From the NCBI GenBank assembly GCA_024699605.1, contig JAILPJ010000058.1, positions 1 to 60,379 of the forward strand: a DNA stretch of 60,379 bases, in the 5' to 3' direction. Below are positions 1-60,379 of this stretch, piece after piece (positions within the stretch are counted from its first letter, which is position 1; each line of letters begins with the position of its first letter). The notes under the pieces are model-generated. The model was not told the origin of the DNA and did not search any database. It saw only the letters and a list, made by a program, of their open reading frames with translations. A program made the position numbers and the translations under genes. The stretch comes from Desulfovibrio sp. (GTDB lineage Bacteria; Desulfobacterota; Desulfovibrionia; Desulfovibrionales; Desulfovibrionaceae).

Positions 1-180
1 AGTCCAACCATCCCCATGGCGGAATGCCTCACCTGTCTGCGCTGCGTTGCGGCCTGTCCGCATCATGCGGCCTCCATCCGTTTTGTCTGGCAGAAAAAAC
101 GATCCCCGCATGGGGACCTTCCCTGTCCTGAAGCCAAGGAAGACGCGTCCGGCACGGTCGCAAAGGAGGGGGGCGCATGA
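1..180 (+). CDS. 4Fe-4S ferredoxin-type protein, C-terminal part (5' end outside window)
   Basis: The frame is open from base 1 to the TGA at 178-180. It contains CLTCLRCVAACP, the CxxCxxCxxxCP signature of a [4Fe-4S] ferredoxin domain, followed by a polar tail of about 40 residues. Its stop overlaps the start of the AOR-like gene (ATGA at 177-180), so the two are translationally coupled. Ferredoxin-like subunits commonly accompany aldehyde:ferredoxin oxidoreductases and carry their electrons; that role is inferred here from position. The N-terminus, any further clusters and the full length cannot be seen. Confidence 0.75.
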   Translation, partial: SPTIPMAECLTCLRCVAACPHHAASIRFVWQKKRSPHGDLPCPEAKEDASGTVAKEGGA

Positions 181-1244
181 AAAGCTTCTTTCTGGGTCGC
201 ATGGCCAAAGTTGATCTGAACAGCGCAACTATCAGCTACGAGCCTCTGCCAGCTAAAGCCTCTGAACAGGCGGACCTCTCTGTGCTCTGCCAGGACTTCG
301 CAGACGACGCCATCTTCGCCTCTGGCCTTCTCTCGGCAAGCCTTGCCCCGGCTGCCTGCGTTGTCACAGCCTACGCCCAGGGGCACGCTTCCCTGCTCAA
401 AGGGCACCTAGCCTGCGCCCTAAAGCGCACAGGTCTTGATGCGCTCATTTTGCAGGGCAAGGCCAAGACCCCTGCAGGCCTTCTGCTCAATGGCGAGACA
501 ATTGCCCTGGTGGAGCTTGATCCTGAGGCAGACAGTGAGAGCCTGCGCAAGAAGCTCTTAGCCTTGCAGCGCAAAACCTTTCCGGGCGACACGGAGCCTG
601 TCTGCCTCATAACAAGCCAGGCAGCCCTAGCAGGAGCTAAAGCCCCTGCTCTTGTCCAGGATCTTGGGGTTGCGCCCAATTCCGGCGCTATGGCCCAGTG
701 GCTGGCAGCCCACAATCTCTGTGCCATGGCCTTGTCCGGGACCAAACCCTATCCCTCGCCCATGGCTCTCGACCATCCCTGCCGCAGCATGGCAGAAGCC
801 CACAATCTCACCGAGAAAAGCCTGCCAGATCTTCTCAGCCACTTTGCCAAGGCCCCCAAGACGGATATCCGCCTGGGGCGCGCCATCGCCTGTCATGCCT
901 GTCCGGCCCCCTGCGGCTGCTTCCTGCCAGGAAAGACCGGCTTTGTGGCCTGCACCTCACCCGAGGCTTTGGCGGCTCTTTTGGCCAAAGGCGCAAGCCC
1001 AGAGCGTATTTCCGAGCTCTTCCGACTTTCTGAGCGCTTTGGCCTTGAGCCTCTGGCTCTGCTTGATCTGGCCTCTGCAAGTAGCCTTCCCGAGACTCTG
1101 CCAGAGCTTCTGGCATTTGTCTGCGCGCAAGAGGCGCGGCCAGATGATCCCCAGGAAAAACTGGCTTCTCTCCTCGGGGTCTGCCCCTTCTTCCTGCGCC
1201 GCTTTCCTGACCTTGCCAAAGCGCTGGAAGAGTTCTGCGCATGA
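177..1244 (+). CDS. Shortened aldehyde:ferredoxin oxidoreductase-like protein
   Basis: The 355-residue product has an AOR-like order. The N-terminal part resembles the AOR N-terminal domain (region around 50-100, with LKGHLACALKRTGLDALIL). CHACPAPC follows near residue 241, matching the Cx2Cx3C cluster ligands of AOR. LLGVCPFF near the C-terminus corresponds to the fourth-ligand motif (usually LGxCxF). Family members are usually about 600 residues, so much of the pterin-binding and catalytic body is missing or compressed. The gene starts in an ATGA overlap with the ferredoxin gene and overlaps the next gene by 4 bp. It may be a cluster-binding scaffold or an enzyme that has lost activity; tungstopterin binding is not evident. 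Confidence 0.6.
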   Translation: MKSFFLGRMAKVDLNSATISYEPLPAKASEQADLSVLCQDFADDAIFASGLLSASLAPAACVVTAYAQGHASLLKGHLACALKRTGLDALILQGKAKTPAGLLLNGETIALVELDPEADSESLRKKLLALQRKTFPGDTEPVCLITSQAALAGAKAPALVQDLGVAPNSGAMAQWLAAHNLCAMALSGTKPYPSPMALDHPCRSMAEAHNLTEKSLPDLLSHFAKAPKTDIRLGRAIACHACPAPCGCFLPGKTGFVACTSPEALAALLAKGASPERISELFRLSERFGLEPLALLDLASASSLPETLPELLAFVCAQEARPDDPQEKLASLLGVCPFFLRRFPDLAKALEEFCA

Positions 1245-2218
1245 TGGAGGCTTTCACCCAGGATTCTCTCCTCTGGGAAGAGGCTCTGACCTTGCAGGCA
1301 CGGGAGGCTGTCTACCGTTTTCGCTACGAGCAGTATTTTTCAGCGCATAGAGCACTTCCTGGCACCGACCACGCCAAAAAGCGCGTGTGGCTGCCGCACG
1401 ACGATCAGTCACGGCATTTTCTGGTCTCTTGCCAAGGCCGTATCCTGGCCGTCGCCTCAGCCACTCTGGCCACGGAACCAACCCTTTTGCCCGAATGGCG
1501 CACACTCCTTGCCCTTGAACGGCTCAAGGAGATCCTTCCTCAAACCATCATTTTCTCACGCGCCATTGTGGCTCAAAGTGACCGCAATTCCACCCTCTTC
1601 GGGAAAATCTGTCTGCGTCTGGCTTGCCAGTTTCTCAACGAGGGCCGCCACTATGCCCTGCACTACTGTGCGCCAAACAAAGTTGCCCTCTACGAGCGAC
1701 TTGGCTACCGCCTCTACGCTCATGGCAAGAATCTGCAATCCGGCGCCTTCCGTCTGCCCATGCTGCTTGTGGCCGACGACATGGCCTATTTTCAAAAAGT
1801 GCGTTCCCCCTTCCGCACGCTCAAGCGCGACCCTGAAAAAAACCGGCCCTGGATTGACAAGGCCTTTGCCCTCTGCCCCGAGCTTGCCAAACGCCCCCTT
1901 TGCCTGCACAGCAAAGAGGAAGTGGCGAACATGCTCCCTTTGTGCCAGGTGCCGCCAGAAGAGAGCCTTGCGCTTGTGCAGAGCCTGCGCCGGGGTGCCC
2001 GCTTCGGCCTAAAGCCAGGCGATGTGCTGGCTTTGGCCAACGTCGATGAGGGAAGCTTTTTTGTGCTTTCCGGTTCTCTCAAAAGCCAGACGCAACGCTA
2101 TCAGGCAGGATGCGTGCTAAGGACAGGCAAGGACAGCATTGTTGCGGAAAGGGAAAGCGAGCTTGTGAGTTTTCAGCCTGAGAGCCTATCGAAAGCCATT
2201 TTGGCCAACGAAGCCTAG
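1241..2218 (+). CDS. GNAT-fold acyltransferase-like protein with C-terminal cNMP-binding-like domain
   Basis: The 325-residue product is coupled to the preceding gene by an ATGA overlap. Residues 15-185 look like the N-acyl amino acid synthase/autoinducer-synthase branch of GNAT folds: YRFRYEQYF near the start, a central strand ending in SRAIV, and NKVALYERLGYRLY, a typical GNAT C-terminal helix-strand. The last 100 residues (LRRGARFGLKPGDVL, then GSFFVLSGSL) resemble a degenerate cyclic-nucleotide/cupin-like sensory domain. Substrate is unknown. Position between an AOR-like protein and a ThiF-type enzyme suggests a role in that cluster, but no known pathway demands it. Family assignment is from pattern only. 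Confidence 0.5.
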   Translation: MMEAFTQDSLLWEEALTLQAREAVYRFRYEQYFSAHRALPGTDHAKKRVWLPHDDQSRHFLVSCQGRILAVASATLATEPTLLPEWRTLLALERLKEILPQTIIFSRAIVAQSDRNSTLFGKICLRLACQFLNEGRHYALHYCAPNKVALYERLGYRLYAHGKNLQSGAFRLPMLLVADDMAYFQKVRSPFRTLKRDPEKNRPWIDKAFALCPELAKRPLCLHSKEEVANMLPLCQVPPEESLALVQSLRRGARFGLKPGDVLALANVDEGSFFVLSGSLKSQTQRYQAGCVLRTGKDSIVAERESELVSFQPESLSKAILANEA

Positions 2219-2260
2219 GACCAAACGGTCAAAAGACAATGAAGCGTTGAGAGGTGGGAG

Positions 2261-3196
2261 ATGTGGCAGGCACTTGTGGATCGGGAGACGGGTTTTCGAC
2301 TGTTTTCCCCTGAGCTTTTACAAACGATTGCCCAAAGCCGGGTACTCCTCGCCGGTCTGGGCGGCAACGGCAGTGTGGCCGACCTGCTTGTGCGCGCAGG
2401 CTTCACCAATTTTGTCCTGATCGACCCAGACGTTGTGGAAAAGAGCAATCTCAATCGCCTGCCCTTTGGCAGGGACGCGCTGGGTCTGCCAAAAACCGAA
2501 GCCTGGCAACGCCATCTCTCATCCATCAATCCAGAGATCCGGGTGGAGACCTGGCAGAAAGGCGTAACCCGCCATGACGGAGCCTGGCTCACAGAGCTTG
2601 TGCGCGGTGCTGGCAAGGAAAAACCCATAGACCTGGTTTTTCTCGGAACAACCGACGTAGAGGCCAATCTCGTGGTGGGACGCGTCTGTGCGCAGACCAA
2701 GACACGCATGCTCATTGGTCCGGCTTCTTCTGGCTGCTGGATCGTCGGCACCTTCCTGCACAAGGACGGCGATGTGACACTGGAAAGCCTTGGGGGGTTC
2801 GGAACTGAGGCCTTAGCCCTTGAGGACATCGACTACCAGGCCCTGCGGCCTCGCTATCTCAAGGTCATGAACTATCCTGGCAGAGCCTCAAGACTTCAGG
2901 CCGGGGTCTGGGAGGCCATGTGCAAGGGTTCTCTTGAGGCCCGCTCCTGCGGCATTTTTGTCCGCATGACCAATGCGGCCATGGCCTTTGAGGCTGTGAA
3001 AAACATCGCCGACATCAACGCGTTTTCCCTTGAGGGCACAAAACTCACCACCCTGCCCAGACTGCAGATTTTTGATCCCTATGTGGGCGCCTCCTATTAC
3101 TATGATTGCCAAAAACAGTTGATCGGTATTCCCAACTGGCTGAGCGGCGAAATCCGCTGGCAGCCGTGGCAGGCAGATCATGCCAAACACGCCTAA
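2261..3196 (+). CDS. ThiF/MoeB/HesA-family adenylyltransferase
   Basis: The 311-residue E1-like protein has a nucleotide-binding GLGGNGS near residue 33 and DPDVVEKSNLNR near 56, the family's ATP-binding and arginine-finger region. These enzymes adenylate the C-terminus of ubiquitin-like sulfur carriers such as MoaD or ThiS. The paired CxxC zinc motifs of MoeB are not obvious, and no MoaD/ThiS gene is in the window. The start is set by GGTGGGAG just before the ATG. Three moeA genes lie opposite, pointing to pterin cofactor work (inferred). The stop codon lies inside the terminator stem. Confidence 0.75.
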   Translation: MWQALVDRETGFRLFSPELLQTIAQSRVLLAGLGGNGSVADLLVRAGFTNFVLIDPDVVEKSNLNRLPFGRDALGLPKTEAWQRHLSSINPEIRVETWQKGVTRHDGAWLTELVRGAGKEKPIDLVFLGTTDVEANLVVGRVCAQTKTRMLIGPASSGCWIVGTFLHKDGDVTLESLGGFGTEALALEDIDYQALRPRYLKVMNYPGRASRLQAGVWEAMCKGSLEARSCGIFVRMTNAAMAFEAVKNIADINAFSLEGTKLTTLPRLQIFDPYVGASYYYDCQKQLIGIPNWLSGEIRWQPWQADHAKHA

Positions 3197-3231
3197 AAAA
3201 AGGGGGGCTATGCCCCCCCCTTTTTTTAGGC
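3191..3231. terminator. Bidirectional rho-independent terminator holding both stop codons
   Basis: This is a near-perfect inverted repeat, gcctaaaaaaagggggg against ccccccctttttttaggc. It has an A-run on one side and a T-run on the other, so it can act in both directions. The TAA of the ThiF-type gene (3194-3196) and the TAA of the facing moeA fusion (3228-3226) are both inside the stem arms. Confidence 0.9.
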
Positions 3232-5190
3232 TTCCTTTCCGTCATAGGTCCAGAGGATTTCTCCGCTTGCGGAAACGTCATAGCCGCCCATGGCCGTCAC
3301 CTTGTCCCTGAAGACCTGGGAGCGGATCACCTCAAGCAGAGTCTGAATACGTTCATCCTCGGCAAAACGCAGGGGAATGACGAGATCGTATTCCTCGGGT
3401 CCCAGTGGCACAAAATCAAGATGCAGAGCACAAGCGGCAGCACGCACGCCAAGACCGGTATCGGCCCGGCCCGAAAGCACGGCTGCGGCCACGTTCATGT
3501 GGGTGTACTCCTCATCCCGATAACCGCGGATCTTCCCAAAGGCAATGCCCTTGCGCTGGAGTTCATAATCCAGCAGAACACGGGTTCCGCTGCCGCGCTG
3601 GCGGTTGATGAACGTCACATCGTCGCGCACAAGGTCTGAGACATCCTTGATGCCTTTGGGATTGCCCGGCATGACCACAAAACCCTGTTCTCTCTGTGCA
3701 AGGTGCACGAGCATGACGGGAACGCCCTTGAGGTGTTCGCGGATGGCCGCACGGTTGTAGACGCCGCTTGCCTCGTCGAGCAAATGTGAGCCAGCCAGAT
3801 GACACTGTCCGCGCTTCAAAGCGAGGAGTCCGCCCAATGAACCCACATGGGCGGAAGTGAGGCTAAAACGCGGCTCAACCTGGCGCAAGAGGCTATCGAT
3901 GAGCTCAAGGGTATTGTCGTGACTGCCAATAATCAAAAGAGAACCCGCAATCTGGCTTCTGCTGCGCAAAAGCTCGGCACGCACCGGCACGTTGGCGTCA
4001 AGGCCTTCGCAGTCGCGGGCAACGGGAATGATGGCATCGGCACGGGAGAGACTGGTGACGGTTCCGGCGCCTCTGGGAAGGGGTACGGCAAAACAGGTCT
4101 CATCAACCATCCCCAGCCGCACACGAATGCGTTCCTCCATGCCAGGCCTGGAGGGCAGAGGCGTGCAGGGCACAACGTCAATGCGCTCACGCGTTTTGGG
4201 CCTGCGTTTCTGCCAGAAGGCCAAAAGCGGCAGCAAAAATTCCTCAACGGCAATGATGGCTGAAACGGGATAGCCCGGAGCCCCCATGACGGGAAGGGTG
4301 CGGCCTTCTACGCTCACAAGCCCGAGCATGGCGGGCTTGCCCGGCATCACGGCCACACCGTGGACGAGCACTTCCCCCAGACGCTGGATGGCCTCTGCCG
4401 AAAAATCGCGGCTGCCGGCTGAGGAGCCCGCGATCAAAAGCACGACGTCTGCGCCGTCCAAAGCCGCTCGGCTTATGGCCTCGACCAGGGCCTTAGGATC
4501 GTCGGGCGTGATGGGACGCAGATCCGTTTCGCCGCCTGCGTCGCTGATCAAGGTAGAAAGCACAAGGGAATTGAATTCGGGCAGGACCTTGCCTAAGGCT
4601 AAATCCTCTTCACTTGCCTGGGCAAGGGGCACGATTTCACTGCCTGTGGGAATCACGGCAACCTTGGCTTTGCGAAAGACCGAAGGCGTAAGCACGCCTG
4701 CCGCGGCCAGTGCCCCAAGTTCATAGGCCCCGATTTCCACACCCGGAGCCAGGAGAATTTCGGTTGCCACAATATCTTCCCCGAGCTTGCGCACATGCTG
4801 CCAGGGGAAAGCCGCTTTTTCCGTGATGACCGTTTTTCCGTCCTCTGCCACCCGCACATCTTCCACCATGATCACGGCGTCGCAGCCCTTGGGAAGAGGT
4901 TGCCCGGTATTGATCCAGAAGGCCTCACGGCCGATTTCAAGGCTCAGCGGCGTTCTGGGGGACGCGGAAAACGTGCTTTCGGCCCGCACGGCAATGCCGT
5001 CCATGGCCGCGCCGTGAAAGGCCGGCGAAGAACGCAAGGCTTCGGCTGGTTGCGACAACACTCTGTGTGCCGCTTTTTCCAGGGGCACGCTTTCTGACCC
5101 TGGCTCCTGCACACGCTCGCTGATACGGGTAAACCACAATTGCCGCGCTTCTTCAGGACTCTGCAGTGTGAGATAGACGTTGCGCTCCAT
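3226..5190 (-). CDS. MoeA-type molybdenumtransferase fused to a PBP-like domain
   Basis: The 654-residue product has two parts. Residues 1-410 are MoeA: AAMDGIAVRAE near 62, the metal-insertion motif TGQPLPKGCDAVIMVED near 94, PTGSEIVPL, GSSAGSRDF and GAPGYPVS. From about residue 415 the rest matches the PBP-like domain found behind some MoeA and ModE proteins (SLLIIGSHDNTLELID, then RQRGSGTRVLLDYEL). MoeA inserts molybdenum or tungsten into adenylylated molybdopterin in the cytoplasm. The fused domain probably senses a small ligand such as the oxyanion (inferred). GGAGGAG precedes the ATG. It is the last gene of a three-moeA run. Confidence 0.88.
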   Translation of the reverse strand: MERNVYLTLQSPEEARQLWFTRISERVQEPGSESVPLEKAAHRVLSQPAEALRSSPAFHGAAMDGIAVRAESTFSASPRTPLSLEIGREAFWINTGQPLPKGCDAVIMVEDVRVAEDGKTVITEKAAFPWQHVRKLGEDIVATEILLAPGVEIGAYELGALAAAGVLTPSVFRKAKVAVIPTGSEIVPLAQASEEDLALGKVLPEFNSLVLSTLISDAGGETDLRPITPDDPKALVEAISRAALDGADVVLLIAGSSAGSRDFSAEAIQRLGEVLVHGVAVMPGKPAMLGLVSVEGRTLPVMGAPGYPVSAIIAVEEFLLPLLAFWQKRRPKTRERIDVVPCTPLPSRPGMEERIRVRLGMVDETCFAVPLPRGAGTVTSLSRADAIIPVARDCEGLDANVPVRAELLRSRSQIAGSLLIIGSHDNTLELIDSLLRQVEPRFSLTSAHVGSLGGLLALKRGQCHLAGSHLLDEASGVYNRAAIREHLKGVPVMLVHLAQREQGFVVMPGNPKGIKDVSDLVRDDVTFINRQRGSGTRVLLDYELQRKGIAFGKIRGYRDEEYTHMNVAAAVLSGRADTGLGVRAAACALHLDFVPLGPEEYDLVIPLRFAEDERIQTLLEVIRSQVFRDKVTAMGGYDVSASGEILWTYDGKEA

Positions 5191-5226
5191 GACTCCTCCA
5201 GGGTATCTCCCTCTTCGTTCTCAAAC

Positions 5227-6453
5227 TCATCGCAAAAGATAGGCCCAGACCTCGCTTCCCGCGTAGAGGCCTTCGCTGTTTTCCGGACAAATGACCAAGG
5301 CGTCCGCCTGAACAAGGCCTGAAATCAGTCCTGAGGGACCTGTGATGGGTTCGGCAAGCCAGTGTTGACCCTGGCGCAAAAGACGCACCCGGATATAGTC
5401 GCGCCGCCCCTGCGCGGAGGCTATGGGGCGGGTCAGCTGCGCCGCAACCCTGGCTTCGATCGCTTCCTTGGCTGCCTGCAGCCTCTTCAAAATGGCCGTA
5501 ACAAAAATTTTCGCACAAATGAGGGCACCACTGACATGCCCTGGCAGCCCCATCAGACAGGTTGTCTGCGAACGAGCCAGAATAAAGGGTTTGCCGGGAC
5601 TGAGGGCTACCCCGTGCACCAAAATTTCACCTTGGGGCAGGGATTTGAAGACCTCTACGGTAAAATCGCGCATGCCGGCAGAGGAGCCGCCTGAAAGAAG
5701 GATCACGTCCGCCTGCGCCAAAGCCAGACGAACCTCCTTGGCCAGACGCTCTTTGTCGTCCGGCACAAGACAGCTGCTCACAACACGTGCGCCCTCGCTC
5801 TGGCAGAGGGCTGTGAGCGTGTACCTATTGACATCGCGCACCTGACCTGGTGCGGGACGCCGATCAATGTCCACCACTTCATCGCCTGTGGAGAGAATGG
5901 CAACTCTGGGTTTTTGGCGCACAGCAACCTGGCCAAGGCCCAGGGCAGCCAAAAGCCCGATCTCCTGAGGTCTGAGCCGACAGCCTTGAGCAAGCACCGT
6001 ACTGCCACAGGCCGCATCCTCGTCGTGCCGTATGACATGATCTCCCGGGGCCTGGGATCTGATGATTTCGACCATGCTGTCACTGACCGGACGCGAGTAC
6101 TCCACCATCACGACAGCATCGGCGCCTTTGGGCAGCATGCCACCGGTTAAAATACGCGCCGTCTGTCCCTCACTGAGCTCACAATCCGGTTCTTTCCCCA
6201 TGGCACAGTCCCCGACACATTCCAAAAGGGCGGGAGATGATTCCTGCGCCCCAAAGACGTCACGGGCACGCACGGCATAACCGTCCACTGTTGAGCGGTC
6301 AAAACCCGGGACATCACAGGGCGCTGCAAGATCCGTTGCCAGGTACCGTCCCAGAGCCTCGGCAAGGGAGACCGTTTCAGACGAAAGAGCGGGAAATTCA
6401 CCAATCAGGGAGAGAACTTCGTCGACAGAACGCAAGGTCAGAAAAGATTTCAT
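5227..6453 (-). CDS. moeA: Molybdopterin molybdenumtransferase MoeA
   Basis: The 408-residue product is the usual MoeA length. The motifs are complete: RSTVDGYAVRARD near 46, LTGGMLPKGADAVVMVEYS, LSTGDEVVD near 188, LSGGSSAGMRDF near 254 and GLPGHVSGAL near 300. It ligates molybdate (or tungstate) to MPT-AMP in the last step of the basic pterin cofactor. Start supported by GAGG seven bases before ATG. It sits 36 bp upstream of the MoeA-PBP fusion and is the most canonical of the three paralogs. Confidence 0.93.
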   Translation of the reverse strand: MKSFLTLRSVDEVLSLIGEFPALSSETVSLAEALGRYLATDLAAPCDVPGFDRSTVDGYAVRARDVFGAQESSPALLECVGDCAMGKEPDCELSEGQTARILTGGMLPKGADAVVMVEYSRPVSDSMVEIIRSQAPGDHVIRHDEDAACGSTVLAQGCRLRPQEIGLLAALGLGQVAVRQKPRVAILSTGDEVVDIDRRPAPGQVRDVNRYTLTALCQSEGARVVSSCLVPDDKERLAKEVRLALAQADVILLSGGSSAGMRDFTVEVFKSLPQGEILVHGVALSPGKPFILARSQTTCLMGLPGHVSGALICAKIFVTAILKRLQAAKEAIEARVAAQLTRPIASAQGRRDYIRVRLLRQGQHWLAEPITGPSGLISGLVQADALVICPENSEGLYAGSEVWAYLLR

Positions 6454-6484
6454 GATAGAGCCTCAAAAGAATATGGCCTGATGG

Positions 6485-7702
6485 TCAATGGTGTCTCGAA
6501 CGGAAAAGCTGCACGCGCACGGCCAGCCCTCGACTGAGCGCTGTCGTGCGTTCGCCAGAGAGGGTAACCCAGCCATCGCAATCGCGCAAAAACGAGATTT
6601 TGCCGCTGCCGGCAAGGATGGGATACGCGTAGCGCACCCTGCCCTCTCCCTGAAGCATCACCGGATAGTGGGCCATTTCGCCCATGTGCGGACCAAGCGA
6701 GACCCCCATGCGGGCCAGAACAGTATCGGCAAAGCATTCCTCTCTCCCCTGCATGCGCCGCAGCATGGGCACAAGGAAAAGGCGGGCCGCAAAGGCCTGA
6801 CTGAAGACATGGCCTGGAAAGCCCCAAAGCCAGGTTGTTCCCGCCCGTGCCAGAACAAGGGGGCGGCCGCTGCTTACAATCTGATCCTGCCCATAGAGCC
6901 GACAGCCCGGAAGTGAGGCAATGGCCTTGGCGCTCTGGTCGTGCGGACCTTGTGAAGAGCCGCCGAAAAGCACGAGCAAATCGTAGCGTCCCGACTCAAC
7001 AAGGGAAAGCAGACGATCTCTGAGTTTTGCAAAATCATCGGCCACGGTGCCGAGCTGGCGGACACAGGCTCCGTGTTCTTGGCCTAGGCTTGCCAGAAAA
7101 ACGGCATTGGTGGGAAGGACTGTCCTTGTGGTCTCTTTGCAGAATTCATCGCCTGTGCCGAGAATACCCATTACTGGCCTGCGCCGCACAGGCAGATTGT
7201 CATAAAACTGGGCCAAGAGCGCCAGTTCAGCAGGACCCAAGACGCAATTGCCCTGAACCAGGACTTCACCGGCATTGATGTCGGAGCCCCGGGCCAGGAT
7301 GTTTTTGCCCGGCTCTTCAGGGGTAGTAATGCGGCAGAGAGAACAATTGTCCCCCTCAAGACACACATCTTCCTGCATAACCACACAGTCTGCCCCTTCG
7401 GGCAGAATACTGCCTGTGACCACGCGCCAGGCTTCACACGCCTTAAGACGACCACAGGGCAGTTCAGCCACACGACTTTCCCCAACCCTGTGCAGAAGCA
7501 CGCTCTTGTGATGGGCGTTTGCGATATCCTGAGCGCGCACAGCGTAGCCGTCGCGTGTGGAAGAGGCGTGTGGCGGCCAAGGCATCGGCGCACGCACGTC
7601 ACACGCAAGCACCCACCCCAGCGCCTCGGAGACGTTCACAGACTCCTTGGGCAAAGCCGTGATTTCCAGAAGGGCCTTGCTGAGCTCTTCGCTTTCACGC
7701 AA
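6485..7702 (-). CDS. Divergent MoeA paralog, start uncertain
   Basis: The 405-residue MoeA-like product has STRDGYAVRAQD, VTGSILPEGADCVVMQED, LGTGDEF, FGGSSQGPHDQ and GFPGHVFSQ. The fold and the DGYA and GDE acidic residues are kept, but the SGGxSxGxxDF loop is altered. The only start near the expected N-terminus is a TTG with no Shine-Dalgarno. The frame stays open upstream with no ATG, and an AAGGAG about 55 nt upstream serves an unrelated short frame. A decayed gene on the same strand lies just upstream, so the natural leader may have been lost. It may be a metal-specific isoform (Mo versus W) or a failing copy. Confidence 0.8.
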   Translation of the reverse strand: MRESEELSKALLEITALPKESVNVSEALGWVLACDVRAPMPWPPHASSTRDGYAVRAQDIANAHHKSVLLHRVGESRVAELPCGRLKACEAWRVVTGSILPEGADCVVMQEDVCLEGDNCSLCRITTPEEPGKNILARGSDINAGEVLVQGNCVLGPAELALLAQFYDNLPVRRRPVMGILGTGDEFCKETTRTVLPTNAVFLASLGQEHGACVRQLGTVADDFAKLRDRLLSLVESGRYDLLVLFGGSSQGPHDQSAKAIASLPGCRLYGQDQIVSSGRPLVLARAGTTWLWGFPGHVFSQAFAARLFLVPMLRRMQGREECFADTVLARMGVSLGPHMGEMAHYPVMLQGEGRVRYAYPILAGSGKISFLRDCDGWVTLSGERTTALSRGLAVRVQLFRSRHH

Positions 7703-7799
7703 ACAGAAAAAACGATGTTTCGGCGCCCGGCCAGAAGCTGAAGTTACCAGAGCATGCTCCTTATCGTTGCTCCACCTAGAGAAAGCTCCATCCTCGATT

Positions 7800-8052
7800 T
7801 CAACGCATACTTTTCAGCAAGACAGCAATTGCCGCCACCGAACCAATACTCATTGATCCAAGCTTGATACTCAACAAATACGCAAGCTCTCGCATTTTGA
7901 GATCAAGGAAATCTCGTCACAAGACGCTCATCGCTTGTGGTACGGAGCGCTTTGGCCTGTGCCACCGCTTGTTTGCGAGAAACACCTAACGCTTCCAAAT
8001 CGTGGACATATGCTACGCTAGCAAATGTGGCTGTTTGAGACAGTTTTCGCAT
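7800..8052 (-). pseudogene. Relic of a DUF1640-type coiled-coil membrane protein
   Basis: From ATG 8052 the frame reads FASVAYVHDLEALGVSRKQA and then stops (TGA after ERLVTRFP). The next frame runs on with DLKMRELAYLLSIKLGSMSI and a hydrophobic end, stopping at 7800. These match the two ends of DUF1640 proteins (a THxFVxxLxxAGFxxxQAEA-like start and an LRLTIKLGxMM-like tail anchor). The long coiled coil between them is deleted and the halves are frameshifted. Recognition is from memory of the family pattern. Confidence 0.6.
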
Positions 8053-8612
8053 TGTTCGGCGCTTTCCAAGATACCTCTTTTACGCCAAAATTCAACAAAA
8101 CCTCTTGACAAGCTTCTCCTGCTCAACGTTCGACGCGGCCATCCCGTCGCAACGCCTTGATCTTAGCGACTTTTTGTGAAAAGGCAGCTTCCCATGCCAA
8201 CTTCAGAGGGGTACGGCAATGAAGGTGCTAAATTTTCTCAGACAGCAATCGGTCATAACGTGACAAAAAACGCTTATTTTCGCGCTACTTTTCAATTTCG
8301 GCTTGGTCGAAAGTCGAGTCTCCTGCCCTGAAGTAGCTACGCTGTTGTGCGCTGGATATTCACCCTTGTGCCTGTAGTCGGTCTCAGGAGGGGCGAGCTC
8401 GGAGCGTAGGCTTCCAAGCCGTTCGCTTGTTCAGAGAAACCAATACGAAACGTCATCACTCCAAGCGTAGACGCAAAAAACGGAAGCTACCCGACGCCTA
8501 AGCCAGGCTCTGCTGCGTTCTGGCTCTCCACTCCTTACAAGCAAAAGCCAGTGTGTCCTTGTGACAGAGCATGTTGTCTACAGAGCGAAAAGCCCCACAG
8601 TTCAAGCTCGTC
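8053..8612. other. Gene-free stretch upstream of ispDF
   Basis: No convincing gene was found on either strand. There is an isolated TTGACA at 8104 without a good -10 box. The sequence has no long frame with a ribosome-binding site and no recognisable RNA gene. It probably belongs to the same decayed insertion as the DUF1640 relic. Confidence 0.4.
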
Positions 8613-8641
8613 TTGACAATCAGGCCTTTTTTCTCCATTAT
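8613..8641 (+). promoter_or_regulatory. Sigma-70-type promoter for ispDF
   Basis: A perfect -35 TTGACA (8613-8618) is followed by a 17-bp spacer and CATTAT (8636-8641, four of six -10 matches). Predicted transcription starts near 8648, about 77 nt before the ispDF start codon. Confidence 0.5.
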
Positions 8642-8724
8642 TTTTTATCCGCAAAAAATCCTCTTTGACTCTGGACGACCGCAATTTCTCTTGCCAAATT
8701 CTGCTGAACGAGCGTAAGGACTGC

Positions 8725-9915
8725 ATGCAAAACATTTGGGCCATCATCGTCGCTGCTGGCAAGGGCTCGCGCCTTGCCCAGGTCACGGACACGGCCAAAC
8801 AGTTTCTTCTCTGGAAAAACGCTCCCCTTTACTGGCACAGTGTGCGTACTTTTGCCCAGAGTCCCTATCTTCAGGGCATAATCCTCGTGCTGCCAGCGAC
8901 CTGTCTTGAGGAAGAAAAGACCAAGATCGCCCGACGTTTGCAGCGAGAAGCACTGACCATCCCCCTTCTGAGCTGTGCCGGGGGCGAAGAACGCAGCGAT
9001 TCCGTACGATGTGGCCTTAATCTCCTGCCGCCCAAGGTCAGCCATGTGCTGATCCACGATGCTGCCCGCCCCTTTGCCAGTGCAGCCCTTCTGGCCAATG
9101 TCTGTCAGGCTCTCATCCACGGAGCCCAAGCCGTCATTCCAGGACTACCCGTTTCTGATACCATCAAGGAAATCGAAAACGGCTGTGTACTTAAAACACT
9201 TCGGCGTGACCGTCTTGTGCAAGTGCAGACGCCCCAGGGTTTTACCCGCGATCTGATTTGTCAGGCACACAATCAGGGGAAGGATCTGGCTGTGACCGAC
9301 GATGCCAGTCTCGTGGAAGCGCTTGGTGTCCCGGTTTTGACCGTTGCCGGAGAAGAAACCAACGTGAAAATCACCCGACCTTCTGATCTTACGCTGCTTA
9401 ACGAGGACAATGGGCCAAAAGGCTATCGCCTGGGGCAGGGCTACGATGTGCACCGTTATGGTGGCAGTCGTCCGCTCATTCTGGGAGGCGTGCCCATTGC
9501 CACGGACTTGACTGTTGAAGCCCACTCCGATGGTGATGTTCTGCTCCACGCCATAATGGATGCGCTGCTCGGCTGTGCCGCCCTGGGAGACATCGGCGAT
9601 CATTTTCCCGATTCCGACCCGCGATTTGCAGGTATTTCCTCGTCGCTGCTCCTCAATCAGGTTCTCACGCTTTTGAGCCAAAAAAAGCTTTTGCCCCTGC
9701 ATCTCGACGCAACCGTGATCGCCCAAAAACCACGCATCGCTCCGTATAAAGAACAGATTCGCAAAAATCTCTGCCGACTGCTCGCTCTGGACAGTGATGC
9801 CGTGAACATCAAGGCGACAACAGAAGAAAAACTCGGTTTTACCGGTCGCCTGGAAGGCATCAAGGCAAGCTGTGTTGTGCTCTGTGCCCAACAAGCCAAA
9901 AACGATGAGCCGTAA
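8725..9915 (+). CDS. ispDF: Bifunctional IspD/IspF
   Basis: The 396-residue fusion has MEP cytidylyltransferase at residues 1-230 (IIVAAGKGSRL nucleotide loop, HDAARPF, VQTPQGF) and MECDP synthase at 235-390 (GYDVHRY with the zinc Asp-x-His, AHSDGDVLLHAIMDALLG, GDIGDHFPDSDP, ATTEEKLGF). It performs the third and fifth steps of the non-mevalonate isoprenoid pathway. The ATG at 8725 is preferred over the in-frame TTG at 8665 because GTAAGGA precedes it and homologs begin at the nucleotide loop. The other pathway genes dxs, ispG and ispA lie at 38396-45825. Confidence 0.95.
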   Translation: MQNIWAIIVAAGKGSRLAQVTDTAKQFLLWKNAPLYWHSVRTFAQSPYLQGIILVLPATCLEEEKTKIARRLQREALTIPLLSCAGGEERSDSVRCGLNLLPPKVSHVLIHDAARPFASAALLANVCQALIHGAQAVIPGLPVSDTIKEIENGCVLKTLRRDRLVQVQTPQGFTRDLICQAHNQGKDLAVTDDASLVEALGVPVLTVAGEETNVKITRPSDLTLLNEDNGPKGYRLGQGYDVHRYGGSRPLILGGVPIATDLTVEAHSDGDVLLHAIMDALLGCAALGDIGDHFPDSDPRFAGISSSLLLNQVLTLLSQKKLLPLHLDATVIAQKPRIAPYKEQIRKNLCRLLALDSDAVNIKATTEEKLGFTGRLEGIKASCVVLCAQQAKNDEP

Positions 9916-9981
9916 CGGCTCTCCCAGACGGCCAATGGCTATGGTACGCAGCTTTGCGCTCTTCACCAACCTAGGAAACTT

Positions 9982-10031
9982 GAGACAGCGCTTCCTCCCT
10001 GCCGTCACAGGGCCTGTACGCTGAAAGACTG
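9982..10031 (+). promoter_or_regulatory. Hairpin leader between GAGA and the fadD start (looped-out RBS, copy A)
   Basis: GAGA (9982-9985) is followed by stem P1 cagcg (9986-9990) / cgctg (10019-10023). Inside it is stem P2 ccctg (9997-10001) / caggg (10008-10012). Eight bases without a Shine-Dalgarno then lead to the ATG. Raw distance is 46 nt; with the stem looped out it is 8. This copy has the weakest purine tract. Confidence 0.45.
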
Positions 10032-11741
10032 ATGAATACAGATTTTCCCCGCCCGTGGCTTAAACAGTATCCCGATTTCGTGCAGAAAGAAGCTCTTGAA
10101 CGCTGGGATACCTCTCTTGCCGCTCTGCTGGATAGGGCAGCCGAAGAAAGTCCAGAGCGTTGCGCCATCATCTACGAAAAAACGCAGATTTCCTATGCGG
10201 CGTTGCGTGAAAAAGCGGAACAGTTTGCGGCCTCGCTCCAGAAGCTGGGCTTCAAGCAGGGTGATCGCGTGGCGATCATGCTCCCCAATCTGCCGCAGAT
10301 GATCATTGCCTTCTGGGGTGTGGTCAAAGCCGGTGGTGTTATGGTAATGATGAATCCTCTCTACAAAGAGAAGGAAATCATCGCCAATCTCACTGATGCC
10401 GGTGCTGAATATATTGTTCTCCAGGATCTGCTCTGGCCCAGAATTGATGCCTTGCGCACCAAACTGCCTCTGCATACCTATATTGTGACCAATCAGGACG
10501 ACTGCGTAGCCTTTACGCGCAGGCTCCTGCAGAAATTCACCAAAAAAAGCCCGACCATGGCCGAGCCTGTGCCCTGCGACGGCAAGCAGATCTTTTCCTG
10601 GTCGCAGTTTTTTGCTCTGGATCACGACTATTTCCCCCCCAACGGCATTACTGGCGACACGCCACTGCTTTTGCAATACACCGGGGGAACTACGGGCACT
10701 TCCAAGGGCGTGATTTTAACGCATGGCAATATGGGCACCAATGCCATGCAAATCAGGCAGTTTTTCAATCTCTCGGCCAAAGATCAGCACATTTTTCTTG
10801 ACATTCTGCCTTTTTTTCATGTTTATGGCCTGAGTCTTGGCCTGATTCAGCCTGTGGCAACAGCCGCCACAGCCTTGCCCCTGCCACGTTTTGACCCGCG
10901 CGAAACACTGCAGACCATTGCCGCCTACAGACCGACAATTTTTCCCAGCGCTCCAGCCATCTATATTTCCCTGCTGAAGCAAAAAGAACTGGCCAATTAC
11001 GACCTGAAAAGCATCCGCATCTGCATGTCAGGCTCAGCGCCACTGCCGCAGGAACTCTTTAAACGCTTCCAGGAAATCACAGGCGCCTCCATTCTGGAAG
11101 GCTACGGGCTGACGGAAGCCTCGCCTGTGACGCACTTCATACCGCTGGGCGCTGAAGGGACAAGGGAACGCTCCATTGGGCTGCCCCTGCCCGGTACCGA
11201 TGCCCGCATCGTGGATATGGACGCCGGCGCGCTGACCCTTGAACCCGGGAAACGCGGCGAGTTGGTCATTAGGGGCCCCCAGGTCATGCAGGGCTATCTC
11301 AACAATCCCGATGAGACGGCCAGCGCACTGCGCAATGGCTGGCTCTACACCGGCGACATTGCCATGATGGATGAAGATGGCTATTTTTATATCGTCGATC
11401 GCAAAAAGGATATGGCCATTGTCGGCGGCTACAATGTCTTTCCCCGTGAAGTGGACGAAGTGCTCATGGAGCATCCGAAAATCCACGAAGCGGTCTGTGT
11501 GGGCTTACGAGACGATGTCCGCGGCGAAGTACTGAAGGCCTATATCGTTCCCAAAGCCGGTGAAACACTGACCAAGAGTGAAATTGTGGGCTTCTGCCGC
11601 AGCAAGCTGGCCTCCTACAAGGTTCCACGTCAGATCGAATTTCGGCAAGAACTGCCCAGGTCCATCGTTGGCAAAATTTTACGCCGTTATTTGCGCGACG
11701 AGGAAGAAATGGCCAAAAAACAGTCAGGCCCTGAGGCCTAG
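10032..11741 (+). CDS. fadD: Long-chain fatty acid--CoA ligase
   Basis: The 569-residue AMP-forming ligase has LLQYTGGTTGTSKGVILTHG near residue 215 (P-loop), YGLTEASPVTH, GWLYTGDIAMMDEDGYFY with the ribose-binding Asp, DRKKDMAIVGGYNVFPREVDE, and GKILRRYLRDE with the catalytic Lys near the C-terminus. It activates fatty acids as acyl-CoA via acyl-adenylate at the inner membrane face. The start ATG has no adjacent Shine-Dalgarno and depends on the structured leader. It lies 117 bp after ispDF and 129 bp before the STAS gene. Confidence 0.92.
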   Translation: MNTDFPRPWLKQYPDFVQKEALERWDTSLAALLDRAAEESPERCAIIYEKTQISYAALREKAEQFAASLQKLGFKQGDRVAIMLPNLPQMIIAFWGVVKAGGVMVMMNPLYKEKEIIANLTDAGAEYIVLQDLLWPRIDALRTKLPLHTYIVTNQDDCVAFTRRLLQKFTKKSPTMAEPVPCDGKQIFSWSQFFALDHDYFPPNGITGDTPLLLQYTGGTTGTSKGVILTHGNMGTNAMQIRQFFNLSAKDQHIFLDILPFFHVYGLSLGLIQPVATAATALPLPRFDPRETLQTIAAYRPTIFPSAPAIYISLLKQKELANYDLKSIRICMSGSAPLPQELFKRFQEITGASILEGYGLTEASPVTHFIPLGAEGTRERSIGLPLPGTDARIVDMDAGALTLEPGKRGELVIRGPQVMQGYLNNPDETASALRNGWLYTGDIAMMDEDGYFYIVDRKKDMAIVGGYNVFPREVDEVLMEHPKIHEAVCVGLRDDVRGEVLKAYIVPKAGETLTKSEIVGFCRSKLASYKVPRQIEFRQELPRSIVGKILRRYLRDEEEMAKKQSGPEA

Positions 11742-11870
11742 AGCGATTTGGACTTGCTTGCAAAAAAATGCAGAGCGTTTGGCAAACATTTTGCTGCCTT
11801 TTCTTCACGTCAGAGTGCCAGAGACCGCTGACCGCATCAGAACGAATTCAAGTGTCCGCACGAGGAAACA

Positions 11871-12224
11871 ATGTTTGCCATTGAAAGTGAAATCTCAGGA
11901 GCCATGCTCATCCTCCATGTCACAGGCGATATTCTTTTGCCCGTGGCCCTCAACTTTGAAGAAGAGATCAACCATCAGGTCTACGCGAAAAAATTGCCTG
12001 AAGTGATCATCGATTTAAGCGAGGTTGGCCGCATGGACAATGCGGCGCTTGGCGTTTTGGTCACCCTGAGCACGCTCTACAGTAAACAAGGCAGACGCCT
12101 TTTTCTCTTCCACCCAGCCAAACACATTGAGGCCTTAATCAAGGAAATCGGCATCGAAAAATTTTTTCCCATCTTCGAAAACTACGAAGAACTGAACAAT
12201 CACAGCTTGAGCGACACGGACTGA
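11871..12224 (+). CDS. STAS-domain protein lacking the phosphorylatable serine
   Basis: The 117-residue single STAS domain is of anti-sigma-factor-antagonist type. IIDLSEVGRMDNAALGVLV matches the DLSxxxxxDSSGLGVL loop, but the serine normally phosphorylated by an RsbW/SpoIIAB-type kinase is replaced (DNAALG). It may therefore be constitutively active or work without that switch (inferred). GAGGAAAC precedes the ATG. The FapA-like gene follows by 47 bp, with a T-run between them. Confidence 0.8.
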   Translation: MFAIESEISGAMLILHVTGDILLPVALNFEEEINHQVYAKKLPEVIIDLSEVGRMDNAALGVLVTLSTLYSKQGRRLFLFHPAKHIEALIKEIGIEKFFPIFENYEELNNHSLSDTD

Positions 12225-12271
12225 GTTTCGCCAAAACGTTTTTTTTTCCTTCTCTTTGAGGAGAACGGATC

Positions 12272-13417
12272 TTGCGCTACTATCTGCAACATTTCTTTGA
12301 TCCAGATTTTGATCACACCAATCGCAAACCCGATGAAAATGCGATCAGAAAGAACACCCTGGATCTTTTTAATCTGGGCTATGTCCAGAATGTCATCAAG
12401 GGGCAAATCTTGGCACAGATTGTCCCGCTTGACTCTTTGGCGCAAAGACCGGACCCCCGCTTCATTCTGGATGCCGTTGATTTTCCCGCCGGCCAGAACA
12501 CCTATATTGATCCAGAATACCCGCAGTATCTGCTTGCGGCCTCCAATGGCTATGTCTTTTACAATGAGGGACGCATTACGGTGAAGTCCCTGCTCAATGT
12601 CCGCCAGGACGTGAGTTTTCACACCGGCAATATCAATTTTGTCGGGGACATGGCCATCCACGGCGCCATCCGTTCAGGCTTTTCCATTCTCGGCAACAAT
12701 GTCCGCATTTCCGGCGTCGTGGAAGGAGGCATTGCCCACTCCGCGAGCAATATGCTGGTCGACGGCGGCGTTCGAGGCAATACCAGTGATCATTGCCTGG
12801 TGGACTCAGGCGGCAAGCTGATGATCAATTTTCTGGAAAAAGCCGAAGCCCGGGCGCGCGGCAATATCGTCATCAACAAGTACTGCCTCTATTCCACGGT
12901 CTATGCCGGCAACAATATGCTCGTCAAAGAGCAGCTCTACGGCGGCACGATCAATGTCTTTTCCAGCATCTATGTGGGCAAGCAACTGGGCAATAAGGCC
13001 GGCATTCCCACCTCGGTCTTCATTGGTTACGATCCTCTGATTATCAGGCGCATGGAAAAGCAAGAGGCCTTCATTTCCACCCTGACCCAGTCCATCACCC
13101 ATTTAAAGGCGATTACCAAGGACCTGCCTCCCGAGGCCAACGACGCCACCATCAAGCTGCAACAGCTCATGCAGCAGCGCGCCAACATCATTGCCCAACG
13201 CCGCGCCTACGCCAAAAAGCTCTTTGACGACGAGCACACCATCAATGCCTGCCGCCTGATTGTGCCAGGCATTGTCTATCCTGGCGTGGAAATCTCCATT
13301 GGCAAATTCTTCCGTCCCATTGAAAAGCCCTACGAAAACGTGGTCTTCCATCTGCAGGACAGTGAAATCGTGTCGGGCCCCATCAGCAGCGCGCAACCCA
13401 CGCTCAACAGGGGTTAA
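12272..13417 (+). CDS. FapA/DUF342-like protein
   Basis: The 381-residue product starts at a TTG supported by GAGGAG. Residues 130-260 form a beta-helix-like run typical of DUF342/FapA proteins (VSFHTGNINFVGDMAIHGAI, GNNVRISGVVEGG, ASNMLVDGGVRGN). A helical stretch with an EANDATIKLQQLMQQR-type coiled coil follows near 290. The C-terminal strand end PGIVYPGVEISIG is characteristic. Role is unclear; relatives occur near motility and cell-polarity genes. It is followed after 6 bp by a glycosyltransferase gene, in one likely transcript. Confidence 0.8.
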   Translation: MRYYLQHFFDPDFDHTNRKPDENAIRKNTLDLFNLGYVQNVIKGQILAQIVPLDSLAQRPDPRFILDAVDFPAGQNTYIDPEYPQYLLAASNGYVFYNEGRITVKSLLNVRQDVSFHTGNINFVGDMAIHGAIRSGFSILGNNVRISGVVEGGIAHSASNMLVDGGVRGNTSDHCLVDSGGKLMINFLEKAEARARGNIVINKYCLYSTVYAGNNMLVKEQLYGGTINVFSSIYVGKQLGNKAGIPTSVFIGYDPLIIRRMEKQEAFISTLTQSITHLKAITKDLPPEANDATIKLQQLMQQRANIIAQRRAYAKKLFDDEHTINACRLIVPGIVYPGVEISIGKFFRPIEKPYENVVFHLQDSEIVSGPISSAQPTLNRG

Positions 13418-13423
13418 GCGCTC

Positions 13424-15109
13424 TTGTTTGCCTTTGCAGCCATATCTGGGCCGGATGGAAGCCTTGTCGACATCAAGGTCACAGGCCCAAAGTCCTTTTT
13501 AGCCCTTGGCCGGGGCGGACCCCTGCGCGAGACAAGTGCTCTCAGCGCGCTCCCAAAAGACGACTCTTGCCTTCCCGTTTTTCTGGGTGCGGGCCTTGGC
13601 TTTGCCCTTGCGGAATTTGTCCAACGCTATCCTGGCCCTTTTGCCGTTGTTGAAAAAGAACACGAACTGCAAAAGCTCACACACGCTCTCGCCAAACTCT
13701 CCCCCAAGGACCGGGAAAGACTGCTTTTCCTCGACGATCCCAATCCGCAAAAGGTCCTGGTTGCGCTCACACGCTGGCAGGGCCAGCATCAGGGCCTGCG
13801 ACTGTTACCCATCCCTCTCCCCTTCTATCAACGCCTGGATGCCGACTACTACGGCTTTTTGCGCAAAGAACTGGAAGCCAGTGCCCGCTTCGACTTCTGG
13901 GCGCGCGCCATTACCCCACGTTTCCAATCTGCCAGTCCGCGTGTTCTTTTGATCACGAGCAAATACTTTCTCATGGGGGAAATCCTGCGCGCCTGCCAAA
14001 AAATGGGGCTTGCGCACGAACTGATCACCATTGGCGATGAAAGCGTAGGCCAAGAGGAATTTGTGCAAAAGGTGCTGCGCTCGGTTGTGACCTTCAAGCC
14101 GGATTTCTGCCTGACGCTCAACCATATGGGCGTAGACCGAGAAGGGGTTCTGATTGACCTTTTGACCCGCCTGCAACTGCCACTGGCATCCTGGTTTGTG
14201 GACAATCCCCACCTGATCATTCATCTCTACACACGCTGTATCAGCCCCTGGACCTGTCTTTTCACCTGGGACTTTGACAATGTTGCCAGTCTCAAGGCGC
14301 TCGGCTTTCCCCACGTCTCCTATCTGCCCCTGGGCACCGATACGGACCGCTTCCGCCCCAATGTTGGCCACGCCCCTGCCGAATGGAAATCTCGCCTTTC
14401 CTTTGTGGGCAATTCCATGCTCTTCAAGGTCGGCGGCAGACTGAAAAGTGCGCACTTTCCCAAAGAGATGACCTTGGCCTTTCAGAAGGTAGCCCGCGCC
14501 TTTATCCATTCCAATCAGCGTTCCGTGCGCGATTTTCTGGCCAGCGATTTTCCAGAGATCTCAGCGCGCTACGAGACCCTGGCCGACAATGAAGCCAAGC
14601 TCGCCTATGAAACCGCCATCACCTGGCAGGCCACACGCCTCTACCGCAACGCCCTTGTGGCCAGGCTTTTGCCCTTTCATCCCACCATCGCCGGCGACGC
14701 CGGCTGGCGCATAGAATTTCGCAAGGCCAGTGAAAAGCCGCGTTTTTTGCCTGAGCTGAACTATTATACAGAACTGCCCATCTTCTATACCTGCCAGGAC
14801 ATTTCCTTCAATTGTACCAGTCAGCAGATGAAGGGGGCGGTCAACCAACGCGTTTTCGACTGTCCGGCCTCCGGAGGCTTTGTGCTCACAGACTGGCGCG
14901 AACAGCTGGAAGATCTCTTCACGCCCAAGGAAATGGTCTGCTACCGTGAGGCTGACGAAATTCCCGACCTTGTGCGTTACTATCTGGCACACGCAAAAGA
15001 GCGTCAACGTTTTGCCCAAAACGCCCGCAAACGCGTCCTGGCCTGTCACACCTGGACGCACAGACTGCAAAGCCTGCTGGCAACCATGCGCGAGGTCTAC
15101 GCGGCATGA
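13424..15109 (+). CDS. CgeB-like glycosyltransferase (DUF3880 type)
   Basis: The 561-residue product starts at TTG with AGGGG 10 nt upstream. The middle ([46 protein letters not shown]) and the C-terminal part ([33 protein letters not shown]) match CgeB/DUF3880-type transferases. These use nucleotide sugars and occur in flagellin or surface glycosylation loci. A 160-residue N-terminal extension is not recognised. The next gene starts inside its stop (ATGA). A parallel gene lies at 20769. Flagellin as target is inferred from adjacency to fliK. Confidence 0.8.
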
Positions 15110-16503
15110 GTCAAGAGCCTCTGCTCATCCTGCAAATGCAGCGCATGGGCGATCTCATTCTGACCTTTCCGCTGCTTCTGGATCTGCAAAAACTTTGGCC
15201 AGGCCATCCCATCTGGGTTGTGGCTGAAGAAGTCTTTTTCCAGCCGCTTCTGCCCGTCTCCCCCACCGTGACCTTCTTTTCCCCCAAAATGCTTGACAGC
15301 CTGCGCCACAAGCATTTTGCCCAGGCCATCAATCTCAGTTTCCGACCAGAAGCGGCCAAGGCCATGGCCACGCTTGCCGCGGAAAAGCGACTGGGTGCCG
15401 TCCAGGACCACAGCGGGCTCTATATCCACGGTTTCTGGCAGCTCTACCGTCACTCTCTGACCCAGAACAATCGGCACAATACCCTGCACTGGGCCGATCT
15501 CAATCGCCTGGACCTCACCCCAAGCCTTGCCGATCTTCCCAAAAAACACAGAGCTCTCTCTGCCGCTCAAAACAGACGTCTTGGTCTGGTCCTCGGCGCC
15601 AGTGAGACAGCCAAACATCCTGACCTGTCCTTTTGGATCGTGCTCACCAGGGCGTTGATCCGTGAAGGCTATCTGCCCTTCTTTTTTGGCGGCAGCAGGG
15701 AAAAAGCCATGGGAGAAGCCCTGGCCAAGGCCGTACAACTTCCCAAGGCCAATCTTGCGGGCAAACTCAATCTGACGGAAGTGGCCGCCTGGTTCAAGAC
15801 CCTGGCCTTGTGCATCAGCCCCGATACCGGCCCCATGCACCTCGCCGACTGGCTGGGGGTGCCGGTGCTCAATCTCTCCATGGGTCCGGTTCGGGCCCAT
15901 GAGACAGGGCCCTATAGCCCTGGACAATGGGTATTGATGCCCAAAATGAGCTGTGCCGGCTGCTGGGAATGCCCAAGACAGCTCCGCTGCAAAAAGAAAT
16001 TTTTACCGTCCCAGATCGTGCGGGCCATCAACCTGTTTTTTGCCCAGCAAGAAAACCCTGAGCCAACGCAGTCTTTTCACAACATCGGTCTCTGGCAAAG
16101 TACGCACAAAGACGGCTTCTTTCATCTGATGCCCCTTGAACTGGCGCAGCCAAATGCCCAGCGAGCACTTGACGCCTGGCTGCGTGAGCTTTTTTTCGCC
16201 CTCTATGAACCGGCCAATTTCACACAGCTTAACGCGCCTTCAGGACTGCTCTGGCAGCATTTTCCAAGCCTGGCCAATCTTCTTGCCAGGCATCTTCAGA
16301 CCATGCTCAAGGAAGCCCTTTTGGGCTTCAAAAAAAGCCAAATCACGCCTGACTTTCTGCGCCAGGCGCTGCCTGCCCTGCGTCTGCTTGCGGGTTTTCT
16401 GGAAATGTACCTGCAAAATAGCCAGGCCAAGCCTATAGCCTGGAAAACCGTCCTGAACTGGCTTTCCGAGATCGTGGAAAGCTTTTCAACCGCCAGAAAC
16501 TGA
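15106..16503 (+). CDS. Glycosyltransferase family 9 protein with helical C-terminal extension
   Basis: The 465-residue product begins [19 protein letters not shown], the GT9 (ADP-heptose:LPS heptosyltransferase) N-terminus. It also has [19 protein letters not shown] and the signature [20 protein letters not shown] near 245. A four-cysteine patch ([13 protein letters not shown]) follows, then about 150 helical residues beyond the usual GT9 end. ATGA overlap with the CgeB-like gene implies coupling. The donor may be a heptose or another sugar. Confidence 0.85.
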
Positions 16504-16555
16504 CCTGGCCACTTTGGTACGCTCCTTGAATACTTCCCGGGCAAAGGAGTCTGCC

Positions 16556-18472
16556 ATGCAAATTCTTCCTAGTCTCTCTTCCGTCCAATCCCAATCCGCT
16601 CAGAACAAGCTTCAGGCCGTCATGGCCCAATCGCTGCAGCAGTATTCCACAAGCTTTGCCTCGTCTCTGGACTCAGCCCAGGCCGAGCTTGGCAATCTGG
16701 AATGCCTGGAAGCGAGCGAAGCCTTTAACGCGAGCGAAGCAAGCGTCAGTGAAAGCGTAAGCCTGGATAATGAGTCCAGTCATTTGGAATGCCTGGAAGC
16801 GAGCGAAGCCTTTAACGCGAGCGAAGCAAAGGTAAGTGAAAGCGTAAGCCCGGATGAAACCTTGCGTGTGGATGAAGAGCCTGTGACAAGCCAAGCGGCC
16901 CAGGGTGGCACGGAAAGCACGGAGAGCAAGGAAAGCTCGGAGGATACGGAAAAGAGGCAAGTAAGCCAAATCGCAAGCCAGGCAAAGCCGATCATCGCCG
17001 ATGTCTACAGCAAGCACGGCCGCGACAGACACACCTACACCCTGGAGGAAATGAGTTTTTCGCAGAAGGAATGTGCCGAGCTCTACAATGGCCTTTTGGC
17101 CGACGGGGCTCCGGCCAAGGCCTTAAGCGAACTGCGCAAGCTGACTGAACTGCCCGATGGCTGCACCCTTGGCCAGGTCCTACACAGTCTCAAGGGAGCA
17201 AAAGAAGAGCTCTCCTTAAGCGACGAAGACGCCAACGACATCACAGCCCTTCTGGATGGCATTGATCCCAGCGGACAGCTCTCAAGCCAAATCCTCGAGC
17301 ACCTCTACAATGGTAAGCCCCTGGACGCTCTGCGCGGCGTCTCTGCCGCCATCGAAGAGCTGGGAGATTTCGAAAGCATTGAAGTCTCCAAGCAGGAAGT
17401 CCTGGCTTTTGGCCGCGGACTGGGTCTGGACGAACAGGCCATGAAGAAGATTCAGGAAATGTTCGGTGATCAGGAAAATGTCAGCCTCAATCCCCAGGGC
17501 CTGAAGAAGGCTCTGGCACCTGCCGAAGATCAGCTGCTTAAGGAAAAGAGCGATCAGCAAAAGCTCGACAGTGCGCTGGCCAAGAATCTGGGACCCATTC
17601 TGAATAAGGCGCAGGAGCGCATGCAGCAGGAAGCGGCCTCCCAGAATCTCAAGAATCGCGATGCCGATCACAGCCAGACCATGATTGACCGCACGGTACA
17701 GAAAGACAGCCGGCAGACCCTCAACAAGACCCTTGACGCCATACAAGGTGAGGCTCGAGAGACCCAGGCAGAACTTTCCTCCCTTGGCCGCAACAGAGCC
17801 CTTGCGGCAAATTTTGCCGAGATGGGTCAGCAGGGCGCTGGCAACGAGATGAACAATCAGCAGGAAGGCTGGAATGAGCTCTTTGGCAAGATGTCCATGT
17901 CGGTCAATTTTGAAGGCTTAAGCCAGCGCAACGAACGAGCGGCCATGGCCAACCAGCTTTCGGGCCAGATGACTCAGGACCTCTCTCAAAGACTCGTCTC
18001 CCAGGTGGAAAATGGCCTTTTCTCAACCCTGCGCAACGGCGCCTCACGCCTTGAGCTGCAGCTCCATCCGCAGGAACTGGGCGCTCTGACCATTTCCCTG
18101 GTAGCCCGCAACGGCGAAGTCAGCGCCCATATCCGCGCCGACAATGCCGAGACCGTGACATTGCTCAGTCAGCAGGCCGAGCTGATCAAGAGTCACCTCG
18201 AAGAACAGGGCGTCAAGGTCGACTCCATTGAAGTGGAGCTTACGGAGCAGCGTGCCCAGTCCGAGCACGAGCAGCAGCTTTTGCAGGACATGGAACACCA
18301 CAATTCCTTCCAGCAGGAAGATGCCCGCCGTGAGCAGCTGCGCCGCCTGCGCAATCTGGCCAATCTGGAAAATCTCAAGGGTGGAGCCAATTCTCAAGAA
18401 TTGGAACGAAGTGTGCATAGACATAGGGAAACGGAAACATCTGCCTCTCGACTGCTTGATCGAGTGGCCTAA
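16556..18472 (+). CDS. fliK: Flagellar hook-length control protein FliK
   Basis: The 638-residue product starts at ATG 16556, chosen because AAAGGAG lies seven bases before it; the TTG at 16514 has none. The C-terminal FliK domain (residues 500-600) carries LELQLHPQELGALTISLVAR, VSAHIRADNAETVTLL and LIKSHLEEQGVKVDSIEVEL. The N-terminal half is acidic, Ser/Glu-rich and includes two 23-residue repeats. FliK is the secreted ruler that stops hook growth and switches export specificity. It is followed 14 bp later by flgD. Confidence 0.92.
   Translation: MQILPSLSSVQSQSAQNKLQAVMAQSLQQYSTSFASSLDSAQAELGNLECLEASEAFNASEASVSESVSLDNESSHLECLEASEAFNASEAKVSESVSPDETLRVDEEPVTSQAAQGGTESTESKESSEDTEKRQVSQIASQAKPIIADVYSKHGRDRHTYTLEEMSFSQKECAELYNGLLADGAPAKALSELRKLTELPDGCTLGQVLHSLKGAKEELSLSDEDANDITALLDGIDPSGQLSSQILEHLYNGKPLDALRGVSAAIEELGDFESIEVSKQEVLAFGRGLGLDEQAMKKIQEMFGDQENVSLNPQGLKKALAPAEDQLLKEKSDQQKLDSALAKNLGPILNKAQERMQQEAASQNLKNRDADHSQTMIDRTVQKDSRQTLNKTLDAIQGEARETQAELSSLGRNRALAANFAEMGQQGAGNEMNNQQEGWNELFGKMSMSVNFEGLSQRNERAAMANQLSGQMTQDLSQRLVSQVENGLFSTLRNGASRLELQLHPQELGALTISLVARNGEVSAHIRADNAETVTLLSQQAELIKSHLEEQGVKVDSIEVELTEQRAQSEHEQQLLQDMEHHNSFQQEDARREQLRRLRNLANLENLKGGANSQELERSVHRHRETETSASRLLDRVA
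16698..16854 (+). repeat. Direct 70-bp repeat inside fliK
   Basis: Two 70-bp copies (16698-16767 and 16785-16854), 87 bp apart and almost identical, encode LECLEASEAFNASEA followed by an SESVS tail. They are in frame, so they lengthen or shorten the acidic N-terminal region without breaking the gene. Confidence 0.9.
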
Positions 18473-18486
18473 AGACGGAGTTCTCT

Positions 18487-19356
18487 ATGTCCAGCATTTC
18501 AGCCGCCCTCACCCAGACCAGTCAGGAATTCTCCCAGGCTCTCGCTGCCAAGAGCAAGACTGGCGACAATATGGACAAGGAAGATTTTCTGATGCTCCTT
18601 GTCACCCAGTTCCAGTATCAGGATCCCCTCAATCCCATGGAGGATCAGGAATTTGTCGCCCAGATGGCACAGTTCTCAAGCCTTGAACAGCTCATGAACC
18701 TGAATACGTCCATGGAGGGTCTGACCAGTGCCACGGAAAACCAGCAGATGGTCAATGCCACGTCCTACATTGGCAAGCAGGTCAGTGTCTCGGGCAATAC
18801 CATCGGCAAGGTCACGGCTGCTGACGGCACAACAAGTATCAGCACCTTCCGCTATGCCTTTGGCGACGACGTCCGCGAAGGTGTGCTCTCCGTGATGGAC
18901 AGCAATGGCAATACCGTCTACACAGAAGCCCTGGGAGGCAAGACCGCCGGTACCACCTTTGAATTCAAGTGGAACGGTCTCAACGACAAGGGCCTGAGCG
19001 CAGCCGACGGCACCTACACCGTTTCCCTGGCGGCTTACAATAGCGCAGGCGAAGCTGTCCTCTCCGATCAGGTGGTGGATGCCACGGTGACCAGTGTGGT
19101 CAAAACCGACAATACGGTCTTCATTGGCCTGGACGGCGGTCAGACCATGGAATTGGCCAATGTCCGTCAGGTTTCACAGCTCACGCAAAGCCCAAGCGCA
19201 CAGGATCAGAATAGCGGAAATCAGAGCAAAGACAATCCAAGCAAGGACAATCAGACGCAGGCGCCCAAGCAGACCTTGACGACGCAAACAAGCGAAGAAA
19301 CGGCCGCCCAAAGCGATGAAGCAGCTACCCAAAGCGAAGAAAGCGGCAATACCTAA
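18487..19356 (+). CDS. flgD: Flagellar hook assembly protein FlgD (hook cap)
   Basis: The 289-residue product has the FlgD N-terminal signature FLMLLVTQFQYQDPLNPMED and the QFSSLEQLMNLN helix, then the Tudor/Ig-like core with FKWNGLNDKG. A polar tail of about 50 residues rich in Gln, Asn, Thr and Glu is added after the conserved end. FlgD caps the growing hook. GGAG precedes the ATG. The hook gene flgE, its usual follower, is absent; a terminator and a GT9 gene come next. Confidence 0.93.
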   Translation: MSSISAALTQTSQEFSQALAAKSKTGDNMDKEDFLMLLVTQFQYQDPLNPMEDQEFVAQMAQFSSLEQLMNLNTSMEGLTSATENQQMVNATSYIGKQVSVSGNTIGKVTAADGTTSISTFRYAFGDDVREGVLSVMDSNGNTVYTEALGGKTAGTTFEFKWNGLNDKGLSAADGTYTVSLAAYNSAGEAVLSDQVVDATVTSVVKTDNTVFIGLDGGQTMELANVRQVSQLTQSPSAQDQNSGNQSKDNPSKDNQTQAPKQTLTTQTSEETAAQSDEAATQSEESGNT

Positions 19357-19392
19357 AAAAAGGGGGGGGGATCATCCCCCCCCTTTTTTTTT
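19354..19392 (+). terminator. Rho-independent terminator after flgD
   Basis: The hairpin pairs aaaaaaagggggggggg with cccccccccttttttt around a five-base loop, ending in a T-run. It begins in the flgD stop codon and closely resembles the terminator at 3191-3231. Confidence 0.9.
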
Positions 19393-19487
19393 GTCAGGCA
19401 TACGATGTTGGCTCTTCCCCTTGGCAGGCACAAGAGGTAATCTGGCAAAAAGCCTCCAACCTTTTGCCATTGCCGGAGCTCTTGCCC

Positions 19488-20738
19488 ATGGAAGAATACC
19501 TGGTCATACAGGCCGCCCGTTTCGGCGATCTGGTTCAGACCAAACGTCTGATCCTTTCCCTGCAAAGACAAGGCCATGTGCATCTGCTCGTCGATGAGGG
19601 GCTGCGATCTCTGGCTGAACGCCTCTATCCGCAAAGCCAAATCCACTGTCTGCGCTTCCATGCGGGCAAGCTCCAAGCCCATGCGCTTAAACGGGATCTT
19701 GAACATCTCGCCTCTCTGCCCGTCACAGACGTTTTCAACTGCAACTGTTCACTTCTCAGCACAACGGTCTGCCGGCTCTTTGACCGGGAGCAGATCAAGG
19801 GCTACCGCCCACCACAGCTTGGCCGTGGCATTGAACGCTCAGAGCTCTTGCGCTATGTGGCCCGCCTGACCAAAAAACGAGCCCAGGCCGCCTTCAATCT
19901 CGTCGATGTCTGGGCGCATCTCACCCCCAATCCCATCCCCCCTGAAAGCGTCAACCCTAAGGCCCAGGGCCAGGGCTCAGGTCTTGGCGTAGTCCTCGCC
20001 GGTCAGGAAGCCCGGAGATCTCTGCCGCCAGAACTGCTCGCCGATCTGATCCGCGTCTACGTCAATATCCACCACTTTCGCCGTATCGTGTTCTTGGGAA
20101 CTGATCGCGAAAAAAAAGCAGGGCACATGCTTCGACGTGCCCTGCCAGGCAATCTGCAAAAGCTGATCGACGATCTCTGCGGGAAAACCGACTTTGCCGC
20201 TCTCGCAGAAGCCCTGCAAGGCCTGGATCTTGTGCTGACTCCCGATACCGGTTCCATGCACCTCTGTGCCCATCTGGGCGTTCCGGTACGAGCCTTTTTT
20301 CTCTCCTCAGCCCTCTGCCACGAAACAGGCCCCTATGGTCTGGGGCACGGAATCTGGCAGGTCCAGACGCCTTGTGCGCCTTGCCTTGAGCAGGCCCCCT
20401 GCACAGAGCATCTGGCCTGTCTTAGCCCTCTCCAAAGCCGGGAATTTCTCCGCGCCGTAAGCCTCATGGAACAAGACGGAACAAAAGAGGTGCCATTGCC
20501 CTGCCATCTCCAGTATTATCAGAACACCTTTGATAGCCTTGGGGTCAGAGCAAGACTTGTGGCCGGGATTGATCCGTGGCAAGCTGAGCGCGACTATATC
20601 CGCCAGTTTCTGCACAGCCTGATTTTCCATGAAGTGCTTGGCAAAAAACCCAAGCTTCCGGTAGAGCACAAAGCCTCCCTGGACGAGCTGTTCTGCCACG
20701 ACTCCGACTGGATGCTTCCGCCGAAACGTTTTGCCTAG
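19488..20738 (+). CDS. Glycosyltransferase family 9 protein
   Basis: The 416-residue product starts at ATG 19488 with CCGGAG ten bases before. It begins EEYLVIQAARFGDLVQTKRL and carries the GT9 signature TPDTGSMHLCAHLGVPV near residue 255. A cysteine cluster (CAPCLEQAPC) follows, as in the other GT9 protein at 15106. This suggests the two share a domain plan and probably a pathway. Likely a cytoplasmic sugar transferase for surface or flagellar glycan; acceptor unknown. Confidence 0.85.
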   Translation: MEEYLVIQAARFGDLVQTKRLILSLQRQGHVHLLVDEGLRSLAERLYPQSQIHCLRFHAGKLQAHALKRDLEHLASLPVTDVFNCNCSLLSTTVCRLFDREQIKGYRPPQLGRGIERSELLRYVARLTKKRAQAAFNLVDVWAHLTPNPIPPESVNPKAQGQGSGLGVVLAGQEARRSLPPELLADLIRVYVNIHHFRRIVFLGTDREKKAGHMLRRALPGNLQKLIDDLCGKTDFAALAEALQGLDLVLTPDTGSMHLCAHLGVPVRAFFLSSALCHETGPYGLGHGIWQVQTPCAPCLEQAPCTEHLACLSPLQSREFLRAVSLMEQDGTKEVPLPCHLQYYQNTFDSLGVRARLVAGIDPWQAERDYIRQFLHSLIFHEVLGKKPKLPVEHKASLDELFCHDSDWMLPPKRFA

Positions 20739-20768
20739 TCATAGGCCAATTGTCAGGAGAAATGAGAT

Positions 20769-22037
20769 ATGCCCGAAAATTTACGGGTACTGGTCGTTCT
20801 GCCGATGTACGGCGGCTCTCTTCCCATAGGACGTTACTGTGTTCGGGCTCTGGAGTCTTTGGGCATCTGTCTGCGTGTTTTTGAAGCGCCTGAATTCTAT
20901 TCAGCCTTTACGGGCTTACGCCGGCTCGACCTTGCGCCTGAGATGATCAGCTCTCTGGAGCATTCCTTCCTGCAGCTTGTGGGTCAGGCCATCTTTGCGC
21001 ATGTGCAGTCTTTTGAGCCCCACCTCGTACTGGCCATGGCTCAGGCTCCCATGGGCAAAAATCTTTTGCTGCGCCTGAAACGCCTGGGCATCAGGACAGC
21101 CATGTGGTTTGTGGAAGATTATGCCCTTTTTCAGTACTGGAAGCTCTATGCGCCCCTCTACGACCTCTTCTGTGTCATTCAAAAAGAACCGTTTTTTGAG
21201 GAATTAGCGGCTATCGGACAAAAGCAGGTCCTCTATCTGCCACTGGCAGCCCAGCCCGATTTTCACACAGCCTATACGCTCACAAGCGAGGAACGCAAGG
21301 ACTATCAGGCCGACATCGCCTTTCTGGGTGCGGGCTACCCCAACCGACGTCTGGCCTTCCGCCCACTTGCGGGAAAAAACTTCAAGATCTGGGGTTCGGA
21401 CTGGGACGGCGAAGAATTGCTTGCGGGCAATATTCAACGTCAGGGCCAGCGTATCTCAGCCGAAGAAAGCCGGAAAATCTATTGCGCGAGCACCATCAAT
21501 CTCAATTTGCATTCCAGTGTGCACACCGATTCCCTGGTCAGCCACGGAGACTTTGTCAATCCCAGGACCTTTGAACTTGCGGCCATGGGGGCTTTTCAGC
21601 TGGTGGACAAACGCCGTCTTTTGCCTGAGCTTTTTACCGATGAGGAAATGGCGACGTTCGACACGGTGGAAGAAATGTACAGCAAAATCGAGTATTATCT
21701 GCATCACCCAAAAGAACGCGCAGCCATCACGGCCAAAGCCCAAAAACGGGTTTTGGCCTGTCACACCTACGCCCAGCGCATGCAGACCCTTCTGGCCTAT
21801 CTTGAAAAAAACCTGGGCTTTCCCAACTTTGCGCAGGATCAGCCAAAGGCGGCCAAAGAGGATGATCCAACAGCCCAAGCCATTGATCAGCTTTTGCAAA
21901 AACTTGCCGCTGGCCCCAATGCCAGCTTTGAGGAAGTTGTTTCGCGTGTTCGCCGACAAAGCGGCCGTCTCTCACCCACAGAAACGAGCCTGCTCTTTCT
22001 CGATGAGTGGCGTAAACTCTATCTGCCGGGCAGATAG
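20769..22037 (+). CDS. CgeB-like glycosyltransferase
   Basis: The 422-residue product has AGGAGA before the ATG. It has TAMWFVEDYALFQYWKLYAPL, FLGAGYPNRRL, NLNLHSSVHTDS, NPRTFELAAMGAFQLVD and [16 protein letters not shown], the CgeB-type acceptor and nucleotide-sugar regions. The last 70 residues are a helical tail. It follows the GT9 gene by 30 bp, mirroring the CgeB/GT9 pair at 13424-16503. Two pairs around fliK-flgD suggest stepwise glycan building. Confidence 0.82.
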   Translation: MPENLRVLVVLPMYGGSLPIGRYCVRALESLGICLRVFEAPEFYSAFTGLRRLDLAPEMISSLEHSFLQLVGQAIFAHVQSFEPHLVLAMAQAPMGKNLLLRLKRLGIRTAMWFVEDYALFQYWKLYAPLYDLFCVIQKEPFFEELAAIGQKQVLYLPLAAQPDFHTAYTLTSEERKDYQADIAFLGAGYPNRRLAFRPLAGKNFKIWGSDWDGEELLAGNIQRQGQRISAEESRKIYCASTINLNLHSSVHTDSLVSHGDFVNPRTFELAAMGAFQLVDKRRLLPELFTDEEMATFDTVEEMYSKIEYYLHHPKERAAITAKAQKRVLACHTYAQRMQTLLAYLEKNLGFPNFAQDQPKAAKEDDPTAQAIDQLLQKLAAGPNASFEEVVSRVRRQSGRLSPTETSLLFLDEWRKLYLPGR

Positions 22038-22180
22038 GCAGCGTACAGCTGGCCTCAGGCACAAGCTGATGGCCGACCCGCGCCTTTCGCCCACCAAAGC
22101 CCTGACGCTTTTCGCCCATAACAATACCATGACACCTGGTCTTTTACCTGGTCTCCGTTTTCGGGAAGAGGTTTCATACC

Positions 22181-24616
22181 ATGCGTAATCCTTTTTGCAT
22201 CGCCTTCTTTTGCTTGGTCTTCTTCGCGTCTGCCTTGGTCTGCAGTTTTTCTTACGCAGCCAAGGAGAGTCAAGAAGCCCCAACCACAAGTGCCACCAAA
22301 GCAGAAGAAAAGGATAGCCCTGACCAGGACGCTATGGATGAAGAGGCCAGGCTCAAGGCCGAGGACACTGAACGCAAAAAAGAAACCGTCCGTCACGCCT
22401 GGGCTTCGCAGCTGAATATGCTGAAAGCCTTTCGAGAGTCGGCAGAGCAGCTGAATCTGAAGGCTGACGGCATGGAAATGCAGCTGGAAAAAGACTTCGC
22501 CCACTGCGAGGATGAAGTGCGTCGTTTAACCGTGCTGGCCCAGACGTATAAGGATTGGAGTAATCCCATGGAAGCTGTGAATCGCAGTATCAAGCACTTC
22601 CTTTGGGATTTACGGGAAATCGTTGCGCCATTGGATGAAGGAGCAAAGGATTTACGACGGAGACTGGAGAGAGTCCGCCCCATTGAAGAGAATTTATCAA
22701 CACTTTTGGGCAAACGCGGACACAATGCAGAGATTGAGGCTTTTATCAAGGATGTCGTACGCACGCGCAAGACGCTGGAAACGGTGCTGACGCGCTATGA
22801 AACGGCTCTTGAGCCCTTTACCAACATGATTCAGCGCCTTGAAGAGACCCAGGCCTCCATTGCGGAGAGACTTCCTGAACTCTGGAAGAGCTACTATCTC
22901 CAACCGCCCTTGGCCTGGCTTTCGGAAAAAACCTGGCGCAATTTTTCACGCCGTATGCATTACGCCATTGACGGCCTGAAACTGCGACTGCCTGTGGAGC
23001 TCCCCATCACCATCGATCAGTGGCGCACAGCGGGTCTGCGTTTTGTACTCAGTCTGACCCTCAGTCTCGTGCTGGGCTTTCTGATGCACCGGGCCTGGTT
23101 TCGGGGAAGCACCGATCCCACGGCTCGACACCTGTTCTTTGTCAGTCTTCCCTGGCTGCTCTTTGGTGTCTGTCTGCTTGTGAGCTCCATATCCGCTTCT
23201 GGCGACGTTTTTCGGGTTTTCTTGGCGCTCGGCAATCTCTGTGCCATTCTTGGGATAACGCTCCTGGCCTGGGATCTTCGGCGCATGGGGCATGACGATG
23301 TTCCAGCCCAGGCCTCTCCCTTGCTGAGGCTCATGCCGTTGACCTTTGCCGCCTATATCTTGCTCTATCTGCCGCTGATCCGGCCCATCCTCCTGGTGAC
23401 ATGGCTTTTCTGCCTGATCGCAACGCTCATCTGGAGACGCTTTTGGCCACCGCTTGCTATCGCGCCCCTCCAGCTCGAAGACTACGTACGCAGTACTGAC
23501 GGCGTCATTCTCTGGATCTGTCTCTTTCTCACCCTCGCAGGACTGCACATCATCAGCCTAATTTTTTATCTGCTCTTCTCTTCCTTCTGTTTAGCCACCC
23601 AGTTAAGTCTTGGCGGTATTGCCAGGATCAACTACCTCAACGAGCACTTGCCAAGCCAGGGGCCACAGGCAGTCTTTGCGAGCCTTTTGGTTGCCTTGGC
23701 AGCCCCCCTGATGCTCATCGCAGCCTTTGTTTCTGTCCTGCTTTGGGTTGGGACATTACCCGGCGGCATGGTGCTGATCCTGGAATATTTTTTCAAGAAT
23801 GTGCGCATTGGTTCCACACAGTTTAATCTGCTTTCCATTCTTGCCATTATCAGCCTTTTCTTTCTCACCCGCGCCGCTGTGATTATGGGAACCCGTTTTC
23901 TGAAACGTCTCCCCGGTCAAGGTCTGAATATTGATTCTTCGCTGATCCAGCCGGCACAAACCGCGTTTACCTATGGGGCCTGGGCGATTTTTGGACTCTT
24001 TGTCTTACGCTCCCTTGGCATGGAACTCAGTAACCTGGCCATGGTTGCCGGTGGTCTTTCCGTGGGTATCGGTTTTGGTATGCAGGCCATTGTCAGTAAT
24101 TTCATTTCAGGCCTGCTCTTGATCTTCGGTCGTATGCTGCAGGTTGGAGACGTCGTCGAAGTGGGAGGCGTCACCGGGCGCGTCCGCAAAATTTCGGTTC
24201 GCGACACCATGGTGGAAACCTATGATAATGCCCTGATCTATATTCCCAATTCAGAATTTATTTCCAAGCAGCTGGTCAATTGGACTCGTAACAATCCAAC
24301 GGTTCGTATCAATATTCCCATTGGCGTGGCCTATGGAACAGATACGGGGCTTGTCATGAAGACCCTGATTGCTGTGGCCAATGCCAATTCGTCGGTCTTG
24401 AAGTACCCGCCTCCATCGGTGGCTTTCAATGATTTCGGTGATAATGCCCTGCATTTTGTCCTCTACTGCTGGATTACAAAATATGATATCCGTGTCAGTA
24501 CAGCCACAGCCTTACGGCTTGACATTGAAAAGGAGTTTAGAAATGCAGGCATAGAAATCGCTTTCCCGCAAATGGATATCCATGTGAAGGAAATTCAGGA
24601 GAAAAAGGCCGAATAA
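22181..24616 (+). CDS. Large MscS-family mechanosensitive channel (MscK/MscM-like)
   Basis: The 811-residue product has a signal peptide (residues 1-27), a periplasmic helical region to about 270, and roughly ten membrane segments. The MscS pore and beta domain follow at 610-720 (VAGGLSVGIGFGMQAIVSNF, GDVVEVGGVTGRV, IYIPNSEF, VNWTRNNPTVRI). The pore helix is Gly/Ala-rich as in MscS. It releases solutes on osmotic downshock. GAAGAGG precedes the ATG. It lies 143 bp from the glycosyltransferase gene and probably has its own promoter. Confidence 0.92.
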   Translation: MRNPFCIAFFCLVFFASALVCSFSYAAKESQEAPTTSATKAEEKDSPDQDAMDEEARLKAEDTERKKETVRHAWASQLNMLKAFRESAEQLNLKADGMEMQLEKDFAHCEDEVRRLTVLAQTYKDWSNPMEAVNRSIKHFLWDLREIVAPLDEGAKDLRRRLERVRPIEENLSTLLGKRGHNAEIEAFIKDVVRTRKTLETVLTRYETALEPFTNMIQRLEETQASIAERLPELWKSYYLQPPLAWLSEKTWRNFSRRMHYAIDGLKLRLPVELPITIDQWRTAGLRFVLSLTLSLVLGFLMHRAWFRGSTDPTARHLFFVSLPWLLFGVCLLVSSISASGDVFRVFLALGNLCAILGITLLAWDLRRMGHDDVPAQASPLLRLMPLTFAAYILLYLPLIRPILLVTWLFCLIATLIWRRFWPPLAIAPLQLEDYVRSTDGVILWICLFLTLAGLHIISLIFYLLFSSFCLATQLSLGGIARINYLNEHLPSQGPQAVFASLLVALAAPLMLIAAFVSVLLWVGTLPGGMVLILEYFFKNVRIGSTQFNLLSILAIISLFFLTRAAVIMGTRFLKRLPGQGLNIDSSLIQPAQTAFTYGAWAIFGLFVLRSLGMELSNLAMVAGGLSVGIGFGMQAIVSNFISGLLLIFGRMLQVGDVVEVGGVTGRVRKISVRDTMVETYDNALIYIPNSEFISKQLVNWTRNNPTVRINIPIGVAYGTDTGLVMKTLIAVANANSSVLKYPPPSVAFNDFGDNALHFVLYCWITKYDIRVSTATALRLDIEKEFRNAGIEIAFPQMDIHVKEIQEKKAE

Positions 24617-24639
24617 ACGGATCGCCTTCGATGTCTTTT

Positions 24640-25065
24640 GGCCTCTTAAGACGGACCGACTTCCTAGGCGTTTTTCCATACTTCTTTTGAAACCGCTCAG
24701 CTGGCAGCCGGGATAGAAGGCGTAGGCGCTGTAGCGCATGAGCGCGAAATCAAAGGCCGAGGGGGGCTTCTTCGTGAAGATCTGCCGGGCCAGCTGACGG
24801 GGCGGGGTGTCGCGCCGCCTTCGGCGGAAAGGGCACGCGGGCGTGGCGATCCTATTCGCCTGGCTTCAGATTGCGCGACGCTTCCGGGCCGTTCCCACCT
24901 CTGGATTGTCCGCAGATATATCTTACAGGGTCACGGGACTGAGGAGGCTGCCCTCCGTGTGTCTTTAATCTGATATCAACGTAGTTCATAAGAACTGAGA
25001 CTGGTCAACCGGCTCTAAAGCATTTGGCTTTTACAAGCTTCGTCCGAAAGGCGCGAGGTAATTGA
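24640..25065. other. GC-rich relic, no intact gene
   Basis: This stretch is visibly richer in G+C than its surroundings. On the minus strand a frame is open through DTPPRQLARQIFTKKPPSAF and MRYSAYAFYPGCQLSG, roughly 24870 down to 24660, without a start signal. It looks like the end or middle of a foreign gene. FYPGC recalls the cysteine motif of HdrB/CCG-type Fe-S proteins, but this is too short to assign. From 24900 to 25065 nothing was recognised. Confidence 0.35.
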
Positions 25066-25168
25066 CTGCTTCGCCACTTTCGCACGGAGATCATCGTCGT
25101 CGTTTATCGTCGCGATGTGCTTCCCATGCCTCGCAATCCAGGCCGCAATAGGCTACATACTCTTTCAT
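25066..25168 (-). pseudogene. Truncated, frameshifted DUF3795-type gene
   Basis: From ATG 25168 it reads MKEYVAYCGLDCEAWEAH and stops after a few codons. In the neighbouring frame it continues with IATINDDDDLRAKVAKQ before similarity ends near 25066. This matches the N-terminus of DUF3795 zinc-binding proteins (usually IAYCGLDCxxCxA). One of the paired cysteines is changed to Trp, there is one frameshift, and the rest is missing. Confidence 0.65.
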
Positions 25169-25175
25169 CAGAACC

Positions 25176-26123
25176 TCAGGCGCAATTCCCTTCTGCATAC
25201 CTGGCAAAGCCGGCACGCAATTCCCTTGCGAAATACCGCAGATAGGTCTGGTCAAATTCACTGCCGAAGAAGAGCTTCTGCCGATAGCCATTGGCGTTGT
25301 CTTTATACAGGCAGCCCTCCACTTTGATGTGCCCGCAATGATCGGCTGAGAATTCCAGATACCCCTCGGAATAGGGCTCGTCCAATCGCGCGGAGCCGCT
25401 GAGGGATTCATAGAGTTTGTCGAGCCGTACGGAAAATCCTGCCAAATCCCTCGCGTCGACATCCATGACGCACCGCCCGGAGAAGCCGTCGCTTGAAACC
25501 GCAAGCCACAACGTGGTGTTGACCGGGTAGCGCAGATCCTGCTGATGGACTGCCGCCGTGAGCTCCAGGAGAAAGCCGTCTGCTTGCAGGCGGTGGATTT
25601 TTTTTCGTATGGATGTCTTAACCGGCCTGGCGTCTATTCCAACCGGGACATTGTTCTTCAGAAAGCTTTCCAGTATCTCGGACGTGGTGCTGTATACGTC
25701 TATTTCATCCTTGAACTCGTAGGCGCAATAGAGAAGGCCGTTTTCGCCGACGTAGACGACGGCCGGGTACGAATAGCCTATGTCGCCGACGGGGCAAACT
25801 TTCTGCTTCGCGACTTCCCTGACCGAATCAATGTCCGTCATGGCGTCGTTGAGCCGTCTCAGCGCTTCTTCTTCCACATCATGGGACGCGTAGCAGAACA
25901 GAGAGACATCCCTGTTGAAGCGTGAATCGCTCAAGACCAGATAATACTCTCTGAAGACGCCGCCGTAGCGCTTGTAAAACGCAATGGCGGACGGCAGCAA
26001 GGGAATTTTCGCTTTTTCGTACGCGCGGCAAAATCGCGCGAGCTCTTCTTCGCTCACTTCGGTGCGCGCCAGGCGTATCGCCTCATCGAGCCTTTCTTTC
26101 AGCGTTCCGCTCAGTTCGATCAT
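25176..26123 (-). CDS. Orphan two-domain polymorphic-toxin immunity protein (SUKH-like plus WapI-like)
   Basis: The 315-residue product starts at ATG 26123 (MIELSGTLKERL); the upstream open frame lacks conserved features. Residues 15-170 resemble SUKH-family immunity proteins: AIAFYKRYGGVF, VCPVGDIGYSYPAVVYVGE and LLYCAYEFKDEIDVYSTT. Residues 200-310 resemble WapI-type immunity proteins, with SADHCGHIKVEGCL and DQTYLRYFARELRAGF. Such proteins neutralise contact-delivered nuclease or other toxins. No toxin gene is in the window. Base composition and broken neighbours suggest acquisition. Confidence 0.55.
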   Translation of the reverse strand: MIELSGTLKERLDEAIRLARTEVSEEELARFCRAYEKAKIPLLPSAIAFYKRYGGVFREYYLVLSDSRFNRDVSLFCYASHDVEEEALRRLNDAMTDIDSVREVAKQKVCPVGDIGYSYPAVVYVGENGLLYCAYEFKDEIDVYSTTSEILESFLKNNVPVGIDARPVKTSIRKKIHRLQADGFLLELTAAVHQQDLRYPVNTTLWLAVSSDGFSGRCVMDVDARDLAGFSVRLDKLYESLSGSARLDEPYSEGYLEFSADHCGHIKVEGCLYKDNANGYRQKLFFGSEFDQTYLRYFARELRAGFARYAEGNCA

Positions 26124-26369
26124 GGAAACTCGCCTTTTCAGTCTTTCACGATCATAGGAGGGCCAGGACCGCCACATGTCCCGTTTCAGCGTAATTGACG
26201 CCGTAGTAGTGTAGTGCCTCACCCGGCGCATGGCTTGATTGTCACAACGCAAAATGATGTGGCAGGCGATTGCGAACTATCACACAGCTCTCCCAGATAA
26301 TAAAGAAGATGAGAGCGTTGCCATCGCAAAGGACAGCCGTTGACTCCATTCTTTTTGTGCAATAGGATT

Positions 26370-26384
26370 TTCCTAAAATAGGAA
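26370..26384. promoter_or_regulatory. Candidate operator of the toxin-antitoxin pair
   Basis: Perfect inverted repeat TTCCTA-aaa-TAGGAA ends eight bases before the antitoxin ATG and overlaps its Shine-Dalgarno (AGGAAGGG). A further TAGGA lies at 26363. Position fits autorepression by the antitoxin. Confidence 0.4.
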
Positions 26385-26391
26385 GGGAAAA

Positions 26392-26670
26392 ATGATCACT
26401 CAGCCGACTGTCAAGACTATTGGGGCAAATGGGCAGATTTCGCTCGGAAAGGAGTTTGCCGGGCAACAGGTCCTCATCGAGGCGCCTGAATCAGGGGTCT
26501 GGCTCATCCGCACAGCAGACGTGATTCCACACAATGAGCGCTGGCTCCATGAACCGAAGCAACGGGAGAGGCTGGATGCCGCTCTGGCGTGGGCAGTCGA
26601 GCATGGCGCTTCCGCAGCGAATGCGGATGAAATTTTGGACCGCCTTGCGCGTGAGGATGATGATGCCTGA
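26392..26670 (+). CDS. Antitoxin-like protein of a type II toxin-antitoxin pair
   Basis: The 92-residue product begins with a short AbrB-like beta region (TVKTIGANGQISLGKEFAGQ, then VWLIRTADVIPHNERWLH), a pattern known from small antitoxins. A helical C-terminus (DEILDRLAREDDDA) follows that would wrap the toxin. Strong AGGAAGGG before the ATG. It overlaps the toxin gene by 8 bp, so the antitoxin is translated first and the pair is coupled. Confidence 0.65.
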   Translation: MITQPTVKTIGANGQISLGKEFAGQQVLIEAPESGVWLIRTADVIPHNERWLHEPKQRERLDAALAWAVEHGASAANADEILDRLAREDDDA

Positions 26671-26980
26671 CGACCAGAAGGTTCTGCTTGACCTCAACAA
26701 TGTCATTTTCCAGGAAGGCCTTTTCGCTCTGCCAAAAGATGAGAAAGTGGCGGTCTTGAACACCTTGCGGAAGATTCGTTCCATGACATGGCGAGACGTG
26801 TATCGGGACAAGGGGCTCAGGTGGGAAAAAATCGCAAGTGTGAAACCACCGTCTGGCATCCCCGCCATCTATTCACTGAGAGCAACCCGCTCCTGTCGGG
26901 CAACGGCGTTCAGGGAAGGGGGCTTCATGCGTTTCCTGACCATCACGGCAGACCATGATGCGGCTTATGGAGGGAAATGA
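26663..26980 (+). CDS. RelE/ParE-like toxin partner
   Basis: The 105-residue product is start-ambiguous among three consecutive ATGs (26657, 26660, 26663). 26663 is chosen for best spacing from GAGG. It has VLLDLNNVIFQEGLFALPKD, RDKGLRWEKIASVKPPSG and IYSLRATRSCRATAFREGGF, then LTITADHDAAYG. These match a family of small basic toxins paired with the preceding antitoxin type. It probably cleaves mRNA at the ribosome or binds RNA (inferred from RelE-like fold). Appears intact. Confidence 0.6.
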   Translation: MPDDQKVLLDLNNVIFQEGLFALPKDEKVAVLNTLRKIRSMTWRDVYRDKGLRWEKIASVKPPSGIPAIYSLRATRSCRATAFREGGFMRFLTITADHDAAYGGK

Positions 26981-27158
26981 GCACCTCTCGTTTCTACGTT
27001 GTCGAACGGTAAATTTTCATCATCGCATCACAAATACACCTTCGGGAGGTGCGAGCAATGCCACGTATTCGGGGCTATCTGACTTTTGCAAGGCACTTTT
27101 TTTTCTGAGTTGAGGGATAACAATGCAAACAGTTCGGGTCTTTTGCACGAAAAAACGC

Positions 27159-27193
27159 CCAAGAAGAGCCGGCTCGGATCTTGCTCTTCTTGG
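27159..27193. repeat. Perfect 11-bp inverted repeat
   Basis: ccaagaagagc (27159-27169) and gctcttcttgg (27183-27193) are separated by 13 bases. No T-run follows, so it is not a standard terminator. It may be an operator or the tip of a decayed element. The rest of 26981-27301 shows no gene. Confidence 0.6.
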
Positions 27194-27301
27194 ACGAACA
27201 CGCTAGACCGAAAGATGGATGACCCCATTTCGGGGGGGGGATGGCGCACCGCTCTTTTCTTGAGTGCGTTTACTGAGCGTTTTGATTACCAGCACGAACG
27301 C

Positions 27302-28249
27302 CTAGACGCTCAGCCAGCTGTGCACCAGTAAGGGGAGACTCGCCAAAGCGAGCAGGTCGGCAAAAACCATCAGCGCTTTATAGCGTAAAGGCACACTGCT
27401 GCGGCTGATCCCACCCCAGATCAGGACAGCCAAAAACCAGAGGCCCAAGAGCAGAAACTCAAGCGTCCAGTCCCAGAAGATGAGATTTCCCGTCTGCCAC
27501 TGCGTGTAAAGACGAAAAGCCAGACAGCCCCCAAGTATCAGGACGATCAAAAGCCCCAGCCAAAAAGCTCTGCGCATACACCAGAGCGTGACCATCGTAT
27601 AATGGTCACGACCGAAGTCGTGGATTTTCCGCAAAAAGAGAAATCCCATGGAGCCAAAGACCGAGGGCATGACAAAACAAAGCGGCAAAAAAACCAGAAG
27701 GGAGGCAAAAGCGGCACTGTTCAAAGCCGGCTGAGCCAGGAGCAAGGTCTCCGGGTCAGCCAGGGCTTGGCAGCTCAAGCCACAGGCCTTGAGACGTGTC
27801 AGAACGAGTACCGCAAAGACTGTTGTCAGGCCCAAGATGGTGCTGGTCATACCCAAGAGGTGATCGAAGATCTCGTGTTTGGCGAGCTTTTTCCAGAGCA
27901 CAAAGTGGAGATTCAGCACAATCACACAAAGACAAAGCAGTATCCAGACCATTTCCCAGAGAAACGACGTCATATCCTCGGGAAACCAGCGGCCACTCTG
28001 CCAGAAATGCACCCCCTTGACCGCTATGACGAACAAAAGGCCTGCGCAGCTGCCCAGCTGCAAAAGCTGACGTGCCCCTTTGTCGTAGGAGCTGCGTTTT
28101 TTCAAACGGGAAAGACGTCTTGCGGAAAGACAGAGGAGACCGAGGCTGGCCAGGGAGGTCAGAAAAAGCAGAGGCAGAGCAATCTGGACTTCATCAGCAA
28201 GGCTGGCAAGCCAGGGCAAAGAAGCAAGCAGCTGGTCAAAGACGTGCAT
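27302..28249 (-). CDS. Polytopic inner-membrane protein of unknown function
   Basis: The 315-residue product starts at ATG 28249, with AAGGA upstream; the longer open frame overlaps the leader of cpoB and is not used. About eight hydrophobic helices alternate with short basic loops (for example LCLSARRLSRLKKR and CMRRAFWLG). A histidine and several tryptophans sit at membrane edges (HFWQSGRW, HFVLWKK). No catalytic motif is recognised. It is divergently arranged with cpoB, leaving about 228 bp for promoters. Confidence 0.65.
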   Translation of the reverse strand: MHVFDQLLASLPWLASLADEVQIALPLLFLTSLASLGLLCLSARRLSRLKKRSSYDKGARQLLQLGSCAGLLFVIAVKGVHFWQSGRWFPEDMTSFLWEMVWILLCLCVIVLNLHFVLWKKLAKHEIFDHLLGMTSTILGLTTVFAVLVLTRLKACGLSCQALADPETLLLAQPALNSAAFASLLVFLPLCFVMPSVFGSMGFLFLRKIHDFGRDHYTMVTLWCMRRAFWLGLLIVLILGGCLAFRLYTQWQTGNLIFWDWTLEFLLLGLWFLAVLIWGGISRSSVPLRYKALMVFADLLALASLPLLVHSWLSV

Positions 28250-28427
28250 GAAACAATCCTTAACGTTGAAATGCGTGCACTTGCGCTTTTGCAAGATCCT
28301 AGGTACAAAAACGCACACCCCATAAAATATGCTGCTTTTGTGCCGTATTTTTTGGAGAATCGCAAGGCATGGCCTTGTCCCAAGACAACGGCACGTTTTG
28401 CTGATCAAGGCAACAGGAAAACCTATC

Positions 28428-28477
28428 GGAGGCAGCGTTTCCGCCCCCATGCGGGGGAATGCACGCTGAAAGAATTC
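28428..28477 (+). promoter_or_regulatory. Hairpin between Shine-Dalgarno and cpoB start (looped-out RBS, copy B)
   Basis: GGAGG (28428-28432) directly abuts stem P1 cagcgt (28433-28438) / acgctg (28463-28468). Inside is P2 ccccc (28444-28448) / ggggg (28453-28457). Nine bases then lead to the ATG. Raw SD-to-ATG gap is 45 nt; with the hairpin removed it is 9. Confidence 0.6.
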
Positions 28478-29470
28478 ATGAAAGCTCTTCTACCGTGTCT
28501 GCTCAGCCTGGCACTGCTCGCCGGATGCGCCGCCCGTGATCGGGAAAACGACCGACAGAATAAACTCTGGAGCCAAAACGAACAACGCCTGAAGCTTTTG
28601 GAAAGCAATATCACAGCCCTCAATGAGCAGGTTTCCCTGCTCAACAATCGCGTCTATGAAGTCCGCAACGCCAAAGGCCGCAAAACCGGCATGACGGTTG
28701 TGCCGGTGGTGCCTGTGCCTCAAGCCAGTATCCCGCAAGCGACTGCCCCTGAAAAGCCCTTAACGCCGCACCCAAAGACGCAGACGCCTCCCAAGCAGGA
28801 GGCTAAGACTCCTCAAAAGCCCACACGCGCGCAAGCGGAAGCTCTACCTGCACCAAAACCCCAAAGGCAGGAAAAGCCTAAGGCCCCTCAAAGCCAGGCT
28901 CCGGCTCTGCCTCCTTTAGACAATGCGCCCTCCCAGGCCAATGATACGCCGGCTCTGCCACCCACTTTGCCGTTGGAAGGCTCATTCTCTCTGCCGCCGA
29001 CCCAAAGCCCTGATGCGCAAGCCCAGCAGCCGCTTTTGCCACCAGATACTGCCCAGCCGCAAGCCCAAGCTCCAAGTCCGCAACGAGCATCCTCTGCCAA
29101 GGCGCAAGCCGGTGAAGAGGCAAGCTACAAGCAGGCTCTCAAAGCTGTCCGCTCAGGCCATCCCCAAGAGGGTATGCAGAAATTCCGTGAATTCCTCAAT
29201 ACCTATCCCAATGGCAAATACGCGCCCAATGCCGAATTCTGGATCGGCGAATGTCTCTACGATCAGGGCAAGTACCAAGAGGCCCTGGATCAATACGCCA
29301 CCGTGGGCAGCAAGTATCCCAAGCATCACAAAAACGCCGATGCCCTGTTAAAGAGCGGCATGAGCTACAAGCGTCTTGGCGATAGCGCCAAGTCCAAGGA
29401 AAGCTACAATCGCCTGCTCAAAGAGTTTCCCAACTCTGAGGCGGCCCGACGTGCCCGCGGCAGCAGATAA
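28478..29470 (+). CDS. cpoB: CpoB/YbgF-like lipoprotein with TPR domain
   Basis: The 330-residue product has a lipoprotein signal ending LALLAGC (Cys17). An N-terminal coiled coil (residues 30-65, RLKLLESNITALNEQVSLL) would trimerise it. A long Pro/Ala/Gln-rich linker spans 85-225, and C-terminal TPR repeats follow (KFREFLNTYPNGKYAPNAEF, YQEALDQYATVGSKYPKHHK). CpoB links Tol-Pal to cell-wall synthesis during division in the periplasm. The ATG has no adjacent Shine-Dalgarno. The linker is longer than usual. Tol genes are not in the window. Confidence 0.88.
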   Translation: MKALLPCLLSLALLAGCAARDRENDRQNKLWSQNEQRLKLLESNITALNEQVSLLNNRVYEVRNAKGRKTGMTVVPVVPVPQASIPQATAPEKPLTPHPKTQTPPKQEAKTPQKPTRAQAEALPAPKPQRQEKPKAPQSQAPALPPLDNAPSQANDTPALPPTLPLEGSFSLPPTQSPDAQAQQPLLPPDTAQPQAQAPSPQRASSAKAQAGEEASYKQALKAVRSGHPQEGMQKFREFLNTYPNGKYAPNAEFWIGECLYDQGKYQEALDQYATVGSKYPKHHKNADALLKSGMSYKRLGDSAKSKESYNRLLKEFPNSEAARRARGSR

Positions 29471-30434
29471 CTCTGTGACCCAGATCTTTCAGGCTTTGGA
29501 AGAGGCCGGCCCATGGCCAACGCGTTACCTGCTCTGGCTAAAAAGTCGCCATGGCGAATCTTCTGCCACGGTGCGTGCCTACGCGACTGACCTTGAACAG
29601 TTCCTGCAATTTCTCTCCGAGCGAAATGTTTCAGGAGAAAACCCCTGCGAGATCCGCGAAGAGCATCTGGAAGCCTTTGTGGCGGACTGTTTTCGCCGTG
29701 GCACAAGCAAGCGCTCTCTGGCCCGCAAGCTCGCAGCCCTTCGCTCCTACTTCCATTATCTCTTGCACGAAAAAGCCATTGCGGAAGATCCCTCGTTTGC
29801 TGTCCGCAATCCGCGACAGGACAAAACAGAAGCCAATATTCCCAATGTGGACGAGATGTTTGTCCTTTTGGACGAGCCCGTAGACAAAACGGATCCTTGT
29901 GTGCTCCGCGATCTGGCTTTGGCGGAACTCCTCTATGGCTCGGGCTTGCGCATTTCTGAGGCTTTGGCCCTTAACCTCACAGACCTAGCCTCTGTGCACG
30001 ACAAGAACGTGCTCAAAGTCCTGGGCAAGGGCAAACGGGAACGGCTTGTCCCAGTCAGCGATATGTCCAAAGAGCGTCTCAAGGATTGGCTTTGTGTACG
30101 CGCAAATCTTGCCCTGCCTGGAGAAGAGGCGGTCTTTGTGGGTGCTCGCGGCAAACGCTTAAATCGCCGCGAAGCCTGGCGCATCACAGAAGCCCTCGCC
30201 CAGAAGGCCAATCTCAACCGTCCGCTCTCTCCCCACGGTCTGCGCCACGCCTTTGCCACCCACCTTTTGGAAGCCGGTATGGATCTGCGTTCCGTGCAAG
30301 AACTTCTGGGGCACAAACGCCTGACCACAACGCAGCATTACACCCATGTCAGTCTCAAAGAACTGATAGCTGTCTACGATAGCGCCCATCCCCGCAAAGA
30401 CGCAAAAAGCCCCGGAAATCCGGGGCCTTCGTAA
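29451..30434 (+). CDS. xerC: Tyrosine recombinase XerC/XerD-like
   Basis: The product is about 327 residues. GTG 29451 is chosen because GAGG lies nine bases before; GTG 29475 is the alternative. It overlaps cpoB by 20 bp. A SAM-like N-terminal core-binding domain ends near 115. The catalytic residues are visible: Arg in SGLRISEAL, Lys in LGKGKRERLVPV, HGLRHAFATHL (HxxR), and LGHKRLTTTQHYTHV with the nucleophile Tyr. It resolves chromosome dimers at dif. The 3' end contains the terminator of the facing gene. Confidence 0.88.
   Translation: MPAAADNSVTQIFQALEEAGPWPTRYLLWLKSRHGESSATVRAYATDLEQFLQFLSERNVSGENPCEIREEHLEAFVADCFRRGTSKRSLARKLAALRSYFHYLLHEKAIAEDPSFAVRNPRQDKTEANIPNVDEMFVLLDEPVDKTDPCVLRDLALAELLYGSGLRISEALALNLTDLASVHDKNVLKVLGKGKRERLVPVSDMSKERLKDWLCVRANLALPGEEAVFVGARGKRLNRREAWRITEALAQKANLNRPLSPHGLRHAFATHLLEAGMDLRSVQELLGHKRLTTTQHYTHVSLKELIAVYDSAHPRKDAKSPGNPGPS
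30404..30426 (-). terminator. Terminator for the minus-strand gene, embedded in xerC
   Basis: Stem gccccgga (30409-30416) / tccggggc (30419-30426), with five A on the left that read as TTTTT on the minus strand. It therefore ends the transcript of the gene at 30453-30785, inside the last codons of xerC. Confidence 0.75.
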
Positions 30435-30452
30435 GAGCGCTTGCGCCAACAA

Positions 30453-30785
30453 TTAGATTTGCAGTTTGGAAGCTGGGATGGTTTTGGAATCAAATTTTAA
30501 CGTTCCCAGGCCTCCGGCCACGGTCAGATTGGTCACGGCCTCAATATATTTGTCCTGCAATTCCTTGGGCGTTGAGCTGTAGCAGTAGAGAAAATGCCTG
30601 CCCTCGATCACGGCCGTAAAATTGTTTTCAAAGGGATGTCCATAGGGCAAAAGGACCATCTGAGCTCCTTGCTGCGTGGGAATCACCTGGAGAATGCCCA
30701 CATCCGAGAGACTCTTTTTTTCGGCGTCGTATTTTCCGAGCACCAGCTCACCGCTCACCAGCTTCACAAGACGAATATCGTACAT
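30453..30785 (-). CDS. Conserved small protein, Sm-like pattern
   Basis: The 110-residue product starts at ATG 30785 with AAGGAAG upstream; the longer frame has no support. LVKLVSGELVLGKYD, a mid-strand QMVLLPYGHPFENNF and a terminal helix-strand recall the Sm-like barrel pattern (a G-E-V-G strand followed by an L-P strand). Function unknown. It lies divergently from rnc, and an RNA-related role would fit both fold and neighbour, but this is speculation. Confidence 0.6.
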   Translation of the reverse strand: MYDIRLVKLVSGELVLGKYDAEKKSLSDVGILQVIPTQQGAQMVLLPYGHPFENNFTAVIEGRHFLYCYSSTPKELQDKYIEAVTNLTVAGGLGTLKFDSKTIPASKLQI

Positions 30786-30913
30786 AATCTTCCTTGACCT
30801 TTGTTCGACGTTTTGACCGCCCGCCCTTTTTCCAGCAGCACAGTCGCAAAATTTCTCACCTGAATATAGTCTGCGTTGGGAAAAGTCAAATTCCGCTCTA
30901 CACATCTTCTCTA

Positions 30914-30948
30914 AAGGAGACAGCGGTCCCTTGCGTCCGCCCCAAATC
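30914..30948 (+). promoter_or_regulatory. Hairpin between Shine-Dalgarno and rnc start (looped-out RBS, copy E)
   Basis: AAGGAG (30914-30919), then gcgg (30923-30926) / ccgc (30937-30940), then eight bases and the ATG. Raw gap is 29 nt; without the hairpin it is 11. It begins GGAGACAGCG, close to the fadD copy. The alternative is that translation starts at the TTG at 30931, 11 nt after the Shine-Dalgarno. Confidence 0.4.
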
Positions 30949-31695
30949 ATGAACACACAAGAAAACACAGATCACGTCGCTGAACGCGAGGCGAAGATTT
31001 CCGCCCTGGAACAGACCATCGGCCATCACTTTACGGCACGCCAATTCCTCGAGCTGGCCTTAACCCACAGTTCGTATGCCAATGAACGGGAGAGCGCCTG
31101 CGAGCACAACGAACGCCTGGAATTTTTGGGCGATGCGGTGCTCGAGCTCTGTATTTCCGATCTGCTCTTTCATCGCTATCCCGACGTGCGTGAAGGCGCT
31201 CTGACCAAGATGCGCTCGCAGCTTGTGAGTACCACAAACCTTGCCAAAATGGCCAAAAACCTTGGGCTTGACTGGCTGTTGAAACTTGGACGGGGCGAAG
31301 AACTGCAGGGAGGCAGAAAACGGGAATCGGTCTTAAGCGACACCTTTGAAGCGGTGCTCGCGGCGGTTTATCAGGATGGAGGCTTTGTGGCGGCGGGCAG
31401 GATGGTGGAAAAGGTCTTTGCCAACGATCTTTGCGCTGTGCCCAATCAAGGCACACACAAAGACAATAAGACCTTATTGCAGGAAGTCGTTCAGCAGCGC
31501 TTTAAGGCCATGCCGATCTACAATCTCACAAAAACCAGCGGACCCGAGCATGCCAGGACCTTTGTGATTGAGCTGCTGCTTCCCGATGGACGTTCTTTCA
31601 CAGCCCAGGGCTCAAGCTATAAAAAAGCCCAACAAAAAGCAGCGGAACTGGCCTTGCGGAAACTTGGCGATGAAGAGGCAGAAACCGAGAATTGA
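30949..31695 (+). CDS. rnc: Ribonuclease III
   Basis: The 248-residue product has the RNase III signature HNERLEFLGDAVLEL near residue 50 with the catalytic Asp/Glu, SDTFEAVLAAVYQDGG near 128, and a C-terminal dsRNA-binding domain (DNKTLLQEVVQQRF, QGSSYKKAQQKAAELALRKL). It cleaves double-stranded RNA, including rRNA precursors and sense-antisense pairs. The ATG at 30949 is preferred for the typical N-terminus; an in-frame TTG at 30931 would add six residues. Confidence 0.92.
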   Translation: MNTQENTDHVAEREAKISALEQTIGHHFTARQFLELALTHSSYANERESACEHNERLEFLGDAVLELCISDLLFHRYPDVREGALTKMRSQLVSTTNLAKMAKNLGLDWLLKLGRGEELQGGRKRESVLSDTFEAVLAAVYQDGGFVAAGRMVEKVFANDLCAVPNQGTHKDNKTLLQEVVQQRFKAMPIYNLTKTSGPEHARTFVIELLLPDGRSFTAQGSSYKKAQQKAAELALRKLGDEEAETEN

Positions 31696-31699
31696 GCCC

Positions 31700-31731
31700 G
31701 GCCCGGGGACCATCCCCGGGCCGTTTGTCTT
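31700..31731 (+). terminator. Rho-independent terminator after rnc
   Basis: Stem ggcccgggga (31700-31709) / tccccgggcc (31713-31722) with a three-base loop, followed by a T-rich gtttgtcttt tract. It separates rnc from the convergent flagellin gene. Confidence 0.85.
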
Positions 31732-31765
31732 TGGTTCGCCTAAGCCACATGAGAAACAATGTCTA

Positions 31766-32656
31766 CTAGCCGATGAGTTGCATGGCCATCTGCGGCAGGC
31801 TATTGGCCTGCGAGAGCATGGCCACAGCGGACTGGGTAAGAATTTGATTGCGGACAAAATTGGTCATTTCTGTTGCCACGTCCACATCGGAAATTCTTGA
31901 CTCGGCGGCCTGCAGGTTTTCTGCCTGCGTGGTCAGATTGGTGATGGTGTTTTCCAGACGGTTCTGCATGGCGCCGATATGGGCGCGGATCTTGTCCTTG
32001 GAGACAATGGCATTGGTTAGGCCCACAAGGGCTCGTTGTGCTTCTTGCTGTGTGGATACGGTATAGCCAGCTGAGCCGACTTTTGCCTGATTGCCCACAC
32101 CGAAGGCTGAGGCCGTACAGTTGCCGATCTGAATATAGTAGTAGTCTTCTGCGGAATCGTTGGCCGTGCCGAAGTGGATCTTCATCTTGCCGGTTGCCGT
32201 CAAATCCGAACCATTATGCGATGCCGAAGAAAGATTGCCATTCAAAAGATGGATGCCGTTAAAATCCGTGGCATTGGCGATTCGGGTGATTTCTGAGGCC
32301 ATCTGCTGATATTCGGATTCAATCATCAGACGCTGGGTTGAATCGTAGGTACCGGTGGCGGCCTGTTCGGCCAGCTCTTTCATACGAATGAGTTTTTCGT
32401 CGATGACCCCAAGCGCGCCGTCGGCGGTCTGAATCAGTGAAATGGCGTCATTGGCATTGCGGATGCCCTGATTCATGGTGGCAATATCCGAACGCATCAG
32501 CTCTCGGATAGCCAGTCCCGCTGCATCGTCTGCGCTTGAATTGATGCGCATGCCTGTGGATAAACGCTGTGTGGATGTAGCCAGTCTGCCGTAATGACTA
32601 TTCAGCGAATTGGCTATATTGCCTGCCATTAAATTGTGGTTAACGACCAAAGACAT
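31766..32656 (-). CDS. fliC: Flagellin
   Basis: The 296-residue product has both conserved flagellin ends. N-terminal: VNHNLMAGNIANSL, RLSTGMRINSSADDAAGLAI, NDAISLIQTADGAL. C-terminal: NRLENTITNLTTQAENLQAA, ESRISDVDVATEMTNFVRNQ, QANSLPQMAMQLIG. The variable centre is short, about 80 residues. It is exported by the flagellar type III system and forms the filament. GGAGGGAG precedes the ATG. A sigma-54-type promoter lies 41-57 bp upstream. It is a likely target of the glycosyltransferases near fliK. Confidence 0.96.
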   Translation of the reverse strand: MSLVVNHNLMAGNIANSLNSHYGRLATSTQRLSTGMRINSSADDAAGLAIRELMRSDIATMNQGIRNANDAISLIQTADGALGVIDEKLIRMKELAEQAATGTYDSTQRLMIESEYQQMASEITRIANATDFNGIHLLNGNLSSASHNGSDLTATGKMKIHFGTANDSAEDYYYIQIGNCTASAFGVGNQAKVGSAGYTVSTQQEAQRALVGLTNAIVSKDKIRAHIGAMQNRLENTITNLTTQAENLQAAESRISDVDVATEMTNFVRNQILTQSAVAMLSQANSLPQMAMQLIG

Positions 32657-32697
32657 AGGACTCCCTCCTAATGGCTAAGTTGAACTGAAACGACAAA

Positions 32698-32713
32698 TGC
32701 AGAATGCATGCCA
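32698..32713 (-). promoter_or_regulatory. Sigma-54-type promoter of flagellin
   Basis: Read on the minus strand: TGGCATG-cattc-TGCA, with GG and GC at the exact -24/-12 spacing of the RpoN consensus (TGGCACG-N4-TTGC). The predicted start near 32687 gives a 30-nt leader with the Shine-Dalgarno correctly placed. Confidence 0.65.
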
Positions 32714-32953
32714 CAAAAAGAAAGTCTAATGATTTCAGTAAGTTACAAAAATAATCCGCAGCTCGGCATTTCTTGCCGGGCAAGCTTCTGGCCAAAGCCG
32801 GCAATTTTGACCCTAGTCCAGGTGTCAGGAAAATGGCGGGCAAAGACAAAAAATCGCTGCCTCATTGCCTAGCACACACTCTTCTGCTATTTTTGGTTCC
32901 TTAGCCGACAACGGTTGGCCCGCACACAATCCGTCACGAGGGAGGTACGATTT

Positions 32954-34210
32954 ATGGGTCGCATCAAAGATCTCCGTGCAGAAGCGCTGGCACTGCACAA
33001 AGACAATCAGGGAAAAGTGGAAGTACGCGTTAAGGTTCCGGCCAAAGACGCCGACGATCTGACACTGGCCTATTCTCCCGGCGTTGCCGAACCCTGCATG
33101 GAAATCCACAAGGATCCCTCGGCACTTGATGTCTATACCAATCACTCCAATTTCGTCTGCGTGGTGAGCAATGGCACAGCAGTCCTTGGCCTTGGCGACA
33201 TCGGCGCCGATGCAGCCATGCCCGTCATGGAAGGGAAATCCCTGCTCTTCAAAACCTTCGCCGATGTTGACGCCTTTCCCATCTGCGTCAACACCAAGGA
33301 TACCCAGAAAATTGTCGAACTCATCGAACTGATGGCGCCAACCTTTGGCGGCGTCAATCTCGAGGATATCAAAGCGCCCGAATGCTTCATCATCGAAAAT
33401 GCCCTGAAAGAGCGCGGGATTTTCAAAGGTCCGATCTTCCACGATGATCAGCATGGCACAGCGGTGGTGACACTGGCAGGCCTGATCAACGCCCTGAAGG
33501 TCGTGGGCAAAAAACTCGACGACATCAAGGTCGTCACGAGCGGCGCAGGCGCTGCGGGCACGGCGATCATCAAGCTCTTGATGGCCCAGGGCCTAAAGAA
33601 CGTGATTATGTGCGACTCCAAAGGACCGATCTATGAAGGTCGTCCCCAGGGCATGAATCCCTTCAAGGATGAAATCGCAAAAGCCACCAATCCCGAGAAA
33701 ATCAAAGGCACGCTCAAGGACGCCATCAAGGGCGCAGACGTCTTTATCGGCGTTTCTGTGCCCAAAGCCCTGGACGAAGCCATGATTCAGAGCATGGCCA
33801 AAGATCCCATTGTCTTTGCCCAGGCCAATCCCACCCCTGAGATCTGGCCTTTGGAGCGCGCCCATCAGGCCGGCGCCCGGGTCGTCGCGTCCGGCCGTTC
33901 CGACTGCCCCAATCAGATCAATAATATTCTCGCTTTTCCCGGCATCTTCCGTGGCGCCATCGACGTCAGGGCCACAGACATCAACGATGCCATGAAAATT
34001 GCCGCAGCCCATGCCATTGCCGATCTGGTAAGTGCAAGCGAACTTGGCCCGACCAAAATCATTCCCTTCTCCTTTGATCCCAAGGTGGCTCCGGCCGTGG
34101 CCAAGGCCACAGCCAAGGCCGCCATTGAAAGTGGCGTGGCAAGACTTGCCCTTGATCCGGAAAGCGTGGCGGAAAATCTGCGCAAGCGTCTGGCCAAAAA
34201 GGCCAGCTAA
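32954..34210 (+). CDS. maeB: NAD(P)-dependent malic enzyme
   Basis: The 418-residue product is of the short bacterial type without the phosphotransacetylase tail. LAYSPGVAEPCMEI, GTAVLGLGDIGADAAMPVMEGK and FHDDQHGTAVVTLAGLINAL carry the catalytic and metal-binding acidic residues. SGAGAAGTAIIKLL is the dinucleotide loop, and QANPTPEI and SGRSDCPNQINNILAFPG follow. It decarboxylates malate to pyruvate. The start is set by GGAGG before ATG. A strong terminator follows, so it is a single-gene unit. Confidence 0.94.
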   Translation: MGRIKDLRAEALALHKDNQGKVEVRVKVPAKDADDLTLAYSPGVAEPCMEIHKDPSALDVYTNHSNFVCVVSNGTAVLGLGDIGADAAMPVMEGKSLLFKTFADVDAFPICVNTKDTQKIVELIELMAPTFGGVNLEDIKAPECFIIENALKERGIFKGPIFHDDQHGTAVVTLAGLINALKVVGKKLDDIKVVTSGAGAAGTAIIKLLMAQGLKNVIMCDSKGPIYEGRPQGMNPFKDEIAKATNPEKIKGTLKDAIKGADVFIGVSVPKALDEAMIQSMAKDPIVFAQANPTPEIWPLERAHQAGARVVASGRSDCPNQINNILAFPGIFRGAIDVRATDINDAMKIAAAHAIADLVSASELGPTKIIPFSFDPKVAPAVAKATAKAAIESGVARLALDPESVAENLRKRLAKKAS

Positions 34211-34232
34211 GAACACGTAACGTCCTTTCCAT

Positions 34233-34266
34233 GCAAAAAAGTCCTCTTCAGGGAGGACTTTTTTGC
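34233..34266 (+). terminator. Rho-independent terminator after malic enzyme
   Basis: Stem gcaaaaaagtcct (34233-34245) pairs perfectly with aggacttttttgc (34254-34266); T-run within the 3' arm. Confidence 0.9.
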
Positions 34267-34297
34267 GTCCAAGGCGCTCTTGTGCTAGCATGATCCG

Positions 34298-35038
34298 ATG
34301 ACACGACAAGCCACGGCAAGCAAAAAACACTATCCCATAGCCCTCTCTCTGCAGGGCAAACGCTGTCTTGTGGCGGGTTTTGGCAGCGTAGGCCAGCGGA
34401 AGCTGGCACGGCTCCTGGACCTTGGCGAGGCAGGGCCAGAGGCAATTTTCGTCTTTGACCCGTACTTGCCCAAGGATCCGCCAAGTGCCCTTCTGCGCTC
34501 AGCCAAGGTCCACTGCAAACGCCAAAGCGTCACACGCGCTGACCTCAACGTGCAGCTGGTCTTTGCCTGTACGGGAAGCCAGGAAGAAAACGTGCGCATT
34601 GCCAAGCTCTGTGCCGAGCTTGGCGTTCTCTGCAACTGCGCAAGCAGCCCTGAATGTGGCGATGTGCATCTGCCGGCCCTGATTCAATGCCCGCCCTTGA
34701 CGCTGACCCTATCCACAGAGGGCGCAAGTCCGGCCCTGGCCAAAAAATGGCGACGTGAGCTTGAAACGTGGGCGCAAAAAAAACAGCCGATCCTTCAGCT
34801 GATGGCAGTTTTGCGTCCCAAAATTCTTGCCCAGGCTCTTCCCCAAACAGCCAATCACAAGCTTTTTACCACCCTTGCCCAGGGTCCCTTAGAAGAGTGG
34901 CTGGCCTGCGGGCAAAGGGAAAAAGCCCACGCCTATCTCACAGCGCTTCTGCCCAAAACGCTGCACCAGGACCTGGAAATCGCCCTGAACGATCTTTTTG
35001 CAGAAGAGGATCTCAAAAAAACAAGGGAAAGACCCTAA
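34298..35038 (+). CDS. Precorrin-2 dehydrogenase / siroheme-synthase N-terminal type
   Basis: The 246-residue product begins YPIALSLQGKRCLVAGFGSVGQRKLARLL, the NAD-binding start of SirC/Met8/CysG-N proteins. LVFACTGSQEENVRIAKL and PALIQCPPLTLTLSTEGASPALAKKWRREL follow, including the SPxLAxxxR helix. It oxidises precorrin-2 to sirohydrochlorin. In sulfate reducers this feeds siroheme for sulfite reductase and the siroheme route to heme. It heads the group with the cytochrome-assembly-like gene and hemA. No clear Shine-Dalgarno sits at the usual distance; AAGG lies 23 nt upstream. Confidence 0.85.
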   Translation: MTRQATASKKHYPIALSLQGKRCLVAGFGSVGQRKLARLLDLGEAGPEAIFVFDPYLPKDPPSALLRSAKVHCKRQSVTRADLNVQLVFACTGSQEENVRIAKLCAELGVLCNCASSPECGDVHLPALIQCPPLTLTLSTEGASPALAKKWRRELETWAQKKQPILQLMAVLRPKILAQALPQTANHKLFTTLAQGPLEEWLACGQREKAHAYLTALLPKTLHQDLEIALNDLFAEEDLKKTRERP

Positions 35039-35068
35039 GCCCTGCTTTGTAAAGCCATGGAACTCTTT

Positions 35069-35115
35069 GGAGGCGGCATTCCCCCGGTCACTCAGACCGG
35101 GCTTTGTGCCGAATA
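35069..35115 (+). promoter_or_regulatory. Hairpin between Shine-Dalgarno and ccsA-like start (looped-out RBS, copy F)
   Basis: GGAGG (35069-35073) abuts P1 cggca (35074-35078) / tgccg (35107-35111). Inside is perfect P2 cccggtc (35083-35089) / gaccggg (35095-35101). Then come 4 nt to the first ATG or 7 nt to the second. Raw gap is 42 nt. The stem bases differ from the fadD/cpoB/hemA copies while the shape is kept. Confidence 0.65.
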
Positions 35116-35946
35116 ATGATGATCTCGCATGCACTGACCACCTGGATCATTCTGCTCTTTCTTTTGGCTGCGACCCTGATCGGTCTTGGCGGCCTTTTGA
35201 CCAGAAAAAACACCCTGCAGACCACAGGCTGCGTTTCTGCGGCCATAGCCTTTTTGCTGCAGACAGCGAGCTTTTTCTTGGGTTTTCACAAGAGCTTTCA
35301 AGGCGGCCTGAGCGCAGGAGCCTATTTGCAGATCGTGGCCTGGTTTACCACCCTGGCAGGGCTCTTCTTCTGGCTGAAACTTAGGCAGCGCACAGCCCTG
35401 ACCTTTGCAGCCCCCCTCTGTGCGGCCCTGTTTGCCATGTCGCTACCCTATCTTGAACAGACCATTCTTCTGCCCCAGACGCTGCGCTCCTCCTTCTATG
35501 TTCTGCACATCGGCTTTCTCTTCACAAGCCTTGCCCTGATGGCCGTCGCCTTTATCGCAAGCAGCCTCTTTCTCTTTCTTGAACGCCGCATCAAAAGCAA
35601 ACAGCGCATCAAGGGCTTCATGCAGGACATGCCGGCTCTGTCGGTCTTTGACAGCATCAACAAAGTCTGCATTCTGGCCTGCTTTCCCCTCTACACCATT
35701 GGCATTCTCTCCGGTCTGCTCAGAAGCAAACCCGTCTACGGAGCGACCTTGAGCGGAGACCCCAAGGAGATTGTCAGCCTGATCATCTGGGCCCTCTTGG
35801 CCTTTGTCTTTCATAATCGCCTGGCAGCCTCTTGGACCGGGAAAAAGCCCGCCCTGACCATGATCTGCATCTTTCTGCTCAGCCTCTTTTCGCTGCTTGT
35901 GGTCAATACCCTGATGCCTTCTCACCACAGCTTTATGGGCAACTGA
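35116..35946 (+). CDS. CcsA/HemX-type cytochrome c assembly membrane protein
   Basis: The 276-residue product starts at ATG 35116 (35119 equally possible). Eight hydrophobic helices are predicted, with a conserved periplasmic-edge pattern including LRSSFYVLHIGFLFTSLALM (His in the family's heme-handling helix), FDSINKVCILACFPLYTIGI and IVSLIIWALLAFVFHNRL. The tryptophan-rich WWD loop of full CcsA/CcmC is not evident, so it is closer to HemX. It probably affects heme delivery or GluTR levels; its position between the siroheme gene and hemA supports a tetrapyrrole role. Confidence 0.8.
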   Translation: MMISHALTTWIILLFLLAATLIGLGGLLTRKNTLQTTGCVSAAIAFLLQTASFFLGFHKSFQGGLSAGAYLQIVAWFTTLAGLFFWLKLRQRTALTFAAPLCAALFAMSLPYLEQTILLPQTLRSSFYVLHIGFLFTSLALMAVAFIASSLFLFLERRIKSKQRIKGFMQDMPALSVFDSINKVCILACFPLYTIGILSGLLRSKPVYGATLSGDPKEIVSLIIWALLAFVFHNRLAASWTGKKPALTMICIFLLSLFSLLVVNTLMPSHHSFMGN

Positions 35947-35978
35947 AGCAAACCATCGAAACCTATTTCCAAACCATC

Positions 35979-36031
35979 GAGGCAGCGTTTCCTCCCCGTC
36001 TTTGGCGGGCTTTCCACGCTGAGAAGAGTTG
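35979..36031 (+). promoter_or_regulatory. Hairpin between Shine-Dalgarno and hemA start (looped-out RBS, copy C)
   Basis: GAGG (35979-35982) abuts P1 cagcgt (35983-35988) / acgctg (36016-36021), with P2 cccg (35995-35998) / cggg (36006-36009). Ten bases then lead to ATG 36032. Raw gap is 49 nt. A weak AAGAG after the stem is the only competing signal. Just upstream, aaaccatcga occurs twice. Confidence 0.55.
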
Positions 36032-37324
36032 ATGAATACGAGTATCTACCTTGTCGGCCTCAATCACCGCACGGCCAATGTTGACATACGCGAGCGCTTT
36101 GCCCTGGCCAATCAATGCAGCCAGCAATTGTGGGCCATTCCCTGTAGTGAAACGATCCGGGAAAACATCATTCTCTCCACCTGCAACCGCGTGGAAATTG
36201 TGGCCAGCGGTACGGAAGAGACAGTGGAAGAATTGCTCAAGACCTGGGCCATGGCCAGAAACGCGCCTGTGGAAGAGCTCAGGCCCTATGTCTATACCTA
36301 TGCGCACGACGAGGCCATCCGCCACCTCTTTCTTGTGGCTTCAAGCCTTGATTCCATGGTGGTGGGCGAGCCACAGATTTTGGGACAGCTGAAAAAAGCC
36401 TATAAACAGGCGGCTGCTGCCAAGAAAACCGGCCCCATCTTAAATCGCCTGCTGCACAAGGCCTTTTCTGTGGCCAAGCGCGTACGCACAGAGACCCAGG
36501 TCGCCTCCAATGCCGTCTCCATCAGCTATGCCGCCGTGGAACTGGCCAAACGCATTTTCGGCGATATGGCCAAACACAAGGCCATGCTCATTGGCGCAGG
36601 CGAAATGGCGGAACTGGCCGCAAGACACCTCTTGCACTTTGGCATTCAGGAACTCTTTGTGGCCAACAGAACCCTCAGCCGCGCCCAGGCACTGGCCGAG
36701 GAATTTTCCGCACACGCCATTCCCTTTGAGAGCATCAAGGAAACCCTGCCCAAGGTGGACATTATTATCACCTCCACAGGCTCCACCGACCCCATCATCC
36801 GTGCCCGCAACATCGCAGGCGTGTTGCGCGAACGCAAAAATCGCCCCATGTTTTTCATCGATATTGCCGTGCCCAGAGACGTGGATCCCGACGTCAATGC
36901 CATCGACAATGTCTATCTCTACGACATCGACGATCTCAAAGAGATTGTGGAAGAAAACCTCTCCGGCCGCCAGGACGAGGCGCGCAAAGCGCAGAAAATC
37001 GTTACCGACGAGGTGAGCAATTATCTCTCCTGGCTCAAAAGCCTTGAAGTGCAGCCGACCATCGTTGAGCTGATCGCCCGCCAGGAACGCATTGTGCGCG
37101 AGGAGATGGAACACAGCCTGCGCCATTGGGATGCCGCAAATCGTGCGCAGGGCGCAAAGGAAAATCTAAGCACAGCTGAACTGCAAAGTCTCCTTGAACC
37201 CATGCTCAAAGCCATTGTGCACAAAATCAACCACGAGCCTTTGATGTATCTCAAGGGCGAAAACACGCACCTTGGACAAATTGAACGCATCAATACCATC
37301 CGCAGCGTCTTTGGCCTCAAATAG
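36032..37324 (+). CDS. hemA: Glutamyl-tRNA reductase
   Basis: The 430-residue product has LNHRTANVDIRERFAL at the start, STCNRVEI with the catalytic Cys near residue 48, and SSLDSMVVGEPQILGQLKKA. The NADPH domain has LIGAGEMAELAARHL, and a C-terminal dimerisation helix follows. It makes glutamate-1-semialdehyde, the first committed step of tetrapyrroles by the C5 route. It follows the HemX/CcsA-like gene. The last 53 bp overlap tilS. Confidence 0.95.
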   Translation: MNTSIYLVGLNHRTANVDIRERFALANQCSQQLWAIPCSETIRENIILSTCNRVEIVASGTEETVEELLKTWAMARNAPVEELRPYVYTYAHDEAIRHLFLVASSLDSMVVGEPQILGQLKKAYKQAAAAKKTGPILNRLLHKAFSVAKRVRTETQVASNAVSISYAAVELAKRIFGDMAKHKAMLIGAGEMAELAARHLLHFGIQELFVANRTLSRAQALAEEFSAHAIPFESIKETLPKVDIIITSTGSTDPIIRARNIAGVLRERKNRPMFFIDIAVPRDVDPDVNAIDNVYLYDIDDLKEIVEENLSGRQDEARKAQKIVTDEVSNYLSWLKSLEVQPTIVELIARQERIVREEMEHSLRHWDAANRAQGAKENLSTAELQSLLEPMLKAIVHKINHEPLMYLKGENTHLGQIERINTIRSVFGLK

Positions 37325-38399
37325 CCACGATACGCCGCTCACCCTTTCCTTGCAGAGCCTCCCCCCTGCCCAGGCCAAGCTCTGTCTTTTTGTCGAAAAA
37401 GCGCTTGCCAATCTGCCCTTGGACCGCCCCTTACGCTTCCTGCTGGCCCTTTCAGGCGGGATTGATTCCACTGCCTTGGCTGTCATTTTTGCCGTACTTG
37501 CCAAAAGACATAGCCATACCCTTTTGGCCGCAACAATCAATCACGGCTTACGCCCTGAAGCCCACAAGGAAGTGGCAGGAACAGTGCGTCTTTGTCAAAG
37601 ACTTGGCATCATCTGCCGAAGTCTTGCCTGTGATGTCGCAGGCTTTGCCCAACAACAAAAGATCGGCCTTGAAGAAGCCGCGCGCACGCTGCGCTACAAG
37701 CTCCTTGAAGAGGAGCGACAGGCCGTGCACGCGGACTTTATCGTCACAGCCCACCACGCCGATGATCTTCAGGAAGATATGCTGATGCGCCTTGTGCGCG
37801 GATGCGGCTGGCCAGCCCTGGGCGGCATGAGCGCCAAAGATGAACAAAGGAAGCTTCTGCGGCCGCTTTTGGGCCTAAAAAAAAGAGCGCTCAAAGACCT
37901 GCTTTGTGCGCTCAATCTTTCCTGGTTTGAAGACGCTTCCAATACGGATCTCACCTTCACCCGCAATCGCTTCCGCCACACCATTCTGCCGCTTCTCACA
38001 CAAGAAAATCCCAATCTCTGCCAAAACTTGGCTCACCTCCACAGGCAAGCCGAGTACGATACGGACTTCTGGCAAAAACACCTGGCAGAGGCCCTTGCCC
38101 GCTTTGGCTATCTAGAAAACGTGGATTGTGAGCAAAAAACCGTTGAGATCCGCTTTGGCAAAGAGCTTTTGCGTTTTCTGCATCCGGCAGCACGTCTCAG
38201 ACTCTATCGCAAAACCCTAACAAGGATGGCGAATCTCAGCCAAGGCCTGGGAAAGACTGGCGCTGAAGCCTGCGCAAGTCAGCTCTTTGCCCTGGAAGCG
38301 TGTGTTGCAAGGGGCCTTGGCGGCAAAACCATCCTCTTCCCAGGGAACATCCGCGCCTCTTTCCACAAAGGCTCCCTTGCCTTTTACGCCAAGCGCTAA
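37272..38399 (+). CDS. tilS: tRNA(Ile)-lysidine synthase
   Basis: The 375-residue product has the PP-loop LALSGGIDSTALAV near residue 60. ATINHGLRPEAHKE, HHADDLQEDMLMRLVRGCG and SNTDLTFTRNRFRHTILPLL follow, the TilS-specific motif. It adds lysine to C34 of the AUA-decoding isoleucine tRNA. The TTG start overlaps hemA by 53 bp; a later start is possible because the first 40 residues are not conserved. Its stop overlaps the stop of the convergent dxs. Confidence 0.9.
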   Translation: MDKLNASIPSAASLASNSHDTPLTLSLQSLPPAQAKLCLFVEKALANLPLDRPLRFLLALSGGIDSTALAVIFAVLAKRHSHTLLAATINHGLRPEAHKEVAGTVRLCQRLGIICRSLACDVAGFAQQQKIGLEEAARTLRYKLLEEERQAVHADFIVTAHHADDLQEDMLMRLVRGCGWPALGGMSAKDEQRKLLRPLLGLKKRALKDLLCALNLSWFEDASNTDLTFTRNRFRHTILPLLTQENPNLCQNLAHLHRQAEYDTDFWQKHLAEALARFGYLENVDCEQKTVEIRFGKELLRFLHPAARLRLYRKTLTRMANLSQGLGKTGAEACASQLFALEACVARGLGGKTILFPGNIRASFHKGSLAFYAKR

Positions 38400-40294
38400 A
38401 GCGCCTCTTTGCTCCTCACAAAGTCAATGACGCTCTGGGCAATGGAGTGCCCTCTCACCCCCACCATCTCCCGCAATTCCAATTGTGTGCCGTGTTCCAC
38501 AAAGGTATCAGGAATGCCTAGGCGCCGCACAGACTTGCCAGCCAAAAGATCGGCGTCCGCCAGCATTTCCAGGACTGCCGAGGAAAAGCCTCCGGCCAAA
38601 ACCCCGTCTTCCACAAAAAAGAGATAGTCCACCTGTTGCACAAGGTCTCGAATCTGTGCGGCAGGCAACGGTTTGATCCAGATGGGATCAAAGACAATGG
38701 GGGAAAAACCCAACTGCTTTTGGATGAGCATGGCCGCTTCCAGCGCCGGATGCACACGGTTGCCACAGGCCAAAATGGCCACGCGCTCTCCCTTGCGCAC
38801 GATCTCGCCCTGGCCTAAGGGGAGCGTACGCAAAGGCTCAAGCTCCACCCCAAAGCCCACGCCGCGCGGATAGCGTAATGCGCACGGCGCATTGAGCGCA
38901 AGGGCCGTTGCCAGGCAGTGACGCAGCATATTCTCGTCTCTGGGCGCCAGAAGATGCATTCCCGGAATATGTCTGAGATAGGCAATATCGAACATGCCGT
39001 GGTGGGTTGCCCCATCTTCGCCCACAAGACCGGCTCTATCGATGCAGAAGGTCACCGGCAGATGCTGCAGGCAGACGTCGTGCACGACCTGATCGTAACT
39101 GCGCTGCAAAAAGGTCGAATAAATGGCCACAACCGGTCGAAAACCCTGGGTAGCGAGTCCTGCGGCAAAGGTCACGGCGTGCTGCTCACAAATGCCCGTA
39201 TCCACAAAGCGCTCGGGGAAGTGTTCGCGAAAGAGGCTTGTGCCCGTGCCTTCGGGCATGGCCGCTGTGATGGCCACAATGCGCTGGTCCTGACCTGCTA
39301 GGTGAACCAAGGTTTCACCAAAGACCTTGGTGAAGGAGGGAAAATGCTTTTTTTTGACCACAGGCAAGCCTGTTTCCGGCAAAAAGGACCCCACACCGTG
39401 GTATTTGGTGGGATTGCTCTCTGCCGGCGCATAGCCCTTGCCCTTGATGGTCCTGACATGCAAAAGCACAGGCCCGTCTTCCACAGAAGCCGCCATCTGC
39501 AGATGTTTTTGCAGGGAGGCGATGTCGTGGCCATCCACAGGACCGATATAGCTGAAATGCAGGGCCTCAAAGAGCATGCCTGGGGTAAAAAAGGACTTGA
39601 AACTCCATTCGCCGCGCTGGGCATAGATGGCCAGCTTTTCGCCGATGTGCGGAATGGAACGCAGAAAACGCAGCACTTCCTGGCGGCTCTTGCGCACCCA
39701 CTGCGAGGAAAAGGTGCGGCTCAAAACCAGGGATAAGGCCCCCACATTGGAGGAAATGGACATTTCATTGTCGTTGAGCACCACAATCAGGCGTCTGCCC
39801 ATATGGCCGGCCAGATTCAAACCCTCAAAGGCCTCACCGGCGGTCAGCGCCCCGTCGCCGATGACCGCAAGCACATGGTGCTTTTCCCCCATAAGATCCC
39901 TGGCCATGGCCATGCCCAGAGCCGCTGAAATGGAGGTTGAGGAATGACCGACACCAAAATGGTCAAAGGGACTTTCATCACGCCTGGGAAAACCCGATAG
40001 CCCCCCTAAGGTCCTCAGACTTGCAAAACGCTCACGGCGTCCGGTCAAAAGCTTATAGGCATAGCATTGATGGCCCACATCCCAAATCAGGCGGTCGTGC
40101 TCTGGATCAAAAACCGAAAGCATTGCCAGCGTAAGCTCCACAACCCCCAATGAAGGCGCAAGATGCCCGCCATTGTGCGAGACAACCTCCACAATGCGGC
40201 TTCGGATTTCACCGGCAAGCTGGGTCAGCTCCTCCCGTGAAAAGCCTTTGAGCTGACTGGGATGCTCGATGCTGGCAAGAAGTGAACTGGCCAT
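38396..40294 (-). CDS. dxs: 1-deoxy-D-xylulose-5-phosphate synthase
   Basis: The 632-residue product has SHNGGHLAPSLGVVELTLAM (catalytic His), WDVGHQCYAYKLLTGR, and the thiamine-diphosphate motif GDGALTAGEAFEGLNLAG to LNDNEMSIS. The C-terminal transketolase region has DTGICEQHAVTFAAGLA. It catalyses the first step of the non-mevalonate isoprenoid pathway from pyruvate and glyceraldehyde-3-phosphate. The ATG follows immediately after the ispA stop (TGAATG), so translation is coupled. Confidence 0.96.
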   Translation of the reverse strand: MASSLLASIEHPSQLKGFSREELTQLAGEIRSRIVEVVSHNGGHLAPSLGVVELTLAMLSVFDPEHDRLIWDVGHQCYAYKLLTGRRERFASLRTLGGLSGFPRRDESPFDHFGVGHSSTSISAALGMAMARDLMGEKHHVLAVIGDGALTAGEAFEGLNLAGHMGRRLIVVLNDNEMSISSNVGALSLVLSRTFSSQWVRKSRQEVLRFLRSIPHIGEKLAIYAQRGEWSFKSFFTPGMLFEALHFSYIGPVDGHDIASLQKHLQMAASVEDGPVLLHVRTIKGKGYAPAESNPTKYHGVGSFLPETGLPVVKKKHFPSFTKVFGETLVHLAGQDQRIVAITAAMPEGTGTSLFREHFPERFVDTGICEQHAVTFAAGLATQGFRPVVAIYSTFLQRSYDQVVHDVCLQHLPVTFCIDRAGLVGEDGATHHGMFDIAYLRHIPGMHLLAPRDENMLRHCLATALALNAPCALRYPRGVGFGVELEPLRTLPLGQGEIVRKGERVAILACGNRVHPALEAAMLIQKQLGFSPIVFDPIWIKPLPAAQIRDLVQQVDYLFFVEDGVLAGGFSSAVLEMLADADLLAGKSVRRLGIPDTFVEHGTQLELREMVGVRGHSIAQSVIDFVRSKEAL

Positions 40295-41179
40295 TCAAAA
40301 GACCCTTTCAAGGGTATAGTTGGCAAGCCAAACCAGCAATTGCGCCTCATCCCCAAAGCTTTCAAGAGCCGCCACCGCTTGTCTTGCATGTTCCTTGGCA
40401 AGGATTCGGCTTTGTTCAATGCCTACCAGGGCGGGATAGGTGGCTTTCTGCTGGTCGCGGTCACTGTGCACAGGTTTTCCGAGCACGGCGGGATCGGCCA
40501 CTTCATCCAAAATATCGTCCACAATCTGAAAGGCCACGCCAAGTTCAGCGCCATAGCTTGCGATGCGCTGATAGCGCTCGCTCTCGGCTCCGGCCAGCAA
40601 GGCGCCACAGGTGCAGGCTGCACGCAAAAGGGCTCCGGTCTTTTTGGCGTGAAGGGCTCGCAGGCTTTGGAGATCAAGATCCTGCTTGCCTGTGGCGTCC
40701 ATATCAAGCTGCTGGCCGCCAGCCATGCCGCTTGAGCCGGCGGCTCTGGCAAGTTCGGATAGAGCCTTAACGAGGTACGGAGCTTGCACCCGCGCCTGAC
40801 AGGCTACGGCAAAGGCGTCGGTCAGAAGCGCATCTCCGGCCAAAAGAGCTGTGGCTTCCCCAAAGGCCTTATGACAGGAAGGCTTGCCTCGCCTGAAATC
40901 GTCATTGTCCATGGCCGGCAGATCATCGTGAATGAGCGAATAGGTGTGGATCATCTCAATGGCCGAGGCAAAGGGCAGAACAGCCTCTTCATCGGCTCCG
41001 CAGAGCGCGGCACAGGTCAGGCAGAGCACAGGCCGCAAACGCTTGCCGCCGGCAAGCAGACTGTAATTCATGGCAGAAGCCAGGTGCTCAGGAATCGACT
41101 TGGCAGAAACCGCTCCTGCCAAAAACGCTTCGACCTTCTGCTGGCGTTTGGAAAATAACGGGTCAAGCTTCGCAGCCAT
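40295..41179 (-). CDS. ispA: Farnesyl/geranylgeranyl diphosphate synthase
   Basis: The 294-residue product has LLAGGKRLRPVLCL, the first Asp-rich motif DDLPAMDNDDFRRGKPS and the second FQIVDDILDE. It condenses IPP onto allylic diphosphates, feeding quinone and undecaprenyl lipids. AAGGA precedes the ATG. It lies between xseB and dxs in one operon, the standard arrangement. Confidence 0.94.
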   Translation of the reverse strand: MAAKLDPLFSKRQQKVEAFLAGAVSAKSIPEHLASAMNYSLLAGGKRLRPVLCLTCAALCGADEEAVLPFASAIEMIHTYSLIHDDLPAMDNDDFRRGKPSCHKAFGEATALLAGDALLTDAFAVACQARVQAPYLVKALSELARAAGSSGMAGGQQLDMDATGKQDLDLQSLRALHAKKTGALLRAACTCGALLAGAESERYQRIASYGAELGVAFQIVDDILDEVADPAVLGKPVHSDRDQQKATYPALVGIEQSRILAKEHARQAVAALESFGDEAQLLVWLANYTLERVF

Positions 41180-41188
41180 AATCTGTCC

Positions 41189-41464
41189 TTAAAAGGGAAT
41201 GTCTTCCCTTGTGCTCGCCTTGTCTTGGCTTGGCTCGGCCTCAACGTTCAGGGGCTGTGCTTCCCCGTTCTGCCATTTCTGCAGCTGATGCCTGGCATTT
41301 TCAAGCATGCTCGCGCAATTCTGCGAGCAGAGCATGCCTTCACGGTAAAGCGCCATCCCCTTTTCCAGGGCCAGAGATTCGCTTTCCAGCTCCTGCACAA
41401 TGGCCTGCAGGCGAGAAAACTGCTTTTCAAAATTCTTGAATTCTGAATTCTTCACTTTTTCCAT
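41189..41464 (-). CDS. xseB: Exodeoxyribonuclease VII small subunit
   Basis: The 91-residue product has the family core FKNFEKQFSRLQAIVQELES and LALEKGMALYREGMLC, a helical hairpin that binds XseA. An unusually long C-terminal tail of about 25 residues (QNGEAQPLNVEAEPSQDKAS) follows. Its Shine-Dalgarno lies far upstream across a hairpin. Followed 9 bp later by ispA. Confidence 0.88.
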   Translation of the reverse strand: MEKVKNSEFKNFEKQFSRLQAIVQELESESLALEKGMALYREGMLCSQNCASMLENARHQLQKWQNGEAQPLNVEAEPSQDKASTREDIPF

Positions 41465-41496
41465 GGCGAAACGGCGCCAAAGCGCCTGCCTCCTTT
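41465..41496 (-). promoter_or_regulatory. Hairpin between Shine-Dalgarno and xseB start (looped-out RBS, copy G)
   Basis: On the minus strand: AAAGGAGG (41496-41489), two bases, perfect stem GGCGC-tttg-GCGCC (41486-41473), eight bases, ATG. Raw gap is 24 nt; 10 nt with the stem looped out. Confidence 0.6.
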
Positions 41497-41509
41497 GCTC
41501 AAGCTTGTG

Positions 41510-42952
41510 TTATCGCTTGCCCTCAAGCGCCCGAATCTCGGCAAGGAGACTTCCGTCAGAAAGTCTCAGCCTGATCATCTGGCCCGCTTTGACGCTTTTT
41601 AGAGAGCGCAAGAGCTCTCCTTCAAGATTTTCTACCAAGGCATAGCCACGCTCCAAAAGCACAAGAGGACTTGCGCCCTGAAGCTGAGCCTGCCATTTTT
41701 CAAGCTCAGCCTGTCGCCCCTCAAGTCTGCGCAGCATCACTTGCCAAAGCGTTTCTTCGAGGCGCTCAAGGGTCTGTGTCTGCTCTGTGAGACGACTTTG
41801 CAAAAGATAGCCAAGACGCTCGGAGAGTCTGGCAACCTGGGCCAATGTGCCATCGAGCTTTTCCGGCGTCATTTGCCTCTGCAGGCGGCGCGAGAGCTCT
41901 GAGAGAGCCTGTTCTTTGGCCTGCAAAAAGGCCTGCCAGCGTGTCTGAAAGCTGTGCCGGCAATGCGCCAGACGCTCTTCGAAAACGGCAAGCTTGTGTT
42001 TGGGCGAGGCCAAAGCCAGAGCGCGCTCTTCGTGCTTAAGGCGCACGCCAAGGCCTGAGAGATAGTTTTCACAGGCAAGCAGCAGACGGGCTTTTTGCGC
42101 TTCGACATTGCTGAGCAGTTCCGAGCGTGGCTGCCAGAGGAGCTCTGCCGCATGGGTTGGCGTTGCCGCCCGCAAATCGCAGGTCAGATCCGCCAGCGTG
42201 ACATCAATTTCATGGCCAATGCCCGCCAGCACAGGCAGTGTGGAATGATAGACCGCATCAGCCACTTCCTGCTCATTGAAGCACCAGAGATCTTCTAAGG
42301 AGCCTCCGCCGCGGATCAAAACGATCACTTCCGCCCAGTTCTGCGCACAGGCAAGGGCGATGGCTCGTGCTATGGCACTGGCCGCTTCTTTGCCCTGGAC
42401 AAGGGTTGGGAAAAGACGGATCTGCGAGGAAAGACCGCGATCCTTGGCAATCTTCAGAAAATCACGGATGGCCGCCCCCTGCTCCGACGTGATCAGGGCA
42501 ATACGGCTGGGATTTTGCGGAATGGGGCGTTTGCGCTTGGCATCAAAATAGCCCAGCCTCGCCAGCTCCTCTTTTCTGGCTTGAAAAGCCTGGGCCAGGG
42601 CACCGGCACCGGAACAGACGACATTTTCCACAATCAGCTGACAGGTGCCGCGCTGGGGATAAAACGAAAGGCGGCCGCAGCAGATAAACTCGCCGCCTTT
42701 TTCCATGATCTCGCGTGTGATGCGGGGATAGACCTCGCCTGTGGTCAAATTGTAATTGACACGCCTGTGGGCCGCAAACCAGGCACAGCTCAACTGGGCA
42801 TGGGCGTCTTTCAGCGTAAAATACATATGGCCGCTGTTCATTTCCTTGACGCCCGAGACCTCGCCTCTGATCCAGATCAGGGGAAAGGTCGTCTCAAGTT
42901 TCTGCTTGAGTTGCGCGGTTATCTCGGAAACCGAATAAACGGCATTTTGCAC
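41510..42952 (-). CDS. xseA: Exodeoxyribonuclease VII large subunit
   Basis: The 480-residue product has an N-terminal OB-fold (FPLIWIRGEVSGVKEMNSGH, YFTLKDAHAQLSCAWF). The catalytic core has SEQGAAIRDFLKI, VIVLIRGGGSLEDLWCFNEQ and ALPVLAGIGHEIDVTLADL-type metal-binding residues, then a long coiled coil at 280-420. It degrades single-stranded DNA with XseB. GGAG lies 14 nt before the ATG, rather far. It sits 45 bp upstream of xseB. Confidence 0.94.
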   Translation of the reverse strand: MQNAVYSVSEITAQLKQKLETTFPLIWIRGEVSGVKEMNSGHMYFTLKDAHAQLSCAWFAAHRRVNYNLTTGEVYPRITREIMEKGGEFICCGRLSFYPQRGTCQLIVENVVCSGAGALAQAFQARKEELARLGYFDAKRKRPIPQNPSRIALITSEQGAAIRDFLKIAKDRGLSSQIRLFPTLVQGKEAASAIARAIALACAQNWAEVIVLIRGGGSLEDLWCFNEQEVADAVYHSTLPVLAGIGHEIDVTLADLTCDLRAATPTHAAELLWQPRSELLSNVEAQKARLLLACENYLSGLGVRLKHEERALALASPKHKLAVFEERLAHCRHSFQTRWQAFLQAKEQALSELSRRLQRQMTPEKLDGTLAQVARLSERLGYLLQSRLTEQTQTLERLEETLWQVMLRRLEGRQAELEKWQAQLQGASPLVLLERGYALVENLEGELLRSLKSVKAGQMIRLRLSDGSLLAEIRALEGKR

Positions 42953-42969
42953 AAAGATTCTCCGGCTCG

Positions 42970-44697
42970 TTACTGGCTCTTAGCCATGACCTTGTCCTGC
43001 CAGGCAGAAAAGGCTTCGGCAAAGCCCTCCAGGGGCAGCTCGCATTTTTCACGGCTTGCGCGCTCTGTGGCTTCCACCACACCGCGGGCCAGACTTTTGC
43101 CGCCAAGCACAAGCTGCATGGGAATCCCCAAGAGGTCGGCGTCCTTGAATTTGACGCCTGGGCGTTCGTTCCTGTCATCCAAGAGCACGTCCACGCCCAT
43201 ACTCTTTAAATGCTGATAGAGCCATTCCACCTTGGCACACACTTCAGGATTTTTCAGATCAAGGTTGATCAGAATACACGAAAACGGCGCAATCTGCCAA
43301 GGGAAGACGATGCCAGCCTCGTCATGGTTCTGTTCAATGGCCGCTGCCGCAATGCGTGAAATGCCAATGCCGTAGCAGCCCATGATCATGGTTGTCTCAA
43401 CGCCCTGCTCATTGAGCACGGTGGCATGCATGGCCTGGCTGTATTTCGTGCCAAGCATGAAAATATGGCCGACCTCAATGCCGCGGGTCAGAGAAATCTG
43501 GCCTCCACAACGCGGGCAGGGGTCAGATTCTAAGATTGTTCGCAAATCCGCATAGGCGGAAATCTTTGTATCCCGGTCAAGATCAATGTGAATGAGATGG
43601 GTGTCCGCGCAATTGCCACCCACCACATAGTCATTGCCCAAACGCAGGCTATTATCGGCATAGATGGGGATCTCAAGGCCACACGGTCCTGCAAAACCCA
43701 AGGGCGCATGGGTCACACGTTCAACCACGTCCTGACTGGCCAGTTCCACCTGGCTGGCTTTGAGATAGCGGCCAAGCTTGACGTCATTGACCTCGTGGTC
43801 GCCGCGCACAAGTACCGCTACGGCTTTTCCATCCACGACAAAGATCATGGTTTTGACAATCTTGTCGTGTGTCACGCCAAGGAGCGAGGCCACCTCTTCC
43901 ACCGTATGTGCCTTGGGAGTGGCCACAGATTCCAAAGCCTGACAGGGCGTTTTGGCTGCCGCTTCCTGATAGACAACATCGGCCCGCTCCACATTGGCGG
44001 CAAAGTCGCAGTCGTGACAATAGGCAATGGTGTCTTCGCCGGAATCAGCCAGAACCATAAATTCATGGGAGAAATTGCCGCCGATGGAACCTGTGTCGGC
44101 TTCCACAGCCCGAAATTTCAAGCCGAGACGCGTAAAAATACGGGTATAGCACTCGTGCATGATGCGGTAGCTTTCCTGGGCCTGTGGCAGATCCGCATCG
44201 TAGGAATACGCATCCTTCATAATGAATTCACGCCCGCGCATCAGACCAAAACGCGGACGCATCTCGTCACGAAACTTGGTGTGCAGCTGATAGAGCCGCA
44301 AAGGAAGCTGTCTGTAGGATTTGATCTCACCGCGCACCAGATCGGTCATGACCTCCTCATGGGTCGGTCCAAGGCAATAATCGCGCTCATTGCGATCCTT
44401 GAAACGCAAAAGCTCCTTGCCGTAATGCTCCCAGCGCCCGGTTTCACGCCACAGATCAGCTGGCTGTACCATGGGCAGAAGGACTTCCTGAAAGCCTGCC
44501 CGGTCCATTTCCTCGCGCACAATGGCGGAGATTTTTTTCAGGACCCGCAGACCAAGGGGCAGATAGGTATAGAGGCCACTGGTCAGTTTTCTGATCATGC
44601 CGGCCCGAAGCAGCAGTTTATGACTGATGACCTCGGCTTCAGCCGGGCTCTCCTTAAGGGTGGGAATATACAGAGAGGAAAATCGCATGCACTCCAA
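42970..44697 (-). CDS. proS: Prolyl-tRNA synthetase (bacterial type)
   Basis: The 575-residue class II synthetase has motif 2 ([20 protein letters not shown]) and motif 3 ([16 protein letters not shown]). The YbaK-like editing domain is inserted at 235-385 ([32 protein letters not shown]), and the anticodon domain with [20 protein letters not shown] follows. The insertion marks the bacterial rather than archaeal/eukaryotic form. GGAG precedes the ATG. A long open frame antisense to it is a shadow. Confidence 0.95.
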
Positions 44698-44721
44698 TCC
44701 TTTCCTTCAGTAGGCTACAAG

Positions 44722-45825
44722 CTAGCGTTCGCTTTGGCTCTGCTTTTCAGCGAGCAGAGCCGAAAGTTCTTCCATAAAGGCCGTGAGCAGGGCATCATGG
44801 CCGCGCACCGTACGAATCACCCGGCCTTTACGAAAAATCAGGCCCTTATCACGACCGCCGGCAAGGCCGATATCCGCTTCTCGGGCTTCACCTGGTCCAT
44901 TGACCACACAGCCCATCACAGCCACGCTGATATCGGCCGTGGATTCCGCCAGACGGGCCTCCACAGCACGGGCCAGGCCAAAGAGATCGATTTCCGTGCG
45001 GCCGCAGGTGGGACAGGAAATGATTTCTGGTCCACGCTTGCGCAGGCCCAAGGCCCGCAAAATTTCATAGGCTACGGTCACCTCTTCCGCGGGATCAGCG
45101 GTGAGCGAAACCCGCAGGGTGTCCCCAATGCCTTCGGCAAGCAAAAGTCCAAGCCCCACAGAGGATTTGACGGTTCCGCGGATCAAGCCGCCGGCCTCAG
45201 TTACGCCGATATGCAGGGGATAGTCACAGCGTTGGGCCAAAAGCCGGTAGGCGCAAACGGTATTGCCCACAGAAGAGGATTTCAGAGAAATTTTTGTCTC
45301 ATAAAAACCGCGTGACTCAAGAATACGCACATGCGCAAGCGCACTTTCGACCATGGCCTCAGGGGTGGGTCCGCCATAGCGGGCAAGCAGAGCCTTCTCC
45401 ACTGAGCCGGAATTAACACCGATGCGGATGACGCAGTGATGGGCTTTGGCACAGTCAACGACGCGCGCCACACGATCGGCTGAGCCAATATTGCCGGGAT
45501 TGATCCGTAAGCCTTCAAGGCCCGCTTCCATGGCCATGATCGCCAGACGGTAATCAAAATGAATGTCAGCGATCAAAGGCAGGGTTGTGCCAGCACGCAA
45601 GGCCGGAAGCGCATGCGCTGCCTGCTCATCGGGCACAGCCACGCGTACCGCCTCACAGCCGCGGGCCTCAAGGCGTCTAATCTGCGCCAGGGTCGCTTCA
45701 GGATCGCGCGTATCGGTATTGGTCATGCTCTGCACAACACAGGCTGCCCCGCCACCAATGACCAGGCTTCCCAGGTGGATCGCGCGTGATGGACGGCAAG
45801 GCCTGATGAAGGAGGCGTTTGACAC
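44722..45825 (-). CDS. ispG: 4-hydroxy-3-methylbut-2-enyl diphosphate synthase
   Basis: The 367-residue product starts at GTG 45825, chosen for CGGAG seven bases before it and because homologs begin just before the IHLGSLVIGGGAACVVQSMT motif. The longer frame to 45990 has no conserved sequence. ISCPTCGRTEIDL with the first two cluster cysteines and VMGCVVNGPGEAREADIGLAGG with the third mark the [4Fe-4S] reductase. It performs the penultimate step of the MEP pathway. It heads the minus-strand operon ispG-proS-xseA-xseB-ispA-dxs. Confidence 0.95.
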   Translation of the reverse strand: MSNASFIRPCRPSRAIHLGSLVIGGGAACVVQSMTNTDTRDPEATLAQIRRLEARGCEAVRVAVPDEQAAHALPALRAGTTLPLIADIHFDYRLAIMAMEAGLEGLRINPGNIGSADRVARVVDCAKAHHCVIRIGVNSGSVEKALLARYGGPTPEAMVESALAHVRILESRGFYETKISLKSSSVGNTVCAYRLLAQRCDYPLHIGVTEAGGLIRGTVKSSVGLGLLLAEGIGDTLRVSLTADPAEEVTVAYEILRALGLRKRGPEIISCPTCGRTEIDLFGLARAVEARLAESTADISVAVMGCVVNGPGEAREADIGLAGGRDKGLIFRKGRVIRTVRGHDALLTAFMEELSALLAEKQSQSER

Positions 45826-46121
45826 AGAAGAACTCCGTTTGCTGACCAACAAATGCCCAAGGCAATGGCAATAAAAAAACGGGAGAAATATACGCCAAAC
45901 GACATTTCCCCACAAGCCAGAGACGCCCGCAAAAAATTCCGTCCTTCCGCTTTTGCCAGGCCCTTCTAGACATAGGAACATATTTTGCATATTTTTCTAA
46001 GGTCACGTGTCCACACACGTACACTGCCAGCTCTTGCCGGCCCTGGCCAAAAGCTGCCAAGCTCGGCGGCAAAAGTTACCTGGGAAAAAACCAACAGCAT
46101 CTGAAGCTTGATGAGGCAGCT

Positions 46122-46787
46122 ATGTGCAAAAAACTCCTCTTTTCCGTTTTTTTGATCGTCTCTCTGATCTTCAGCGTTGCCTGCTCTAAGCGTGGTACGC
46201 CTCAGGATCCTCGGTATATTGATGCTGTGGAAATCAAACTCAAATGCCGGGAACTTGCCGATCAATTGCTGGCCACAATGCCCAATCAGGCCCTTGACGG
46301 CGTGGTGGCCATGCCCACCTCCTTTGTGGATCAGAACAATACTGAGCGTTCTTCCCAGCTGGGTCGACTGATTGCCGAGACGCTCTTCTACGAATTCAAT
46401 CAGCGCGGCTTTCCCACGCGAGAATATCGCCTGACTGGCAATATCACGGTTCGAGGCGCCCGTGACAATCTTGTGCTCATTCCCAGTGCCAGTATCCGCA
46501 GCAATCAGAGTTGGGCCAGCATCTTACTTGGCACCTATCTCGTGGACCGCGATGCCACCTTTATCAATGCGCGCCTGGTACGGGGCAAGGACGGTCTTGT
46601 GCAGCGCACAGGCCAGCTTGTCCTGGTCAATACGCCCATCATCCAGCGTCTTGGGGAACCCGACAAATACGTTTATCGGCCTGTTCCCAATGCCACAAGC
46701 GCCCCCAAACGCCATCCCCTTGATGGCCTCTACACGCCAATGCAGGCCGTTGGCACAGGCACCATCCCCATTGTTCAGCAACGTTAA
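46122..46787 (+). CDS. FlgO-like outer-membrane lipoprotein
   Basis: The 221-residue product has a signal peptide ending near Cys21 (SLIFSVACSKRG), probably a lipoprotein. The FlgO-type domain spans 40-190: VVAMPTSFVDQNNTERSSQL, GRLIAETLFYEFNQRGFPTR, then SWASILLGTYLVDRDATFIN. FlgO proteins are needed for normal outer-membrane passage of flagella in Vibrio. GAGG precedes the ATG. It is first in a three-gene set of exported proteins. Confidence 0.75.
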   Translation: MCKKLLFSVFLIVSLIFSVACSKRGTPQDPRYIDAVEIKLKCRELADQLLATMPNQALDGVVAMPTSFVDQNNTERSSQLGRLIAETLFYEFNQRGFPTREYRLTGNITVRGARDNLVLIPSASIRSNQSWASILLGTYLVDRDATFINARLVRGKDGLVQRTGQLVLVNTPIIQRLGEPDKYVYRPVPNATSAPKRHPLDGLYTPMQAVGTGTIPIVQQR

Positions 46788-46790
46788 CAC

Positions 46791-46843
46791 GGAGGCAGCG
46801 ATTTCTTCCGGTTGTCCCGGGTAAAAAACGCTGAAAAAAGTTC
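46791..46843 (+). promoter_or_regulatory. Hairpin between Shine-Dalgarno and next start (looped-out RBS, copy D)
   Basis: GGAGG (46791-46795) abuts P1 cagcg (46796-46800) / cgctg (46829-46833). Inside is P2 ccgg (46808-46811) / ccgg (46816-46819). Ten A-rich bases then lead to ATG 46844. Raw gap is 48 nt. Confidence 0.6.
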
Positions 46844-47140
46844 ATGAAATACTCTCTGCCGCTCCTTATCTGCCTTGTCTTTGGCTGTCCGGCCCTTGCA
46901 GCCGCCCAGTCCGACGCAAGCCTTCAGCCTGGCGAACGTTTGCTCTGTGCCAGTCAGTCCACAAAAAGCCTGGAAAGCCGCTATCTCAGAGAAGCGCGCA
47001 AGTATCGCTCTGAGGGACGCTATGAACTGGCCAGACAGAGCTATGTCCTGGCCCTCTCCATCTGTTCGGATGTCAATCGCTTAGCCGTCATTCGTCAGGA
47101 ACTGGACGGCCTTGAGATGCTTTTGCGCACTCTGCGCTAG
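46844..47140 (+). CDS. Small exported TPR-like protein of the FlgO cluster
   Basis: The 98-residue product has a signal peptide cleaved after about residue 21 (CPALAAAQS). A helix pair (REARKYRSEGRYELARQSYV, then LALSICSDVNRLAVIRQELD) resembles a single tetratricopeptide repeat. Possibly a periplasmic adaptor for the two FlgO-like proteins on either side (inferred). Its start depends on the structured leader. The next gene begins 9 bp after its stop. Confidence 0.65.
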   Translation: MKYSLPLLICLVFGCPALAAAQSDASLQPGERLLCASQSTKSLESRYLREARKYRSEGRYELARQSYVLALSICSDVNRLAVIRQELDGLEMLLRTLR

Positions 47141-47149
47141 GAGAACGAC

Positions 47150-47830
47150 ATGCGCGCACCTTTTCCGCCAAGCTTCCCGAAACTTGCCTTGCTCACACTG
47201 CTTCTGACACTGCTCCTTTTGCCCTGTGTGCTTTCCTGCAGCGTCGTGGGACGTGTCGAAGCCCGTTTTACCGGCAATATTCCCTATGCCGGGAAAAGTG
47301 TTGCCCAGGATCTCGATCAACAGCTGATGATGCGCTACGCAGGCCACGGATCGGAAAGCGCGCGTGTGCGCGAAGGCATAGCCCGGGCCCGTTTCCTGAT
47401 CATGGGCACAAGCCCGGTCAATCTCAATAGCCTCGAAGAATCCTGCCCCCTTGCCAGACAAATGACTGAAGAAGTTTCAAGTCAGCTCATGGCCCTTGGC
47501 TATCGCTACGAGGAATTACGCAAAGGCAAGGTCATTCGCTTTGACCGCAGAACCGGTGAACTCAACCTGACCCGCAATGTGCGACAGCTCACCCAAAACT
47601 ACGGCAAAGGCCAGGCCATCTTAGCCGGAACCTATGTGATCAGCGATGCCGATGTGCGCTTCAGCTTCAGCCTGATCCATACCCTTACCAACGAAGTATT
47701 GGCCAAGGCTTCGGTAACCGTTCCCATCACTCAGGACATAATCTCACTGCTCGACGAGTCCCCCATCCGCTTGCCTCAGGAAACCTGGGGAGGCAATAAC
47801 AAGCCGAACACCTATACTATCTTCCAATAG
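47150..47830 (+). CDS. Second FlgO-like exported protein
   Basis: The 226-residue product has a hydrophobic signal with a possible lipobox at Cys30 (CVLSCS). The body follows the FlgO pattern: SCPLARQMTEEVSSQLMALG, YRYEELRKGKVIRFD, LTQNYGKGQAILAGTYVISD and FSFSLIHTLTNEVLAKASV. It is a paralog of the gene at 46122. Shine-Dalgarno AGGAGA precedes the ATG. Likely outer-membrane associated. The third and last gene of its set. Confidence 0.7.
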   Translation: MRAPFPPSFPKLALLTLLLTLLLLPCVLSCSVVGRVEARFTGNIPYAGKSVAQDLDQQLMMRYAGHGSESARVREGIARARFLIMGTSPVNLNSLEESCPLARQMTEEVSSQLMALGYRYEELRKGKVIRFDRRTGELNLTRNVRQLTQNYGKGQAILAGTYVISDADVRFSFSLIHTLTNEVLAKASVTVPITQDIISLLDESPIRLPQETWGGNNKPNTYTIFQ

Positions 47831-48079
47831 CGCATCTTCCTATGAGCTAAAAAGCATCTTACCCTACTTCAATGGCACTCGGAGAGAAGCTACCCCTATG
47901 CCAGAAGTTCAAGGCCCCTCTCCATTGCCCAGCCTCTCTCTGAAGGGGCTTTTTGCTGACAAAATCGTCGTTTGTAAGAAAAACTGCGACTGGCAAACAG
48001 GGGCTGCGACTTCCCTGAGCATGGGGGGGGTGAGAAAGGGAAGCTTTGACCTTGCGCTTCCCATACAGAGAGGTGCCAG

Positions 48080-48166
48080 ATGAGTCCATACTATTACGTC
48101 TTGATATTTGGCTCGATTGTCATGGCCTGTCTCTTCATTGGCTACCGCAAAGGCTGGTTTCAATAA
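48080..48166 (+). CDS. 28-residue one-helix microprotein, copy 1
   Basis: ATG is preceded by GAGAGGTG. The product begins MSPYYYVLIFGSIVMACLFI and ends GYRKGWFQ: one hydrophobic helix and a basic aromatic end, so it probably sits in the inner membrane with the tail in the cytoplasm. A homolog at 54021 is identical at 18 of 28 residues, with many differences silent or conservative, which supports real coding. Function unknown. 47831-48079 holds nothing else recognised. Confidence 0.6.
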   Translation: MSPYYYVLIFGSIVMACLFIGYRKGWFQ

Positions 48167-48361
48167 TGATGATGTTTGACGAGCCAAAACCAATAGGCGA
48201 AAAAAGAGGCTGCCGACACGTTTCATGAAAGCACTGATGGCTTGCAAGATACGTTGAAGTACGCAAACACAAGCGTAAGTCCCCGCTGCTTTCTTTGCGA
48301 CAGAGCCCTGATCGAAGCCACACAAAACGCTTCTGGAGACTGGGCAAGATTACGATCAGAC

Positions 48362-49084
48362 ATGATCCTCCTCATACTCCTCCTCACACTCGTACCGGTT
48401 GTTGCTCATGCCGACGGCAACGCAACCATTGCCTCATACGCTGATGCCAAACGCATGCTCTATGGCACCATCTATGCTGATCACCGCCTGACACTGTACT
48501 GCCAAGCGCAATTTGACGCCCAAAGACAGATCACACTTCCTCCTGGATTTGTCATTGCCGCCCATCAAGACCGCGCCTTGCGGGCAGAGACCGAGCATAT
48601 TGTCGCCGCCGAAAACTTTGGCCGGGCCTTTCAGGAATGGCGTGAGGGCGCTCCACAATGTGTTGACAGCCATGGACGAGCGTTCAAGGGGCGCAAGTGC
48701 GCCGAGACAAACGAAGAGTTCCGACTCATGGAAGCAGACCTGCACAATCTCGCTCCAGCCATCGGTGCCGTGAATGCGACAAGACGCAATTACCGCTTTG
48801 GCCCTTTGCTATCATCTGATTTCGACTGGGGATCTTGTCCCATAAAAATTCACGGCCGTGTGGTTGAACCGCCGGATTATGCAAAAGGCCTCGTAGCCCG
48901 CTCGCATCTCTATATGGCCAATGCCTATCCAGCCCGATATCGCTTAAGCCGTGCGCAACGCAAGCTCTTCGAGGCTTGGGACAAACAGTTTCCACCGGAC
49001 GCTTGGGAATGTGAGCGGGAGCGAAGGATTGCCCGTCTACAAAAAAACCGCAATGAGCTTACCGCTCGCAAGTGCCACTCATAA
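48362..49084 (+). CDS. Secreted endonuclease I (EndA/NucM-like)
   Basis: The 240-residue product starts at ATG 48362 because the signal peptide (MILLILLLTLVPVVAHA) begins there. The endonuclease I core is complete: YADHRLTLYCQAQFD, AETEHIVAAENFGRAF, FKGRKCAETNEEFRLMEADL and HNLAPAIGAVNATRRNYRFG. WGSCPIKI follows, then LSRAQRKLFEAWDKQFPP. Eight or so cysteines could form disulfides. It degrades DNA outside the cytoplasm, for nutrition or defence. The ribosome-binding site is poor. Relatives are common in Proteobacteria. Confidence 0.88.
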   Translation: MILLILLLTLVPVVAHADGNATIASYADAKRMLYGTIYADHRLTLYCQAQFDAQRQITLPPGFVIAAHQDRALRAETEHIVAAENFGRAFQEWREGAPQCVDSHGRAFKGRKCAETNEEFRLMEADLHNLAPAIGAVNATRRNYRFGPLLSSDFDWGSCPIKIHGRVVEPPDYAKGLVARSHLYMANAYPARYRLSRAQRKLFEAWDKQFPPDAWECERERRIARLQKNRNELTARKCHS

Positions 49085-49246
49085 GCGAGACAAGCCCGTT
49101 CTTTGACAACTCCATCGTAACCCATAACAGTCAATGTAGGCTGATAATGCTCTCCGTCCCATCGCAAAAAAATGCTGCACAGAGGACGACCATACTTGCG
49201 TCTCAGAAGCAGTAACAACAATACTTGCAAGGAGCGGTAACTCCCT

Positions 49247-49606
49247 ATGACTCTCCTCGACATCCCCTTACTGAACGCCCCAATTCAAATGGCCCTCGAC
49301 AAAATCAAAGACACGCAGCTCAACCCGGCTATTAAGGACTACGCCGTCATTCAGGACATTTCGTATCAAGATAAGAAGCTGCACCTCACGCTCACCTTGC
49401 TTGGCATGGAAGATGTCCCATTATCGGCAAGTGCCAGCAAGATACTCATCGCCGAAGATGGCAGCACACTGCAGTTTGATGGTTTTGAAGCCAACAAGCC
49501 TTTCCTGTTAAATGCCCTCAATGCCTACGGAAAACGCGAGTTCAAAATACCCGATAATCCGGTGATTCGGAAAGGATTAGCTATGCTCAGGGGAATGATT
49601 TCCTAA
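49247..49606 (+). CDS. Hypothetical protein
   Basis: The 119-residue product starts at an ATG preceded by AAGGAG. It reads as a small alpha/beta protein with an amphipathic N-terminal helix (NAPIQMALDKIKDTQLNPAI), strands with KKLHLTLTLLGMEDVPLS and IAEDGSTLQFDGFEA, and a C-terminal helix. No signal peptide and no family recognised; lipid-binding domains of DUF2993 type have a similar pattern but this is weak. Flanked by a nuclease and a convergent membrane gene. Confidence 0.6.
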   Translation: MTLLDIPLLNAPIQMALDKIKDTQLNPAIKDYAVIQDISYQDKKLHLTLTLLGMEDVPLSASASKILIAEDGSTLQFDGFEANKPFLLNALNAYGKREFKIPDNPVIRKGLAMLRGMIS

Positions 49607-49689
49607 CGCCTAGCAGGCCTTAAGGAAGCAAGACAATCCTTTGCCAAAAAGAGCAGCGTCATTTGTCATCCGTTCAACGGTGAGCGGTA

Positions 49690-50250
49690 CTATCTCGAGC
49701 GCTTCGATCGACGCAGCGACAGCGGCCGATACACTGAAATGAGACACATCGTGAAAATAGCTGCCAGTTGCAGAAATCCTTGCCACATAGTTTCCGGCAG
49801 GATGAACGAGCGGATGATGCGCAAAGGGGTATCCAGTCCATAGCCGGAAAGCCACGCAATCAGCCTGTCACCCCAGGGACCTAAGAACATTCCGCCCCAA
49901 AAACCTGCACAGCAGGCAACCATCCATTTGAGCCCTATCCAGAAGTATTTAAAAAAGCCAATGGATGTGATGGTAGAAAAAATCAGCCCTGTAATCAGGC
50001 TGCCGGCAAGACCCGGCAGCACCACACATGCATCTACCATCCGTAGGCACTCTTGAATAATCTGCACTCTGTCAGGGCTATCTGCGGTAAGCTTCAAGTA
50101 ACAAAGCGCCTGCATAGCTAAAGCGCCACCCGCCCAGGCTGTTGCTGAGAGAAGATGAATGGCTTTTGTCGTCTTGATGATCCGATTGTCTGGAATGCTG
50201 TAGCCTTTGCCCCTCAATCCATACGATTTGATATTTTCCTGAAGAGCCAT
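49690..50250 (-). CDS. Small integral membrane protein (DUF2269-like)
   Basis: The 186-residue product starts at ATG 50250 with AAGGAG upstream. Four or five hydrophobic helices are visible. The first has the pattern TKAIHLLSATAWAGGALAMQ, typical of DUF2269-type membrane proteins (a KxxHxxxxxxWxGG motif with a His that could bind heme). Helices at about 75-100, 105-130 and 160-180 follow. Function unknown. Convergent with the hypothetical gene at 49247. Confidence 0.6.
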   Translation of the reverse strand: MALQENIKSYGLRGKGYSIPDNRIIKTTKAIHLLSATAWAGGALAMQALCYLKLTADSPDRVQIIQECLRMVDACVVLPGLAGSLITGLIFSTITSIGFFKYFWIGLKWMVACCAGFWGGMFLGPWGDRLIAWLSGYGLDTPLRIIRSFILPETMWQGFLQLAAIFTMCLISVYRPLSLRRSKRSR

Positions 50251-50544
50251 ACGTATCTCCTTATCCTGATGGGTCGGGGAGAGAACGCTAAGACTGCCTC
50301 TCCCTCTTCTATTACCCATGAAATCGATGCGTTCTTCATCCTGATCGTTGCGTAACTGACCATGTCAGCTGTCAAAAAAATCGCTTCGCCGCTTCACGCC
50401 CTTGCCAATCTGGCTCCACAATCAGAACTAGACGATAGCCTTAGCATGCGCTGTCGCTATCTCACATCAAAAAATCTGTATCAGTCTCCCTCCGACACTT
50501 GAGATGGGCAAGCTTCAACAGTGGAGATGCCCATCCACACACGC

Positions 50545-50574
50545 TTGCGGCAATGTCGATACCTGATGTATAGC
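50545..50574 (+). promoter_or_regulatory. Promoter of unit copy 1
   Basis: TTGCGG (50545-50550), 18-bp spacer, TATAGC (50569-50574). The same layout is conserved in copy 2 despite changes in the spacer. Predicted start near 50581. Confidence 0.5.
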
Positions 50575-50641
50575 ATTTTCGCACGGCTACCCTCTGGCCA
50601 ATGCGTCGGCACGGCGCAAACGAAAAAAGGAGGGCATCGCC

Positions 50642-50710
50642 ATGCGGAAACTTGTTTTCGTCCTACTCGTCGTTGCCCTGGTTCTGTTGCTGGCGTCTGA
50701 CGTCAGATAA
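50642..50710 (+). CDS. 22-residue hydrophobic peptide, Ibs-like, copy 1
   Basis: ATG follows GGAGGG at seven bases. The product begins MRKLVFVLLVVALVLLLA: a charged start, 16 hydrophobic residues and a short polar end. It resembles the Ibs family of type I toxins in length and pattern (M-K-x-V-hydrophobic core). Copy 2 differs at four residues, all keeping the character. A membrane-acting toxin is inferred; no antisense RNA has been shown. Confidence 0.5.
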   Translation: MRKLVFVLLVVALVLLLASDVR

Positions 50711-50802
50711 CAGTTGACCCCGGCTCACTGACGATGAGTCGGGGTCGTAAAAATGTATCCCATGTAGTAGCCGTGCATGGGGCGCTAATCGCGCCGTGCC
50801 AG

Positions 50803-50843
50803 CCCGGCGAACTGTTGACGCAGTTCCGTCGGGTTCCTTTTTT
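50803..50843 (+). terminator. Terminator of unit copy 1
   Basis: Stem cccggcgaactg / cagttccgtcggg with one bulge and a G-U pair, followed by ttcctttttt. Confidence 0.75.
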
Positions 50844-50940
50844 ACATAGCCATTAAAGCAGCCTTTGGCAAGAGCATTACGCTCACTTCTCTCATTGCCC
50901 CCTTGCCAGACCAATACATTTCCGCGTAAACTTCTTACCT

Positions 50941-51924
50941 ATGGGTAGAAAACGCACACCGGCAGATGGCGCCTACAAGGCCTTTTTTTCAGACAAGGAC
51001 ATGGTCACGAGTCTTATGCAAGACTTTGTGCCAGAAAGCTTTGTTAAAGACATGGATTTCTCGACGCTGGAGCCATTTCCGACAGATAGAGTAACAAGAG
51101 GCTTCTGCCAGCGGTATGATGATACCATCTGGCGTTTGAACTGGCAGAACAGTCCCTGCTACTTGTTCCTGATGCTCGAATTCCAGAGTACCATCAATCC
51201 TTTTATGCCAGTACGCGTGCTCGTGTATTCGGCTCTGCTCTGGCAATATCTGATTAATCAGGGCAGCATCAAGCCAGGAGACAAGCTGCCTCCGGTTTTC
51301 CCTATAGTTCTCTACAATGGCAAAAAGAAATGGAAGGCCCCCAGCAACGTAAAATCTTTGCTGATTCCCATGCCTAAAGGCTTAATGGCCTATCAGCCAT
51401 CCCAGAAATTCTTTCTCATAGATGAGAATGCTCTTTCATCGAAGATCATTGATGCAGCCAAAGGGGTATCAGCTAATCTGTTCGGCCTGGAGAGGCTGAA
51501 AAGTGGTGATTTGATGGCAAAACTGCTTTGCGATGTCAATGCCGATCTCCAAAAGTATCCCGATTCCTTGAGGCAAACCTTCGACAACTGGATTTTTTTG
51601 TTCCTCAAAGAACGTAAGATTATCAAAAGCGAAGCTGACTATCTGAAAATAAAAGGAGACCAAACCATGTTTGGTGAAACTCTGAAAAATTGGGAAGATT
51701 CCTTACTTTTGAAGGGCGAGGCAAATGTTATTGGTGATATGAAAAGGTCGTTACTCAAGGCACTTGAAGAAAGGTTTATGCCTATATCTAGCGCCATTAA
51801 GAAAAAGCTGAATCGTGTTAACGAGAACTCCTCGCTGTTTGATCTCATCAGCTCAGTATACAAGGTCAAGGACTTGTCCGAATTCGATGCGCTTCTGGAC
51901 AGCAAGTTGCCTTCTCATAAATGA
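50941..51924 (+). CDS. Rpn/YhgA-type PD-(D/E)XK nuclease family protein
   Basis: The 327-residue product has the start DGAYKAFFSDKDMVTSLMQD, then DDTIWRLNW and LFLMLEFQSTINPFMPVRVL, the D...ExQ active-site region of Rpn recombination-promoting nucleases, and a central FPIVLYNGKKKW. The C-terminal 100 residues are helical, with an ALEERFMPISSAIKKKLN-type tail. These proteins are often called transposases but cut DNA and promote RecA-independent recombination. No clear Shine-Dalgarno. It is bracketed by the two copies of the repeat unit. Confidence 0.78.
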   Translation: MGRKRTPADGAYKAFFSDKDMVTSLMQDFVPESFVKDMDFSTLEPFPTDRVTRGFCQRYDDTIWRLNWQNSPCYLFLMLEFQSTINPFMPVRVLVYSALLWQYLINQGSIKPGDKLPPVFPIVLYNGKKKWKAPSNVKSLLIPMPKGLMAYQPSQKFFLIDENALSSKIIDAAKGVSANLFGLERLKSGDLMAKLLCDVNADLQKYPDSLRQTFDNWIFLFLKERKIIKSEADYLKIKGDQTMFGETLKNWEDSLLLKGEANVIGDMKRSLLKALEERFMPISSAIKKKLNRVNENSSLFDLISSVYKVKDLSEFDALLDSKLPSHK

Positions 51925-52320
51925 TAGCAGCTGGCGGGATTTGTGACCAGTTTGTATCAGTCGACACCTAAAATTTCTTCTCTCAGAATGCCCTACATTG
52001 CATTTAATTGACCTTAGCTGACTACTATCATCAAACCTATAAAACCTCACCTCGGTCACACTAGACCCCTTCTCGCGTGTGTTTTCTAAAACCCGCTTCA
52101 TTAAAGGCTTTCCAAGCATCCCCCATGCACTGTGCTTCTGGTAAGACAGGCTATTGAGCCAATTCTCTCTGCCTGCCTTGGCTTTCTTGGCCAGATTCTC
52201 TCGCTCCTGCTCAAATTCCCTCAGTTTCTGTTCCAGCTTGTCGATTGCAGTAGCACTCTTGAAGGCGTTGCCAATAATGAGAGAGGCAATGGCAAAGAGA
52301 ATGCTGGTCTTGGTGCCCCT
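51925..52320 (-). pseudogene. 5'-truncated gene for a membrane-anchored coiled-coil protein
   Basis: A minus-strand frame is open from about 52319 with SILFAIASLIIGNAFKSATA (helix), LEQKLREFEQERENLAKKAK (coiled coil) and WGMLGKPLMKRVLEN. It has no start codon or ribosome-binding site; two stops lie just upstream, at the exact left edge of repeat copy 2. The insertion probably removed the 5' end. Downstream it runs into the 3' end of the Rpn gene, where the frame is unlikely to be real. Confidence 0.5.
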
Positions 52321-52335
52321 CTATTACAGACACGC

Positions 52336-52365
52336 TTGCGGCACTGCCGATACCTAATGTATATA
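52336..52365 (+). promoter_or_regulatory. Promoter of unit copy 2
   Basis: TTGCGG (52336-52341), 18-bp spacer, TATATA (52360-52365). Confidence 0.5.
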
Positions 52366-52432
52366 GTTTTCGCACGGCTACCCTCTGGCCTATGCGTCGG
52401 CACGGCGCAAACGGAAAAAGGAGGGCATCGCC

Positions 52433-52501
52433 ATGCGGATACTTGTTTTCGTCCTACTCGTCGTTACCCTGGTTCTGTTGCTGGCGACTAACGTCAGATA
52501 A
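52433..52501 (+). CDS. 22-residue hydrophobic peptide, Ibs-like, copy 2
   Basis: The product begins MRILVFVLLVVTLVLLLA after a strong AGGAGGG. Compared with copy 1 the changes are Lys3 to Ile, Ala12 to Thr, Ser19 to Thr and Asp20 to Asn. Length, frame and stop are conserved, which argues for coding. Confidence 0.5.
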   Translation: MRILVFVLLVVTLVLLLATNVR

Positions 52502-52596
52502 CAGTTGACCCCGGCTCATAAACGGTGAGTCGGGGTCGTAAAACTTTGGATCGCTTGAAGTAGCCGTGCACAAGGGCGCTAATCGCGCCGTGCCAG

Positions 52597-52638
52597 CCCG
52601 ACGGAACTGCTCGAACAGTTCCATCGGGTTCCTTTTTT
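52597..52638 (+). terminator. Terminator of unit copy 2
   Basis: Stem cccgacggaactg / cagttccatcggg (one mismatch) followed by ttcctttttt. Confidence 0.75.
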
Positions 52639-52747
52639 ACATAGCCATTAAAGCAGCCTTTGACAAGAGCATCACTCTCAATATCGACAGAGCTTGTAAG
52701 CGGAAACTGGGTATCACTCAACACTCCCTCAGAGCTGTAAGATATTG

Positions 52748-52775
52748 GGCCTACGTGTCAACGTAGGCCTTTTTT
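52748..52775 (+). terminator. Rho-independent terminator
   Basis: Perfect stem ggcctacgt (52748-52756) / acgtaggcc (52761-52769) with a four-base loop and TTTTTT. It ends some plus-strand transcript, probably read-through from repeat copy 2; no gene lies between them. Confidence 0.85.
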
Positions 52776-52878
52776 GTTGCCTACAGCCAAAGGGAGGAAT
52801 TTTTAACAAACGGAGGCACCCCTGGTATTACCCGCAGACACAGGATGGACGTGCCACTATTTCAGCGTGCCTTCCGGT

Positions 52879-53127
52879 CTAGGAAAACATATCCAGTTCA
52901 TAGCTAGCCTGGCAGTTGAGCCAAAATTCTGCACTGTTGCCGAAGTACGTAGCAAGACGAACGGCTGTATCCGTCGAAATCCTACGCTCGCCGGCGATAA
53001 TACCCTGTATCCGACTCTGGGGTATGCCAGTGTCCAGGGCAAGGCGCGTCTGACTGATGCTCATAGGTTTTAGGAAGTCCTCAAAGAGTATTTCACCCGG
53101 ATGTACGAGCGGCATACGGTCGCACAT
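52879..53127 (-). CDS. higA: HigA-type antitoxin, slightly shortened
   Basis: The 82-residue product starts at ATG 53127 with GAGGGG six bases before. It is a helix-turn-helix of the HigA/VapI type: PLVHPGEILFEDFLKPMSIS, RLALDTGIPQSRIQGIIAGE, RRISTDTAVRLATYFGNSAE and FWLNCQASYEL. The usual last 10-15 residues are missing. It binds DNA and neutralises HigB. The partner upstream is broken. Confidence 0.8.
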   Translation of the reverse strand: MCDRMPLVHPGEILFEDFLKPMSISQTRLALDTGIPQSRIQGIIAGERRISTDTAVRLATYFGNSAEFWLNCQASYELDMFS

Positions 53128-53137
53128 GAGTATCCCC

Positions 53138-53296
53138 TCATGGTAGTCGGTCCTCTTTCCAGACAAAACAGATACGCCACTGGTCATTGATGCGAATGTT
53201 GCGCATGGCCGTACGCTGGGTTCCCGGCGGCAAGTCTGGCTCACAAAAGCCGTAAAGCAGGCTTTCCGCCCGACTGTCCTTGCAATACAATATCAT
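53138..53296 (-). pseudogene. Broken HigB toxin
   Basis: A 52-codon frame keeps only the C-terminal half of HigB: LPPGTQRTAMRNIRINDQWR then ICFVWKED. It ends early; the normal ending DYH appears in the neighbouring frame just after, which shows a frameshift. The N-terminal half is absent. It lies directly before higA as in intact higBA operons. Confidence 0.7.
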
Positions 53297-53756
53297 TTAG
53301 AGCAATTTTCATGCAACAGAATATTTGACGGCGCATTGATGATGATCCAGTCGGCAAAAGGGGGAAAGATAAACGCCTTACCGTGCTTTTCTGATTTCAA
53401 CAAGGTCGAGGCGGGGTCAACCAGAATATGACAGGAAATCTTTTAATAGAGCCAATCTAAAAATTTTGCTAATTTTAGATGCCCCCAAAAATGCCCCCAG
53501 ATTTTTAGACTAGGAATTATGGGATTTTTTGGCACATTTTTTGCATATAACAATTTTCTTCGAATTGCAGCTCATCAAGACAGCCAACATCGACGATACC
53601 GTTGTCTACAATGGTTCGCTATAATCTTGATTTCGAACATATCTGAACGAAGCCTAAAGGGTTAAAGGAAAGAATTCTCTGATTCTGGCGAGTGACCTTT
53701 TTCAAGAAATCACCATAGCGTCCTGACAAGGAGAATTGGAAGAACTGACAGTTCCT
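53297..53756. other. AT-rich region with att-like repeats
   Basis: No gene is seen. 53455-53498 holds an 8-bp inverted repeat atctaaaa / ttttagat and two direct copies of atgccccc (53479 and 53491) five bases apart. Such clusters occur near integrase attachment sites, but no integrase is present. Confidence 0.3.
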
Positions 53757-53828
53757 ATGATCGCAACAATCGTGACCTTATCTGTTATAGGGATTGTAGT
53801 GTTGCTATATGCAAAATATTCTCCCTAA
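53757..53828 (+). CDS. Possible 23-residue hydrophobic microprotein
   Basis: ATG to TAA encodes MIATIVTLSVIGIVVLLYAK plus three residues, one membrane helix. AAGGAG lies 23 nt upstream, and the gap contains a hairpin gaact-gac-agttc that would bring it to about 9 nt. No second copy was found, so coding is uncertain. Confidence 0.3.
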   Translation: MIATIVTLSVIGIVVLLYAKYSP

Positions 53829-54020
53829 TTTTCACAAACTCACCCAGAATTAGCTATTATTGCACATAGGAAATATTCTAAACGTTTGTGTTGAAGTCAA
53901 TATCGCAGTTAGCACTCATACGAAAACAAACTGAGATATCCATATAGTCTCTGGGGTTATCATGGGTATGTTTGGCATATGGTGCTATAACCGTGCGCTT
54001 ACTATTAAGAGAGGTGACAA

Positions 54021-54107
54021 ATGAGCACATACTATTACATCTTGATTATTAGCGTAATTGTTATGCCGTGCCTGTTCATCGGGCACCGCAAAGACTGGAT
54101 TAAGTAA
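54021..54107 (+). CDS. 28-residue one-helix microprotein, copy 2
   Basis: ATG follows GAGAGGTG. The product begins MSTYYYILIISVIVMPCLFI and ends GHRKDWIK. It is homologous to the microprotein at 48080 in length, sequence and ribosome-binding site. Single membrane helix with a positive, aromatic end. It lies alone in AT-rich DNA between broken HigBA and the SapC-like gene. Function unknown. Confidence 0.6.
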   Translation: MSTYYYILIISVIVMPCLFIGHRKDWIK

Positions 54108-54226
54108 AATTGAGCTTGGGGTCAATTAGCGCAGCGATAGAACTTGGCACTCTGACGCATGTAGTCTTTATTGTCATCAAATGTGGATTGATCACATAAC
54201 CATGCTGGCAAGCGAGATTGACTATA

Positions 54227-54337
54227 ATGAGCACACGGACTAAGAGCTCTGATATGGAAGCTTCGATGATGGTTGGTATTGCCTTTACCGTTACAATCAG
54301 CGTTGTGAACTATATGTATACGTACAGAAAACAATGA
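54227..54337 (+). CDS. Possible 36-residue one-helix microprotein
   Basis: ATG 54227 starts a frame with a polar lead (MSTRTKSSDME) and a hydrophobic core (VGIAFTVTISVVNYMYTY) ending RKQ. No clear Shine-Dalgarno. It is between copy 2 of the 28-residue microprotein and a terminator. Kept as a low-confidence candidate. Confidence 0.25.
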   Translation: MSTRTKSSDMEASMMVGIAFTVTISVVNYMYTYRKQ

Positions 54338-54477
54338 AAAATAGTTTATTCAGTTATACTCAGGCTCTTAGATTACTGAGGCCACACATATAACCTTCTC
54401 CTACGCAGACATACCCAAGTACATTCTTGCCATAGACAGTCTCAGAATTTGCAAAATCCGTGAGCCAAAATAAAGTT

Positions 54478-54503
54478 TAAGCCCCTCTTGTGAGGGGCTT
54501 TTG
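54478..54503 (+). terminator. Rho-independent terminator
   Basis: Stem gcccctc (54481-54487) / gaggggc (54492-54498) with flanking AA/TTTT. It ends plus-strand transcription of the microprotein region. Confidence 0.85.
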
Positions 54504-54523
54504 TTGGCTGTGTCAGCAAAGCT

Positions 54524-54607
54524 CTTCCAATCAAAATTCATGCCAAATCAAAATCTATGCCACACAAAAATCGTGCCATATCAAAAAATGTGCCAAAGCT
54601 AAATTGC
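54524..54607 (+). repeat. Degenerate 17-bp tandem repeat
   Basis: TGCCA recurs at 54541, 54558, 54574 and 54591, each followed by an A-rich tract (consensus tgccaaatcaaaatcta); a fifth, weaker copy starts at 54524. The open frame across it is cysteine- and lysine-rich and does not look like a gene. Confidence 0.65.
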
Positions 54608-54881
54608 TTGAATTAGTGAATGTCTCCAGATGCAAAATATGTGCCAAGAATAGGAACAAACTAGATCGATTTCTGCAAATGCATTTCTCATGCCAAGTAC
54701 GATTCTATAACAGCACAAATTTTGCTTATGCAAAATCCATGCTTAATGACATAGCCTTTTACCTTACCCTTTGCAACGCCAGTCTATCAAACTTCAGCCT
54801 CGCATTACCGAGACAGAGACCAAAAGTCCTCAACCAAAAGATAAAAGTACACATGGAACTGCTGAGTTATACATACGCCGC

Positions 54882-55634
54882 TTATTGAACTGGAGCTCCT
54901 TTTGCCGACTGAGGGCAAGACGGGTCTTCGAGCAAAAGACGCAAATGGCGCATACTCTGCCAGTGGGCATAGAGCAGTTCCATAAGGCCGTTCTTCACCC
55001 AATGTCCTAGGGTTTCATCAGGCAACGAAAAAACTTTTTCACTGTCTGCACAACGCAGACCGCCGACATTCTTGTCCATTCCATTGTAATGGACAGTCAC
55101 CATGCGCTCGCGCAGGCAGTCCTGTTCAATGAGCTCAGCCATAATTTTGTTCATGGTAGACTGCCGGCGGTATTGGGTGGCAAGAGCATTTTCGATGCGG
55201 GCCAGCGTTTCAGTGGGACCTCCGTTGTCGTCAAAAAGCCGCTGGCCATTTTCCTGATGAAAATGCGGGGCATTCTCTTCAATGCCAATAGCGTATCCGG
55301 GGCTTTGATCTTCTCCATTCTCACTTTTTTCTGAAAAACTAGCCTTAACGATGGAAAACGGATAATTGGAGATCAGGAGCGGCAAATAAGGAGCTTTCCA
55401 CTGTCCCTGATCATCCACGAAAACGTTTACGCCGCCTAGGCCAAGCAGGGCATGGGGCATAGCGTTCCTTTTATCAGGGAAAATGATGGGAAAACAAAGA
55501 GCCGCCTGAGGCAGCTCAAAAGGAAGAAGAGGAACCGCACTCTGCTTAGCGAAAAAAGAGAAATCATCAAGAGGCGAGTAGGTCAGAAACAGATGCTTCT
55601 TACCGCTTAAGACAGTAATATTCTGCTTATCCAT
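54882..55634 (-). CDS. SapC-family protein
   Basis: The 250-residue product matches the SapC family by pattern: HLFLTYSPLDDFSFFAKQSA, VPLLPFELPQAALCFPIIF, LLGLGGVNVFVDDQGQWKAP and YLPLLISNYPFSI. The C-terminal part has NKIMAELIEQDCLRERMVTV and SLPDETLGHWVKNGLMELLY. SapC takes its name from the S-layer locus of Campylobacter; its molecular role is unclear. It is next to the large S-layer/RTX-like gene on the same strand, fitting a shared surface-layer function. Confidence 0.75.
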   Translation of the reverse strand: MDKQNITVLSGKKHLFLTYSPLDDFSFFAKQSAVPLLPFELPQAALCFPIIFPDKRNAMPHALLGLGGVNVFVDDQGQWKAPYLPLLISNYPFSIVKASFSEKSENGEDQSPGYAIGIEENAPHFHQENGQRLFDDNGGPTETLARIENALATQYRRQSTMNKIMAELIEQDCLRERMVTVHYNGMDKNVGGLRCADSEKVFSLPDETLGHWVKNGLMELLYAHWQSMRHLRLLLEDPSCPQSAKGAPVQ

Positions 55635-56147
55635 ATATCATTCCTTAATTGGATAAAGGTTGATCTTCATTTTTTTTAAGGACATATAGAGCAAAAGGAT
55701 TGATCCGGCAAAAACGAATAAGGATTAAGAAATAAACAAGGAAAAGCCAGTATTATCTCGAAAAGAAATCAATCTCTCGGCAAAAGTGCTGCATGATTTG
55801 CCATTATACCAAATCAAATTTTCTTTACGAAAATGCGATATGTAAAAAAAATTATTAAACATGCTTTGGTGTTGATTATCCATAATACTCGATAAGCAGT
55901 TTTTTCCTTTAGGCTGCGTTCGCCAGAAGTGTTAATTATTTTAGAGACTGCTCAGAGTTTACGAGGCGTAGTCGCCTTAAAGATCAACAATGCGCATAGA
56001 CCTAACCAATCGCCCCTTTTTCATCGGGATCAATACTATTTGCAATCATAGCCTTCATTTACTATCCCATCTACATGCAACATACAAAACCGGCGGAAGA
56101 AACTTAAATCAAAGCTTACCTTTTTCCTTTTCCAACAGATGAAAAGG
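55635..56147. other. AT-rich gene-free stretch between the S-layer-like and SapC-like genes
   Basis: No gene with a ribosome-binding site is seen on either strand. It probably carries the promoter of the SapC-like gene on the minus strand; no confident box was identified. Confidence 0.4.
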
Positions 56148-56181
56148 AACCCGCCGGGGGTCGAAAAACACCCGGCGGGTT
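56148..56181 (-). terminator. Terminator of the S-layer-like gene
   Basis: Stem aacccgccggg (56148-56158) / cccggcgggtt (56171-56181). On the minus strand CCTTTTC follows. It lies 41 bp after the stop. Confidence 0.85.
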
Positions 56182-56222
56182 AGAATCAAACTTATCTATT
56201 ACAAGTTGTTAAAAACTACCGA

Positions 56223-59200
56223 CTATACAACAGGCGTGTCAACAAGCTGGAGATCTTCCGTTCCAACGCCAACAAGATTGACGCTTGTAATATCAGCATT
56301 AGTAGCAGGGTCGTTATCGTATGCGGCATTGTTATCAAAAGTCAGTGAACCTTCAACTTTATAGGTAAAGTCTGAGCCCTTACCTACAGCGGTTCCTGCG
56401 TTTTTGGTCACCAACACCGCATTGAGCACAACATTGTCACCAGCTTTGTCAGTTGTCTCAACCAAAACCACGGCTTGTGCCGAGTCGGAATCTTTTACAG
56501 TGGAAGAATCGAATTTCGTGATTTTTTGCAACACTGCTTTAGCTTCAGAATCACTCAAAACGCCATCGCCACCTTTTTCTGTATTTCCATCATATTTCCA
56601 ATGATAAATGGTTGCGCTATCCTTGGTCAAGGTAGCGAAACTATCATCGGCAAGAACCTTAGCGGGCTGATCTTTACCGAGTAAATGCCCCACATTTATC
56701 ATATCTGGAGCTGGTTTTCCAGGAACAGCAGCGGCGGCGGCTGTACCTGCTGTGGTAGCAGAAGCTTTATATTCGAAGTCATAGACCGTGTCATCACCGA
56801 AACCACTTGTGAGATCGATCACATCTTTAAGAGTGTTGTGTCCGAGGGCGATAAGGTCATTTCCAGCGCTTGCTTCAACAACAACCTGTGTATTCACATT
56901 GTCTGCCAGATTGTCCGTCGGATCGCCATTATAATTAAGAGTGTTGGTGGCATCCCATCCATATTTGTTATCGCCATTTCCATACGCTTTATCTACAGTT
57001 GTCGCAGAACTATCGAAAATCTGACTTGTGTTAAGCGTTACTGGTTTTGCCGCGCCATCTGACATATGGAAAGTTATTGAAAGATCTTTACCATCAACCT
57101 TACCATTAAGTAAGGATTCGACAATAAGGCTATGACCGGCTCCATCCTTGGCAGCAATCACATCGCTCAAAGCATGTCCATGCATTGCGGATGTATCGTT
57201 ATTAATGGCATCAATAATCGCATGGTTGATTTGTTCGGCTGTTAAATATGTATGACCGTCAACCTTAGCATAATATTTGCCATCTGAACCTGATGTCACA
57301 GCAAAGTCGTCAAACTCTGCTTTAGCGTGGAAACCTTGGTATTTGACATCAACCCAGAATTTTTGCATACCTTTAAACGTAGTAGCATCGGCTTTCACAA
57401 AATTGAAGGTAGAGAGGCCACTCTTGATATCGTTATTGAGGGTTGCGCCATCAAAATAAGTCTTCGCGATTGTTCTGTCTGTAGCGTTGAAGACTATTAC
57501 TGCATTGTATTTATCTGCGCCAGCAAGAACTCCTTTGTTAAGTTCCTCTGCTCCACCGGTAAAGAGGTCTATTTGATTGGCATACACCTTATCATTTCCA
57601 GCGCCAGCATTAATTATTACTGATCCATCGCCCTGTTGAGCATTTGCATTATATTTTGGGGCTTGTGTATAGAACCATACAGTATCATTTCCATCTTCAG
57701 TATTGATGGCCACGTTCTGCAAATATTTCTGGTTATAGGCCTGATTGGCAGACATAGCCTTATAGTTAAAGGCTACCAGGTCATCACCCTTAGCTGTATT
57801 GATGTTCAGCTCGAAATCTACGTCAGCGGCAATGCCTCCGTTAACGTCCATATTGACCGTGTCGTTGCCGTTACCTGTGAAATAGGAGAACGCACCATCA
57901 TATTTCTCGTTAGCAAGAGGGGCGAACATCTTGTCAATGTAGCGTTCACCATCGACAGATTTGAAGTACTTGTCGTAAGAATCAGCTGTAATTGTTGCGC
58001 CAATATTGATATCACCGTCGTAATCAGTGGCATCAAACACAGCGACATCTTTCAGGCCTGTCGTACCTGTTGTATCCGCATCCAGCAATCTGGCAGGATC
58101 GGCCCAGGTCAAATTATCAGACTTATAAGAACCAATATCATCAAGCTTTCCATTCCAGGTACCGATGAAGAGCTGGCCGGCCTGATCTTCAGCATTGTTG
58201 GCAAGAGCCTTAACGTTTCCAATCACGCCGTCGCCATTGATGTCACGCCCCTGAACTGTGACCATACGCAACGTGTTGTTTGTTGAAAAAAGACCCTTGA
58301 GCCAAGAGCCCTCGTCAACATACACATCCATGCGCTCAACACCACTACGAAAAGACATAGAACCGATCTCAAGCTCACCACCTTCGGAGCCTTTGAGCAT
58401 ATCGTTGGGGAGGCAGTTCGGATAAGCATCGTTCCACTGAACGCGGGCGACGTTATCCAGCTCAACATCGACCTGAATGAGCGGGCAGGTGGTGCTTTCG
58501 GCTTCATGTACACCCCAAACGATGCCACCAAGGGCTGGCACCATACCAGTGCTAACACCCCAACCCGTTCCAGGATGGGCAACCGGATCAGCATCAATGA
58601 CGCCGTCTACGGATTTAATGACGATATACTGACCCATATCGCTGGCGTAATTCTGATTGCCAACTTTTGCCACCGCATCGTATTGAGCTCCAAGCTCAAC
58701 AGAGAACTTGCCCTTCATGGAAGGATGGGCAGACTCATAATCGGCCAGGGCGTGCTCGAACGCAGTCAGCAGAGTAGCGTAAGTTGCCGAAGAGCCAGTG
58801 TAAAGGGCCTTATCTTCTGCACGAAAAGCGAATGTCTCAAGATCGCCGTCGTCATCACCGCTGTACCAGAACTTGAACATATCAAAAGGCTGTTCAGTCA
58901 AAGGATTAGCGTTGTTCTGCGCGTTTTTGACGTCCATGAGCTCGATTTGCAGGGTACCGCTCGTTTCCGCCGCCTTGGCTTTCAAGTGCTGCGGATCAAA
59001 GTACACGTAAAAACCCACATTCGGATCGGCGTCTGCGAAACGAACCACGGTTTCACTGGAATTATGACGGATGTCTTCAATGGAAAGGGCGGCGCGGCTG
59101 TTATCTGAGCCAATGGTCATTTCTGTGCCATCGGCAACGATGATACGGTCGGCGTCAATGTAGGCGCTAACAGTAGCTGGGGATGTGGTAGGAGTATGGT

Positions 59201-60047
59201 AGTTGTAGTTATTGTTAATTTCTGAGCGAAAGAGCACTTTCTCAACGTTGGTTACAGTAGGCTCAAGCTTTCCCGCTCCCTGAGACGCATTTACACGCGC
59301 ATAGAGGGTGTCTTGGCCGCCAAGGCCATCAACTTTGTCTTCACTCTGCAACGTGCCAAGCTCGGCGCTGAAGTAATCATCGTAGGTATCGTCTACAGTA
59401 ATGACACCAGTAGCTTCATCAAAATGGGGATCTCCGATTGTGCCAGCAAGATCATCTATCTTTGTTGTCAGCGCCTGACTTACTCCACCGTGTGAAGCAG
59501 GAGAAATAGTAAGGCCTTCGCTCTGGCCATAGCTGAAGTAATGCTGAACTGGATTCAAATTGGCGGCCTTGAAAGCATCCAGCAACTGATCCATTGTATA
59601 GCTAGGATCTGTCACTTTCATTTGAGCAAGTTTGGCATCCATGTATTTGCTAGTATTAAAATTAGCGTTTGGATCAATACCTTCTTTCATGCCATATTTC
59701 AGGTAATGATCCCATGCACTCAAGCCTACTTTTGCAAAAGCAGCTTTTATAAATTGCACTTGAGAGTCTGTTACTTGTTCAACATATTTAACATTGTAAT
59801 AATCAGCAGCTTTGCTCTGGAAGTAATAATCAACGTCAAAGTAGCTGTCAGGACTTACATTCTCCGCATGACCATATTTGTTAAAATGAGCATATAAGCT
59901 ATCTGCGGAATCGGGATCATACCCACAATCCTTGAACATTTGTTTCAGTCCGTTCATGGACAGATTTTCATAGCCTACCTGCTCTCTCATAACCTCAAGT
60001 TTGCTTGTGAGATAATAAGATTTGTCAAACCATTTAGGTGCAGCCAT
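56223..60047 (-). CDS. Large RTX/S-layer-like secreted protein
   Basis: The 1274-residue acidic product has no N-terminal signal peptide. Residues 5-180 hold repeats of the type YY...HYxxYGxxEGxxPNxxF (WDHYLKYGMKEGIDPNANF, PVQHYFSYGQSEGL), common at the start of big RTX and S-layer proteins. From 210 on come RTX-like calcium patches: VDGLGGQDTLYARVN, TGNGNDTVNMDVNGG, NAGAGNDKVYANQ and TSGFGDDTVYDF. An Ala/Pro stretch lies near 1100, and the end is aliphatic. Type I secretion is inferred; no transporter is in the window. GGAGG precedes the ATG. Probably an abundant surface protein. Confidence 0.78.
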   Translation of the reverse strand: MAAPKWFDKSYYLTSKLEVMREQVGYENLSMNGLKQMFKDCGYDPDSADSLYAHFNKYGHAENVSPDSYFDVDYYFQSKAADYYNVKYVEQVTDSQVQFIKAAFAKVGLSAWDHYLKYGMKEGIDPNANFNTSKYMDAKLAQMKVTDPSYTMDQLLDAFKAANLNPVQHYFSYGQSEGLTISPASHGGVSQALTTKIDDLAGTIGDPHFDEATGVITVDDTYDDYFSAELGTLQSEDKVDGLGGQDTLYARVNASQGAGKLEPTVTNVEKVLFRSEINNNYNYHTPTTSPATVSAYIDADRIIVADGTEMTIGSDNSRAALSIEDIRHNSSETVVRFADADPNVGFYVYFDPQHLKAKAAETSGTLQIELMDVKNAQNNANPLTEQPFDMFKFWYSGDDDGDLETFAFRAEDKALYTGSSATYATLLTAFEHALADYESAHPSMKGKFSVELGAQYDAVAKVGNQNYASDMGQYIVIKSVDGVIDADPVAHPGTGWGVSTGMVPALGGIVWGVHEAESTTCPLIQVDVELDNVARVQWNDAYPNCLPNDMLKGSEGGELEIGSMSFRSGVERMDVYVDEGSWLKGLFSTNNTLRMVTVQGRDINGDGVIGNVKALANNAEDQAGQLFIGTWNGKLDDIGSYKSDNLTWADPARLLDADTTGTTGLKDVAVFDATDYDGDINIGATITADSYDKYFKSVDGERYIDKMFAPLANEKYDGAFSYFTGNGNDTVNMDVNGGIAADVDFELNINTAKGDDLVAFNYKAMSANQAYNQKYLQNVAINTEDGNDTVWFYTQAPKYNANAQQGDGSVIINAGAGNDKVYANQIDLFTGGAEELNKGVLAGADKYNAVIVFNATDRTIAKTYFDGATLNNDIKSGLSTFNFVKADATTFKGMQKFWVDVKYQGFHAKAEFDDFAVTSGSDGKYYAKVDGHTYLTAEQINHAIIDAINNDTSAMHGHALSDVIAAKDGAGHSLIVESLLNGKVDGKDLSITFHMSDGAAKPVTLNTSQIFDSSATTVDKAYGNGDNKYGWDATNTLNYNGDPTDNLADNVNTQVVVEASAGNDLIALGHNTLKDVIDLTSGFGDDTVYDFEYKASATTAGTAAAAAVPGKPAPDMINVGHLLGKDQPAKVLADDSFATLTKDSATIYHWKYDGNTEKGGDGVLSDSEAKAVLQKITKFDSSTVKDSDSAQAVVLVETTDKAGDNVVLNAVLVTKNAGTAVGKGSDFTYKVEGSLTFDNNAAYDNDPATNADITSVNLVGVGTEDLQLVDTPVV

Positions 60048-60379
60048 TTAAAGAATCCTCCAGAGGAAATTAAGATTAGGAAATTGAGCCTCGCCCCTTG
60101 GTCAACCTAGACAAGAGGCTAACCGGTAATGGTAAGTATCGATCGTCTCCCACAGCTTTTCTTGGTCGGGTACCAACCGACTCGAAAACCAAGGGGTGCC
60201 ATGCAAAGGGTACCGATCTTTGCACAACACAGAACGAACTTGACCATAGCTCAAATTATGAAGGAAAGACACAGAAGCTCGGTGTCCTCGAACCTGAGGA
60301 ATTCACCCTTGTGTTTCTCCTGTTGACTTGAAACCAAATTGTTCTTGAGAGTTTTTGCTCTGACCAGGTTGCTGACACC
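60048..60379. other. Leader and upstream region of the S-layer-like gene
   Basis: No gene is seen. The Shine-Dalgarno GGAGG is at the 5' edge of the coding region on the minus strand. GGTACC occurs twice in a structured part (60165-60215). No confident promoter was found, and the window ends here. Confidence 0.4.

Follow-up and report, generated by a model that had tools for sequence, protein, structure and literature searches.

How would a ribosome reach a start codon that lies behind a hairpin, and where do such leaders come from? The question is raised by seven leaders in a 60,379-nt stretch of Desulfovibrio sp. DNA (the window), which the original prediction took to be independent of each other, with stems that mainly differ between genes. 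On inspection of the sequence, all three parts (purine tract, hairpin, start codon) were at the claimed places in 7/7 leaders, which are given below with their scores under the covariance model R1.

9981..10027, + strand: copy before the fadD-like gene; GAGA and two-tier hairpin CAGCG..CGCTG; R1 33.0 bits, E 5.5e-5; start ATG 10032
28428..28472, + strand: copy before cpoB; GGAGG and hairpin; R1 54.1 bits, E 2.2e-10; ATG 28478
30914..30948, + strand: rnc leader; AAGGAG and short GCGG/CCGC hairpin; no R1 match; ATG 30949
35069..35115, + strand: copy before the ccsA-like gene; GGAGG and outer stem CGGCA/TGCCG; R1 26.8 bits, E 0.0023; ATG 35116 (or 35119)
35978..36025, + strand: copy before hemA, a lineage-specific gain; R1 58.5 bits, E 1.5e-11; ATG 36032
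41465..41495, - strand: xseB leader; AAGGAGG and short GGCGC/GCGCC hairpin; no R1 match; ATG at 41464
46791..46837, + strand: copy before the FlgO-cluster gene; R1 47.9 bits, E 8.3e-9; ATG 46844

The 3′ end of the outer stem is separated from the start by 8 nt in fadD, rnc (ATG 30949) and xseB, 9 nt in cpoB, 10 nt in hemA and the FlgO-cluster gene, and 4 or 7 nt in ccsA. The independence of the seven leaders did not hold, since five of them, i.e., those that R1 finds in the window, belong to one dispersed repeat family. Nor are the stems mainly different: CAGCG/CGCTG is common to fadD, cpoB, hemA and the FlgO-cluster gene, and the CGGCA/TGCCG of ccsA is a compensated version. The rnc and xseB leaders had been counted as bridged sites like the other five, but neither passes R1, and as judged from their sequence they are degenerate or chance-level relatives; by eye, the orthologous leaders in the relatives G199 and G200 also have short hairpins, which in rnc differ in sequence.

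The family is built of GGAGG, a two-tier hairpin, and then usually 8-10 nt and ATGA, the hairpin having an outer stem C[A/G]GCG…CGC[T/C]G, a 5x5 pyrimidine loop and a fast-changing inner stem. The unit is ~75 nt long, and a subfamily of ~115 nt in the own genome carries a second hairpin upstream. The pattern GAGGCAGCGN{5,35}CGCTGA matched this genome 67 times, versus 0 for the reversed control, and the shorter CAGCGN{5,35}CGCTGA matched the window 7 times versus 1.95 expected (a count reached by 2/100 shuffles), with four of the seven matches being leaders. When 150 of 1613 candidates in the 2.76-Mb genome were scored with R1, at least 120 matches were obtained at E<=1 and 116 at E<0.02; five of the 120 were not fetched and one was the antisense reading of another, which left 114 copies that were read. 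Rfam gave no gathering match in the window and, at E<=1 in four loci, no match overlapping the element; a HEARO match near one copy of genome G588 was far below the HEARO cut-off. The expected enrichment of bridged leaders over shuffled sequence was borne out for the repeat family and was at chance level outside it. A sequence-blind scan covered 192 candidate ATGs from the window and four stretches, the latter chosen for holding copies, which biases the set towards the family. It returned 18 bridged rows versus 5.1 +/- 2.3 in 100 shuffles (maximum 11), although fadD, cpoB and the FlgO-cluster gene escaped its ORF rules. Thirteen of these rows were family copies (ccsA twice) and five were not, so that bridging outside the family is at chance level, and the idea that leaders are widely bridged regardless of their sequence was rejected.

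The copies are placed at starts of genes. An ORF is opened by 111 of the 114 copies read (110 ATG, 1 GTG), and in 94 of the 111 the start lies 8-10 nt after the stem. The linear distance from SD to start has a median of 50 nt, and the own copies combine a distant SD, a structured gap and a looped-out spacing in the working range, as do the split sites of phage T4. A closer SD is rare: an SD-like tetramer at -17..-4 was found in 4/108 element genes versus 14/19 hand-picked other window ORFs. Pairing was kept in 92.3% of cells in the own copies versus 32-39% when slid, with 112 double-change cells versus 35 in shuffled copies, and when more genomes were included (90 copies) the values were 94.8% versus 24-38%, and 103 versus 31. 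Furthermore, in orthologous genes of three species the native hairpin was more stable than the cross-species chimera in 25/31 comparisons (Wilcoxon p 2e-5), and in the other six the chimera was not less stable. In predicted folds, the outer stem had a probability >0.5 in 82/108 copies, and the mean unpaired probability of GGAGG was only 0.40, versus 0.25 in hairpin-shuffled controls. Because pairing is kept by double changes, native hairpins beat chimeras and a closer SD is rare, ribosomes very probably bind at the upstream GGAGG, with the hairpin bridging the gap as in T4 genes 38 and 25. Hence, the copy survey, the pairing counts and the chimera comparison supported the central part of the original prediction, namely that core genes repeatedly have hairpin-bridged SD sites whose pairing is maintained by compensatory change. 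The downstream genes include tyrS, thrS, trpS, hisS, ileS, aspS, GAPDH, era, hslU, ilvC and alr, and some genes that carry copies are usually held to be essential.

Comparison with relatives revealed both shared and gained sites. The cpoB site is also occupied in G199 and G200, with an altered inner stem, and both relatives have orthologous copies before the ccsA-like and FlgO-cluster genes. Among 55 sites sampled in the two relatives, 6 could not be parsed, and 23 of the 49 parsed sites (11/22 in G199, 12/27 in G200) match a gene that carries a copy in the own genome. Copies before hemA and four other genes were not seen in relatives. The hemA copy adds ~76 nt compared with G199, whose hemA leader reads GAGG-7 nt-ATG, and R1 found no match in the hemA leader of 80 relatives' loci, some of which have little upstream DNA. 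The other gains are an epimerase-like gene and its divergent neighbour, with an intergenic region of 467 nt versus 259 and 217, and two further copies; at two gained sites other than hemA, neither G199 nor G200 showed a clear SD. At ispH, G199 lacks the hairpin and retains GAGG-5 nt-ATG. The nearest relatives have ATGG or ATGT at three gains (hemA, the MNVVTK gene and the epimerase-like gene), which is contrary to a pre-existing ATGA target. The upstream border of the insertion was not sharp by eye. Insertion of CAGCG..CGCTG alone behind a native SD was considered and rejected, the hemA gain of ~76 nt including its own GAGG.

The original prediction did not cover mobility, a link to TnpB elements or occurrence in other phyla. 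In genome G213, six copies with the same 51-nt score precede different sequences, and in nine copies inspected (eight from G213, one from G209) the same upstream tract stands before eight. Six places in G213 have a TnpB-like start next to the copy, on the opposite strand, and TnpB is also directly divergent from the unit in G031, Thioalkalivibrio pTK9001 and Allomeiothermus pMESIL02. Hence, a hairpin adjoining tnpA or tnpB, as at ends of the IS200/IS605 type, is found in these four and not in the own genome. A second mark of such ends, a short fixed motif at the border, was found as RTGA, which follows 100/111 own copies and 8/8 loci inspected from plasmid and phage collections; by comparison, 5/19 other window ATG genes have A at +4. 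The own genome gave no PF07282 match, so the source element was not seen there, and R1 found nothing within 1.5 kb of its intact Y1 gene. At C48:31656, ~385 nt from a copy at C48:31221, there was a 35-residue Y1 match that stayed below threshold. The TnpBs beside the unit are only 26-33% alike where they can be aligned, and the 68-residue piece from G213 can barely be aligned; therefore, either unrelated TnpBs share one hairpin or the hairpin was captured by TnpB units. On Pseudomonas and Cupriavidus plasmids the hairpin occurs without GGAGG. Four G213 copies and one G209 copy are followed by frames of only 3-52 codons, so not every copy serves a gene.

We consider it probable that the family is a short mobile DNA unit present in many copies, a transposon end that acts as a portable split ribosome-binding site and has been retained at start codons. 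The transcript of the unit would form a complete split site: GGAGG would serve as the Shine-Dalgarno, the two-tier hairpin would fold and so be looped out, and the start codon 8-10 nt past the stem would fall at a normal working distance. As DNA, the unit would be the hairpin end that flanks TnpB genes in IS200/IS605-type elements and adjoins RTGA, and an insertion beside an ATGA start codon would supply its own ribosome site, so that the struck gene would survive. Copies at start codons could then persist for long, with selection at the mRNA level preserving their pairing. We infer ribosome use of the bridged site, its spread by transposition and the order from transposon end to leader. The reverse order, in which the leader is old and native to these bacteria and was captured by IS200/IS605-type elements as their end, is a tentative possibility: in its favour are the high copy number and the orthologous sites shared within a Desulfovibrio group that is mainly from the rumen, the lack of TnpB in the own genome and the presence of one hairpin beside unrelated TnpBs, but a search of plasmids also found TnpB-linked copies in Deinococcota and Gammaproteobacteria, and RTGA adjoins copies that precede no gene.

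The strand UUUCCUCC of the loop bears on a regulatory reading, in which it would pair with GGAGG and hide the ribosome site, or a CsrA-like protein or a small RNA would bind the conserved loop, the family being a global regulon. This strand is complementary to GGAGG and strongly conserved despite its first half being unpaired in the main fold, the SD is predicted to be partly paired, and the upstream consensus ACAGGAAAAACAAC contains ANGGA motifs, CsrA-like proteins binding ACGGA/ACAGGA. However, the same strand is present in the TnpB-linked copies of G031, Thioalkalivibrio and, in part, Allomeiothermus, where DNA recognition or descent would explain it; degenerate copies with little beyond the outer stem persist before genes; and 20 named downstream genes, picked for being recognisable (aminoacyl-tRNA synthetases, glycolysis, amino-acid synthesis and others), share no function, unlike one regulon, and nothing found points to a regulator, so that we regard such a switch as unlikely. 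Still less probable is a plain REP-like or MITE repeat without a translational role, the genes being translated despite the insertion, e.g., from leaderless transcripts or by weak direct initiation. The repeat is indeed dispersed and palindromic, stands beside TnpB in some genomes and in part outside genes, and resembles REPs, which have G[T/G]AG before an imperfect palindrome and many extragenic copies; here GGAG precedes the hairpin in a family with at least 120 matches. But the placement of starts at 111/114 copies, 94 of them at 8-10 nt, does not fit a repeat of no consequence, nor do the pairing kept in orthologous copies as the inner stem changes, the rarity of other SDs and the direct GAGG of relatives without the unit at hemA and ispH, although at two other gained sites G199 and G200 showed no clear SD. 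To our knowledge REPs are not located at start codons, and in 25 Y1 loci R1 found one match and no Y1 transposase flanked by copies. Ownership by a RAYT was rejected; that sole match (L279) looks by eye like an unrelated IS200 with its own ends.

The proposed portable ribosome site can be set beside known systems. In the T4 passages of PMC3014915, a structure between the Shine-Dalgarno and the AUG cuts the spacing from 22 to 5 nt in gene 38 and from 27 to 11 nt in gene 25, and destabilising the structure lowers initiation. The likeness lies in the shortening of an overlong gap by structure; T4 offers single phage genes, whereas here one repeat family precedes >100 bacterial genes, its linear spacing is longer, its hairpin has two tiers and there are signs that it moves. 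IS200/IS605-type elements with TnpB share the hairpin beside the TnpB start and the RTGA border, but the window copies carry no transposase or TnpB, and the end bears an outward-facing ribosome site. No such family was described in the literature searched (titles and abstract openings, few subscription journals).

On a broader reading, to which we give an even chance, a transposon family with a split-site end inserts next to RTGA, hence at start codons, without stopping translation of the gene it hits. Because such insertions would do no harm, the family would have been able to spread through Desulfovibrionaceae, another family of that phylum, Gammaproteobacteria, Alphaproteobacteria and Deinococcota; some genomes would have domesticated it as the ribosome site of ~1 gene in 20 (from the 111 copies read, assuming about one gene per kb), including genes usually held essential. 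In this gut Desulfovibrio, >100 genes, including some of protein synthesis and central metabolism, have a ribosome signal that is parted from the start codon by one kind of hairpin, which appears to travel between genes and bacteria as a mobile-element end. If true, that end would survive at start codons by supplying its own ribosome site. Initiation across a looped-out hairpin would then be a genome-scale strategy beyond a phage curiosity, with >100 matched natural leaders on which the bridging of structure by ribosomes could be measured, and gene finders or expression models confined to the few nt before the start would misjudge such genes.

In two of the genome scans, only 29 and 15 candidates were scored per genome with stricter filters, and therefore zeros are compatible with divergent copies. 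G588 had 11 of 15 sites parsed, a match in G013 looked dubious, and G584, G543 and G277 gave 3, 1 and 1 matches, with only that of G277 parsed, before an 84-codon frame. In viral contigs there were 54 pattern matches; 51 scored at most 28 bits or nothing and are taken for coincidences, L415 reached 31 bits, and L420 and L430 are full copies that score >50 bits and precede ORFs of 111 and 121 aa.

All seven leaders in which a hairpin had been proposed to be looped out between the Shine-Dalgarno sequence and the start codon (fadD, cpoB, rnc, ccsA, hemA, xseB and the FlgO-cluster gene) were found in the window sequence as originally predicted. The claim that their stems differ between genes was not borne out, because four leaders share the outer stem CAGCG/CGCTG and ccsA carries a compensated CGGCA/TGCCG. 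The four share the frame G[G]AGGCAGCGTTTCC...CGCTGA, with GAGACAGCGCTTCC as the fadD variant. A two-arm pattern gave 67 matches in the own genome, versus 0 for the reversed control, and a covariance model built on 20 copies (R1) gave 120 matches at E≤1, 116 of them with E<0.02 (150 of 1613 candidates scored; one of the 120 is an antisense reading of another copy). By R1 five family members lie in the window, where the rnc and xseB leaders gave no match.

The unit consists of GGAGG and a two-tier hairpin, followed by a start codon. We extracted 115 of the 120 matches and removed the antisense one. Of the resulting 114 copies, 111 lead into a reading frame that starts within 22 nt (110 with ATG, one with GTG) and either spans 60 codons or more or is still open at the edge of the stretch; the other three do not. 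The distance from outer stem to start was 8-10 nt in 94 of these 111 copies, and the median linear distance from GGAGG to start was 50 nt. A Shine-Dalgarno-like tetramer at -17 to -4 was present in 4 of 108 copies, versus 14 of 19 hand-picked other ATG ORFs of the window. Upstream of the copies a GGAAAAACAAC-like stretch is conserved, beyond which similarity is slight in most. The CGGCG subfamily of the own genome has in addition a common second hairpin about 40-60 nt upstream, CGTCTGATC..GATCAGACG; over copies of all kinds, an inverted repeat of at least 7 bp was found at that upstream place in 12 of 113 (2.9 expected). One gene at locus L299 is preceded by tandem copies (contig C24, 4842-4892 and 4925-4975); the outer one, at 16.9 bits, is degenerate and runs into an ATGAA of its own that opens no long frame.

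Pairing was kept while stem sequence changed, as the original prediction held. Among 116 distinct rows 92.3% of the stem cells were base-paired, versus 32-39% with partners slid, and cells changed on both sides numbered 112 versus 35 in shuffles; for 90 copies, many from other genomes, the values were 94.8% versus 24-38%, and 103 versus 31 double changes. Since these alignments are fitted to the model, an independent test was made on orthologous hairpins of the own species and two relatives, G199 and G200, whose inner stems are strongly divergent. Native hairpins were the more stable in 25 of 31 comparisons with half-and-half cross-species hairpins (p 2e-5; 23 from sampled G199/G200 sites and 8 from individually compared loci, not fully independent as sites recur in two species), with means of -14.8 for chimeras versus -18.5 kcal/mol for natives. 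Orthologous copies occupy the same site, so selection on pairing operates in situ, which points to mRNA rather than to a transposase reading single-stranded DNA. The predicted ensemble counts against bridging, with GGAGG unpaired only 40% of the time and the outer-stem probability above 0.5 in 82 of 108 copies; hairpin-shuffled controls were worse (25%).

With R1 at E≤0.01, copies were detected in 16 of 38 chosen genomes and none in the other 22, Desulfovibrio piger ATCC 29098 included. G199 has 97 copies and G200 75, followed by genomes with 46, 45, 14, 12, 11, 10 and 7, and six have a single copy; multi-copy genomes are mainly rumen Desulfovibrio relatives. G162 also has 75 copies in places identical to those of G200, so the two are one genome. 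A draw from the family gave 7 of 199 genomes with copies, and a phylum draw with a second model, R2, gave 6 of 395. In one genome of another family from the phylum draw (G588), all 15 scored candidates matched R2, and 11 of the 15 fetched sites were parsed. All 11 open an ORF, which begins 8-9 nt beyond the stem in 10 and 3 nt beyond it in one. A weak full-length HEARO RNA match in G588 (L392:1207-1412; 29.6 bits, cut-off 83; E 0.006) is separated by about 90 nt from a family copy downstream.

Copies at cpoB, ccsA, the FlgO-cluster gene and one gene of contig C24 are common to the own genome and its relatives, and 11 of 22 parsed sampled sites of G199 and 12 of 27 of G200 matched an own-genome gene with a copy. 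At hemA no copy was seen in the relatives; the DNA is 78-79% identical, with a break exactly at the leader, and the relative has GAGG-7 nt-ATG. Neither were copies seen in relatives at an epimerase-like gene and the adjacent divergent gene, which are 467 nt apart versus 259 and 217 in relatives, nor at two more own-genome genes with a copy (130 nt upstream, by eye). At ispH the own species has a copy, G200 a degenerate one (by eye) and G199 GAGG-5 nt-ATG, as would be expected had loss of the hairpin left a functional site in place.

In genome G213 six copies have an equal top score, with 51 nt recurring ahead of different sequences. The same upstream tract precedes eight of nine copies read (eight in G213, one in G209), the solo copy among the nine being L256, followed by a gene that we take to be HxlR-like. 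The frames after eight G213/G209 copies span 3 (G209), 20, 37, 48 and 52 codons, and also 106, 383 and 442. G213 has six sites with a TnpB-like start next to the copy, on the opposite strand, and in G031, of another genus, the one significant copy lies about 45 nt from a divergent TnpB start, with a 422-codon open frame. Full copies also precede ORFs of 111 (L420) and 121 aa (L430) on IMG/VR phage contigs of 72 and 34 kb. Blastn with a phage-contig copy matched plasmids and phage-collection contigs, of which 8 of 16 were read; in all eight the match continues with ATGA or GTGA. An annotated TnpB is directly divergent from the copy in Allomeiothermus silvanus pMESIL02, where a conjugation gene starts at the 7th base past the match, and in Thioalkalivibrio pTK9001. 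In Methylovirgula a hydrogenase-related gene starts with GTG at the 10th base. The copy of Vibrio alfacsensis pSEA1 lies near, but not at, an annotated start, and GCCGTCT..AGACGGC (L476:2460-2485) occupies the same place as the CGGCG-subfamily hairpin. GGAGG is absent from the Pseudomonas and Cupriavidus copies read. Two faecal contigs labelled phage (MT838307.1 and MT835856.1; L480 and L481) carry a nearly identical unit ahead of different frames, together with a similar hairpin upstream; they may be host DNA that has a copy family of its own. The TnpBs beside copies are distant from one another.

Judged from sequence, the leaders are best explained by a probable hairpin-bridged ribosome site, and their spread by a putative transposon end. 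The weakest points are the direction of descent between transposon end and leader, the +4 base at gained sites, where relatives have ATGG or ATGT, and the absence of a TnpB match in the own genome. Just upstream of a G199 copy (L279, contig C111) is a transposase gene of the Y1 (IS200) type that seems to have ends of its own; this copy precedes a gene that, by its start, is presumably lipoprotein-like. In the own genome a sub-threshold Y1 match of 35 residues (C48:31656-31760) lies about 385 nt from the copy at C48:31221-31271.

The genes downstream of copies include, by NCBIfam matches, the tyrosine, tryptophan, threonine, histidine, isoleucine and aspartate tRNA ligases, GAPDH, phosphoglycerate kinase, Era, HslU, RuvB, IspH, IlvC, LeuB, aspartate kinase, alanine racemase, lumazine synthase and signal peptidase I; the 20 genes searched were chosen as recognisable, so that this is no enrichment test, and some proteins were cut pieces scoring below the family cut-off. 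One G588 copy precedes what we take, from the protein start, to be ribosomal protein L15. On the minus strand of the window (31766-32656), a gene starting MSLVVNHN, presumably flagellin, has many partial matches elsewhere in relatives, and its direct AGGAGG leader is conserved across the own genome, G199, G200 and G204.
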